Of a stretch of 64,000 nt of DNA, positions 1-64,000 are shown one piece after another. The notes below the pieces were generated by a model. It worked only from the letters and a program-made list of their open reading frames with translations. It made no database searches and was not told the origin of the DNA. Every line of letters begins with the position of its first letter. Positions within the stretch are counted from its first letter, which is position 1. Both the position numbers and the translations under genes were made by a program. The DNA comes from Owenia fusiformis (taxonomy: Eukaryota; Annelida; Polychaeta; Sabellida; Oweniidae), in NCBI GenBank assembly GCA_903813345.2, contig CAIIXF020000011.1:36490166-36554165 (forward strand), read 5' to 3'.

Positions 1-382
1 GTTTCACTATAATAACATTTGACATGCAAATACCATGAAATTGATCAGTTTATCGGTTTCATAAGTTTTAGTAGAATCTAAAACAAAAAAGAAAACTGAT
101 CTTGGGTGCACTGCAGTTATTTGGAATGCTGTGTTCTGGTTGGCTAGAATTGGACACAGCTTACCTGGCCATGTATGAATGTATAATTAAACATAAAAGC
201 TGCCATGAATCTCACTTAGAAGTACATCTTCATTTTATCTATACTTGAATTCTGAAGCTATTTTTATCTATTTTGGATTGATTAATTTATATATCAAAAA
301 AATATTGTCATTGTCTTAAAGAAACTGCATGTCTATTGTTTATGGTATCATCTTATAAACATTATCTTGTATTTTCCTTCAG

Positions 383-526
383 CATTTACGTGCTGTCTGG
401 ATGGTGTTACGAGAACAAGTGGCAGCCATTGATGAGCTCTCCATGGCAACCACTAGATTGAGGCTCCGACTTCCAGATGAGCCAGTGCCTGATCCACCAC
501 AGCCTAATATCATAGAACCTGCAGAG
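383..526 (+). CDS. SHPRH: SHPRH exon a (linker before RING)
   Basis: 48 codons, phase 0 at both ends, between TTCCTTCAG and GAG|GTAGTT. It encodes a charged helical linker including [18 protein letters not shown] and [10 protein letters not shown], which match the pre-RING region of SHPRH. Degenerate copies of its last bases (CATAGAACC) recur just inside the following intron. Confidence 0.9.
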
Positions 527-3500
527 GTAGTTCTCAAAATTCATAGAACCCTGTGACATAAGTATCCACTTTAAGAGAATTCAAGGACTCAAAATCATAG
601 AACTCTATGACATTTTAAGAGAACCCTGTGAGATTAGTACCTTTTATAAAACATGACATTAGTATCCATTTTAGAGAGAACCTTGTGAGGTTAGTATTCA
701 AAGTCATAGAACCATGTAAAATTAGTATTCAATGTCATAGAGGTTAGAACCCAAATCCTTGAAACTTTTGACAGACCTACCAACCTTTAATGAGATTTTT
801 AAAAATTGCACTACTTTTACTGGAGATTTTTCAAAAAAACAAGAGTTTTTTAAAAATGTGGTAGTTTTTGCGGAGAATGTCCATGTGCAGTATGGCAAGT
901 GATTTTAGACAGTCATATCTTTCACCATGAGTAGTAAATTATGAATAGGGATCCCATGTCAACAATTTTCTCAAAATGATGAACCTATTTGCTCAAAAGA
1001 GGATTTCCTCTTTCTGATTTTTATTGCATGAAAAGATTATTCAAAAAGGTGTCTAAAACTTCTTCAAAATTAGAATGGTATTGAAAGTCTATTTTTGAAG
1101 ATAGCAATTTTCGATGACCAAAATTATGCTGAAAGCAATGGATAGCACGAGCTTTCCCTATGGGAAAATAACATGGGATATGTGGTTTTTTACTTTAACA
1201 CATTTTAATACCAATTCGCTTTTCAGAAGTTGTTAATATAGTGTAGAAGAAACTTTTGATATGGTTAAATTGAGAAAAACAAGTTCCTCTTTTTAGAAAA
1301 TAAACCTAACATTTTATAAAAAGTGCCAAGGTGGGGTCCTGAACCATAATTTTTCAGAGAGTTGGATTGGTATTTTATCATCATAGGGACTTTACTTGAA
1401 AGAAAACATATTGTTTTAATAAAAACCACTGTATTTATGGCCAGATTTATACATTTTCCTAGTGCGAAATTGATGGTAAAAGAAGTTGTACTCAGATAAT
1501 ATCAAAGTCTTGTTAGATTCCTTTATATAAAATATTGTAGATTTCATGAAAAATATAGATTTCAGCAAAAATATGGATTTTACAAAAAAAATTAAGGAAG
1601 ATTTTGGTAGAAATATGTTACGAGAGTTAACGGGAGATGAAAATGGTGCGAGAGTTTTTTTTTAAAATTTTTTTACAGAGAAGCAAAAATTTTATGGAAG
1701 ATTCCTGTAAAAAACGGGAGGTTGACAGGTCTGTTTGACGTTTCTTTGTGTTTTGGGAGGGGGGCACTTCGTAAAACATTTATAACTATTCATTCATTTA
1801 TAAATCCCTTATGTATAAAGTTTGTCTACTTTGTCATCATTTGTCATGCAAAGGTGCAAAGAATTCTAGAATTGATTTACTTCTGTAAATCTGAAAACAT
1901 CTTTTTTACAGTTTGAACAAACCAAATTGAAGCAAGTTTCTGATAAGATTGTTGGCAAGAATGAATTGCGGAAAAGTTTAAGTCACTTGCTCTATTTGCA
2001 GAATCTTTCAAAGGTAAGGAATACTCATTAAGTCACTCATACCAATTCACAATTTATAATAAGCTCCTCCAGTATTGTTTTTTGCTCCCTAAAATCTTTC
2101 ATAAAAAATATAAATCCTGAAGATGACTGCATGAAAATTATGAAATGATTTAGTATTTTGCAATCACACAGATGGCAGACATGGAGATTTAGGGCTTCAT
2201 AGCAAAGTGTTCTCATCACATGGAAAATATGTAACAGTGTGAACAATACACATTCATGTACATGTATTAAAGGTAACAAATTCAGAACTAATATTATGCA
2301 TCAATGATTAACATTTGTTGTTATTTATTAATTCTAATGTGAAATGATTAAGTTTATCATTCTTACTTCAGAACCAGGGTCAGATGAAGGATAACTCAAA
2401 TCCAGAACTATGTCCAATTTGTCAGCTTCAACTTGGCAAAGAGGTAACAAATATTAATCACTTGGAAAGGAGGTAACAAACATGTGTCACTTTGCGAAGA
2501 GGTAAGATTTATTATATGAATCACATGCAAAGAGGTAACAAACATTTGTCACTTAGCAAAGAGGTAAGATATATTACATGAATCATTGGCAAAGAGGTAG
2601 CACACATTTGTCACTTAGCAAAGAGGTAGATATATTATATGAATCACTTCACAAAACGGTAACAAATATATGTCACTTACCAAAGAGGTAGGATATATTA
2701 TATGAATCACTTGGCAAAGAGGTAACAAACTTTTGTCACTTAGCAAAGAGGTAAGATATATTACATGAATCATTGGCAAAGAGGTAACACACATTTGTCA
2801 CTTAGCAAAGAGGTAAGATATATTACATGAATCATTGGCAAAGAGGTAACACACATTTGTCACTTAGCAAAGAGGTAAGATATATTACATGAATCATTGG
2901 CAAAGAGGTAACAAATATATGTCACTTATATTATATGAATCACTTGGCAAAGAGGTAACAAACATTTGTCACTTTGCGAAGAGGTAAGATATATTACATG
3001 AATCATTGGCAAAGAGGTAACACACATTTGTCACTTAGCAAAGAGGTAAGATATATTATATGAATCACTTGGCAAAGAGGTAACAAATATATGTCACTTA
3101 TATTATATGAATCACTTGGCAAAGAGGTAACACACATTTGTCACTTAGCAAAGAGGTAAGATATATTACATGAATCATTGGCAAAGAGGTAGCACACATT
3201 TGTCACTTAGCAAAGAGGTAGATATATTATATGAATCACTTCACAAAACGGTAACAAATATATGTCACTTACCAAAGAGGTAGGATATATTATATGAATC
3301 ACTTGGCAAAGAGGTAACAAACATTTGTCACTTAGCAAAGAGGTAAGACATATTATATGAATCACTTGGCAAAGAGGTAACAAACATTTGTCACTTAGCA
3401 AAGAGGTAAGGTATATTATATGAATCACTTCACAAAACGGTAACAAATATATGTCACCAAAGAGGTAGGATATATTATATGAATCACTTGGCAAAGAGGT

Positions 3501-6500
3501 AACAAACATTTGTCACTTAGCAAAGAGGTAAGATATATTTTATGAATCACTTGGCAAAGAGGTAACAAACATTTGCCACTTAGCAAAGAGGTAAGATATA
3601 TTATATGAATCACTTCACAAAGAGGTAACAAATATATGTCACTTAGCAAAGAGGTAAGATATATTATATGAATCACTTGGCAAAGAGGTAACAAATATAT
3701 GTCACTTATATTATATGAATCACTTGGCAAAGAGGTAACAAACATTTGTCACTTAGCAAAGAGGTAAGATATATTACATGAATCATTGGCAAAGAGGTAA
3801 CAAACTTTTGTCACTTAGCAAAGAGGTAAGATATATTATATGAATCACTTGGCAAAGAGGTAACACACATTTGTCACTTAGCAAAGAGGTAAGATATATT
3901 ACATGAATCATTGGCAAAGAGGTAACACACATTTGTCACTTTTCGAAGTGGTAAGATATATTATATGAATCACTTGGCAAAGAGGTAACAAACATTTGTC
4001 ACTAAGCAAAGATGTAAGATATATTTTATGAATCACTTTTCTAAGAGGTAACAAATATATGTCACTTAACAAATAGGTAAGATATATGACACGAATCATT
4101 GGCAAAGAGGTAGCAAACATTTGTCACTTTGCGAAGTGGTAAGATATATGATATGAATCACTTGGCAAAGAGATAACAAACATTTGTCACTTAGCAAAGA
4201 GGTAAGATATATTTTATGAATCACTTGGCAAAGAGGTAACAAAAATTAGTCACTTAGCAAAGAGGTAAGATATATTATATGAATCACTTGGCAAAGAGGT
4301 AACAAAAATTAGTCACTTAGCAAAGAGGTAAGATACATTATATGAATCACTTTGCAAAGAGGTTAGAAATATTATTCAAAATGACTGTATTCACACCTTC
4401 TATGACTATGAACAAAGTCAATATTTCACCCAGTATTTATTCGCTGATACAATACTTAGTCTGTACTAAGTGTTTTGTTCAGTGCTAAATGCTGAAACGG
4501 AAGTAGGAAGTAAAATGACAATTTTGAAAAAAATTGTTAAGTTCTCATATAGAACTCAGATCAGGTATTATATTGAGTTATCAACAGATAAATTCCTTAG
4601 GGATTGGTACAAAAGCTTCCAAACACTATTGATTTCGTCGATATCATACCTGCTCTTTGGTCTATATTTCTTAAATTTGAAAGCTTTTGTGCCTAGCCCC
4701 TATAAGGTATTCATTACTAGGTATAATACCTGATCTGAGGTCAATATTACGGTAAGAACATGAAAACTCACCAAAATTTTGCAAAATTGTCGCTTCATTT
4801 CCTTCTTTTGGTTTAGCATTTAGCAGAATGCAACACAAAGTATAGACCAGGTATTGAATCAACAAATAAATACCTTGTTAGATATTGACCTTGGTCACAG
4901 TTTATAGAAGCCTGAATAGTCATTTTGAATATAAGTTACATATTTGCAGCATTGACTACCATACATGTACTTTGAAATGTTTTGTACTAGGTTTTGTGTG
5001 CTTATCAACTTCTTTGATATTGTGTCAGAATTCAAAATCAATACATTGTCATAATTTCGCTACAATTTGAACTGCTCTTATTGATGTGAGTTTTTGTATA
5101 TTTGCAGTGGAGTGTACTCCAGTGTGGCCATTGTTTCTGCCTAGAGTGTATTCGTGTTTTAGTTGAAGAATGTCCATTTGGAAGTCAGAGGAGGAGACTC
5201 AAGTGTCCCATGTGTAGGCAGTTTACCAGGTATGGTATTGTGGTACCTTCTTTGTATTTTATACACATCTAATACAATCAATTTGTTAGTTTTCGACAAT
5301 TTATTATTGAAATGACATTTACAAATTGACATGAGCATTTAATTGCATAATTCTTTATGTTAAGTTTGGGATAAACTTCAGATCTGTCAATAGATGGCAT
5401 TAACTTCTGTAGGATGTATTATACTTACCCAATACCCATGCTATATAAAAAGATTGCATGGATGACATAAAAAACAATATTGTATTTTGCAAGAATTATT
5501 CAATGCTTTTGAAATGAGGTCACATCAATGATGATTTCTCATCTGCCATAGCTGTTGAGCAGGTGAGAGTGAATTTGAGTAAGAACAATGCTTACAGTAG
5601 AATAAAACATTATGGTAGACACTTAAATCACATAAAAGTCAAAATATTATTGTTTTGAAAAATGATTTTATTGTAGAAATAGTGACATAGCGTATGTGAG
5701 TACAGGAGAGACACTGAGGCAAGGCTCAAGCGAACAGTGCAATAAAGTCAAGGTAACACTTAAAAATTGTATGTCATCTAAAATGTCATATTTCGTATTA
5801 AGTATTTTTCAAATTTCTTAGCTATGAAGTTTTAACTGCTAATTGAAAATGAATTCTCATTATCGTGTTAAAGGTTTTTTCTGATGAAGGCAAACAGTTA
5901 TTCCCATTTCATTTGGTTCAATATTTTGGGACACATTGTATAAGAATTATATTAATCTGGGGGAAAGAAATTTGATTTCCTAAGTCCATTGTTCTCTGTA
6001 GCATTATTAAGTAGTTAATTTTATTATCATGGACATTCCAGCCAATATTTTTTCAAAAATTTAGAGGACCCCTCCTTGGGCCCTCTATAAAATTTAAAGG
6101 ATTTTGGATTTTTTCAATTATTCTTCCCCACACTTTTTCTCCAACTTTCAGGTCAACAAATATTCAATATTTAAAGCCGAAAAGACCCTGAGTTAGAGGT
6201 GTCAAGTATTAACCGGTTAACCGCCGATAATGCCTTGACCGGTCTGTGTTTTTATGGGTGGTTAGTTGACCGTGTATAATTCTGTTATTTCCCGCGCATA
6301 TATTGCATGCTAATCTGTTTGTCTTTCAAGCGTCAGTTTCATGTGAGCTACTCATACATGTGACAGGTCCGATAACTCCTTACAAACATCCAATCAGCAA
6401 CTTTAATCCCTGCCACATTGCTTTCCCGCGCTTACTTCGCATGTTAATCTGTTTGTTTTTCAAGTGTCAGCCATGTGTAATCAACTCAAATGCCTGATAA

Positions 6501-9500
6501 TTCCTTACAAACATGTAAACAATTTTTGCATTTTTAATTCGTCAGTTTTGTTATTATTGTTGTCTATCAACGTCACCAAAATGTCAAAGCCTCGCTTTGG
6601 TAGTGAGAAAATTAAAATTAAAATAAACACTAATCAGCTGAAATTTTCGTTGTTATGGTGCGTTCGTGGAGATTCCAATGATAAACCAGTGTGGTAAGTT
6701 ATTTAGAGGTACCTGTAGTCAGGTAGTGTATGAATAGAATAGAGTAAAGCTTGACGAACGTAAAAAATAAACGCTGATAGAGCTATATCATTTTTCCAAT
6801 TGTTTCAGCTTTCAAGATCGAAGATGAAGATTTCATTTGAAATTATCAGTTCAAATTTCCCGCCGGTTAACCGACTTTAACCGGTAAAAACACCCGGTTA
6901 ACCGGTTAATGCTCAAGCAGTTAATTGACACTACTACCCTGAGTTGTTTGTAGAATGAATCTGGGGAGCTTTTTTTATGCATTCCACTTGTGTTTTTCAT
7001 CTAAAAAACATCAATACACTTTAAAACATTTTATTGACTATAAGATTGCACCATATAATCCTGAAAAATATTTCTCATTTTCAAGGATTATCTATGCATT
7101 AACACCTAGGTATTGTTATTTTTCAATTTTCAGAGGGTTGGGAATCATTGATTAAGAACACTTTTGAATAATATAAATGCTGTTTTAAATAGGTTTCATG
7201 TATGCCAATAATTTCTCAAATTGTATAAATGGTACCCCTTCCTCAATCCCAAGAATTTTCTCTTTGAGGAATTTCCCATAGTAATCCAATGGTATAGTTC
7301 CAAGCAGATTTTGAGATAACAGAAAAGTTAATTATGAATACACACCTTATTGGGTTGTTTTGGTTTATATCACAAGCCAATGAGGTGTGTAATGATGATT
7401 AACAAAAGAGGTAAAAAAATTAAAATTTGCAAGGTCAAAGGTCAAGATCATCAAACTAAACTAAAAACTGTATTATCTAGGTTTCTCAAAATTGGTGACT
7501 TCAAATTAATGTTTTTGCCTGATATTCGGAGAACGCATTCCTTCTATACTTCTATAGCTTCTATACATTTTAGTAAATAATTATTTTGAGACATTTTGCA
7601 CCAGTTTTGAGATAAAAAGAGCTCAAAAATAGAAGATTTCTCAAATTTCAAAAATCTAATTGAAAGGGTTAATTTTTAGGTTTGAGTTAGGGTTAAAAGA
7701 TGAAGTTAGGGTTAAAGCTAGGGTTAGGGTTAAATCTAGGATCAGGGTTATGCCAGAGTAGGGGCTAGAGCTAGGATTAGGGTTAGTGCTTGAGCTAGGG
7801 TTAGGTTTAGGGTTAGGATTAGACCTAGGATTAGGGGTTAAATCTGGGGTTAGGGTTAGGGTGGATTAAACATAGCCTTGGGGTTACTAGAAATATAAAT
7901 GTGTCCTTCACGCGTGTGTTGGGGCTAGTGTCAGATAATATTGAAAGCTGAACAATGGAATTTCATATTTTCACTGTTTCATCCTATAGGGCCTCTGTAA
8001 AACACCAAATTCAAATGTGAATAAAATGTCTCGTAAGCAAACTTCCTGAGCATTTCAGAACTGAAATCGACCCATTAGTTATTGAGTTGAACATGTTTGA
8101 AGGTCACTCCTGAAGATGGAAAAGTTCTTTATTTGCGCAAAAACTTCATTACTAACGTAATTGCAAGTTTCCCTTTACTGATCACTATTCAAAACTATCA
8201 AAGGTTTCCGAAATACCTCTCTGGCCATCGAAAAAACAGTTGTGGAAGGTAAAATGGGTGATACACTTCTCAAATCCATGCCAAAATCTCTATATTGACA
8301 TCTAGAACGCCGTTTTTCATGAGGACTAAATTTTGACACTGACGGCAGGCTTTCAACGTACATGTGAGAATTAATGCTTGCAATCTTAGATAGCTAGTTT
8401 TATTTGTTATAAATGACAATATATCTACTTGATATTTCAGGGGGATCATTCAACCAAAGTGATAGGTGTAGTTAGTTGCCTGATGAACATCCAGAAAACA
8501 GAACTAAAGGCTAAAGTTCTCATTTTCTCAACAGTAAGTAATTATAGATGTCAACATCTCTCAGCTACTCTGTGTTTTTCATTTTAAACATACACAAGTT
8601 TTAAAACAACATGTTTCTAGGGAAGCCAATAATGATATTACTCATAAATGATTTCCCAGTAGAGATATGGTTTAATCTTATTTCACTGTGGTATCTTATC
8701 AAGTGTTGAAAGAGCCACATAACATATATATTTATTATCCCAACGGCCGAAGTTCGGTAGAGATATAGTATATATAATTTATTTTGTATCAAAATTGGAC
8801 AATACATAATCCATGTGAAAAGTTGAACCATATGATATGAAACTCACAACATATCATTCCAAATTTTGCTTCGTGATATGTGATTTTCAATCTATGTTAT
8901 ACCACAAGTTTTCTTACATAACTCATTCTCATTTACACACGCATCGGCTCTATCAAGTGTCACACAAAGAGCTACACGGACTCTTTGCAAACATACAAAG
9001 CAATGTTGAAATGTTGCAAGAATTTTGTTACAAGAAGCATAGAATACTGAACGAATTACATACGGATCAAGGTAAATTTCAAACGAGCATGTCAATTTTA
9101 CACACTCATTGAATTCAAACTTGCATAGGATGGCTCCCTCTTGAATAGGATGTCACAAACTTTTGCCTTAATATGCTTTTGAATCGTTAGGTCAGTGTTT
9201 GAAATTAAAGAACAGACAAATATGTTTACATCAACATATTTTATTTTCACCACATTTAATAACTTTTTTTCCTGATCAGACATTAAATGTTGTTTTTAAA
9301 ATACAACCCCATTTTCAATATATAATACAGTTACTTATAACGTTACAGTTTTCAATTTGGCGCGACTCATTTGATGCGCAGACATATAAGTTCATGGTTT
9401 GCTGTAACGCTATTGGATTAGTGGAATCATGTGATAATAACAGAAGGTCAAAAAGCACATGGTAATATGATGCTAAGATCTCGATATTTAGTATTGTATT

Positions 9501-10700
9501 TTTTATGATTTGTACTTTGAAACTCATAATTGGTCACCCAAATGCTTAAATGGAAATTCTGCTACATATCTCCAACATATATGCCTACAGATTCCTGAAT
9601 ATTTTGTTCATTGCGATTTGCTACATACTCCGTGGACTTGCCGATTTCTGGTTAGAATCTTTATACCTTAAATATTGATTTTTTATTTATAGTGGGTAGA
9701 TATTCTCACTGTGATAGGCCAGGCATTATCAGACAATGGAATCACCCATGTAGCATTACACGCTGGGAAGAAATCACAGGTTTGTTGGCATAAGTAGTTC
9801 CAGTTCAAGAAATAGGAGAATTTGTGCACTATATCTAGTATAAGTGTTATTTTTAAAGAAATAGTGTATGGCATTGAATATGTACATGTATACACATACA
9901 TACATGTATGTTATTTTATGTGCTTCATTTTCAGATCAATCTTAGTAGGTTTAAGGCAGAGAGTGGTGTAGATGTCTTACTATTGCCAATCCATTCTGGT
10001 GCTAATGGCCTCAACCTTATTGAAGCTACCCATGTTTTCTTAGTTGAACCCATACTTAACCCAGGTCAGGAACTGCAGGCCATTGGAAGGGTACATAGAA
10101 TAGGTCAGACCAGGTAATACAGGTTAAACCATCTAGCTAGGTAAACCCTCACAATACTACATTGTAACATACTTAACCCAGGTCAGGAACTGCAAGCCAT
10201 TGGAAGGGTACATAGAATAGGTCAGACCAGGTAACACATGTTAAACCATCTAGGTAAACCCTCACAAAACTACATTGTTACAAACTTCTGAATTAAGTCT
10301 TTTTACATCGAACTAGGTTTAAAGGTTTTTACAATTAACAGCACAATACAGTCTCTATTCTAGCATTTTGCTAGGTTTCTCTGTTAAGATAGCTCAAAAA
10401 GTCTTCTTAAGACTTTGCTTAGCAGGTCACCCCGGAAATATACTTAAGCAACAACAGTTTTACATCTCAACAATGATATCCTTTATTTTCAGGGCAACTA
10501 CAGTTCATAGATTCCTTGTCAGGGGTACCATAGAGGAGAAAATGCATGCTATGTTGAAGACTGTGTCTGCCCCAGTGAACACTAACAATGCTGAGGATAC
10601 TAACTTTACAATTGGTGATCTGTCTGAACTCTTCCAACCGGAGCCTGATAGAGACACTGAACCCGGTAATGGGAGTGAAGTTGAGGCTAGTTCTGTCTGA
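383..10700 (+). CDS. SHPRH: SHPRH, C-terminal part (nine exons, 5' end outside window)
   Basis: E3 ubiquitin ligase of the SNF2 family; in vertebrates SHPRH acts in the nucleus in PCNA poly-ubiquitination during DNA-damage tolerance. Nine exons join in frame to 360 residues plus stop: 383-526, 1912-2013, 2372-2443, 5108-5229, 5677-5752, 8441-8533, 9693-9779, 9935-10113, 10493-10700. All have AG/GT borders and matching phases. In local numbering a C3HC4 RING finger uses C96, C99, C112, H114, C117, C120, C139, C142. The helicase C domain follows, with motif IV (AKVLIFSTW), motif V ([13 protein letters not shown]) and motif VI ([12 protein letters not shown]). The order RING then helicase C is the SHPRH/RAD5-type arrangement, and the segments match SHPRH closely. 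The N-terminal SNF2, H1/H5 and PHD parts must lie upstream. Odd points: tandem arrays grow from at least two donors, and a 73-bp repeat truncates the C-terminus. Confidence 0.95.
530..760 (+). repeat. Degenerate short repeat after SHPRH exon a
   Basis: CATAGAACC followed by CTGTGACATTAGTATCC-like text recurs four to five times just inside the intron. It resembles the exon a end (ATCATAGAACCTGCAG). Old and diverged. Confidence 0.55.
771..1734. mobile_element. MITE with 3-bp target duplication TTG
   Basis: Terminal inverted repeats ACAGACCTACCAACCT and AGGTTGACAGGTCTGT, flanked by TTG at 768-770 and 1735-1737. It lies in a SHPRH intron. About 960 bp, without a transposase frame. The middle (1100-1180) shares GATGACCAAAAT and AAATAACATGGG with the elements near 13.5, 32.8 and 61.0 kb. 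Confidence 0.7.
1912..2013 (+). CDS. SHPRH: SHPRH exon b
   Basis: 34 codons, phase 0/0, acceptor TTTTTTACAG, donor AAG|GTAAGG. It encodes a helical stretch ([19 protein letters not shown] ending LQNLSK) leading to the RING finger. Confidence 0.9.
2372..2443 (+). CDS. SHPRH: SHPRH exon c (first half of RING finger)
   Basis: 24 codons, phase 0/0, acceptor TTACTTCAG, donor AAAGAG|GTAACA. It ends [15 protein letters not shown], so it carries the first zinc-ligand pair CPIC. Its last 12 bases plus the donor (TTGGCAAAGAGGTAAC) are the seed of the array that fills the next 1.9 kb of intron. Confidence 0.93.
2427..4375 (+). repeat. Minisatellite seeded by SHPRH exon c donor (63-bp dimer)
   Basis: About 30 copies of a 63-bp dimer: GGCAAAGAGGTAACAAAC..TTTGTCACTTA plus GCAAAGAGGTAAGATA..TATGAATCACTT. 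Both halves carry the AAAGAG|GTAA donor of the true exon end at 2443, which is unit one. Copies have point changes and occasional half-unit losses. Protein frames on the minus strand here are only repeat translations. Confidence 0.97.
4376..5107 (+). other. Rest of SHPRH intron, no feature
   Basis: AT-rich intron between the array and the RING exon. I see no gene, inverted ends or tandem structure. Confidence 0.6.
5108..5229 (+). CDS. SHPRH: SHPRH exon d (second half of RING finger)
   Basis: 40 codons plus two bases, acceptor TATTTGCAG, donor CCAG|GTATGG. It supplies the remaining zinc ligands in [11 protein letters not shown] and KCPMCRQF, completing a C3HC4 RING with exon c. Confidence 0.95.
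5677..5752 (+). CDS. SHPRH: SHPRH exon e
   Basis: 76 bases, phase 2 to 0; acceptor ATTGTAG, donor AAG|GTAACA. It encodes a weakly conserved spacer ([16 protein letters not shown]) between RING and helicase C. SHPRH has a similar I-x-YV segment here. Confidence 0.8.
6195..6936 (+). mobile_element. Internally deleted hAT element with 8-bp target duplication
   Basis: Ends TAGAGGTGTCAA and TTGACACTACTA are inverted repeats. The flanks carry the same 8 bases, CCCTGAGT (6187-6194 and 6937-6944), the hAT-size duplication. Subterminal TTAACCGGTTAACCG text is also inverted. Inside, 6582-6693 reads as a possible first coding exon ([15 protein letters not shown].., ending DKPVW) closed by donor TGTG|GTAAGT. 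That looks like the start of a BED-finger transposase, but the rest is missing, so the element is non-autonomous. Confidence 0.8.
7680..7862 (+). repeat. Interstitial telomere-like repeat
   Basis: Degenerate run of GGGTTA/TTAGGG with variants such as CTAGGGTTAGGGTT, inside a SHPRH intron. Consistent with the TTAGGG telomere of most animals; it is not a chromosome end because genes continue on both sides. Confidence 0.85.
8441..8533 (+). CDS. SHPRH: SHPRH exon f (helicase motif IV)
   Basis: 31 codons, phase 0/0; acceptor GATATTTCAG, donor ACA|GTAAGT. It encodes GDHSTKV followed by [10 protein letters not shown], the start of the helicase C domain. Confidence 0.93.
8534..9692 (+). other. SHPRH intron without recognised features
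   Basis: 1.16 kb of AT-rich intron. No convincing gene, repeat array or element ends seen. Confidence 0.5.
9693..9779 (+). CDS. SHPRH: SHPRH exon g
   Basis: 29 codons, phase 0/0; acceptor TTATTTATAG, donor CAG|GTTTGT. It begins [15 protein letters not shown], continuing motif IV, and ends GKKSQ. Confidence 0.92.
9935..10113 (+). CDS. SHPRH: SHPRH exon h (helicase motifs V and VI)
   Basis: 179 bases, phase 0 to 2; acceptor CATTTTCAG, donor CCAG|GTAATA. It contains [13 protein letters not shown] (motif V) and [12 protein letters not shown] (motif VI with the arginine fingers). The last 65 bases with their donor are duplicated in the intron 117 bases downstream. Confidence 0.96.
10049..10282 (+). 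repeat. 117-bp tandem duplication of SHPRH exon h end
   Basis: 10049-10165 and 10166-10282 match almost perfectly: 65 bases of exon h (CATACTTAACCCAGG.. to GGTCAGACCAG), its donor GTAATA or GTAACA, and the intron start. This leaves a second intact donor with RVHRIGQTR coding inside the intron but no acceptor in front of it. Confidence 0.93.
10493..10700 (+). CDS. SHPRH: SHPRH terminal exon, frame shortened by a repeat
   Basis: 68 complete codons and a stop (TGA 10698-10700), after acceptor TTTATTTTCAG. It encodes [19 protein letters not shown], typical of the SHPRH end, then an acidic tail. The tail falls in the first of seven 73-bp units. Because 73 is not a multiple of 3, the second unit is entered out of frame and the protein stops at EASSV. 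The sequence after the last unit (from 11131) would read SVDSNANNV then TAG in the original frame, which suggests the ancestral end of the protein. Confidence 0.9.
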
Positions 10701-11130
10701 ACTCTTCCAACCAGAGCCTGATAGAGACACTGAACCCAGTAATGGGAGTGAAGTTGAAGCTAGTTCTGTCTGAGCTGTTCCAACCGGAGCCTGATAGAGA
10801 CACTGAACACAGTAATGGGAGTGAAGTTGAGGCTAGTTCTGTCTGAACTCTTCCAACCAGAGCCTGATAGAGACACTGAACCCAGTAATGGGAATGAAGT
10901 TGAGGCTAGTTCTGTCTGAGCTGTTCCAACCAGAGCCTGATAGAGACACTGAACACAGTAATGGGAATGAAGTTGAGGCTAGTTCTGTCTGAGCTCTTCC
11001 AACCGGAGCCTGATAGAGACACTGAACACAGTAATGGGAGTGAAGTTGAGGCTAGTTCTGTCTGAGCTCTTCCAACCGGAGCCTGATAGAGACACTGAAC
11101 CCAGTAATGGGAGTGAAGTTGAAGCTAGTT
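10620..11130 (+). repeat. 73-bp tandem repeat x7 in SHPRH terminal exon
   Basis: Units start at 10620, 10693, 10766, 10839, 10912, 10985 and 11058, each CTGTCTGAACTCTTCCAACC.. to ..GAGGCTAGTT. Unit one is coding ([16 protein letters not shown]). Since 73 = 3n+1 the frame moves at each copy. Units differ by only a few bases, so the array is young. Confidence 0.97.
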
Positions 11131-11178
11131 CTGTTGACAGTAATGCCAATAATGTTTAGTAGATTACAAGAGGATGAA

Positions 11179-11184
11179 AATAAA
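11179..11184 (+). terminator. Proximal poly(A) signal AATAAA
   Basis: AATAAA 21 bases after the ancestral-looking SHPRH stop (TAG at 11156-11158). Confidence 0.45.
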
Positions 11185-12157
11185 TAGTACAAATGATCAT
11201 GGTCACTAAAGAAGACAATGTGAGCATTTTAGTCAGTAGAGATTCGCAGTCAAATAATCAACTGTTTAATTCTAGCATACCATTTACCAATTGTTTCAAG
11301 AAGTCGTTCAAGTGCATGACACAAAATAATAATTGTTAACCACGGTTGAACTGAGCAATGTTGACAGTTCAATCAAATTAAGTTTATATATTGAAATGGA
11401 GCATAACACGAGGGGTGATCTCACATTTATGTCACACATTTAGTTTTGAGCCAGTCTGGGACATTTCAGTTAGATTTGAACTTTTTGATATGCAACAAGT
11501 GTTGTGTTGTTTAAAATATATTGCTGACTGGTAACACATAAACGGTAAGTATTCTGATGTATGGTTGGGGTTTGCAGGTCAATATGAGAAAACATTGTGG
11601 AAGAAGGGGTTGGTGAGAGAAGGGAACACCCTACTCCATATGGACAACGCACCTGTCCAAAGATCTCAAAATGTTCAGAATACAATATCCCTGGACCTCA
11701 ATTGAGCCCTTGACCAATGCACCATTTTGTCCAGATCTGCCCACATGTGACTTATTTATTTCTATACTAGTATTACTAATTCCTATAGAGAAAGGAAGCA
11801 GGTTTATTGACATTGATGAAACAAAACAAGCTGTGCCACTGCATCTTGCTTCCACGTCAGAGAATGGATTCGGCCTTGTCTCACAATCTTGGGTTAAGAT
11901 GATGAGGAAGTGTGTACATATAGCACTTGATGGAACCTATGCAGAGGGCCCTGTAGAATGAATGTGGCATGAATACCACATAGTGATGATAAATTATTCA
12001 AAATCAAATATGTCATATCAAAATGGTGTAATTCATGACGATCATGGTTAGGTTTGTTCAGCCTGCATTCAACTGCATTGCATGTTAAACAAGCTAAAGT
12101 AGCTTCAGAATGTGTGACGTTATGTCGGTCCTGGGGTACCTATACCTCCTTCACGGA

Positions 12158-12163
12158 AATAAA
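12158..12163 (+). terminator. Distal poly(A) signal AATAAA
   Basis: AATAAA in GGAAATAAAGATAT followed by T-rich sequence; the likely distal end of SHPRH. Confidence 0.45.
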
Positions 12164-12682
12164 GATATATCAAAATATATTACATGTTTTGCTATCAAAT
12201 CTTCAGAGTTGATAGATTATTGAATGATGTATCACTGGTGAAAAAATCAAATTGGTCAATAAAAAACATCTGTGTAAAAAAAAGTCCATTACTTATTGAT
12301 CACCCTTCGTACTATACACTATTTTGTCATTGAAATGGAATGTATTACTTTTGTACTAAATTCAATAATTCTGGCTCTAAAAGTGAGCTAAACATAGTTG
12401 AATGTGAAGTCACTAAAATCATGGGCTATGGTGTAAACTACAATCCTTGAACAACAATAGGATGGTTATCTGCAATAGAAGGGTATTCATGTGAAATGTT
12501 CGGGTATTGACCTTCATTACATGTACATGTATATCGTCTAACTTTCTGGTGTATCATGTAAATCATAAAACTGATCTCTTACCTCACAAATAAATGTGTT
12601 ACATCTGATATAAAGGTTCTTGCATGAGAACCTGTTCAAGATTGTCCATTCATGATGAGATTCTTTCAGTTGAAAAAGAGAT

Positions 12683-12785
12683 TTATGGGGTACAGTGTAC
12701 CGATGAGGATTTATGGGGTACAGTGTACCGATGAGGATTTATGGGGGACAGTGTAAAGATGGGTACAGTGTATACGGATGGAGAA
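12683..12785 (+). repeat. Short tandem repeat, about 29 bp x3
   Basis: TTTATGGGGTACAGTG and TACCGATGAGGA recur three times, the last copy diverged. Confidence 0.85.
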
Positions 12786-13274
12786 ATATAAAATGGGGCT
12801 ACATGTAATTTGTATTATTGACTTTAGAATAAATTTATTATTTCAATTTTAATTTTCGTATTGCGTTTTTGTGCCACCCTATATCATAAAAATGTGCCAT
12901 ACTTTCACTCTCGTTATCTCCGAAACCCTCTTGCGTCAGTTTCTAGAAAATGTACACACTGGAAAGCCATCGTGTATACAGTTGTATGTAAAAACAGACC
13001 AGATTCAAAAACTCATTATCCGAACATTTCAATATGCACGGTTGGCATGGGATGGCGCGTGGTCTTGCCGAAAGACAAGTCATTTTCTGGGTCGGGCAAA
13101 AATGGGAGAGAAGGCCACGATCGAGAAGTTTTACGTATTTTTGGAATTTACCTTTGTCGTTCACTAAAATGTATGAGGGTTTTCCAGCACCAACAAAATG
13201 CAAGAAACCATCAACTTCTATGTAAACAAACTTGATTTTTGGTACAGTCTGAAAAATATGCCAGCATTCTTAAG

Positions 13275-13904
13275 AAGGAGGGAAAGTATCACAACAGACA
13301 CTGACCGATTTTGGACAGTCATATATTGGATTTTAGCTATTTTCTGAGGATTTAAACAGGTGCATAGATGATAAAATGATGAAACTGGGGAGGTGCAAAC
13401 AACCCATCACATGTTTTTTCTGAAATGTCCTGATTTTCAACCCCTTCCATCCCTGCTTTTTCAATTTTTTGCATCAATTATAAAGTGAAAAACAAAAAAC
13501 AATATTCCCCATGTTATTTTCCCATAGGGAAAACTCATGCGATCCATTACTTTCAGCTAATTTTGGTCACCCATAATGGATATCTTTAAAACCCCTGGAG
13601 GAATTATTTATTCCTTTAAAGGGTTTAATTGTGTGTCAAAACGCAACATATTGATGCAACAAAAATTGGAAAAACAGGGATGGAAGGGGTTGAAAGTTAG
13701 GACAACATTTCAGAAAAAACATGTGGATGGGTTGTTTGCATCTTCCCTGTCTCAAAGTCAAAATTATTTTATCATCTCTAAGAGTGCTTTTCATGGAGAT
13801 AATGCATTGGCCTAACATATGCACCTGTTTTAATCCTGAGAAAATAGCCAAAATTGAACATTATGACTGTTTGAAATCTGTTGCGGTACTTTCCCTCCTC
13901 CTTT
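13275..13904. mobile_element. Palindromic MITE, AAAGGA-ended family (copy)
   Basis: Imperfect inverted ends AAGGAGGGAAAGTA and TACTTTCCCTCCTCCTT. The two halves mirror each other (ACAGGTGCATA near 13360 against its complement near 13820). The core has CATGTTATTTTCCCATAGG. Related copies lie at 32458-33148 and 60671-61397. Short frames in it are not genes. Confidence 0.75.
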
Positions 13905-14715
13905 CGATGCTTCTCTGCCATGTTATTTTCAAAAAGATTAATATTTCTGAAACTCGTTAAATTACAAGAGGCCGCGGGTTTATTGCACAAAAAACTAAAT
14001 ACCTGTTATCCGAAATATACAAATGTCTTTTGTGTACAATATCTGAGACTAACATAGATGATGGTCTCAGACAATATGAATATATTTTCCACTCTATCTA
14101 CAATGTATGTACCATAGATAGAGCCCATGGGTTTACTGGCGCAATAAAACAGTGAAATGGACTTTATACATCGATCGTCATTTATGCTGTTCTCTAAGTT
14201 ATTTGTTTTTGGCTAATATTTGCACAAAAGAAACGGTAAATAGTAGGTTCGGCCATGCAGCCGAAGGTAAGCCATACAACCGAAGGTAAGCCATACAACC
14301 GAAATTTGCCGATTCAATCTGACAGAGAATGCCGAGCCTCTCTTTTTGACCAATTAGAGACGTCCATTTCACATTCGTGGTACCCTCGGTCAACTTCGTT
14401 TGCAAAGAAAATCTTCGGTTATCTCCGGCTTTTCTTGAGGTATCTTCGGTTGCAAGCCAAAAGTCGACACGTATATAATTGACTGCGTGAGTGACGTGTT
14501 TTTTACACAGTGAGCCTCTTCAGATGTAAAATCATTCTTCTTTTCACCGATTTCATAATACAAAATTAGCATTTGTAATTATGACTTTAGCAGTTTCAAT
14601 GTTAGAGACAACGTATATTCATGAAGTAAAATAAATAAACCAGTAGGCCTATATAAATCAATACCACTTCCCAGAACTTGAAATCGCTCAGAATGTCTCG
14701 AAAATCCAAAGTAAT

Positions 14716-14942
14716 ATATGAGGCAAGGATGGTTGGCTCCCAGAATCCAAACAATGAAAACGTCTTAATGTCACGTCGTTATTTTCTGAAATAATAACCG
14801 AGTATAAATTCATAATAAACAGTTCAGAAGATTCGAACCAATATCTCGATCATTTCTTGTGAGTTTTAGAATTTTTCGTTAGGACTGCTCATATGGGACA
14901 GAATATCGATGTTGCAATCTGGGAGCCAATCCTCCTTGATAT
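14716..14942. mobile_element. Small MITE with GGCTCCCAG ends
   Basis: Inverted ends ATATGAGGCAAGGATGGTT..GGCTCCCAGA and TCTGGGAGCCAATCC..TTGATAT. A related element is at 47192-47485. Confidence 0.65.
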
Positions 14943-15339
14943 GAAGGACGTTATTATAACCTTATAAAATCCAGGCTGGTAATAACCTTGATATCTTCAA
15001 ATTAACAAGAATCGATTCTACAACATGATAAGCGATATAAATTTTATTGCCTCATCCACCATAACATACCTTGTATTTTCATTACGGGGATTCCCCTATT
15101 AGCAACTAAACGCAACGTGTTATTTTCTTACTGCATCACGTCGAATTTAGAATCTTTAGCTAGAGAGACAAAGAGGCGTTGGACTTACTGCTCCATTCGA
15201 CAAGGAAAGAACATTACAAAGTCCCGAACAAAGTACAAACGAGCATTACATCATTAGAATAAGGAATAACAATCTCAATCATCTGATCATAGGTCAAACG
15301 ATTCACAACTAACATTGGTTCAGACAACAGAAGTCCGGT

Positions 15340-15410
15340 ATGAATGCGATGTGCCATTTCGGCGGTTTGCTAGTGGTATTGTCGTTGGTGTGGCAATCTC
15401 GAGCGGCAAG
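15340..15410 (+). CDS. Secreted protein exon 1 (signal peptide)
   Basis: 23 codons plus two bases. It starts at ATG 15340; a second in-frame ATG is three codons on. It encodes the signal peptide and ends GCGGCAAG|GTATAT. Confidence 0.7.
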
Positions 15411-16562
15411 GTATATCTAATATCAGTCAGGGGGGGGGGGTGCGATCGCCAAAAAATTCGGTTTTCACTCAGGGGGTGCGATTGTGGCATAAACAAGCCA
15501 AAAGAAGATTTATTTTGGATTTTACAAAAATTGTTGCAACTTCCTTCAAAATTTGAAGCTCTTTTCTTCTTCTTTTTCATGGTTTTATTTTTTATTGGTT
15601 ATGGGGGCATCCCCCCTGGCTACGCCTATGTGATGTATATGGTGTGGAAAATTCCTTTTAATAATGTATACGTACAAATATATTGAATCATGACCACAGC
15701 ATTTGCAAATCCAATTTAGAAATACTTCTGTTTTAGGTACGAACACATGAGATTATTCAAATGGAGGGAGTTCGAGGTTGATGGCATATTCGAAACAAAT
15801 GGTGATAAATCTTATGTCGAATCTTTGAACGATGCAATAGATGAAGTAAATCCATTCCTGAATGATGCGATACGAAAACTTGACCACTGGATAGCAGTGA
15901 ACGAAAAGGTCGAAAACATCCAGTACTATTTAGAAGAAGGATTGAAACATTTTGATACAATAGGCAAAATAGAGAACGCTATTAGGCTTGTTATGAAAGG
16001 AAGATTGAGTGCAGTGGAACCAAATCTAGCCTGGTCGTATGGAATGTGTCTTTACGGAGTCTGTAGCTCAAATGTTAATTTCCAAGTAAAATTCGTTTCT
16101 GGAAATGGACTTAGAGTCGCTGCAACTGTAGATCGGGCCTTCATGTTTAGTTATATTCCTATTAAGGTCAGCGCCTCTGGATCATTGACCATCGGAGAGA
16201 AATATAAACTTAAAGCGGGTCCCTTAGACTTCAGAATCCCTTTGATCAGAACGTATGTAAGAGCATATGCCTCTTTGGGTCACGATGGCGTTGTAGTAGA
16301 TGGCGAAATGGAGGTCTTTGGTGGTGGATTGGCTAGAGGCGGGTTCCGTGGCTCTATTGATAATACTGGGCTTAAGGTTAGTGGTAGATTTGAAGCCCTG
16401 GGAACTGGTTTAGAAGTTGATGCGCAAGCAAGTTGGACAGATGGACTTGAGGCGAAGGTTTCATTGACAATTCCGATGATAGGAACATTTGACCTATCTC
16501 TTCGTATTCCAAACCCATTTTCATGGCTATGGTCAGGCTCCTCCCATCGTTACTTAAATTAA
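15340..16562 (+). CDS. Secreted protein of unknown family (two exons)
   Basis: Exons 15340-15410 and 15737-16562 join in phase 2 (AG|G = Arg) to 298 residues plus stop. Exon 1 encodes a clear signal peptide: a start MNAMCHFGG, a hydrophobic core LLVVLSLVW, then QSRAA with a plausible cleavage site. The donor AAG|GTATAT and acceptor CTGTTTTAG fit. Residues about 28-120 are acidic and helical (NDAIDEVNPFLNDAIRKLD). From about 120 to 285 the chain alternates hydrophobic and polar residues as in beta sheet, rich in glycine, with one close cysteine pair (CLYGVC) that may form a disulfide. The C-terminus is IPNPFSWLWSG. I recognise no family; it may be an extracellular or secretory-pathway protein. 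A single-exon model starting at 15747 is possible but would lose the signal peptide. AATAAA lies 305 bases after the stop. Confidence 0.75.
15737..16562 (+). CDS. Secreted protein exon 2 (mature chain)
   Basis: Starts after TTCTGTTTTAG and runs open for 275 codons to TAA at 16560-16562. Codon use is balanced and unlike the AT-rich surroundings, which supports real coding. Confidence 0.85.
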
Positions 16563-16866
16563 CATACCTGCATACGCTTACTACACAAAGCGCAAGGAGC
16601 TAGAACTGGCAATCCCGTGATCAGATCTACAGGGGTGACAAAATTGCAATCAACATTTAAATTTGACCTACATGTATCAATTCTTCACAATCTCAAATAC
16701 AAATATCTCCTAAATGATTCGCGATATGTTATGAAATCGGTGAGGTCATTATTAGGTTTCGAAGTGCAAAAATGGGGGAAAATGTTTAAATTCTTCCAAA
16801 TAATAAAAATGGTAACCATAATTATTAAAAAATAATACATTATTAAAAAATCTTCATTTTTCCTCA

Positions 16867-16872
16867 AATAAA
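16867..16872 (+). terminator. Poly(A) signal AATAAA for the secreted-protein gene
   Basis: CAAATAAAG 305 bases downstream of the stop codon; the only nearby AATAAA on this strand. Confidence 0.5.
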
Positions 16873-18522
16873 GAATGCACCTTGGTGATTTTTAAAACAT
16901 AAACCAAGGAATGACATTGAGGCCCAAAAATTGTTTAGCTTGCTCACTAGATCTGATTCTCTCTTTAATTTGCTCTATTTGCTCTCAGCAAATTAATGGA
17001 AAGACAAAATATTAAATTCAAAAGTACGACATAACAAACGAATAACATGATAAATGACCATTGGTGTAAGCAGTAGTACCTCCTATTACATTGTGTGTTA
17101 AATTGCTTCAGTCGTTGCGATTCCACAAGAAGCTTCGAGATTAAATGAAGATCAAAACGAAGATTTTTGTACCAGTCTAACAATTTAGCAGTGTAAAAAG
17201 GAGTATCGTTAAAATAGGTCAGCAGCTGAGCAAATTTAAAAAAATAAGTTTGTCCCCTAAGTTTCTCACTGGATTCATGTAGAGCAAGGTCTTGGGCTTA
17301 TTTTGAGCTTGGGTTCTCTGTCCTAGCCCCGGCAACGAATGTGAAAAATGGTCCTATAGGTGGCGCCCCCTACAATTCACCCCCAAACTTAAAACTAATT
17401 ATTATTTTCATAACTGAAACATAAAGACATCTCAAATAGCTTAAATTGATCAATGGTACATTAAAGTATGCATTAAAAATTTTTTCAATGTGTGAAAATC
17501 ATAATTTATGGAGAAATAGTTGATTAACCCCTTAAAACGCCCCCTATTTTTTAGGGGATACTTAAGTTAACTACCGTAACTTTTGTTTTATTCAGGATTT
17601 GGGCTTAAAAATATTCCTGAATATGTACAATTATAGTGTTGAGAGACTGCAGTAACCCTATGTTCATAGCTTTATAACTTTTTGAGAAAAAAAATAAAAC
17701 GTATTTCCATATAATTTGGATTTGTATTGTTTTCAGATAAACCATCATCTATACTTTTTAACTTACTTTCCACACCTTATACCCATGCATAGTATTGATA
17801 GTTTTCTTTCATTTTAGACCAATATAGATGACTGGAGTGTATAATAGTTTATAATAATAAATAATAAAATAAAATTTAAGCAGAAATAATTGATTTACCC
17901 CTTAAAATGCCCCCTATTTTAAAGAGTGTGTGTGGGAGACTAAGGAAATATTTTTGAAATTCACATGCATTGAAAGCTTATGATGTTTGGCAATGAATGT
18001 TTTAATATGCTGGTATTCATAATGGTGAGTTTAATATTAATAGCAAGTGTAAACCATCCAACATTTCTGAATAAAAGCAAAATTATAATCGATTTTACAT
18101 CATGAGACAACACCAAACCTGATATATTTCCTAGCGACCATTAAGTCCATGTTTTCACCAAGATCCACAATCCAATAACTGAGTTTTAAATACTCTAGCA
18201 TGCATTCCAAGAGGATGAACCAATGTATGGGCTTATATAATTAAAGATTCAATCTCTCCTTGCAGGTTACTTACTAACATGTAAAGTAATTAAAACAATT
18301 ACTACTTAACATATATTGTTTTTTGGATTGTGCTGTTACAATGACTGAATTGTGCTGACACAATCACGTCAACACAATCAAGAGGTACATTTATTTATCT
18401 TTGTTTGCTTCATCAAGTGATCTGAAAGATGAGAAGTAATAATGCACATACAGGGTATTTCATATCTTTGCACCCCCCCATGAACTCATACATCTAGCAT
18501 TGCTACCCTATCATTTTATGTA

Positions 18523-18979
18523 TCATATCGAAAGTTACATAAGATTGCAAAGTTTCAGAATCGAGGTATATCGCTGAAAAAAGATACATTGTATCAAAGA
18601 TTGCGGGTACGGGGTCATTTAGAGGGCATTTCCTGGTGATTTTTGGACCCAGGCCGGTGATCTGTGCACTTTTTCTCATATCCATTTTTAATTATAGAGG
18701 TTGCACCAGGGTCCCTGGCCTCTCCATTAGCCACTGCAAGAATCCTATCTATACATCTTTGCGCATAACTGTCACACTCATGTGCACTGAACTCTGCTAT
18801 GATGACAACTGTTTGAAATTTGCAATACAGAAACTCAATTTCCCCTTAAAAGTGCCTTCAAACTGACCAGAAATTCCCCTCGAAATGACCCGTACACACA
18901 TACTTTGATACAGCATTTCTTTTTTCAGGGATACCGCTGGATTCTGAAACTTTGCAATCTTATGTAACTTTCCATATAA
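18523..18979. mobile_element. Nested palindromic MITE
   Basis: GAAAGTTACATAAGATTGC.. at 18529 is mirrored by ..GCAATCTTATGTAACTTTC at 18953-18972, about 45-bp arms. Lies inside the 17.2-22.6 kb foldback element. Confidence 0.7.
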
Positions 18980-19194
18980 GGAGCAAAATATATATAACAT
19001 GATGGTGTGGCAATATGACATGTATGAGTTTATTGGGGATGTATACATATGAAACACCGTATGCACATAAAGTTAAAGTGTACAGATATAAATATTTTTC
19101 CATACAAAGAAAGATATTTACTGGTTGTGTTGTAGTGATTGTGCCAACAAAACCCAGTAAATTGTGTCAGCACAATACAAAAATGATAAATAGA

Positions 19195-20320
19195 TATCCA
19201 ATTAGCTCTTCTATAGCCTTTGGTGATTATGGAGGTGCTTTAATAGCCCCCTTTTATTCCTTAATATCTTTACTGATAACCAGTATGCCATGGTTGTGCT
19301 TTAATAACCCCCATTGATTCCTTAGTAGCCCTTGGGGACTGCTTAGAATGCTTGGTGTCTGGTTGTGCTTTAATAACCCCTATTGATTCCTTAGTAGCCC
19401 TTGGGGACTACTTAGAATGCTTGGTGTTGTTTTAGTAATCCTGTTTGGTTCTTTAATAGCTTTAGTAATGGCCTTAGTGATAAGATCGCATGCCCTGGTT
19501 GTGCTTTAATAACCCTTATTGGTTCATCAATAGTCTAGGCAATAACCTATGTATATCCTGGTTGTGCTTTAAACATATGGTTCCTAAAAGACCTTTGTGA
19601 TTCTTCTGTATGCTTGGTTGTGCTTTGATTTCCCCCATTGGTTCATAAAATAGCCTTAGCAATTACCAACATGTAGTATGCCCTGGTTGTGGTTTAATAC
19701 ACCAAATTGGTTCCTTAAGTTGGTCGTCTGGTTGTGCTTTAAACATATGTTTCCTAAAAGACCTTTTTGATGCTTGGTTGTGCTTAACTCCTATCAGGTT
19801 CATGAAATAACCTTAGCAATAACTGACTATGGCTGGTTGTGGTTTAATATCCCAAATTGGTTCCTTTTAAAGTGATAACCTAGTATGCCCTGATTGGCTC
19901 TGATTGAACTTTGATACCCAAAATTGGGTCCTTAATAACATTAAGTGATTCCTCAGTTTGCTTAGTGATGCTTTAATAATCCCTATTGGTTGCTAAATCT
20001 GCCCTAGTACTCCCTAATATGCCTTGCTGGTGCTTTGATAGCCACAATTGGTACTTTAATATCCATTAGTGATTCCCAAAGATGCCCTTGTGCTTTTGTC
20101 ACCCACATTGGTTCCATGTAGCCTCTAGCGATTCCCTAGTATACCCAGGAAGTGTTTAAATTCATAGCTCTTGGAGACCCTAGTATGCCTTGTGGTGCTG
20201 CAGTATTCCTTCATGGTTTCCTAGATACCCTGATTGGTTCGATGGGCTTTCTCTTGAAAGCTCATGATGGTTCCAAGTAGGTCATCATGGTGTTCTGTTA
20301 GCCCCTAAAGAGCACTACAA
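19195..20320 (+). repeat. Degenerate tandem repeat inside the foldback element
   Basis: Motifs TGGTTGTGCTTTAATA, ACCCCCATTGGTTCCTTA and TAGTATGCCCTGG recur at roughly 60-70 bp, heavily diverged. Confidence 0.75.
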
Positions 20321-22576
20321 GGCATATTAGGAAGCACTAATGGGTATTTAGAAACTAATTAAAGCTCTCTGGGTATACTAAGTAATTGATAAGGGATATA
20401 ATGAAACAAATATGGGGTATTATGGCACAACCAGTGCATATTATGATAGCACTAAGGCTATAAAATAACCAAAGAACCAAAAAAGGATATTACAGCACCT
20501 CTTTCAGTCTTTAGCTTACTAGGGGTTCAGTTAAGACTATTGAAAAACCAACTAGGGATATGGTATGTGTAATAATATTTTTGTATTGTGCTGACCTTAT
20601 TGACTGGGTTGTGCTGGCACAATTCCTGCAACACAACCAATAAATACCTTTCTTTGTTTATGGAGAAATATTAATGCATGTACACTTTAAACAAATATAT
20701 AATTATTTCTCATCTTCCTGACCAATAGAAACAAAGATACAACATACGAAGAAAAATACTTTCTGCTGGTTGTGTTATGATGATTCTTCGAAAAAACATA
20801 CATACAGTATCACAGTGACATCAGATTAATAAGTTCATGCATTACTTACAACACTTTCTAAAAGCTTGATTAGACGGTAATTACAGTTACCACTTCCCTT
20901 GCACTTACAAAACATGCAACAATTAATTTTGTTCAGTTCACATAATCTGTTTTGTACCACACTTACTATAATAAATTAGATGGAAGTAGAAATAATCTTG
21001 ATTTGCGCCATTAAAAATTAAAAATTCAGTCAAAGTGATATCATATTTGAAATCTACATGTAAAATTACATCTAGGAATGTGTTTTTGCAACTTTGAAAA
21101 TTTAATTTTCTTTGAAAATGCAATTTCTAGGTCAAAGAGATTCTCCATAGAGTCCCATGTTAATAAAATCACAAGAAGTGAAATATCTTTGCTTGTATTG
21201 GACAGATAATATTTTCTTTTACTGGGCATATTTTTTAATTTGTACTGTATATAACTATCAGATACATAAGGTGATATAAAAATTGAAACACTAAAGCTGA
21301 TGAATATTCAAGTTTAGGGGAACTTTCTAATACCCTGCCATGTTCGGCCCAGAATTAGCCTCCCAGCGGTGAAACTGGTAACTGCCTATTCGCATCTGGT
21401 TTATTACATTGTAAAATCAGATCATCAGGTGATATACAGAATATCCTTTGTATCAAGATCATTTTCAAGAACGAAGCCATATTCCAATGGGTCAAGGTGA
21501 GTATTTGATAAAGTCAGATACCGTTTTCACAAATGCCGGACATAACTGTCGCTTCAACTCTTTAATCACTTGGTCCTCGTTTTTCATGGGATTTTATCAT
21601 CACTAATTCTGTGCATGTATTAGCTCATGTGATGATGTATTATATGAAATCCAAACTTCTATCAAATGGGGTCGTGAATCGCCACAATATAGCGTCTTCG
21701 ATATCGTCAATGACAACAGAATCTGAATTTGAGATAATTTACAAAGACAACAGCATATGGTAAATTATTTATTTATTTAGGAGCAAAGGCAAGTCTTCAA
21801 ATTCAAGGATATTTGCAAGCCTAAATCTTGAACGAAACATACGTTACAGAAAGTTATAGAAGCTATGGTGTATGTATCCCTATATAAGGTGTGTTTTAAG
21901 AGGTAAATCAATAATTTCTGCTTAAATTTTTTATTATTATTTATTTTAAGTGAACTACAGTCATTTATATTGGTCTAAAATGAAAGAAAAGTATTAATAC
22001 TATGCATGGGTATAAGGTGTGGAAAGTAAGTTAAAAAGTATAGATAATGGTTTATCTGAAAATAATACAAATCCAAATTATATGGAAATACGTTTTATTT
22101 TTTTCTCAAAAAGTTATAAAGCTATGAACATAGGGTTACTGCAGTCTCTCAACACTATAATTGTACATATTCAGGAATATTTTTAAGCCCAAATCCTGAA
22201 TAACACAAAAGTTACGGAAGTTAACTTAAGTATCCCCTTTAAAATAGGGGGCGTTTTAAGGGGTTAATCAACTATTTCTCCATAAATTATGATTTTCACA
22301 CATTGAAAAAAAATTTAATGCATACTTTAATGTACCATTGATCAATTTAAGCTATTTGAGATGTCTTTATGTTTCAGTTATGAAAATAATAATCAGTTTT
22401 AAGTTTGGGGGTGAATTGTAGGGGGCGCCACCTATAGGACCATTTTTCACATTCGTTGCCAGGGCTAGGACAGAGAACCCAAGCTCAAAATAAGCCCGAG
22501 ACCTTGCTCTACATGAATCCAGTGAGAAACTTAGGGGACAAACTTATTTTTTTAAATTTGCTCAGCTGCTGACCTA

Positions 22577-23489
22577 AAAATGCTATGCCCTAATTTCGTA
22601 AAATATTTTTCAAGGTGCAGTTTTATAATTGTTATAATATTATACTATTTCGGTGTATTTAAAGATGCCAGCACTGACTTGTGCATAACGATCTGATAAC
22701 TTTCATTTTCTTGGTACCTATTTTATATATTGAACTAGTTAATAAAACTCCTATTGAACGTTTGATGTTAAATTATACCTTACAGGGCAGGACGGGTATA
22801 CTAAACGTTTAAAAGAGCTGTACAGTTTAAAACAAATGATGGTACTTCTTGTCTATATCAGTCGTATAAATAAAGTTATATACAAGTAGATATAACTATT
22901 TTATGTATCTATTTACTTTTAAAAGTATGTAAAATGCAGACTTCATGTATATACACATCACAGACACATCTCAGGAAGCACGTAGGGACTACAGGTAGTC
23001 CATCATCTACATTAATGATTTGCAAGGGGCTAACAAGCGCATTTACAACAAATACAATATGTGTATAATATAACAATGTATAGAATTTCTATAAATGGAT
23101 TTCAACTTCAGAAAATAACAGTAAAACAAGTTCAATACATTTCACCCATACGAGTCGGTCTTTATATGGGATTGTGTACAATGCGCTATAGCAACTCATA
23201 ATCGATGCATTGAACCCCTAGCATTAAACCTGGCCTTTTCATGAAAGAAAATAAATAAGTCAATATTGGAGATTAGCAGGCAAATGAGGAGAATTCTCCT
23301 AATCCGAATGTGTTAATAATTGAAGGATATAAGTTCACATGTAATATTTGGGATCGGGTACACTGGTCAAGTTAAGTGCAGGTGAAATTTTGAAACAAAA
23401 GGATCATAAGTTATAAATAAGAACTTATCAGTGAATACAGTAACGATTTACTACATTTACTACAATGGCAGAATGTGATAAATAAAAAC
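22577..23489 (+). other. Upstream region of the ITPR-like gene
   Basis: AT-rich, no coding or repeat feature recognised. It presumably holds the promoter; no TATA box at a fitting distance is evident. Confidence 0.4.
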
Positions 23490-23501
23490 CAAGATGGCGG
23501 G
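23490..23501 (+). promoter_or_regulatory. TISU/YY1-like element at the start codon
   Basis: CAAGATGGCGGG around ATG 23494 matches 11 of 12 bases of the TISU consensus SAASATGGCGGC, which couples YY1-type transcription initiation with cap-proximal translation from very short leaders. The match also gives the strongest start context in the exon. Confidence 0.55.
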
Positions 23502-23579
23502 TGACAGTTTATGTGTCGGAGACGTGGTCTGTTTATATTCTGAGGAGTCATACGGATTTGTGTTCAGCTACCAAACTAG
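23494..23579 (+). CDS. ITPR-like exon 1
   Basis: Start codon in a TISU context; 28 codons plus two bases. MAGDSLCVGDVVCLYSEES corresponds to the conserved IP3R opening 'GDIVSLYAE'. Donor CTAG|GTAAAT. Confidence 0.9.
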
Positions 23580-26500
23580 GTAAATTATTTATTAAAGCAA
23601 AATAAAATGACGATTGTCATCATTTGCGAATTTCAATTATTCATAATACTTTCGTCAACCACAGTTAAGATGTTTAAGTACGAGTAACTGCAATTTTTGA
23701 CGTAATACAATAACATTTTATGGATGTGTTATCTGCAATCATTGTCATACAATAACATTTTGAGATTATTAATGCCACAAGGACATTCTTAAACCCAAAT
23801 CCTGCGTTGAGTAATTCTAATTTTGTATCGAATTTGTTCAGAAATAACTTTTCATTCACTTATGTGAATGCAATAACCTAGTAGTTTATACATATGAGGG
23901 TATTATCCATGACTCAAATATGAAACAAAATGTTTACTTAAAACGTAGTCATGTGCTGGTTTAGTAATCACGGAAATAAGTATAATCTATCTATATCCTA
24001 TATATAGGTATAACACAAACAATATATTTAGAATACATACTGTATATTTTCTGTTTGGTGCTGTATTAACAGATAATTGGTCGATCGGGGCGCCTATTTA
24101 TAGATGGCTCTGTGATGTTCGCTGTATTTATGGTGGTCTCAAATGCATTTTAAGTATGCATCAGCAATATCCTGATTTCGAGTATACATATTCCAATATT
24201 ATATTCAAATATTTCATTTTAGTTGAGGTGAATATCTGTTCATTTTTCAAAAGTGATATTCTTAGAAGTCCGGATGATCGGCAGTGCAATGAATTATTTG
24301 TAGTGTTAAGAAATAAATTGCCAGTCATCAGATATAGTGGTGTTTATTTATCAGATATCAAATAATTATGGCTTGATATGTTTCTTTATCGAGCAGATAC
24401 AAACATAATTGTAATCGCGTATCAGTAATCCTAGGTATCACTGTCACACAGCCAAAAGCCAATGCAATGATACTTGAGTGTAAATCTTGTGATAAATCAT
24501 GCCTCGTCTAAATTCATTTTAATTAATTTCTTACGAGCTACTTTATATATCGGAGGAAAGAAATCACCACAAGCGATTACCAAATTGATCATTCCTTAAC
24601 AAGAGAAGCTTGTAGCTAGTTCTGATCTGAAACGAACGGAACAGTAATATTCTAAATACCTGTTTTCCTGTGAATTCAGAGCTGGGTGTTTATGGCAAAG
24701 CTCTCACTCCGTGTGACTATTTCCCTGTTATCTTGTTTTCAGCACGATCCACTCAGAACTGGGTGTTTATGGCAACGATCTCAATCTGTGTTACGATTCC
24801 CCTGTTATCTTGTTTTCAGCACGATCCACTCAGAACTGGGTGTTTATGGCAACGATCTCAATCTGTGTTACGATTCCCCTGTTATCTTGTTTTCAGCACG
24901 ATCCACTCAGAACTGGGTGTTTATGGCAACGATCTCAATCTGTGTTACGATTCCCCTGTTATCTTGTTTTCAGCACGATCCACTCAGAACTGGATGTTTA
25001 TGGCAACGATCTCAATCTGTGTAACGATTCCCCTATTATCTTGTTTTCAGCACGATCCACTCAGAGCTTGGTGTTTATGGCAACGATCTCAATCTGTGTA
25101 ACGATTCCCCTGTTATCTTGTTTTCAGCACGATCCACTCAGAGCTTGGTGTTTATGGCAACGATCTCAATCTGTGTAACGATTCCCCTATTATCTTGTTT
25201 TCAGCACGATCCACTCAGAACTGGGTGTTTATGGCAACGATCTCAATCTGTGTAACGATTCCCCTGTTATCTTGTTTTCAGCACGATCCACTCAGAGCTT
25301 GGTGTTTATGGCAGACAGGAAAGGGAGAAGCCAGACATCCCCGATCCCCAAGGTAAGCAACAAATCTGCATTTCGTAATGGCCGGTACCTTATTGTAGCT
25401 CAGCAAAAACATTACAGGTCCCCGTATCCTGTAAAGACATTCTGGGAACCGGCAGGCATACTTAAATAAAATTGTAAAAACTCAAGTTTTTACCATAATA
25501 TAATTAAACAATATAGAGCCAACAAAAAGTTATTTTATCATTTTGTCTAATTTTACTAGAAACATCTCTGTAGCTAATATGAAAATCAATGCATTTAATG
25601 AACAGGCTTGAAGCAGGGCTTGGTTTTATAATTCAAACCAATTATTTAGAATATGTGTGAGCCCAAAATTACAACCACGTATCTCTGGAGCCATTCTAGA
25701 TTTAATTAAGGGTACCACAAAATTGTTACTAATGAATGAAAGCGTCTCGTACGTTATATATCTATCCAATGTTTTATTATTTTCAGTGGTCAGTTTTAAA
25801 ATATGTGTGCCAAATAGATACAAGTTAAATAAAAAACATCGGAAATTGTTGGAGAAGTCCGAAGCCGCTCCCAATGACCTTCAACTCAAGAACCAGTCAT
25901 CCCAAGCCAAGGTAACATTTCGTTCAGTGTAGCCCAGAACCGACCATGGCAATACTTATCTTGATTTGATGCGAATAGTATTTTGCTCCAGCACGTCTAT
26001 GGTGTTTAAACTGCTTCTTTATTCGATACATTAAATATTCCATAAATACCAAATAAAACAAACAATTTGCCAAACCTTTAACAAATCTATCGAATGTTTT
26101 TTTATTCTATCGAATGTAATAATCTATACATTTCATGTTCGCTAAATAGTTTTACTTGTTCTTTGTGTTGGCATTCACATTTGATATGTATACATGTATT
26201 TGTGTGATGCAGCGAATCAATTTGTTTTCCTTAACACACTTATAATTCAATAAATTATTTGTATATTCGGTATTTAAATTATATATATTCGGTAAATACC
26301 GAATGCCACATTCGGTAAATTTATTTTTCGATACTTTACGAGACTTTCAGTTACGTGATATATTTGAACGATGTAGAATGGCTGCGCGGCCATTTTGCAA
26401 ATCTCGAGATTACAGTACGTGACAAAATATCGAACAACAACGAAAGTTATCGAATATTACTTTTTACATTCGGTAAATAGCAAATTAGCTTTCGGTAAAA

Positions 26501-29500
26501 TGGATTAACTATGTCATAGAAAAATAAACAATTTGGTAAATATAGGCAACCTTATTTCGGCAGGGTTCAAATAGAAATTCAATATTGCGCATATAATGTG
26601 TTACTCTTGAGGAATACCATATCAATTTACGCAAAGAAGCATATCATTTAGCGAATGAAATTTATAATTTAATGCACATAGTATTAAGTGATTGGCTGAT
26701 TTGAAAACTTAATTTGCTATAACAAACATATAAACGTTTTTACCAAATGGAAAAATTATTTAGCGAATATAAATATTTCATATATCGAATATATTTAAGT
26801 TTAATGAATAAAGAAGCAAAAATAATGCCATACACGTCAGAGCAAGAAAACTGTTTATAAAAACATTTGAATAAAATATTTCAATGCAAGCTTAAAGGGG
26901 AAATTAGCTCACAAAATAACTATAATTCATTGAAATATTAAGTATATTATTAAAAAGATAGGTTAGGTTACATATGTCCTCGATAGATGCATAAACAAAC
27001 ACATTCATCTCAATTGGAGATCCACTCTGGCTCAGAACGGTGTAAGTCGCCATATTGCAAACAGGGAGCTATACAGATATGTGATGAGTTTCGAGTTGCT
27101 ACATTGCAATATTGTTATCTATTACCTAAATCGGGTCTGAATCTGATTGAACTATTACTTTCATCTGATTTTTAACATTCATCAAAACTTTCATTTTGTT
27201 AGTTTTAGGTAAAAATGTACTTCCGATCGCGAGAAATGTATGGTTTTGAGACAATTTATCTTTAATACTATTGTGATTTTCTCATCTGATTAATCTTATT
27301 TTAGTTGGCGGCGGATGCAGAGAATGAAGACAATAAATCAGAACAGGGAAGGCAGCTTGGAAAGAAGCTCCTCTATGGACAAGTTATACAGGTACATGCA
27401 TGTTAATTGTCCTAATATTGACAAGTTATACAGGTACATACATGTTAATTGTCCTATATTGACAAGTTATACAGGTACATACATGTTAACTGTCCTTTAT
27501 TGACAAGTTATACAGGTACATACATGTTAATTGTCCTTTATTGACAAGTTATACAGGTACATACATGTTAATTGTCCTTTATTGACAAGTTATACAGGTA
27601 CATACATGTTAATTGTCCTTTATTGACAAGTTATACAGGTACATACATGTTAATTGTCCTATATTGACAAGTTATACAGGTACATACATGTTAACTGTCC
27701 TTTATTGACAAGTTATACAGGTACATACATGTTAATTGTCCTTTATTGACAAGTTATACAGGTACATACATGTTAATTGTCCTTTATTGACAAGTTATAC
27801 AGGTACATACATGTTAATTGTCCTTTATTGACAAGTTATACAGGTACATACATGTTAATTGTCCTGTATGGACAAGTTATACAGGTACATACATGCTTAT
27901 CGTCCTATATTGACAAGTTGGGCACATACATGTTAATTGTCCTATATTGACAAGTTATACAGGTACATACATGTTAATTGTCCTTTATTGACAAGTTATA
28001 CAGGTACATACATGTTAATTGTCCTTTATTGACAAGTTATACAGGTACATACATGTTAATTGTCCTTTATTGACAAGTTATACAGGTACATACATGTTAA
28101 TTGTCCTATATTGACAAGTTATCCAGGTACATACATGTTAATTGTCCTTTATTGACAAGTTATACAGGTACATACATGTTAATTGTCCTATATTGACAAG
28201 TTATCCAGGTACATACATGTTAATTGTCCTATATTGACAAGTTATACAGGTACATACATGTCTATTGTCCTATATTGACAAGATATACAGGTACATACAT
28301 GTTTATTATCCTATATTGACAGGTTATACAGGTACATACATGTTAATTGTCCTTTATTGACAAGTTATACAGGTACATACATGTTAATTGTCCTATATTG
28401 ACAAGTTATCCAGGTACATGCATGTTTATTGTCCTATATTGACAAGTTATCCAGGTACATACATGTTTATTGTCCTATATTGACAAGTTATCCAGGTACA
28501 TGCATGTTTATTGTCTTATATTGACAAGTTATCCAGGTACATGTATGTTTATTGTCCTATAATGACACGTTATACAGGTACATGCATGTTTATTGTCCTA
28601 TATTGACAAGTTATACAGGTACATACATGTTTATTGTCCTATATTGACAAGTTATACATTGACACGTTATACAGGTACATGCATGTTTATTGTCCTATAT
28701 TGACAAGTTATACAGGTACATACATGCTTATTGTCCTATATTGACAAGTTATCCAGGTACATGCATGTTTATTGTCCTATATTGACAAGTTATCCAGGTA
28801 CATGCATGTTTATTGTCCTATATTGACAAGTTATACAGGTACATGCATGTTTATTGTCCTATATTGACAAGTTATACAGGTACATACATGTTTATTGTCC
28901 TATATTGACAAGTTATACAGGTACATACATGTTTATTGTCCTATAATGACACGTTATACAGGTACATACATGTTTATTGTCCTATATTGACAGGTTATAC
29001 AGGCACATACATGCTTATTGTCCTATATTGACAAGTTATACAGGTACATACATGCTTATTGTCCTATATTGACAAGTTATACAGGTACATACATGTTTAT
29101 TGTCCTATATTGACAGGTTATACAGGCACATACATGCTTATTGTCCTATTTTGACAAGTTATACAGGTACATACATGTTTATTGTCCTATATTGACAGGT
29201 TATACAGGCACATACATGCTTATTGTCCTATATTGACAAGTTATACAGGTACATACATGCTTATTGTCCTATATTGACAAGTTATACAGCCATACATGTT
29301 TATTGTCCTATATTGACAAGTTATACAGCCATACATGTTTATTGTCATATATTGACAAGCTATACATGCACATACATTGCTCTTTATGGATTAGTTATAC
29401 ATGCACATAGCTGCTTATTGTCCTCTGTATCCTCTGCGTAGGTACTTTTGACCTTTAGCTCCTGTTAGATTTATACGGGGAGCTGCTTCTACCTTGAAAT

Positions 29501-32500
29501 ATCAAGTTACATTATCCTACCACACATATATGCCATATGATGTCTGTGTGAGATACTTGTAACTCAAATGAAATGAAATGAAAATGAAAAATCAACCATC
29601 TAAGATTTCTGTCCTTCGGATGTTGAGACAATTGAACATAGATTACTACATTGTAAACACCATGATGAACAACGAAACAAATTCCATAAGAGCTTAGTCA
29701 GTCATTCCATACCCCATTTATATATTTAACCAAAATAGACCCCATGGCAAAACTAAAGTGGTTATTTGGGTGATGAGGCATTCAAAATTGGGGGACATAA
29801 AGTAAGATTTAGATTTGATAGTTTAACTAAAAAAGTCCTTACTGGCACTCCACAAGTGTAGTTGAAATTATTTTAATCATTTTTAACCAATGATACATAT
29901 AATGATTTTAATCAAAATTTAAGTCAAGTTTCATGAGCGTATGTTATATACGCAAATCTAAGTTTGTGTGCCGCTGTTGTAAAAGCGTAGTTCCGAAATA
30001 AATAAATAATAATAAAAAAATCGATACTAATCCTATCTAAAACTATGGCATTAATAAAGCTAATCCGCTTTGTCATTATATTATGATAAATCTTCAAAAG
30101 CCGTGAACACTCCATTAAGTATATGCACAACTAATGGCCTAGTCACATAGCCCGGCCGATGTCCGGCATCGGTAGAGCTCGGTGGATTTTTTTGGTGCCA
30201 CCGAGCTCTCCTCATCGGAAGCAGAGCTCGGTGACGTGAACGGACTCCGTCCGGACATCTTCAGGCGACCGACCGAACACCAGCCGGTGACCGTACGGAG
30301 TCTGTCTCATAATGGTAGTTTTTTCTGCCGATGTGGCAGCAACTACCGGCCGGAGATCGGCCGGACATCGGAAGGAATACGGCCGGTACCCGAGCAGGTA
30401 ACAGGACACCGTGCGATTGCCGGCCGGGTTGTTAACGGGCTTTGAACAGTGACCGGCCGATGCTCTGTCCCACATCGGCCGGAGCTCGGCCGCTGTCCGT
30501 TAAAAAACCTCGTCCTCTGGTTGTCTCAAGTAGCGGTCACACTAGCCGTGTAGGCTCACCGTTCGCCACCGTTTGGCTAATTATGGCCAGACGGCGACGG
30601 CCGCATTGTTTTTATACATTTTTGACCGGGACTATACCGTTCTATTCCGGGTCTGTACCGGCTTCTCATCGGCCTTGTACCGGACTTACCGTGTTTCAGA
30701 ATTCTTGCTTACCGTTCTCGCCGTGTTCTCAACTGGCGCATACCATCCCCTCACCAGGTTTTCACCGGCCGGAACGCCTGGATATCGGCCGAACCGCCTT
30801 GATGGCGTCATGCAAACGCTCACAATATTTAACTCACTTTTTGGTATGTATGCTCAACCATCCACGTGTTCAAAGCTAAATGATTTATATAATTAATTTG
30901 CTTATACATCTCAATTATGTTCAATAACATTACAAGTTTGTCTATATTTAACTGTACAGTGTGGCCACATAGCTTGTCCATCCTGTAAGCAGCTAGTCGG
31001 GTCAACCGAGTTAAGTCTTTCTCTGTAATAGTTAGTATGTTTATTCCATGAAAATACGTTGAAAATGAATAGGTCTCGAGAACTTGACCAATTTTGGTAG
31101 ACAAACATGCAATATCTATATTTCATCCGACCATATCACGTTTTACGTTTTTACTATACGTTTTGAAACTAATTGCCCTGAGGGGTAACTATTTGTTTTG
31201 ACATTACATTTTACGCAAAGCGTTATTGGAAGGTACAGATTGAACCTTTACTCCCCTCCAACGTTTAGAAATATTTTTCCTCATTAAAATGGAGGGATTC
31301 GAAGTGAACTGTACTCGAATTGGAATTGAAGTCAGTTTATTGAATCACTAATAAAAATATGCCAAATCTTATTTGATTTCGAAAAAAGACGGCGGTGTTT
31401 TATATTATTTTTATAACGTTTTGTAAAACGGCAACTACATATATTTTGTGATAATTGCGTCAACGTATATATTACAGGTCTTAGACCTGCGTCGTTTGAG
31501 TTATATACCAAAAAATATTGACTTTTTGCACGCTGGTGACGTCGCGCCTTTTTAAATTATTCGAATAACTCAGAAGGGTATCACTCGAAAATTCACGGAA
31601 GACTTCACATCTTTGTTGGGGGGGGGTGTATAGAGATATTGTATATCGTATAAGAGGCTGAAAATTTATTGTATATTGTATAAGAGGGGGCAAAATTTAT
31701 CGTATATGGTATAAGAGGTGTAAAAAATATGGTATATGGTATTTTAGAAAATATGGTATATGGTATCTAGAATTAAAGAAGGCTAATTATGAAGAAAAAG
31801 TTCCCCCATTGTGCCAACTCTCTTACTGTAACCGTGTTGGAAAAACATGGAAAAGTAGTCTCTATAATTGTTTTCAAATTCCAGGTCAATCGATACTGTT
31901 AGTTTAGAGAAAAGCCCTCTCAAACTAAGAGTTTTGTGCCCTCTTCATTCAAATTTTCACAGGAGGTGTTAAATACAGTCTCAAATAAGAATCACGCCTG
32001 GTGATCAGAAGAAATGAACGGAGGGGGGAGTAGATCTAGCTGATTTTCGGTAATGGCATTTGCACGTTGGCGACGCTGCGCCTTTTTTAATAGACCTTTT
32101 ATCTTAGAACTCCATCAGTTCAAAAAAAATCCAAGAAGACCGAACATATTTCCCTGTGCACTGCACCTATTCATGTAGCCATTCAATTGTAAACTTTTGC
32201 TTTAAAAAATAAATCTTCAACATTTGTTGAATTTACCGAAAATCAGCTACTCCCCCCTTCGTTCATTTCATCAGATCACCGGGCGTGAGACTGCCAAATG
32301 TCATTGACCATCTTAACTTTGATGAAAAATATGGTCACTATGGCTACTCGTGTTTCGGGGTATGTGGGATAAATCATGAAAATATTTGAGTATAAAGTGT
32401 TCATACAGCGCATGTTTTAATACAAGCATCACAATGCTAATATAGCATAATATAGCAAAAGGTGTTTATTTGGTCTTCAAACCGTCATGTGTTGGATTTC

Positions 32501-35500
32501 GGCTATTTATTGGGGATTTGAACAGGTGCATATGTTAGGCCAATGCATTAACTCCAGATCAAGCACTCATAGAAGTAATAAAATAATTTGAACTTTGAGA
32601 CAGGGAAGGTTTTTCTGAAATGTTGTCCTTATTTTCAGCCCTTTCCACATATGTTTTTTCAATGTTTGATGCACCAATATGTTGCACTTTGAGACACAGT
32701 TAACCTCTAAAATATGATTTATTTGGGATAAAGTGGAAAACAGTACATGTATTTCCCATGTTATTTTCCCATTGGGAAAACTCATGTGATCCATTGTTTT
32801 CAGCTTAATTTTGGTCATCCAAAATTGATATCTTTAAAACCCCTGCATGAATCATATTTCATTTAAAGATCTTAACCGTGTCTCAAAACGCAACAGAGTG
32901 ATCGATGCAACAAACATTGAAAAACAGGTGTGGAAAGGGCTGGAAATCAGGACAACATTACAGAAAAACATGTTGATGGGGTGTTTGCACCTTCCCTGTC
33001 TTAAAGTCCAAATTATTTTATAATCTCTATGACTGCTTGTCCTGGAGTTAATGCATTGGCCTAACATATGCACCTGTTCAAATCCTCAGAAAATAGCCAA
33101 AATCCAATATATGACTGAAATCTGTTGCGATACCGTCCGTGGTCCTTTAAAAGAAAGTTATTTCTAGTTACATAGAGTAGTTTCCATTCTCATCAATACA
33201 TCTTTGCCTTGAAATCATTTGTGAAACATGTGGTTTGACCTTCATGGAAATTTGCTTAATTTTGACACACCTTTGTTTAACTTATACTGTCTTTGAGGCT
33301 GCCTTATCTGAAACCCCGAAGTGTCTCATGTTTCAAATGTTTAAACAATCAAGTCTCATCTTGCCTTTATTTCAAACTCTAGTTTCCAGACTCGAGTCCA
33401 ATCAAAAATGAATTATCTACATGGAAGTTTGTGAAGTCCTTTATTTCTGAAACTGTTTTAAATACTTAATATTTTCCAGGTAACTGCTTTACAAAATTAT
33501 TGTGCATTGTGAATCTTCATTATCTATCTGATAAATATTTTCCTCAGCAAACTTTATTTTCATAGAACACATGATGAATCTTTTATTCAACATTCTCAAT
33601 TTTGCATCAATTATGTTTCAAGAATTTTCCCTGGCTCACTATGAAGGACATTTAAATAAGTCATGGGAAAGTAGGTCATAAGAAAGAGGAGCACTGGGTT
33701 CCACCCATTCTAATGATGCAGGTTTTGTGCTAATTTTGAATATCTTTATGGTAGTTTTACAGGTAATGGGCTAATGGCTTTAGCAAATTGCAGCAATGTC
33801 ATGGTTAGTTTTTTTGGTCAAAGTAGGTTGCTAAATCACTAAAGAGAAGTCATGAATCTTATATCATAAATGTGTTTTAAATCAACTTGTTTACCTGAAA
33901 ATAAAATGTGGTCACAGCTTTTCTGATGCTGATGTACCCGAATGGTGTCTAATTCATAATGAAATAAATGAAATCATTGTGGTATGTATGTGGAGTCTAG
34001 TTGCCTTATAATAATACATTTACTTTAGTACATGAATTCTCTCCTAATATAATATTATTTCCTTATAAATATCCAAACTTTAATCAAAAGCAATTTCAAA
34101 ATTATCGTATATTGTATTTCACCTAAAATATTGTATATGGTATAAGAGCTGTGAAAAATATTGTATATGGTGAAAAAATATTGTATATGGTATAAGAGAG
34201 CTGAAAAATATTGTATATGCATTTCCAAGACCCTCTATACACCCCCCCCCCCTTTGTTATACCGTAGCTTAATCATTAAGGGATTAATGGGTGAACGTTA
34301 AGTTGTCATGAACATGAATATTGCAGTTTTATTGAATTTTCTGACAGAAATCGGCTCTTCCTCCACCCTATTAATTTTTTCTTATATAATTGGTCGTGTA
34401 AATGAGAAATAAAGCTTTCACAACTTTTTGATGGACGGTAACGTGAACAGAAAGATCACGTAAAATGCATAAAACAGTTGATAGTTCGAAGTTTGGCTTA
34501 TAATGCTAACTGGACATTTATTTTCACTTTTATTTGAGCTTTAATCATTTTTGCAATTTATTTATTTTCTTCGTGTATGATAAAAGAAATATATTTGTAA
34601 CTTGTTTTTCTCAGTGTCTTCAAAAGAATCTCTGTCAAAGTGGTTTGAGTGGATTTGTGGCTTCAAAGTACAAATGAGAAAGTCGAAGAATTGATGTCTC
34701 GAGTTACGGGACAAAACCTTGGACAATACCTGAATATCTAAATAAACTGGAGGCAAAATTGTTGAAACGGCAGAACACGGTGACAACACTGCGTCACGAG
34801 GCGGTACAATTGCGAGTTCACGGTAATAGGATGTTTAGAGGATGTTATGGAGCAGTTATAAGGCCGTTAACACGTTAATGGACTGTTACCTAAGCGTTAA
34901 GCGGCTGGTACCGTGAAAACCCTTTTTATGTGACCTTTCAAACCCCCGTTTGAACCTCGTTTATCGGACGGTACCCAAGCGGTACACTCTCGTTCGCAGC
35001 CCGTCACTGATAGAGTCAACGTCCACCATCGTCCCATTACCGCTCTGCGAACGTGTCCTTAACGGCCGCACCGTCCTTATACCATTCCCGTACCGCTATC
35101 ACCGTTTGCAACCGAACGTTACTCAAACGGGAAAAGTTTTGAGCATGCTCAAAAAATTCGCCGGGTGTGGATGGACGGCAACGTTCCCTGAACGTTTCTC
35201 AACGGGCGGGAAACGACCCACCGTGTGGCCATACCGTGCACCGCCGTCTGGCCATAATTAGCCACACGGTGGCGAACGGTGAGCCTACACGGCTAGTGTG
35301 ACCGCTACTTCAGATGCACGGGACACCGGCCGATACTCGGCCGTGCACCGGCCGACGTGTTTTCCGATGTGGTTACGATGGGGCTGCGATGACATGATGA
35401 GGGAGCTCGGTGAGAGCCCGGTGAAAAGTTAAGTTAAAATTTCACCGAGCTACCATCGATGCGGTTTTAAGCAACAACAAAAGTAACCTCATCGGCCGGG

Positions 35501-38500
35501 CTATGTGACTAGGCCATAAGCTAGCTAGCATTACATTGGTGAATACATTGATGAAAGTTAGATCATAAAAACGATGCTTAAACAAAACCTGTTAAAGTTG
35601 ATCGGGTTCGACTGTTGAAAGTTAAGTAGCCCATTGATAAATTATATATTGAAATATATATTCTCATTAGTCAACCAAATGTAGAGTTCTGTTAATGTAT
35701 TGTTAGTCCAACAAATAATTGGAATAAACCCTTTCCTATTTATCATATTGAAATAAACCCTTTCTTATTTATCATATTAAAATAAAATATTCCTATATAT
35801 CATATTGAACAAACTTTTCCTATTTATCATATTGAAATAAACTATACCTATTTATCATATTGAAATAAACTATTCCTATTTATCATATTGAAATACACTA
35901 TTCCCATTTATCTTATTGAAATAAACTATTCCTATTTATTTTATTGAAATAAACTATTCCTATTTATCATATTGAAAAAAACTATTCCTGTTTATCCCAC
36001 GATTAATGTGTTATCTGTACAATAACAGCTATTGATATTTCTGATTATTATTGCAATCCGTGTGATATTTTCCAGAAAATCGTTTATCAAACTCATATGC
36101 GTGTGATATCGTTTGTCTCACGCATATCCGTGTGATATCACATTTGCATTTCGCGCCACAATATTGTTGGAAAATAGGTCAGATAATTTATTCTCTTTGA
36201 GAAAATAGGTCTGCCAGTGTCCTAGAAATTGGATCAGAACATCACTAGGTGATTGTAATCATGGGATAAACCCAATATCACATAATTTCTCGTGATATCA
36301 TTTTATCGCCTCGTAGATAGCAAATATCAACACTCATTCGCTTCGCTCACTCGTGTTGATATTTGATATCAACTCGGCGATAAAAATGATATCACTCAAA
36401 ATGATGTGATATTCTGTATTTATCATATTTAAATAAACTATTCCCATTTATCTTATTGAAATAAACTATTCCTGTTTATCTTATTGAAATAAACTATTCC
36501 GATTTATCATATTGAAATAAACTATTCCGATTTATCATATTGAAATAAACTATTCCGATTTATCATATTGAAATAAACTATTCCTATTTATCATATTGAA
36601 ATACACTATTCCCATTTATCTTATTGAAATAAACTATTCCTATTTATCTTGTTGAAATGAACTATTCCTATTTATCATATTGGAATTAACTATTCCTATT
36701 TATCATATTGAAATAAACGATTCCTATTTATCTTGTTGAAATGAACTATTCCTATTTAGCTCATCGAAATAAATTATTCCCATTCATCATATTGGAATTA
36801 ACTATTGCCATTTTTCAGATTGAAATAAACTATTCCTATTTATCATATTGGGTCAAACGTTTTCCTCTGGTTTATTATGAAGACTATCAACTTTATAGTC
36901 CTCACCAAGCATCATCACGAAGCGACATATTTACACATGAGGTCTTCCTTGTGTTAGTACTTTGTAATAAAAAGGTTTGTTGAATGAGAAACTAGATTGT
37001 TCTTTCAGCCTCAAATACAATCCTTTACCAGCAATTTGAGATCGTAATCAATTTAAGTTTAAATAATGATTGAAGCAGACCAAATATTCTGAAAAGTTTT
37101 TTATTTACTTTACTTCACTAGCTTTCTTACAGGTAAATACTGAGGTTATTGCAAGGTCTAACTGCCACTTTCGATTATTCGTTATGCATTTATTCGTCAA
37201 TAATTGACCTATTTCTAAAGTTGATCAGCGGATATTCAAAACGTTCTAATATTAGCACATAATGTAATGGAAATGTATCACCTGGAAGATCAATGTAGGA
37301 ATAAACTAAAGTTGAATATTTTTAAATCCACGTTTAGAGGGGAGATAAACTACAGTTCATAGTTTAGCCCATAAAGTATTACTACTCACTTCTCATTGCT
37401 AACATAGAGTCGCCAATTTCTCGAGATCAGCATTGGTCACTGCTTCGTTGATTTAAAATACGAATTAGAGGGGTTAACCTTATATGGAGATATGTCCATC
37501 TATGAATTCTGGTTATTGCAACAATCAATAATAATAACAGTAAAATGAAACCATCTTTAATTTGTTAAGTATAAATCGGAGGAAATTACATTTAGTTTGC
37601 GTAAACATAGGCCTCTGGTTCAATAGTTATTAAGCTGTTCCTTTTTGTTCATTATTCAAGGTGCATGTTATCACGAAATTATGTTTTGAAGTACATCGGT
37701 TGCGTAGGAACTTGCATTATTCATTTAGCACACTTATATTACTATTAAGTTTTGATTGATCATCGGGATAGGCAGCCATGGGACAGGAAAGGCAACTGTC
37801 TCACCTACGCATTTCTGAAATGCATCTATTCAGACGTTTTTCAATTAAAATGTGAATATTAACTCAAAAGGATTAATTATGAGACTCGTTCGAGCGCCCC
37901 TCCTTACATCTCCTTCGAAAATATGGACCTACCATTTTTGCATTCTTGAAGGATTTTCTCTCTATTTTGAGGTAGAATGTAACATTTGGCTACATTTGGG
38001 CATTATTGCATTATTTTCCAAATTTTGCGCCCAAAATCTTTTTTCGAAAGGAGTTTATTTTTTGTGGACCTCCTACCAATGATGTTTCTTATGGATGCGA
38101 TACGTTTAGGGTCCGGTGACACCTTTTTACGTATTAATAATTAAGTTTATAGAATGTACGATCGATGCCACGAATTCCTAATTTTGTTCCGATTTGAGGA
38201 ATTGGGATATTTGGTTGAGCTATTTCAAACAGCGTCGTGTTATCACTTGTTTTTACTGCAATGTTTCAATTGCGCTATATCATTTTCATGTTTTACTATA
38301 CACCTGTGTTTTTTTAGTTGCGGCATGTGTTCTCTGGGAAGTTCATCCACGTGAGTACGACGCAGACATCAAAGACGGAGTCTTCGAACATGCAGGTAAA
38401 AACAAATGTATAACAAGTTTTTGTAGAACATAAAGTCTCAAAGCACTGCAAGAATGCTAAAATGAGATAATGATAATAATATAATAATATAATAAATGTT

Positions 38501-41500
38501 ATGATGCAGAAATGCTAGAAAGCAATATCGCTAAAACACAAAAATGTTAAAAATGCTACATTGCTGACCACCTATCAAACTTACTCTCCGCCGTTGTTAA
38601 CTGTCCCACAAAAAGCCATAAAACGGGCTTAATCTGGCTGTGGTTGTGACACTCGATCACAAACAATCTTCGATACGCCCGTCTCATTCGCAGTTCGTTA
38701 AGGTCGCACAATGTCGTTGTGCACACGTACTGGAATTTTTGTGCATCCTCCTTTCACACACTACCCTATCACGTGACCACATTTAAAAAGGATACAGGGT
38801 ACAGTTAAGTTGCATATGCGGCGGGTATCCTCTATCTTTGTATATAAGGCTTTTCTGGTAATAATACGTTGCAAACTGCTCGATGAATCTAGACAATGTA
38901 TAGTAAAACATTTAGAATGTATGTAAAATCTAGTATACATTCAGAACTATGGAAATACACAAGCGTCCTCCATTTGCAACTTCGCTGTATCCTGTATTTC
39001 TTTTAAAGGAATACAGGATACAGTATGGGGGTATAGTAGTGTTTCTAAGTTCTGGAGACCTACCCGTTCGAGTACGTTTATGAAGTTTGTGGACACCAAA
39101 CAGTCCAGAACTTGCTTGTTGTGATAGAGGGGCTAAATGGAAAAATGCCAAATGTGATATTGCTAAAATGCAAAAATGCAAGGTTGATAAAATGCAAGAA
39201 TGATAAAAAATAAATACACAAAGTAAAGGCTACTTCTGTCTAAAAAGCTAAAGCTGAAGCGTGAATGCATTTTCTAATTTTTTTAAATACATGTACTTTC
39301 TAAAAACTTTTGGAACCATCATTATCAACTTCTTAATATGGCAGTTTAACAAACCCAAATCTCGATGGAAAATCAATTAAGTATACAGACATTAAATGAT
39401 TTTCATAGAATATTTCAAGATCACTTTTTATCTTGATGTGCCTTACAGTCAATCATAAGCTTATTCTGTTTTTAATTCTAACCAAACTGTCAGCTTCTCT
39501 TTTCATATTTGATTTGATTATTTCTGATTCCTCTCGCTGACTCTCTGTGTTATCGCAAATGATGGCAGAGTTGCTCATTGTTATGGGCGAGCTCCCATGC
39601 AGAGTTACTCATTGTTATGGGCGAGCTCCCATGCAGGAGTTCACATTCTCGGAAAAGACTAGTGCTAGTACTACCACCGGTGTGTGTTATGGGTTTATCT
39701 CTTGAATACACATCTATCTATTGATTGGCATTTCCTTTCTTTCCTATATAATCAGTATTGTTTGTGCAGCTTGCGTATTCAAATCGAATGCAAGATCACT
39801 CTTTGTTGTATATCAAATTGTTTGTCTATTTGTATTCCACCCCTTTGAATGAGCCATTGATGAATCCCGTGGTAATAATTAAGGGGATGGGCTCTGTCGG
39901 CTATCATGGCCATGTCGACATTAGATAATCTATATTTCGAAGACGACATTTTATGCATGTGATATACATGTTGTATATACGTACATTCCAATCCATAAGT
40001 TTGGCAACTGGAAATCCAAACATGCACAGGTTTTAATATGCCCACCATAATATCCCATGATGCATTCTAATATACTATCAATTTTATGTCACGTCAGTTA
40101 CATCTCAATTTGGTCGATATTCTCTTTTGATGTCAGAATTAAAGAGAAAATCAGATATAGCGAGCAAACAAAAAATTGTTTCAATTTTAGAATATTTTTG
40201 GCTCATGTCATTCCTTGTCATGTCTATTTTCTAAAAATCACAAAAGTGCATACTTTATTCCAGGAAAACTAAAGATTTTTACAATAAAGTATCATTTTTC
40301 TATAAGAATAGTTACCATTCTTATTGTTTGGGAGAATTTAAACATTTTCACTTATTTGTGCACTTTGAATAATTAATTACTTCACCAATTTATAACATAT
40401 TGTGAATCCTTTGGGAGATATTGTATTTGATATTGTAAGGAATAGATTGGTAGGTCAATTATACATGTTGCTTGTAATTTTGTTGATAGCTCAATTTTTT
40501 TAAATTCCTATAAATTAGACCAAGTGTATCATAAGCACGTTTTACAAAATATGAAAGAGATTGATTACATATTCTATGAAGAATTCGTAAATTCAAAAAT
40601 GCATGTCAAAAAGTCCAATATCGCAATATAGCATGTAAATATAGCATCTAAAGTTCAAATTTCAAATTGACCAATTTTTTTTCAAAATCATCTATAAGTT
40701 CTCAGAAGTTCAAATCTGACTTTAGATTTGAGATTCCACCTCCAATGACTTTCTCAGGGTCAAAAAAGGTCTTTTTACTACTTGCTTCAAATTGACCAAT
40801 TTATTTTTTCAAAATCATCTACAAGTTCTAAGAAATTAAAATCTGAAAAGATTAATCTCATAATATTGTAAGCAACAAGGTGGTGACATTTTGTCATGTT
40901 AACGCCTTGTTGTTTTATTGTTATCCGTTTCCAAAGTACGTTCATTCAGTTTTGAGGGATAAAAAGTACTTTTAAGTGTTAAGTAATGAGACTTTATTCA
41001 AAGTGAAAGGTTTGGGTGAAAGATGAATAGTAAAAAAGTAAGGGCAAAGGTTAGAGTCATAAATATATTTACAGTAACATGACTCTAACCTTTGCCCTTA
41101 CTTTCTTTACTATTCATCTTTCACCCAAACCTTTCATTTTGAGACACCCGATTGCTTGCATTGCAACCAGACATTATGACAATAACTTGCATTACAACGA
41201 GACATTATGGCAATTACTTGCATTACAACGAGACATTATGGCAATTGCTTGCATTACAACCAGACATTATGACAATAACTTGCATTACAATGAGACATTA
41301 TGGCAATTACTTGCATTACAACGAGACATTATGGCAATTGCTTGCATTACAACCAGACATTATGACAATAACTTGCATTACAACGAGACATTATGGCAAT
41401 TACTTGCATTACAACGAGACATTATGGCAATTACTTGCATTACAACGAGACATTATGGCAATTGCTTGCATTACAACCAGAAATTATGACAACAACTTGC

Positions 41501-44500
41501 ATTACAACCAGACATTATGACAATAACTTGCATAACAACGAGACATTATGGCAATTGATTACATTACAATGAGACATTATGACAATAACTTGCATAACAA
41601 CGACACATTATGGCAATTGGTTACATTGCAACCAGCCATTATGGCAATTACTTGCATTACAACGAGACATTATGGCAATTGCTTGCATTACAACCAGACA
41701 TTATGACAATTGCTTGCATTACAACCATACATTATGACAATAACTTGCATAACAACGAGACATTATTGCAATTGATTACATTACAACTAGACATTATGAC
41801 AATAACTTGCATTACAACGAGACCTCATGCAATTGATTACATTACAACCAGACATTATGACAATAACTTGCATAACAACGAGACATTATGACAATAACTT
41901 GAATAACAACGAGACATTATGGCAATTTCTTGCATCACAACCAGACATTATGGCACTTGATTACATTACAACCAGACATTATGGCAATTTCTTGCGTCAT
42001 AACCAGCCATTATGGCACTTGATGACATTACAACCAGACATTATGACAATTGCTTGCATTACAACCATACATTATGACAATAACTTGCATTACAACCAGA
42101 CATTATGACAATAACTTGCATAACAACGAGACATTATTGCAATTGATTACATTACAACTAGACATTATGACAATAACTTGCATTACAACGAGACATTATG
42201 ACAATAACTTGAATAACAACCAGACATTATGGCAATTGATTACATTACAACCAGACATTATGACAATTACTTGCATTACAACGAGACATTATGGCAATTA
42301 CTTGCATTACAACGAGACATTATGGCAATTGCTTGCATTACAACCAGACATTATGACAATTGCTTGCATTACAACCAGACATTATGACAATAACTTGAAT
42401 AACAACGAGACATTATGGCAATTGATTACATTACAACCAGCCATTATGGCAATTTCTTGCATCACAACCAGACATTATGGCACTTGATTACATTACAACC
42501 AGACATTATGGCAATTACTTGCATAACAACGAGACATTATGGCAATTGATTACATTACAACCAGCCATTATCGCAATTTCTTGCGTCATAACCAGCCATT
42601 ATGGCACTTGATGACATTACAACCAGACATTATGGCAATTGATGACATTACAACCAGACATTATGACAATAACTTGCATAACAACGAGACATTATGGCAC
42701 TTAATGACATTACAACCAGCCATTATCGCAATAACTTGCATTACAACCCGACACTTGATGACATTACAACCAGACATTATGGCGATTTCTTGCATCACAA
42801 CCAGATATTATGGCACTTGATGACATTACAACCAGACATTATGGCAATTACTTGCATAACAACGAGACATTATGGCAATTGATTACATTACAACCAGACA
42901 TTATGGCAATTACTTGCATAACAACGAGACATTATGGCAATTGATTACATTACAACCAGCCATTATCGCAATTTCTTGCGTCATAACCAGCCATTATGGC
43001 ACTTGATGACATTACAACCAGACATTATGGCAATTGATGACATTACAACCAGACATTATGACAATAACTTGCATAACAACGAGACATTATGGCACTTAAT
43101 GACATTACAACCAGCCATTATCGCAATAACTTGCATTACAACACGACACTTGATGACATTACAACCAGACATTATGGCGATTTCTTGCATCACAACCAGA
43201 TATTATGGCACTTGATGACATTACAACCAGACATTTTGGCAATTGATCGCATTACAATTATAGATTATGACAATTGATTGCATGCAACCACCAATTATGG
43301 CAATTGCAAAACAACCAGACATTATTTCAATTGCTTCCAGGTGGAGCTAAATCCTCATAATTTGAAACAAGCTCAGTTCCGGGTGATGCCAAGGTACAAA
43401 GTCAAAGCTGAGGGAGATATCGTAAGTACATCATCTTGTATAGTTTAGTCTAATAGCGCCTCTAATAGCAATTAAACAATATAGTATATAGTCATGGTAT
43501 ATATAATAATCGTTTTGTACTGTATGGTATGATAGTTTATGAGGTATGCTATGTAAGTTTTATGTGGTGTAAGTTTTATTTTGAAATACCACTGTAATGG
43601 CAGCAAGGATTCAACAGTTGGTGATGTGGCCAATCCAACGTCTTGGCTGCTGAATTGCTGTGGTTAAGATTGCACATTTGAGTTTGTAATGGCCTTCAAC
43701 AAATAGAAAATGCACTTTTTGGTTCAGATTTAGCCTTCTGAGCATCAGCATCAAATGTGTGAAGTAGAAAACTTGGCTGATAAAGGTTAGGGCATAATGA
43801 TGATACTGAGTCGTACTGGTTTGAGGATGTTAATGGACAATCGTTTACTGTGAACATGGACTGATACATTGTAGTTATAAGAAAACAATTCATTGTGACA
43901 TTAGCGCGGAAGCGAGGGATTGTCATGGATACTGTTATCCATCGGAAAGATGAAGCAGCATCGTAGTGCTCAGATGCTTCACTTGATTGGTTCTTAAACC
44001 TCCTTCATGAATTATCTGAAGACAGACTAGTCTCTAATTGTATGGATCACAACTGAGCTGCACATTCTCAAGACATATCCCATATATGTTTTAGTGTAGG
44101 GATACTTTAGAGGCAGGATCTATACACACAATCCCCGAACTACTGATGATCAAAATAATATTAAAACAGCTGAGATCGGGATAGTTCCTGATGACAACAT
44201 GGACAGGGACATTACAATGTGTTTGAGGAGCTTGGATTGAGAACATTACAAACATTGATCTGTGCTCACATTATAGTGGTATATGATGATAAAACGTAGA
44301 CAACACAAAACTTACATGTCTCTGGGACAGGTCTATGAAAAAAGTTAGAAATCTTCCTATCATTAGAAAATTGTACGCAATCAACAGTGTGGATGACTTT
44401 TTGGACCACCCTGTATACGTTCAGAACTAAGGAAAATATCGTGCAAGTTCAGATTGAAGGGAGTTAGTTTCTAAGTAATTTACAGATAACATATTTCGAC

Positions 44501-47500
44501 ATTTGTCTAATTGTAACTACTTCGTCTATTTTAACTGACTTGTCTTATTGTAAATGCCTTGCTTATTTTCAACTGCCTTGTCTAATTGTTACTGCCTTGT
44601 CTAATTGTTACTACTTCGTCTATTTTCAACTGCCTTGCTTATTTTTAACTGCCTTGTCTAATTGTTACTGCCCTGTCTAATTGTAACTATTTCGTCTATT
44701 TTAACTGGTTTGTCTTATTGTAACTGCCTCGTCTATTTTAATGACTTCAGTGAATGAAATGTCCCTTGGTCTTCTGGTCTTGGATTGTGATATTGGTTCT
44801 GGAATGGTGGGGGAAAGGGGGTATTAGACATTGTTTTTTCACGTTAGATCATTGTTTTGGGCTATATGGGATTTGTTTTTCTTGACTGGTATGCACTTAG
44901 AGTTTGTTTTTTCTTGCCAAGTTCCATTACAACTTTTGGTCCTTTCTCTTTGGCGCTAGTGTTTATATATTTAACTGGCTTGTCTTATTGTTTAACTACC
45001 TCGTCTATTTTGAACTGACCTGTCTAAGTGTAACTGCCTTTTTTGTTTTAGCTGCCGTATCTAATTGTAACTGCTTTGCCTGTATTTAACTGCTTTCTCT
45101 ATTTGTAGGTACAAGTAGCGGACCAAGTAGTCCTGGAAAGTGTAAAGTCCCCAGGCCAATTCCTTCACGTTAGCAAATCACAATTTGGTGTGCAATCTGT
45201 TTATGCGAACGAGTAAGTTTTTCATTTAAACGCTCTCATATCAATTTGTTAACTGGAAGTCTTCATTTGATAGCCTATTTAAGCCTATTCCATATTAGCC
45301 TATTTAAGCCTATTCCATATTAGCCTATTTAAGCCTATTCCATATTACAATAGTTCGTAAATCCATACAAAAAATTAATGATATTTGAATCGCCAAACAC
45401 GCGATGTAGAAGATTTTCCGTTCCGTTATGAAGGAGGGGGGGGGGTGTACCACGATATCCTAGTGAATGGAGTGTATTCCAAATGTTCAAATACAACGTC
45501 TCCTTCCGAAATTTTCACTGCCTGTTTATACACAGTGTAATACTGCATTTCATCAAGTCATTTTGTACGTTGATTTAAATATATACTTTTTTCAGACACG
45601 AGTTGAATCTATCTGTACGTCAAAGTGGTTTCTCCTGTTATCGAAGAGACAAACCTACGTCAGATCACGAGAACAAACTAAAGGTATGCAAATTGCTATA
45701 TCGGCATAGTTTGGCTTGAGTCTCAACCTTATATATTCAACGTATTTAAGTGTCATAGCTCGTACAAGTTAGGCCAGATGTCATCCATGTCCAATCTAAT
45801 TGGATATTTCAGCCAATGGTACATGTATACAATGAAAACTTGTTTAACACCCCAGTCACATTTGCTACGGCCGCCGTGCGGTCTATGATTTCTGTACGTT
45901 TGCAGTCACTTTTCCTACGGCAACCGCACGGCGAATTTTGTTCATATGAAAAACGAGGTTGCCGTGCGGCCTTTTAAATGGTGAACCACGGTCGCCGCAC
46001 GGAGGGAGTAGTTTTTTCCTGATACAAAAGCAGATGCAACGTGGCCCTGCGGCAAATGTACGTTCACCATACACTTCAGCTGTACAAACGTTAATGCCTA
46101 GTTTTATTTAATCTACATTATACATTGTAAGTACAATTTATAAATGTTATTTATAGTGCTAGGATATAGTATCAAAATAAAAAGTGTTGAGTGACCAAGA
46201 ACCAAGACCCCGAGTAACTTAAGGAAATCTGGTCACAACTAAATGACACTACACGATGGTAACGCTTATTAGAGGAAAGGAAGAACAAAAGGATACCATT
46301 CCCAATGAATCGGATGATTGAGAGGAAAATGATTTGTCTGCAATTCAGAAGATTGCAGAATTTTACGAGGCCCATTCATACCTGTCTGACCTCAGTCATG
46401 AGAAATACTGCAATATCAAAAACGAAAGACTGTTAATTTGAATTTTAGACCTACCAGATGTTTGGAAATCAAGGATTTTCTTATACATCTCTTGTTCCAT
46501 TCAAAGCAAAAGAAAAATGCCTTTCTGTTGGTACACAACTCTGGTATAGAGGGCGCTTCTCACAGCTGGGGACATTTTATCATATGCTTTTTATCATATA
46601 CTCCCTAGCAGTGATAGTCTTCAACATATTCCGAGACACTGCATGGGCATTCAGCTCTTAATGGAACAAGTTTGACAATTGTGATTGGGGTGTTAGCATT
46701 CTGCATCTGACCATATGATTGGTTGTTATTGACCATATATCTTTTGGAATCTGATTGGTTGATAACGACCATATGTCTTACGGCGTCAGATTGGTTGTTA
46801 TTGACCATATGTCTTGTGGAATCTGATTGGTTGATAATGACCATATGTCTTAAGGCGTCAGATTGGTTTTTATGGTTTTTATTGGTTTTACCATGTGCCT
46901 CACGTCAAGCGTGCATTTAAACCTTCTACTGCAACTACATGTATACGACGGTTTATAGATGAATGTCTTTAAAATTAAGAAGAATAAAAAATTACGATTT
47001 TAAAGACATTTTCGATATTTTATGAATATGACATATCGAACCATTGTTTTCTAGGCAGGAGTGCCTATACGCCTATATCATAAGGAAGTGGAGGCTTACA
47101 TGGTCGCAGAGGGGTTATTCGGTGAAGATCTCATGGAAGATGGTAAGTAATTAGACTACCTTGTCCCGGGAAAGCATCCAGTGTGCACTGTCAAGGAGGA
47201 TTGTATCCCAAGCTTCCAACTTGATATTCTACCATATTTGGAGTCGTGATTTCAAAATTCGAATTCAAACAACCGCCATTTTTTTTACTTCAGAATTCGA
47301 ATCGCAATTTTTGGTCCTATTTCCATACAAGAATACAAAAACACATAGGAGGTGATCGAGATATTTGTTGGACCGTTGATTATGAATTATAGTCACTTAA
47401 ATTTTCAGAAAATAACGACATTCTGATCTGACATTTTCATTGTTTGAAAATATCGAATTGCGTCCCTGTAAGCCAATCCTCCTTGTAGCATTACATAAGT

Positions 47501-50500
47501 ATTAATATTCTCAAGATGGATGCTTTGGAACATATGCCTTAATACTTGTATATCCCATGTTGAATTATGGATTGCTATAAAGACTTTTAGACTGTTAAGT
47601 GCCTGATTACACTACTATCACACCAAACTAGTTCTCACTACGTTCTCGAAAACGGGCTTTAACTGTGTACGAACGGACTGGACGTACTTAGAACCGTTTG
47701 GGGTCTATTTACAAACTTCATCGAACGTACTCGTACGGGTAGGTCCTCTTGAACTTAGAACATGCTCAAAATGTTCTCTTGGTCGTCACGTTCTACAATT
47801 AGATTTAGAACGAGTGACAACCTACTAAAGACGAGCTGGACGTGCTATGAACGGAACCGTCGTACTTCAATCCTACTTGGGACGTTTTTACCACGAGTTG
47901 AACTGTCCAAGGACGTATTTAGAACGAGGTAGAACTAATTGCAAACGGGTTAAACCGATTAAGAAGGTATCTATCAACGAGTTAGCAAAAATATAGCTAT
48001 CACACCAAGCAAGTTGCCACTGCGTTCTTCAAAACTGTTTTTAAACTGTGTGCGAACAGAATGAACGTAGCTACAACGTTTTACCAACTTCATGGTCTTT
48101 CCCGGATGGGGAATGTGATTTAGAATTTTGAATCGATTCAAAATTCGATGGCGACCATACCGTTCTGTAATCAGGTCATGATGACCTTCTAGACTAAGGG
48201 ACGCGTTATACGACGTTGCACACCGACATGGGGCGACCTGAACGAACTGCGAATGAGATGGACGTATTGAAGACTGTTTATGAACGAAGTAGCTAATTAT
48301 TTTAGACATATTTCCCGACCACAGCCAGATTGACCCCGTTTTACGACGTTTTCGTAGAACTGGGAAGAACGGATAAGAACTAGTTTGGTGTGATAAGGGG
48401 GGGGGGGGGGGGTGGGGGGTTTAAATATACGTCATATTGCATAGCAGTGTTTACCAAGCTAGTTCTCAACCGTTCTTTCCAGTCGTATAAAAAGTCTAAA
48501 TCTGACTGTGCTCGGGAAATATGTCTAAAATAATTAACTTCTCTAAAACACCTCCAGTCTAGTAGGTATGTTGTCACACGATCTAATGATAAAACGGTTA
48601 AGTCGCCATCGAATTTCCGAATGATTCAAAATTCTAAATCACCTTCCAACCGGGCACGTCCATGGAATTCGTAAATATACCGAATATAGAAAGTTGCAGC
48701 TACGTTTATTCCGTTAGCATTCAATTTAAAACCAGTTTGAAACGTTTTCAAGAACGCAATGACAACTAGTTTGTGTAATAGCCAAACTTTGCTAACTCGT
48801 TCATAAGCAATCTTAAATACGTCCTTAAATTCGCTTGCAATTAGTTCTACCTCGTTCTCAATACGTCCTCAACTCGTTCAAAAAACGTCCCTAGTAGGAT
48901 GGATGTGCGACAGTTCCATTCGTAGAACTGTACGTACAACTCGTCTTAAATACGCTGATTGGAGTAGTAACTAGTTGCAGAATGTGGCGACCATCAGAAC
49001 GACTTGAGCATACTCTTAAGTTATGGAGGACTTCGATCCCCGTTCGTTCACGATGTTTGTAAATAGATCCCCAAACGACTTTTAGTACGTCTAGTACGTT
49101 CGTATACATTTTGAACCCGTTTTCGGGAACTAGAGAGAACTAGTTTGGTGTGATAGTAGGGCTACGTGTCAGAATATATCTGCTATAATGTACGTTTTTT
49201 TTCAGTACACCTACGTGTTAGAGCTCTCGATCAGAACAATCCAAAAACACTTTTCCCTTCAAGTTCTGCACTCACCTATTGGGAAATTGAATTTGAAGGC
49301 GGGGGAATCGATGGTAAGCGTATTGCTTGATTAATTATACTGTTATATACGAGTTATACACGAATTGTATTTGAATGTATATATCTTAAGGAGTGTTATA
49401 AAATGGGAGCTATACATATTATGTGTCCTCTACTTTAGGCCAGTGAATGAACACGAGTTGTATGCGAATGTATATATCTTAAGGGGTGTTATAAAATGGG
49501 AGCTATACATGTTATGTGTCCTCTACTTAGGCCAGTGAATGAACACGAGTTGTATGCGAATGTATATATCTTAAGGGGTGTTATAAAATGGGAGCTATAC
49601 ATGTTATGTGTCCTCTACTTAGGCCAGTGAATGAACACGAGTTGTATGCGAATGTATATATCTTAAGGGGTGTTATAAAATGGGAGCTATACATGTTATG
49701 TGTCCTCTATTTTAGGCCAGTGAATGAACACGAGTTGTATGCGAATGTATATATCTTAAGGGGTGTTATAAAATGGGAGCTATACATGTTATATGTCCTC
49801 TATTTTAGGCCAGTAAATGAACACGAGTTGTATGCGAATGTATATATCTTAAGGGGTGTTATAAAATGGGAGCTATACATATTATGTGCCCTCTACTTAG
49901 GCCAGTGAATGAACACGAGTTGTATGTGAATGTATATATCTTAAGGGGTGTTATAAAATGGGAGCTATACATATTATGTGTCCTCTACTTTAGGCCATTG
50001 AATGAACACGAGTTGTATGTGAATGTATATATCTTAAGGAGTGTTATAAAATGGGAGCTACACATATTATGTGTCCTCTACTTTAGGCCAGTGAATGAAC
50101 ACGAGTTGTATGTGAATGTATATATCTTAAGGGGTGTTATAAAATGGGAGCTATTCATATGATGTGTCCTCTACTTTAGGCCAGTGAATGAACACGAGTT
50201 GTATGTGAATGTATATATCTTAAGGAGTGTTATAAAATGGGAGCTATACATATTATGTGTCCTCTACTCTAGGCCAGTGAATGAACACGAGTTGTATATG
50301 AATGTATATCTTAAGGAGTGTTATAAAATGGGAGCTATACATATTATGTGTCCTCTACTTTAGGCCAGTGAATGAACACGAGTTGTATGTGAATGTATAT
50401 ATCTTAAGGAGTGTTATAAAATGGGAGCTATTCATATGATGTGTCCTCTACTTTAGGCCAGTGAATGAACACGAGTTGTATTTGAATGTATATATCTTAA

Positions 50501-53500
50501 GGAGTGTTATAAAATGGGAGCTATACATATTATGTGTCCTCTACTTTAGGCCAGTGAATGAACACGAGTTGTATGTGAATGTATATATCTTAAGGCGTGT
50601 TATAAAATGGGAGCTATACATATTATGTGTCCTCTACTTTAGGCCAGTGAATGAACACGAGTTGTATGTGAATGTATATATCTTAAGGAGTGTTATAAAA
50701 TGGGAGCTATTCATATGATGTGTCCTCTACTTTAGGCCAGTGAATGAACACGAGTTGTATTTGAATGTATATATCTTAAGGAGTGTTATAAAATGGGAGC
50801 TATACATATTATGTGTCCTCTACTTTAGGCCAGTGAATGAACACGAGTTGTATGTTAATGTATATATCTTAAGGCGTGTTATAAAATGGGAGCTATAGAT
50901 ATTATTAGTCCTCTACTTTAGGCCAGTGAATGAACACGAGTTGTATGTGAATGTATATATCTTAAGGAGTGTTATAAAATGGGAGCTATACATATTATGT
51001 GTCCTCTACTTTAGGCCAGTGAATGAACATGAGTTGTATGCGAATGTATATATTTTAAGGGGTGTTATAAAATGGGAGCTATACATATTATGTGTCCTCT
51101 ACGTTAGGCCAGTGAATGAACACGAGTTGTATGCGAATGTATATATCTTAAGGAGTGATATAAAATGGGAGCTATACATATTATGTGTCCTCTACTTTAG
51201 GCCATTGAATGAACACGAGTTGTATGTGAATGTATATATCTTAATGGGTGTTATAAAGTGGGAGCTATTCATATGATGTGTCCTCTACTTTAGGCCAGTG
51301 AATGAACACGAGTTGTATGTGAATGTATATATCTTAAGGGGTGTTATAAAATGGGAGCTATTCATATGATGTGTCCTCTACTTTAGGCCAGTGAATGAAC
51401 ACGAGTTGTATTTGAATGTATATATCTTAAGGAGTGTTATAAAATGGGAGCTATTCATATGATGTGTCCTCTACTTAAGGCCAGTGAATGAACACGAGTT
51501 GTATTTGAATGTATATATCTTAAGGAGTGTTATAAAATGGGAGCTATTCATATGATGTGTCCTCTACTTAAGGCCAGTGAATGAACACGAGTTGTATGTG
51601 AATGTGTATGTAAATGAGATATACCCTTCCGAGTTAGATTTAAAAAAGACAAATGAATCGAACATGAATGCGCCTTATCTTGACCTTCTCATTAACATTG
51701 AACAAGACAACAATATATATTGTAAGTTGTATGATAAACGAGATGATTTCAACTTTGATATTGTGAATTTTCCCGATTTAGACAGTAATATTCCATTAAA
51801 TCCAGCATATGGGGTCTATGTATCCCAGCTTATTAGATATGGCAGGGCATGCTCTAAATATTTAGATTTTAAGTCAAGACACAATACTTTAGTGATCAAA
51901 CTGTTAAGTCAAGGTTATAATGCTATAAAGCTTAGGAAATTCTTTCTGGGCTTTGCTGAAAAATACAAATCATTAATTTCGAAGTTTCAAGTTTTTCCAC
52001 TTGAGATGCTGAAGGATGTGGGATTGTTTAAGACATTGGCAATGAACTCACAATATTTTCACTTGGCACCTTTTGAGGTGGATCCCGGCTATGGCATTAC
52101 TGGTTGAGAAATAGGGATCGAAACCAGCCATAGTTTTCTCCTGATGACCATTGTGAATTATTGTGTTTTATGGATTATGGCGACGGCTTTCGTGAATGGA
52201 TGTTGACCCTTTGAAACACCTATGGACTTGGAGACTGGATTTGATCTGTCCCACATCATTTGAGACTGAATGCTCTATCTTGTATGAGTACTTGTATCTA
52301 CAACTATTTTTGAGGTTATGAGTATTGGCTATCAATTGGCTATCAATTTCTAATTTTTTCTTCAACATGTATTGTAATGACTTCAGTATGAATGAAATGT
52401 CCCTTGGTCTTCTGGTCTTGGATTGTGATATTAGTTCTTGAATGGTGGGGGGAAAGGGGGTATTAGACATTATTTCTTTTCACGTTAGATCATGGTTTTG
52501 GGCTATATGGGGTTTGTTTTTCTTGAATGGTATGCACTTAAGTTTGCTTTTTCTTGTTAAGTTCCATTACAACTTTTGGTCCTTTCCCTTTGGCACTTGT
52601 ACTTATATATCTAAAGGGGTGTTATAAAATGGGAGCTATTCATATGATGTGTCCTCTACTTTAGGCCAGTGAATGAACACGAGTTGTATGTGAATGTATA
52701 TATCTTAATGGGTGTTATAAAATGGGAGCTATTCATATGATGTGTCCTCTACTTTAGGCCAGTGAATGAACACGAGTTGTATGTGAATGTATATATCTTA
52801 ATGGGTGTTATAAAATGGGAGCTATTCATATGATGTGTCCTCTACTTTAGGCCAGTGAATGAACACGAGTTGTATGTGAATGTATATATCTTAATGGGTG
52901 TTATAAAATGGGAGCTATTCATATGATGTGTCCTCTACTTTAGGCCAGTGAATGAACACGAGTTGTATGTGAATGTATATATCTTAATGGGTGTTATAAA
53001 ATGGGAGCTATTCATATGATGTGTCCTCTACTTTAGGCCAGTGAATGAACACGAGTTGTATGTGAATGTATATATCTTAATGGGTGTTATAAAATGGGAG
53101 CTATTCATATGATGTGTCCTCTACTTTAGGCCAGTGAATGAACACGAGTTGTATGTGAATGTATATATCTTAATGGGTGTTATAAAATGGGAGCTATTCA
53201 TATGATGTGTCCTCTACTTTAGGCCAGTGAATGAACACGAGTTGTATTTGAATGTATATATCTGAAGGGGTGTTATAAAATGGGAGCTATTCATATGATG
53301 TGTCCTCTACTTTAGGCCAGTGAATGAACACGAGTTGTATTTGAATGTATATATCTGAAGGGGTGTTATAAAATGGGAGCTATTCATATGATGTGTCCTC
53401 TACTTTAGGCCAGTGAATGAACACGAGTTGTATTTGAATGTATATATCTGAAGGGGTGTTATAAAATGGGAGCTATTCATATGATGTGTCCTCTACTTTA

Positions 53501-56500
53501 GGCCAGTGAATGAACACGAGTTGTATTTGAATGTATATATTTGAAGGGGTGTTATATAATGGGAGCTATCCTCTACTTTACGCCAATTTTACCTAGTTTA
53601 TCATGTGAACGTTTCTATATATAGGGGGTGTCATAAAGTGGGAACAACAGGTTAGGATAAGACATATGTGTACAAGAAAGTGGTTGAAGGTAAACAAGTC
53701 AGCTGTGACATTAACAGAGAGTCACGATGATCCGTCCACTGTCTTCAAACTACATCCTGTCATAAAGGTAAGCTGTTCTCAAATGCATATTATCTCATTT
53801 ATTATCATGTTCAGGTTCTTTTTATTGGGACTCTAAATTACTAGAAAAAGCTATGTAATGTTTTGGGTGATATCAAAATACAGAGGTAGCCTTATTGGGT
53901 GCTATTCATGCATCCTGGCTTTTCTTTTCTCATTTCGTTCAGTGTGTCATGCGATGATTTTTGATCGATGCAATTCCCACCAGTGTATTACTTTGCTAAC
54001 CTCTAAAGATATTTAACAACTGATGTCGACAGTCCTCGGCTTCGGTAACAAATACAAGGAAGAGCTTTTAACGATGCTATTAATTAAGGTAATGGTTTGA
54101 TGCTTTTAACTATTTCAGGAGGGCGACGAGATCATGTACGAGACATACTGCAGAATAGAGCACGCTGTCACCGGGACGTGGCTTCATGCCTTACATGGTA
54201 GATTCGATTTTACTGAAAACTGAAATTATTTCCGATATCGAATAAAATACAGGGTGTCAAATAAATATGTTCTCCCCCTTACTTTAATGAAAAGATAATA
54301 TCCCAAATGTTATAGGCCAAATTAAACTTGTTCAGGTATTGGAGTACCCCAAAAAAGTCTAAATAGTGAATTAAACTATACAAAAGTAATACCTGTCGCA
54401 AAATGAGAAATTTGATTATACAATTTGCTTCATTTGATAACATTCTTGGTCGTAACAAATTCACATGTACTGAATATTTAGAATTCAGTATAGTCAGTTG
54501 TTATACCCTCGTTGTTCCTGATGATTCAGTTATTGACAGGGTCCGATGGGACTATGCATGCCAGAAAAAACTATTATTAAAATAGCTTGCAAATGAAATA
54601 TGAAAAATGGCATTGTTTGTCCAAAAATGGTGGGAAAGGAATTTTGAAACACCGGATTAAAGTCAAATCATGTCCCGCGTATTTGAACAACAGAACCCAT
54701 ACTGTATTGTATTGATTTGCAGTGAAACCTAAAATGGTCTTCAAAAGGAGAAGCTGTAATTTAAATCAATAGAAATTGAACTGCTTCTTGACAGTGAGCG
54801 CACAAACATTATAAGCATGCATGAAGGCTCTCAACACAACAGCTATAAAGATCATGAAATGTTGATTTTTTGGGGAATGACCCCAAGCTCAATGGAGCCA
54901 GGCATTGGAAGACTGTTCTAGGAGATCAGGTAGATGTCCTACTAGAAAGAGAACTCGAATAAACTCATTATTCCAAAGAAATCCTCCCGAAATGTATTGA
55001 GAAGACTCTTTCATGCTCGACAAATACAATAGAACTGTTGAAATATTCTGAAAACAAATACTGCAGGATTTGCCGTCATAAATGCGGTAGATGATGGTCC
55101 AAAAAATTATTTACAACTGCATACTCTCAAAGAAAACATATTTAAACTTGTAAAAACAATTAAAAATAATATATTTATTTGACACCCTGTAGAAAATGCA
55201 AAATTAGCGATATATGTTATTTGTTATGCACAATGACCAAATGCCGATTTGCAATTTGCCGTTAGACCACTTATCTAAATATGTGCAAAATCTTCATTTC
55301 TAATTTCTAGATGAATATGGACGCACTCAGGTCTTTGATGACAATGACACTTCGATGGCTGGTTTAAAGTGGACCCACGCCCCATTGAAGAAGGTGAATA
55401 TGATAGTCTAGTGATCCAATAAATTAACAGCATTTCGCTATACTTTTGTAATTTGACACATGATAGAAGAAACAACTATTTTTATACTAAGGAATGGATG
55501 TTATTTTGTTTATTCCAGTCAGTCAACCGGCTGTTCCATCCACTTTTTCAGGTTTTATCATGTTTGACAGTCAAGTGACTTTTCCATCCACTTTTTCAAG
55601 TTTTATCATGTTTGACAGTCAAGTGACTTTTCCATCCACTATTTCAAGTTTTATCATGTTTGACAGTCAAGTGACTTTTCCATCCACTTTTTCAAGTTTT
55701 ATCATGTTTGACAGTCAAGTGACTTTTCCATCCACTATTTCTAGTTTTATCATGTTTGACAGTCAAGTGACTTTTCCATCCACTTTTTCAAGTTTCATCA
55801 TGTTTGACAGTCAAGTGACTTTTCCATCCACTTTTTCAAGTTTTATCATGTTTGACAGTCAAGTGACTTTTCCATCCACTATTTCAAGTTTTATCATGTT
55901 TGACAGTCAAGTGACTTTTCCATCCACTATTTCAAGTTTTATCATGTTTGACAGTCAAGTGACTTTTCCATCCACTTTTTCAAGTTTTATCATGTTTGAC
56001 AGTCAAGTGACTTTCCAATCCACTATTTCAAGTTTTATCATGTTTGACAGTCAAGTGACTTTTCCATCCACTTTTTCAAGTTTTATCATGTTTGACAGTC
56101 AAGTGACTTTCCAATCCACTATTTCAAGTTTTATCATGTTTGACAGTCAAGTGACTTTTCCATCCACTTTTTCAAGTTTTATCATGTTTGACAGTCAAGT
56201 GACTTTTCCATCCACTTTTTCAAGTTTTATCATGTTTGACAGTCAAGTGACTTTTCCATCCACTTTTTCAAGTTTTATCATGTTTGACAGTCAAGTGACT
56301 TTTCCATCCACTTTTTCAAGTTTTATCATGTTTGACAGTCAAGTGACTTTCCAATCCACTATTTCAAGTTTTATCATGCTTGACAGTCAAGTGACTTTTC
56401 CATCCACTTTTTCAAGTTTTATCATGTTTGATAGTCAAGTGACTTTTCCATCCACTTTTTCAAGTTTTATCATGTTTGACAGTCAAGTGACTTTTCCATC

Positions 56501-59500
56501 CACTTTTTCAAGTTTTATCATGTTTGACAGTCAAGTGACTTTTCCATCCACTATTTCTAGTTTTATCATGTTTGGCAGTCAAGTGACTTTTCCATCCACT
56601 TTTTCAAGTTTCATCATGTTTGACAGTCAAGTGACTTTTCCATCCACTTTTTCAAGTTTTATCATGTTTGACAGTCAAGTGACTTTTCCATCCACTATTT
56701 CAAGTTTTATCATGTTTGACAGTCAAGTGACTTTTCCATCCACTATTTCAAGTTTTATCATGTTTGACAGTCAAGTGACTTTTCCATCCACTTTTTCAAG
56801 TTTTATCATGTTTGACAGTCAAGTGACTTTCCAATCCACTATTTCAAGCTTTATCATGTTTGACAGTCAAGTGACTTTTCCATCCACTTTTTCAAGTTTT
56901 ATCATGTTTGACAGTCAAGTGACTTTCCAATCCACTATTTCAAGTTTTATCATGTTTGACAGTCAAGTGACCTTTCCCTCCACTTTTTCAAGTTTTATCA
57001 TGTTTGACAGTACAGTGACTTTTCCATCCACTATTTCAAGTTTTATCATGTTTGACAGTCAAGTGACTTTTCCATCCACTATTTCTAGTTTTATCATGTT
57101 TGACAGTCAAGTGACTTTTCCATCCACTGTTTCTAGTTTTATCATGTTTGACAGTCAAGTGACTTTTCCATCCACTTTTTCTAGTTTTATCATGTTTGAC
57201 AGTCAAGTGACTTTTCCATCCACTATTTCAAGTTTTATCATGTTTGACAGTCAAGTGACTTTTCCATCCACTATTTCAAGGTTTATCATGTTTGACAGTC
57301 AAGTGACTTTTCCATCCACTATTTCAAGTTTTATCATGCTTGACAGTCAAGTGACTTTTTCATCCACCTTTTCCAGTTATGTTATCTTGAACAGTCAAGT
57401 TACCATTACGTCCACTTTTCCATTTATATTAACTTAAGCACTTAAGTGACCATGTCATACACTATTTTCAGTTGACCCTTAGCGAGGAGATGCAGTATGA
57501 TGATGCGTTTACAATACAATACGTAGAGCAGGATCTCGTGGAAATATTCAACTTCATGGCTGGCATGGTGCCTTTTATACAAAAACTCATAAAAGACGTG
57601 AGTAATATCTTCTCTCAGCTTTCTTTATGGAAATTTAAATATAGTCATTTTTATCACTTTTCTACATGAACTTAAAACATGTGAGTTATATATATTCTAT
57701 CAATTTGCGATTGCCTTCTATACTTAAACTCATCGAGTCATCAACTTACTTTTTGTGCAGAAACTTACAAAACAGGATTCACATCGCTTGGCCTTTCAAA
57801 CAAAACCTATAAAATGCTAGTATACAAAACACCCCTGGCAAGTGCTCTTATCCATGGCACTAATCCCTGTGGATTTCTAATGAATGACTCATTCCGTGGT
57901 AACACATGGCCTTGGATTAAATGTCTTTTACTGGTGAAAAAGGTTATTACGAATCGCACAGATCTATTCAGTTCGTTTACAACTAAAATACGGTACCAGA
58001 CAAGTTAAATTGGTTGCAGTAATCGAGGCTTCAAAACGTTTTGACAATATTTCCATTTTCTACGTTTTGGCGAATGTAAACCTAGGGGTTACTTCGCTAA
58101 GACTTTTTAATATCACGCGCCGATCTGAAACGATCATATATCATATTCCCTAGTAATGTAAACAAACCCAGTTCATCGGAATAGATCACTTACAAGGGGT
58201 GTTATAGGAATCGCAATTAGACGATAGATTGTTCATTTTCCCATATTTGTTGTTTTTATTTAATTGTTCTCAGATGAAGGACAGAAAGAACCAGGTAAAT
58301 ATTAGCACTCGTGAAGCACGAAATATCCGAATTTGAATCAATAAGTGTTTTATGAATGACAAAGTATTAAGGAGCTCGTAATTTACAATCACAATCAATA
58401 GCACTTTGACTATTAATTTTTCCTGTAAAGCATTTATGTAATATTTTTTGTTTATATAACACTTTTCAGAAATACTGAAATATCATTGATTTCATAAATA
58501 GAAACAGAATAAAAAACACGTTCTTTGATGGGCATAATGCATTTCTTAAATCCATTCATTTGAATTGAAAAAGAAACATAGCCGAAAATCGAGAAGAGAC
58601 GTAAGCATTTAAATAAAAATAATGACTGTATGCTCACTATTAGAGGTTCATTATAAATTTTTATATCTTAGAATTGAAATGCATATATATGATCAGTCTA
58701 TTGACTATTTAGAGGTGATTCTATTGAAGTTACCATTAGCTTTCATTACAGTAATAGAGTCCATTTTGAATTTTCTCTTTTTACTTAATGCATGTTTACG
58801 TCGGCCAAAATGCTCAGGTACTATAAAACCTTATAAATGCGTCAGTTATAATGACACAGCTTTTAGTATAAGCTTTCAGCCTACTCCTTTCGTGTTCTGG
58901 TGATGTACATTTTATATTTGTAGCGATAAGATTGAGATCAGTAAGATCTCATCAACCTAATGCTAGTATCGTCCCCATCACAATTTATTTTTTATTTTTT
59001 TATTATTAGTTTATTGCAATCACTTTGATATAGTTAAACTAGTGCAGGAGTTACAAATTTACAACACATGTGTACAAGCACAATTCTAAAGCAGAGCTAA
59101 AAACATTTGCAACATAAGACATAAAAACAAAACTAAAACATTTGTAATACAAAATATAACCTTGTTCTTGACCCAAGATAGCATAGGCCGCATCCCCAAG
59201 CACCCATTCTAAACCATTATTGGGAATACATGTCTTAAAATAATTATAAATGTGTGGTAGCCTATTCTCAATACTGTTATAAAATATATACTTCCTCTTC
59301 AAAAATTGGGCGAGTAAAAAATCGATGTTTACAGCTCATATTACAAAAAGAACACATTCCATCACTTATACCCCATCTCTCAAAACCAATGGTCAGACCA
59401 AAGCATCCTGATCTGGCCTTGGATTTAAGTTTTTGAGCATAGAAGTCAAAATCAGTTTTAGGTATTTTTTCCATAAGTGTGTTTCTTTTAATATAATATT

Positions 59501-62500
59501 ACTATATACTGTAAGTGACTATTTCTGGTTTATCGATTCAAAAAATGTATTGCGTAACAGATCATTAGATAATTTAATATATTCAAGATGCTTTAGTTTC
59601 ATGGTGATATAAATGTCTTAATTCAAATCATAATATACGGTTCATTCAAGTAAAAGTGGAGTTATCGTACTTCAGATTGATCTCAGCTGCGCCCCATTGC
59701 TTTGCTCCTATGTCTGATTTTGTAGTGATTATTTGCACATTATTTATACATGTATGTTGTCGTTTCAGTGTATCTTGTCTAGTTTAATTGGCCCCTTATA
59801 CGTTTGGCAAAACATTAAACCGGTGCATCCCAATTGTTTGATTATTGCTACTGATTTACATGTACTATACACGTTCGAACAAAATAGATAAACTTTAAAA
59901 TTGACAATCGTGACTATTCCTGAATAAATGGTAAAAATCACTATTAGGTACCTATCTATTGATTCATTCAATCATCCCACCGGATGATATTTGAGGGGGA
60001 TAAAGAGAAGCCGTACGTCAATTCGCTCGTCTGTCTGACCGGGTGATATTGAAGGTATAATTTTCATGTTCAAAATATGAGTGGCTTGATAAAATTTGTT
60101 TATGATTTGCTACCCCGGAAGGTTTTATTTTCAAGTTAATGTATTTGTAAAAATACATTTATCTACTAATATTCAGTTTACGTTGTAGAAAAAAGAAAAA
60201 GGAGTTCACCTCAATTCGAAAACAACTCATGAGATCGCTACTGCACTGAACGAAACTAAGAAATTCATGATCGTTAATAGTGTCCCTTCTAAACAAAGAC
60301 AGAAGTTGCTAAGGAATCTTAGAGTAAGTATAAAATATACGAGTATTTAGTATGGTAGCATATGTAGTGTACTAGAAATGGAGACTTACAGAAAATGTTC
60401 CTTGAATTAATTATTGAAAGCTTCTCAGCTAAATAACCGAATGAGTAGGAGGAACATGTTTAGTTTTTTCTTAAATAGTGATCTTGAAATGTTGTCTAGA
60501 TATTTATTAATATAAATATTAATTATTTCAGATCGTGGAGCTATTGGTGAAACTGCTTCAAATCCCATATAGACACAGCCCTGATCAAACGTAAGCGAAC
60601 TTTGTTATTATTTATCATGAGATATTTCATACAATATTAGTATTTGTTTTTCCAATGTTATATGAAATGCAAAGGAGCACGTAGGTTATCGCAAACAATT
60701 TCAAACGATTCTAACTTGAATTATGAATATTTTTTGATCATGAACATGGGTGTATCCTTTAGATCCATTCATTATCTTCAAGAAAAGTATATATAATGAT
60801 AATTTAGTTAATCAGACCTAAGTGATATTGAAGGGGCAATGGACCAATCAACATACTTTTTCAAAAATGTTGACCTAATTTTCACCAAAAATGCAACCTA
60901 TTATTATATTGTTGAATGCACAATTAGAATGTACTTTGAGACATGTTCGATTTCCTAAAAGGAAAATTTGATTGCTCCAGGGACTTAAAAGATATTCAAT
61001 TTGGATGACCAAAATGAACTGAAACCAATGGATAGCATGAGATTTTTCAATGGAGAAATAACATGGGGAACACTTATCTTAATGCAATTAAGTTTTTCTT
61101 TCAAGAACTATTTGATACATCAAAATAAAGAATAGTAATGCATTAAACATTGTAAAAAATGATTGCATTTTTGGTGAAAATGGGGTCAACATCTTCAAAA
61201 TGGGGTCAAAAAGTATGTTGATGGATTAATTCCTAGTTAAATATCTCCGAGTTTGTTTGAATTTCTTATTACTGTGCATAATTTTCTTTGAGATAATGAA
61301 TTGATCTAAAAGATAAACTTGTCTTCATTGTCAGAAAATAGTCATAATCCAAGATATAACCTTCTGAAATTGTTTGCGATAACCCACGTGCTCCTTTCTA
61401 TCTTGTATATGCGTTAACTCAGTTACTTTGAGTTTACTTTGTAAGTCAGTCGTAATGATGTCTATGTACTGTATATATTTATATATATTGCACTCTATAT
61501 AATTGGATTGGATTTGGATTAATTGTCTGATGGTTGTTGAAGGCTGATCTAAGGTCAATGAATAGTTGAGCTGTAGTTTGTTGAATTGTAACGAGTTGCA
61601 TCACAACACCAATGGACATTCTGAAGTCAATGCAAGGATGTAAGGTCCACCATTGCATAATGGAACACATCAACATTATCACAACCCAAGTAAACAACAC
61701 CAATGGACATTATTACCACCTTGCCGGGCCAGTTCTAGGGGTTTTAGTGCTAGTTTAGAAGGCGTTCATTTTACTATATCGACCTGAGAAATGTGTGACG
61801 TCATAGTGGTAGTCCATATGGACCGGTCTAGAATATATTCTGGACCGGCAAATTTTACCCGGGAAATTAGATATCGTTCAGTGCGTGAGATTTTCTTGCT
61901 ATTTCAGCCCTGGTCGTTAACGGTGGTAATAATACTAATAACGTCATTTCTGCGAGTAATATAGTAAAATATTGGACCTTGGGCCTTCGGCCCTCGGTCC
62001 AATATTTCACTATATTGCCCTTAGAAATGACATTATTGTACTATTCTGAAGTCAATACAAATGTAAGGTCCACCATTGCATAACGGAACACATCAACATT
62101 ATCACAACCCAAGTAAACAACACCAATGGACATTCTGAAGTCAATACAAATGTAAGGTCCACCATTGCATAACGGAACACGTCAACATTATCACAACCCA
62201 ATTCAAACATGACCGTGCTCTATTCGAATTTCTCAACCAATCAGAATGCAGCATACCCAATATAGAACGTTCTCTAATTCTCCATAGATGCACGACCATG
62301 CTCTATTCAATCTGCAATTTGCATTGTTTTGAGTGACGTCACATCTCAGCTGCACATCTGGGGCTCTGTCCGCGGATAGCTGTTCTTTTTACTCCCTCCG
62401 AATATTGTAACTATTTAACTATGGCTGACTTCAAGTTATACACCGTATAAAATCTAAAACGGGGAAGAACAGCCCAAACAAATTCTAAAATTTTTCCGGC

Positions 62501-64000
62501 CGACTTCAGAATCTTGACAGCATGCGTATTCTTCCTCCATGCCCGCTCCACAGACACGGCTTTTACTAATTTTTATGTTTGAATCGGAATAAATAATGAT
62601 AGGCCATTCAATATGGTGAAATTCAGCACGAGTTGGACATAATGTTGTACAAAGCACGAACCGAATGTGAGTGCATTTGTACTAACATTCTGTCCTTATT
62701 CCTTAAGTAAACAACACCAATAGACATTCTGAAGTTAATACAAATGTAAGGTCCACTATTGCATAACGGAACACATCAACATTATCACAACCCAAGTAAA
62801 CAACACCAATGGACATTCTGAAGTCAATACAAATGTAAGGTCCACCATTGCATAACGGAACACATCAACATTATCACAACCCAAGTAAACAACACCAATG
62901 GACATTCTGAAGTCAATACAACAAATCAATGGAACAAATGGAACGGTCCAGCTATATTGTAACAGAACACAAAAACATTTCCACGTTGACGAGTAGATCA
63001 TAATCTATAAGTCAAGAAGTGATTCTAGTAAATAGCAATCAATTAATGCAGCCCACATGCGTCATTCAGTGAATTGCTAGCATTTTGCGCACACGTTAGA
63101 ATGCAGATCTAGAATTATATCTTTCAGTTTTCAATTTGTGAAACATTTTCTGTACAGTGCGAGTAAGATTAAAACTATAGTTTTATTTCAATCACACTAG
63201 CTCAGAGGCGCATACCTTTATCATTATGTTGAACAAGGTTAAATAAAGTTCTTTTTTACCTTGTACGTTTTGTCAAGAAAATGGTCCAAATGTTATGTTT
63301 ACTATCTTATAATTAAACATTCTTCAAAATCATTTACAAATTGCAAAGAGTTCATATCAAACCTGAAGAGTAAAACTGGGGGTCAACGGTCATATAAGAT
63401 CACAAAAGACACCTGACAAAGATCTTCGAATTCGTGGAAGGTTATGACGTATTTTTACCACCTTGCCGGGCCAGTTCTAGGGGTTTTAGTGCTAGTTTAG
63501 AAGGCGTTCATTTTACTATATCGACCTGAGCAATATGTGACGTCATAGTGGCGGTCAAGAAGGCATTTCAGACCTGTCGAGAATGGATTTAACGACCGGC
63601 AATTTTCTAGATATCGTTCAGATGCGTAAGGTTTTCTTTCTGTTTCATTCCTGGTCGTTAACGGTGGTAATAAAACTAATAACGTCATTTCTGCGCATAA
63701 ATGACGTCATTTCTGCACAGAAATGACGTTATTGTACTATTATACACATATCTAATGGGTGACAGCCAGAAGAATGAACTGTACATTACTAAGCTTAATT
63801 TACCTTTCAGGCACCTGACAAAGAACTTGGTGGAAGGCTATGACGTATTATACACATATCTAATGGGTGACAGCCAGAAGAATGAACTGTACATTACTAA
63901 GCTTAATTTACCTTTCAGGCACCTGACAAAGAACTTGGTGGAAGGCTATGACGTATTTTACACATATCTAATGGGTGACAGCCAGAAGAATGAACTGTAC
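23494..64000 (+). CDS. Divergent inositol 1,4,5-trisphosphate receptor-like channel, N-terminal 584 codons
   Basis: Endoplasmic-reticulum Ca2+-release channel of the IP3R/RyR superfamily. Only the cytosolic N-terminus is here; the gene continues past the window. Eighteen exons join with continuous phase: 23494-23579, 25282-25352, 25787-25911, 27305-27391, 38318-38395, 43341-43421, 45109-45212, 45596-45683, 47055-47142, 49206-49313, 53625-53767, 54119-54197, 55311-55393, 57472-57597, 58274-58294, 60189-60323, 60532-60590, 63811 onward. Residues 1-210 fit the suppressor beta-trefoil (CVPNRY; YGQVIQLRHVFSGKFIHV); MIR-type repeats run to about 407 (YWEIEFEGGG, RIRHMCTRKWLKVN); then the RIH/armadillo start with SKQRQKLLR. 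In the IP3-binding site, positions equal to human R504, R506, K508 and R511 are K491, R493, K495 and R498, but the human R-T-T-G-R loop reads R-V-R-A-L (273-277). It may be an IP3R-like paralogue rather than the canonical receptor. Confidence 0.92.
23580..24677 (+). other. ITPR-like intron 1, unique part
   Basis: AT-rich; a 69-codon open frame (24156-24365) has no recognisable family. No other feature seen. Confidence 0.5.
24678..25281 (+). repeat. 77-bp array of exon 2 acceptor
   Basis: One partial unit then seven exact-length units starting at 24743, 24820, 24897, 24974, 25051, 25128 and 25205; the true exon 2 start (25282) is unit eight. Each unit holds CACGATCCACTCAGA, TGGGTGTTTATGGCAACG and the acceptor TTATCTTGTTTTCAG. 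Units are over 95% alike. 77 = 3n+2 and no stop occurs in any frame, which creates long false open frames. Confidence 0.98.
25282..25352 (+). CDS. ITPR-like exon 2
   Basis: 71 bases, phase 2 to 1. It follows the last of a row of identical acceptors (TTATCTTGTTTTCAG) and ends CCCCAAG|GTAAGC. It encodes TIHSELGVYGRQEREK then PDIPDPQ. Only this copy has exon-like sequence after GTTTATGGCA (GACAGG instead of ACGATC) and a donor. Confidence 0.85.
25787..25911 (+). CDS. ITPR-like exon 3
   Basis: 125 bases, phase 1 to 0; acceptor TTATTTTCAG, donor AAG|GTAACA. SFKICVPNRY matches the strongly conserved 'LFKLCPMNRY' of IP3 receptors. A basic stretch NKKHRKLLEK follows. Confidence 0.93.
26010..26823. 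mobile_element. Palindromic MITE-like element rich in TTCGGTAAAT
   Basis: TGCTTCTTTATTCGATACATT at the left is mirrored by AATGAATAAAGAAGCA at the right. The body has many CGAAT and TTCGGTAAAT words in both orientations. No target duplication recognised. Confidence 0.55.
27305..27391 (+). CDS. ITPR-like exon 4
   Basis: 29 codons, phase 0/0; acceptor CTTATTTTAG, donor TACAG|GTACAT. Acidic start (ADAENEDNKSEQ), then GKKLLYGQVIQ, equal to the IP3R 'LLGTVIQYGNVIQ' region. Its last 14 bases plus donor found the array that follows. Confidence 0.92.
27378..29405 (+). repeat. 41-bp array seeded by exon 4 donor
   Basis: About 49 units of GACAAGTTATACAGGTACAT followed by ACATG(T/C)TTATTGTCCTATATT. 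The first unit is the end of exon 4 itself (GGACAAGTTATACAG|GTACAT). Nearly every unit keeps TACAG|GTACAT, so the intron starts with dozens of donor copies. Later units (after 28.4 kb) are more diverged, with TCCAG and AGGCAC variants. Confidence 0.98.
29602..30020 (+). mobile_element. LINE 3'-end remnant
   Basis: DVETIEHRLLHCKHHDEQRN is the cysteine/histidine motif found after the RT domain of CR1/L2-like non-LTR elements. The frame stops soon after, and the piece ends with an AAATAAATAAATAAT tail. 5'-truncated and dead. Confidence 0.65.
31976..32294. mobile_element. Fourth-level MITE
   Basis: Inverted arms around CAGTCTCA..TCACGCCTGGTGATCAG and CTGATTTTCGGTAA, mirrored by TTACCGAAAATCAG..CTGATCACC-like text ending GGGCGTGAGACTG. 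The left arm has an 11-bp insertion. Confidence 0.7.
32458..33148. mobile_element. Palindromic MITE, AAAGGA-ended family (copy)
   Basis: AAAAGGTGTTT start and GTGGTCCTTT end; mirrored ACAGGTGCATATGTTAGGCC near 32522 and 33060. The core CATGTTATTTTCCCATTGGG is shared with the 13.3-kb copy. Confidence 0.7.
35700..36850 (+). repeat. 30-bp intronic minisatellite
   Basis: TATTTATCATATTGAAATAAACTATTCC-type units, about 24 copies in two blocks (35700-35995 and 36415-36850). They are separated by an inserted palindromic element. It does not touch an exon. Confidence 0.9.
35996..36414. mobile_element. Palindromic insertion inside the 30-bp array
   Basis: Interrupts the array. It contains a near-perfect hairpin: GTGATATCATTTTATCGCC..AAATATCAACAC facing GTGTTGATATTTGATATC..GGCGATAAAAATGATATCA around CATTCGCTTCGCTCACTC. 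Confidence 0.75.
36985..38317 (+). other. Intron 4, unique part
   Basis: No gene or element recognised; short open frames only. Confidence 0.45.
38318..38395 (+). CDS. ITPR-like exon 5
   Basis: 26 codons, phase 0/0; acceptor GTGTTTTTTTAG, donor CAG|GTAAAA. LRHVFSGKFIHVSTTQTS is a MIR-type strand pair and continues directly from VIQ. It lies 10.9 kb after exon 4. Confidence 0.92.
39554..39640 (+). repeat. About 38-bp tandem duplication
   Basis: CAGAGTTGCTCATTG..GAGCTCCCATG occurs twice head to tail within intron 5. Confidence 0.85.
40660..40850 (+). repeat. Direct repeat in intron 5
   Basis: CAAATTGACCAATTT..TTCAAAATCATCTA occurs at about 40667 and 40788, 121-125 bases apart. Confidence 0.75.
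41000..41140. repeat. Near-perfect hairpin with 61-bp arms
   Basis: GAAAGGTTTGGGTGAAAGAT..GGTTAGAGTCAT (41000-41060) is answered by its complement (41079-41140) with one or two mismatches and an 18-base loop. It lies 15 bases before the 31-bp array. Confidence 0.9.
41155..43340 (+). repeat. 31-bp array ending at exon 6 acceptor
   Basis: About 70 units of GACATTATGGCAATTGCTTG plus CATTACAACCA. The last unit becomes the acceptor ATTATTTCAATTGCTTCCAG of exon 6. A higher-order duplication of 395 bp is visible (42539-42933 against 42934-43328). Several long frames are repeat translations. Confidence 0.97.
43341..43421 (+). CDS. ITPR-like exon 6
   Basis: 27 codons, phase 0/0; acceptor CAATTGCTTCCAG, donor ATC|GTAAGT. 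It encodes VELNPHNLKQAQFRVMPRYK then VKAEGDI. Directly preceded by a 2.2-kb array. Confidence 0.93.
43422..44479 (+). other. Intron 6, unique part
   Basis: No gene or element recognised. Confidence 0.45.
44480..45108 (+). repeat. 20-bp pyrimidine-rich array ending at exon 7 acceptor
   Basis: Units like TAACTGCCTTGTCTAATTGT, about 20 copies in two blocks split by a retroelement piece. The last copies (TTTAACTGCTTTCTCTATTTGTAG) form the polypyrimidine tract and acceptor of exon 7. Confidence 0.92.
44739..44960 (+). mobile_element. 5'-truncated retroelement copy (3' end only)
   Basis: Starts TAATGACTTCAGTGAATG and is about 90% identical to 52374-52600 (CCTTGGTCTTCTGGTCTTGG, GGGGGTATTAGACATT). 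It lies within the 20-bp array. Confidence 0.85.
45109..45212 (+). CDS. ITPR-like exon 7
   Basis: 104 bases, phase 0 to 2; acceptor TCTATTTGTAG, donor AACGA|GTAAGT. It encodes VQVADQVVLESVKSPGQFLH, the counterpart of IP3R 'GDKVVLNPVNAGQPLH', and ends QSVYAN. Confidence 0.94.
45267..45345 (+). repeat. 25-bp tandem repeat x3
   Basis: AGCCTATTTAAGCCTATTCC then ATATT, three perfect copies in intron 7. Confidence 0.95.
45596..45683 (+). CDS. ITPR-like exon 8
   Basis: 88 bases, phase 2 to 0; acceptor TTTTTTCAG, donor AAG|GTATGC. It encodes HELNLSVRQSGFSCYRR then DKPTSDHENKLK. Confidence 0.92.
45845..46080. mobile_element. Possible small GC-rich MITE
   Basis: Several inverted CCGTGCGG/CCGCACGG words (near 45874, 45926, 45964, 45995) in otherwise AT-rich intron. 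Ends not defined. Confidence 0.4.
46680..46875 (+). repeat. Tandem repeat with 37/74-bp period
   Basis: GATTGGTTGTTATTGACCAT alternates with GATTGGTTGATAACGACCAT units, about five copies, in intron 8. Confidence 0.9.
47055..47142 (+). CDS. ITPR-like exon 9
   Basis: 88 bases, phase 0 to 1; acceptor TTGTTTTCTAG, donor GATG|GTAAGT. AGVPIRLYHKEVEAYMVAEG matches IP3R 'GGDVVRLFHAEQEKFLT'. Confidence 0.94.
47192..47485. mobile_element. Small MITE related to the 14.7-kb copy
   Basis: CAAGGAGGATTGTATCCCAAG at the left and GTAAGCCAATCCTCCTTG at the right are inverted. Confidence 0.6.
47612..49159. mobile_element. Nested palindromic elements with CTATCACACCAA ends
   Basis: Outer ends CTACTATCACACCAAACTAG and CTAGTTTGGTGTGATAGTAG. 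Inside, the same terminus recurs at about 47997 (CTATCACACCAAGCAAGTTG), 48394 (AACTAGTTTGGTGTGATAAG) and 48780 (ACTAGTTTGTGTAATAG), so copies of one family inserted into each other. A long G run lies at 48399-48420. No coding capacity. Confidence 0.75.
49206..49313 (+). CDS. ITPR-like exon 10 (altered IP3-contact loop)
   Basis: 108 bases, phase 1/1; acceptor TTTTTTTCAG, donor GATG|GTAAGC. VHLRVRALDQNNPKTLF then SSSALTYWEIEFEGGG fits IP3R 'LRTTGRQS..ALWEVE', with the T-T-G-R residues replaced by V-R-A-L. Confidence 0.93.
49400..53575 (+). repeat. 92-93-bp array related to exon 11 start
   Basis: About 34 units: GCCAGTGAATGAACACGAG, TTGTATGTGAATGTATATATC, TTAAGGGGTGTTATAAAATG, GGAGC.. to ..GTCCTCTACTTTAG. 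The stretch GTGAATGTATATATC..GGGGTGTTATAAAATGGGAG mirrors the true junction GTGAACGTTTCTATATATAG|GGGGTGTCATAAAGTGGGAA at exon 11. Most 93-bp units stay open (31 residues each). Split at 51607-52605 by a retroelement; the block after it is the most uniform. Confidence 0.97.
51607..52605 (+). mobile_element. 5'-truncated retroelement inside the 93-bp array
   Basis: The first 500 bases (to TGA 52105-52107) encode the C-terminal end of a reverse-transcriptase polyprotein: KLYDKRDDFNFDIVNFPDLD, PAYGVYVSQLIRYGRACSKY and a following FFLGFAEKYKSLISKF helix, a signature common in marine invertebrate genomes. A 500-base 3' region follows, whose last 225 bases match the 44.7-kb copy. The RT catalytic core is missing, so it is dead. 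The insertion split a repeat unit between GAATGT and ATATATCT. Confidence 0.85.
53625..53767 (+). CDS. ITPR-like exon 11 (MIR repeat)
   Basis: 143 bases, phase 1 to 0; acceptor TCTATATATAG (pyrimidine-poor), donor AAG|GTAAGC. It encodes GGVIKWEQQVRIRHMCTR and KWLKVNKSAVTL, ending FKLHPVIK. The 93-bp array upstream translates to RGVIKWEL in every unit, echoing this exon start. Confidence 0.93.
54119..54197 (+). CDS. ITPR-like exon 12 (MIR repeat)
   Basis: 79 bases, phase 0 to 1; acceptor AACTATTTCAG, donor CATG|GTAGAT. It encodes YCRIEHAVTGTWLHALH, a MIR motif like IP3R 'YVRLRHLCTNTWVHS'. Confidence 0.94.
54250..55189 (+). mobile_element. Mariner-like element remnant, TA flanks
   Basis: Ends CAGGGTGTCAAATAAATAT and ATATTTATTTGACACCCTG, with TA on both sides (54248-54249, 55190-55191). 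940 bp. Broken frames between 54.85 and 55.07 kb look like the end of a Tc1/mariner transposase but are disrupted. In intron 12. Confidence 0.75.
55311..55393 (+). CDS. ITPR-like exon 13
   Basis: 83 bases, phase 1 to 0; acceptor TAATTTCTAG, donor AAG|GTGAAT. It encodes DEYGRTQVFDDNDTSMAG then LKWTHAPLKK. Confidence 0.92.
55527..57471 (+). repeat. 48-bp array of exon 14 acceptor region
   Basis: About 39 units of GACAGTCAAGTGACTTTTCC, ATCCACT(T/A)TTTCAAG, TTTTATCATGTTT. The unit part AAGTGACTTTTCC..CACTATTTCAAG matches the real acceptor region AAGTGACCATGTC..CACTATTTTCAG at 57442-57471. Since 48 = 3 x 16 the array is open for 647 codons, but as a repeat, not a gene. Confidence 0.97.
57472..57597 (+). 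CDS. ITPR-like exon 14
   Basis: 42 codons, phase 0/0; acceptor ACACTATTTTCAG, donor GAC|GTGAGT. LTLSEEMQYDDAFTIQYV then FNFMAGMVPFIQKLIKD matches IP3R 'AFAIVPVSPAEVRDLDF' and the following helix. Preceded by the 48-bp array. Confidence 0.93.
57598..58273 (+). other. Intron 14
   Basis: No feature recognised. Confidence 0.4.
58274..58294 (+). CDS. ITPR-like exon 15 (21-nt microexon)
   Basis: Seven codons (MKDRKNQ), phase 0/0, between TTGTTCTCAG and CAG|GTAAAT. It would add a basic loop between the two conserved neighbouring exons without changing frame, so it may be optional. Supported only by splice signals and phase. Confidence 0.55.
58980..59480 (-). mobile_element. Possible LINE C-terminal remnant
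   Basis: Minus-strand broken frames contain KARSGCFGLTIGFERWGI, DGMCSFCNM and PHIYNYFKTCIPNN, the style of the post-RT region of non-LTR elements. Frameshifted and short. Confidence 0.4.
60189..60323 (+). CDS. ITPR-like exon 16 (IP3-core helix)
   Basis: 45 codons, phase 0/0; acceptor TTACGTTGTAG, donor AGA|GTAAGT. VNSVPSKQRQKLLRNLR corresponds to IP3R 'KPNRERQKLMREQ', keeping the basic residues that contact IP3 phosphates. Confidence 0.95.
60532..60590 (+). CDS. ITPR-like exon 17
   Basis: 59 bases, phase 0 to 2; acceptor AATTATTTCAG, donor AAAC|GTAAGC. IVELLVKLLQIPYRHSPDQ matches IP3R 'ILKQIFKLLQAPF'. Confidence 0.94.
60671..61397. mobile_element. Palindromic MITE, AAAGGA-ended family (copy)
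   Basis: AAAGGAGCACGTAGGTTATCG and CGATAACCCACGTGCTCCTTT are inverted; about 35-bp arms. Core GATGACCAAAATGAACTG and AAATAACATGGGGAACAC. In intron 17. Confidence 0.8.
61600..62935 (+). repeat. 89-bp repeat of intron 17, interrupted
   Basis: Units ACACCAATGGACATTCTGAA, GTCAATACAAATGTAAGG, TCCACCATTGCATAACGGAA, CACATCAACATTATCACAAC, CCAAGTAAAC. Blocks at about 61600-61711, 62043-62210 and 62706-62935, separated by an ATT-flanked insertion and by a 0.5-kb unrelated piece. Confidence 0.9.
61712..62042. mobile_element. 331-bp insertion flanked by ATT (copy 1)
   Basis: ATTACCACCTTGCCGGGCC to ATTATTGTACT, flanked by ATT (61709-61711, 62043-62045). An intact 89-bp unit (GGACATTCTGAAG) shows the empty site. 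It contains CGGGCCAGTTCTAGG, GTGACGTCATAGTGG and GTTAACGGTGGTAAT. No clear inverted ends. Confidence 0.8.
63454..63738. mobile_element. 285-bp insertion flanked by ATT (copy 2)
   Basis: Same family as 61712-62042 (ACCACCTTGCCGGGCCAG, TAGAAGGCGTTCATT, ending GTTATTGTACT), flanked by ATT (63451-63453, 63739-63741). It splits repeat unit 0 at GACGTATT|ATACAC; units 1 and 2 show the empty site. Confidence 0.85.
63811..64000 (+). CDS. ITPR-like exon 18 (partial, internal 108-bp repeat)
   Basis: Acceptor TTACCTTTCAG, phase 2. It reads HLTKNLVEGYDVLYTYLMG then DSQKNELYITK, like IP3R '[27 protein letters not shown]'. The frame stays open across the junction with the next 108-bp unit (63919), so either the repeat is translated as 36 extra residues or splicing uses a later acceptor copy. 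The exon runs off the window. Confidence 0.8.

Follow-up and report, generated by a model that had tools for sequence, protein, structure and literature searches.

The question raised by this stretch of the Owenia fusiformis genome is why minisatellites repeatedly sit on the junctions between exons and introns, and whether such junctions are favoured over other positions. Within the window, by which we mean the whole 64-kb stretch of DNA that was analysed (coordinates count from its first base), the TRF listing has 66 rows. The original prediction named nine arrays that begin or end on a splice site and carry that site in their units. All nine arrays exist, eight of them as TRF rows and the array at 10113 as a two-copy duplication outside the TRF listing; however, the junction together with exon sequence is carried in only six, namely at the donors 2443, 10113, and 27391, at the acceptors 25282 and 53625, and in the array at 63811 (table 1).

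Table 1. Arrays at exon borders in the window and the exon preceding the first of them
Feature	Position	Strand	Details
RING part, exon of the presumed SHPRH-like gene	2372..2443	+	real donor after 2443; RING match when read into next exon
Donor-type array	2431..4378	+	two donors in every 63-bp unit; 60 additional donor copies; 13 bp inside exon
Two-copy duplication across donor after 10113	10051..10280	+	117-bp offset; halves 10051–10165 and 10168–10278, 93% identical; 63 bp of exon in copy
73-bp array across stop codon of last exon	10619..11134	+	7.1 copies (TRF)
Acceptor-type array	24676..25313	+	77-bp unit; real acceptor is last copy, exon start 25282
Donor-type array	27369..29377	+	41-bp unit; first copy holds real donor (after 27391), followed by 49 more
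31-bp array	41151..43340	+	TRF to 43305, similarity to intron end; abuts acceptor 43341, not across
Degenerate 19–20-bp array	44503..45108	+	split by repeated element; abuts acceptor 45109, not across
93-bp array	49358..53660	+	two blocks parted by inserted element; at acceptor 53625
48-bp array	55520..57472	+	acceptor AG (57470–57471) covered; ends at exon
108-bp acceptor-type array	63738..64542	+	runs past window end (64000); real exon start 64459

The gene at the left of the window, which we take to be SHPRH-like, encodes RING and Helicase_C domains, and its best solved relative is RAD5 (E 1.5e-15). From 25.3 kb onward the gene is IP3-receptor-like (PDB 5xa0, E 1.5e-28) and encodes MIR and Ins145_P3_rec domains. 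The proposed rule that the first unit is the real site for donors and the last unit the real site for acceptors agrees with this homology, as the IP3-receptor exons align in order on PDB 5xa0 and, at donor 10113, the exon runs gap-free into the next exon against RAD5. The alignment to the IP3 receptor additionally suggests a further exon, within 29400–43340, between the exons at 27391 and 43341.

The junctions differ in how far the arrays reach. The region at 10113 is single copy in a genome-wide search. At 53625 the array resembles the last intron bases and the first 19 exon bases. At 57472 the first 30 exon bases are unlike the array (P 0.91). At 43341 and 45109 array similarity reaches within 1–2 bases of the exon; none of the copies can be aligned over the junction, and the exon bears no resemblance to the array (P 0.43 and 0.54, respectively). 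Position 63811, taken in the original prediction for a real acceptor, proved to be an inner copy; the last copy, which is continuous with the remaining exon, is the one that starts the exon.

Several other repeated sequences were seen in the window. The segments 44734–44974 and 52370–52614 are one sequence (91% identical) inside two different minisatellite arrays, and the latter copy is preceded by an unbroken open frame at about 51.6–52.1 kb that has no Pfam match. Another repeated sequence is present at 61709–61954 and 63451–63695 (84% identical); its second copy parts a lone diverged IP3-receptor exon start (63407–63453) from the main 108-bp array. Degenerate GTTAGG-like telomere-type repeats occupy 7686–7862, a non-coding stretch of the left gene.

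To avoid the bias of the window, we assembled a sample in which exons were picked with the Pfam profiles of myosin, kinesin, and Cpn60 and not by arrays. The three families gave 92, 144, and 60 profile matches (296 in all), of which 72, 109, and 38 (219 in all) were taken into the sample. Matches with E above 1e-5 were excluded, as were four matches whose contig is unplaced. A cluster of 12 matches to a repeated myosin exon was omitted entirely, and a kinesin exon repeated 18 times was represented by a single copy. Removed by hand were 11 further myosin or kinesin rows, mostly long or with several stops, and two long Cpn60 matches. The filter was passed by 215 of the 219, resulting in 139 regions with 258,193 bases, all of which were analysed. 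Kinases were added by picking 50 exon-like matches by eye from 144, of which 47 passed, and drawing 20 random regions. Arrays were found by TRF and self-BLAST and make up 8.7% of the bases in the 139 regions; junctions were placed from profile ends and simple splice-site scores, not from transcripts. Region L082, which holds a kinesin array, was kept in the analyses of coverage, phase, and unit length and left out of the final counts, the count of array edges, and the later collapsed tests described below. Of the 466 exon ends remaining, 393 passed the limits on splice-site score and distance.

A minisatellite spans 20 of these 393 scored junctions (5.1%), 13 of 204 acceptors and 7 of 189 donors, so that junction-anchored arrays are also present in the genome outside the window. 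The spanned junctions fall in 17 of 86 genes and, because arrays cluster in genes, junctions are not independent; in the kinase subset 2 of 34 are spanned, both on one exon. That kinase exon (L154, G000:C5:68771-70427) has a minisatellite at each end, and the two differ (86 bp at the acceptor, 71 bp at the donor). Two exon clusters were also noted among the sampled families. At G000:C2:23266359-23269174, part of which lies in L082, a kinesin exon is repeated together with its acceptor at a spacing of 159 bp (18 matches); the copies read in L082 have a stop after the exon part, and the last copy should be the true exon. At G000:C9:37986009-37994334 there are twelve tandem matches of a myosin-head exon (about 18–84 of the profile), which may represent either a large exon array or exons used in a mutually exclusive manner.

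In the sample, the position of the junction within the unit is even (KS P 0.35, 18 arrays). All but one of these 18 arrays overlap the exon by less than one unit, and the unit length is divisible by three in 6 of 18, as by chance. Spanning units are long (32–363 bp), whereas those of other arrays are mostly 16–60 bp.

Most copies retain a splice signal. The dinucleotide is intact in 59 of 60 donor copies at 2443 and 41 of 49 at 27391, and in one of three aligned places at 10113, that one being the true second copy; among acceptor copies it is intact in 7/7 at 25282, 6/6 at 63811/64459, and 36/38 at 57472, the exception being 53625, where the copies are without AG (0/22). Overall, 150 of 185 copies in the window are intact (138 expected), which is about level with the neighbouring bases. 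The copies frequently match the splice score of the real site, both in the sample and in the window, and at 2443 some outscore the real donor (7.3 vs. 2.5). Use of the nearest decoy would lead to a stop or a frameshift in 16 of 18 arrays, and we conclude that the copies behave as intron; because only 2 of the 18 keep an open frame, splicing presumably uses the exon-proximal copy, as homology and reading frame indicate. The 108-bp unit at the right end of the window comprises 36 codons and has an open frame in the window, so that splicing to an inner acceptor would lengthen the receptor by in-frame repeats.

Whether junctions are favoured depends on how arrays are counted. When all arrays are considered, they cover 8–10% of intronic sequence at distances of 50–600 bp; the value is 5.5% at the junction itself and 3% at 31–60 bp inside the exon, and this raw coverage has no peak at the junction. 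Raw coverage confounds array length with array birth. We, therefore, collapsed arrays to one unit, treating each as its founding unit, and calculated the expectation as unit length times the array density in the nearby intron. The first collapsed tests, which gave about 2- to 5-fold excess, were rejected because long arrays cut by region ends had not been fully allowed for. Correction for this cutting resulted in 18 observed versus 12.3 expected (units of at least 15 bp, P 0.031) or 11.1 expected (at least 25 bp, P 0.007). A conditional test gave, for all identities, 20 spanning arrays versus 13.2 expected (at least 15 bp, P 0.017) or 11.9 expected (at least 25 bp, P 0.0028), and, for units of at least 40 bp, 18 versus 11.1 (P 0.0066); the settings of all the collapsed tests were explored after the data had been seen and not fixed beforehand. 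A gene bootstrap of the ratio of spanning to non-spanning density gave 2.4–4.9 in 20 of 24 settings, each with limits above 1. In the other four, which are those admitting units up to 400 bp together with a match below 85%, the ratio is 1.2–1.6 and the limits include 1. Another gene-level bootstrap with three settings gave 1.13 and 1.28 for any identity (not significant) and 3.68 for a match of at least 85%. When all four families are combined, this match is reached by 19 of the 20 arrays that span a junction and by 44 of the 61 that do not; a difference in age between the two classes was not established at 90% match (13/18 vs. 14/28, P 0.22).

Arrays that do not span a junction show a similar tendency. 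In the first three families, 12 of 58 edges of non-spanning arrays within 600 bp lie at 0–50 bp from the junction, compared with 4–6 in each 50-bp interval between 50 and 350 bp, in a count where one array can count from two junctions. As these arrays also start near junctions, exon edges rather than the splice site are indicated. The excess is clearly above chance relative to arrays confined to introns and moderate relative to tolerated random placement. The idea that a local process favours splice junctions thus survives in part: the excess is about threefold with collapsed arrays in 20 of 24 settings, but raw coverage is without excess. Together, these analyses provide moderate evidence that exon edges are a hot spot for tandem duplication that is not tied to the splice site.

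The closest competitor to a hot spot is tolerance on its own, in which duplications arise evenly along genes, those that spare the protein survive, and the pile-up of array ends is an effect of truncation. The flat coverage of introns with its lower value at the junction is what tolerance would give, as is the even junction phase, and the long spanning units agree with the length-biased sampling that it predicts. The 73-bp array at 10619–11134, which includes the stop codon of the terminal exon, has the anatomy of a junction array at a coding/3'UTR border instead of a splice site, again as tolerance predicts, and the ratios come near 1 in some settings. However, the collapsed spanning count is above expectation in most settings, and the starts of non-spanning arrays are more frequent in the 50 bp next to junctions; we regard tolerance without a hot spot as rather unlikely, although it deserves serious consideration. 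Much less probable is that selection retains the junction copies as spare sites or decoys that aid splicing. The dinucleotide is indeed among the best-conserved pairs in three of the ten arrays examined (2443, L033, and L120), but the other seven have no special conservation of decoy sites (at 25282 this test aligned 14 places, of which only 7 are true copies), AG is lost in 22 of 22 copies at 53625, and arrays without the splice site are in excess as well.

Two further explanations concern the origin of the sequences themselves. The birth of an intron from a duplicated AG|GT segment, which had been offered as one reading of these arrays, is a documented mechanism (PMC3443670), and we consider it very improbable here. 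The even phase places junctions away from unit borders and argues against AG|GT-bounded duplication, and AG|GT was not found at segment borders so as to supply both intron ends: in all six window introns with a placeable opposite end, that end bears no resemblance to the array (P 0.1 to 0.9). Moreover, as a raw count, 10 of 19 spanned junctions share their intron position with a different region of the family to which they belong. Least probable of all is a family of mobile elements that carry splice sites, in the manner of introners. That many loci are affected would suit such a family; on the other hand, the units differ between loci in both sequence and length, in accordance with the claim that they are unrelated. 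Genome-wide searches with two of them, which may miss common repeats, placed all matches at the locus of origin (33/33 for the 93-bp unit and 5/5 for the 77-bp unit) rather than at many introns.

The explanation that we favour as the best, and hold to be probable, is that these are minisatellites of the mirage type discussed below, generated by straddling duplication, tolerance, and growth toward the intron, together with an approximately threefold excess at exon edges. The founding event would be a local tandem duplication, of about 30 to 360 bp in the cases observed, that chances to straddle an exon edge. Of the resulting splice sites, the exon-proximal one would stay in use, probably through exon definition, and as long as it does the duplication should be tolerated, because the extra copies would be intronic and invisible to the protein. 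Spare copies may then expand and homogenise like those of any minisatellite, into the intron only, since growth into the exon would alter the protein; growth in this direction would leave the real donor as the first unit and the real acceptor as the last. Besides tolerance, exon edges seem to generate or retain tandem duplications at roughly three times the frequency of the nearby intron, for which the evidence is moderate, and the breakpoint is probably not the splice site itself. We suggest, tentatively and with somewhat less than even confidence, that this lineage has roughly threefold hot spots at exon edges, not tied to AG/GT, which steadily supply duplicated junctions, so that its splicing machinery picks the exon-proximal site among up to ~60 near-identical ones.

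These arrays offer numerous natural experiments on how one splice site is selected from a series of identical copies, and if the excess at exon edges holds, they provide a way to approach the question of why the borders of exons slip or break in replication or transcription. They are also a warning for annotation because junction arrays multiply exon fragments.

Mirages, the original description of which is reportedly that of Canestro et al. in 2002, are the nearest known counterpart. In the amphioxus Adh3 and globin genes, tandem repeats with units of 10 to ~160 bp lie across exon-intron boundaries, are unstable in length, and, as the results suggest, permit normal splicing (PMC3087553); further mirages are described in amphioxus troponin C and PGBD5 in a second report (PMC3902484). 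The Owenia arrays fit the mirage features examined: their units span the exon-intron boundary, donor or acceptor, at six junctions of the window and 20 of 393 in the sample, differ in length from locus to locus, and contain many AG/GT copies while the authentic site is kept, as in the amphioxus cases. They differ in belonging to an annelid genome, in the larger number of cases, in having up to ~60 site copies and units up to 363 bp, and in coming with an estimate of frequency. A literature search, in which subscription papers were mostly outside the range, found no account of such splice-junction arrays in an annelid. What is new is thus the annelid genome, the frequency of about 1 exon edge in 20 in our sample, and the moderate evidence for a hot spot, whereas the kind of array is already known from amphioxus; this suggests that a curiosity from a handful of amphioxus genes is apparently frequent in another animal genome.

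Two other systems share single features with the Owenia arrays. In human segmental duplications, internal tandem repeats lie at exon-intron boundaries (PMC2812944) and, like the arrays described here, they are minisatellites that affect gene structure; however, the human repeats differ from one recent paralogue to another and alter transcripts or create novel introns, whereas the Owenia arrays lie in conserved genes and the exon is kept. Intron gain by tandem genomic duplication, in which a new intron arises from an AGGT-bearing exon segment (PMC3443670), likewise involves tandem duplication near splice sites, but in contrast to that process, the Owenia arrays lie within introns whose other end, where tested, is unrelated.
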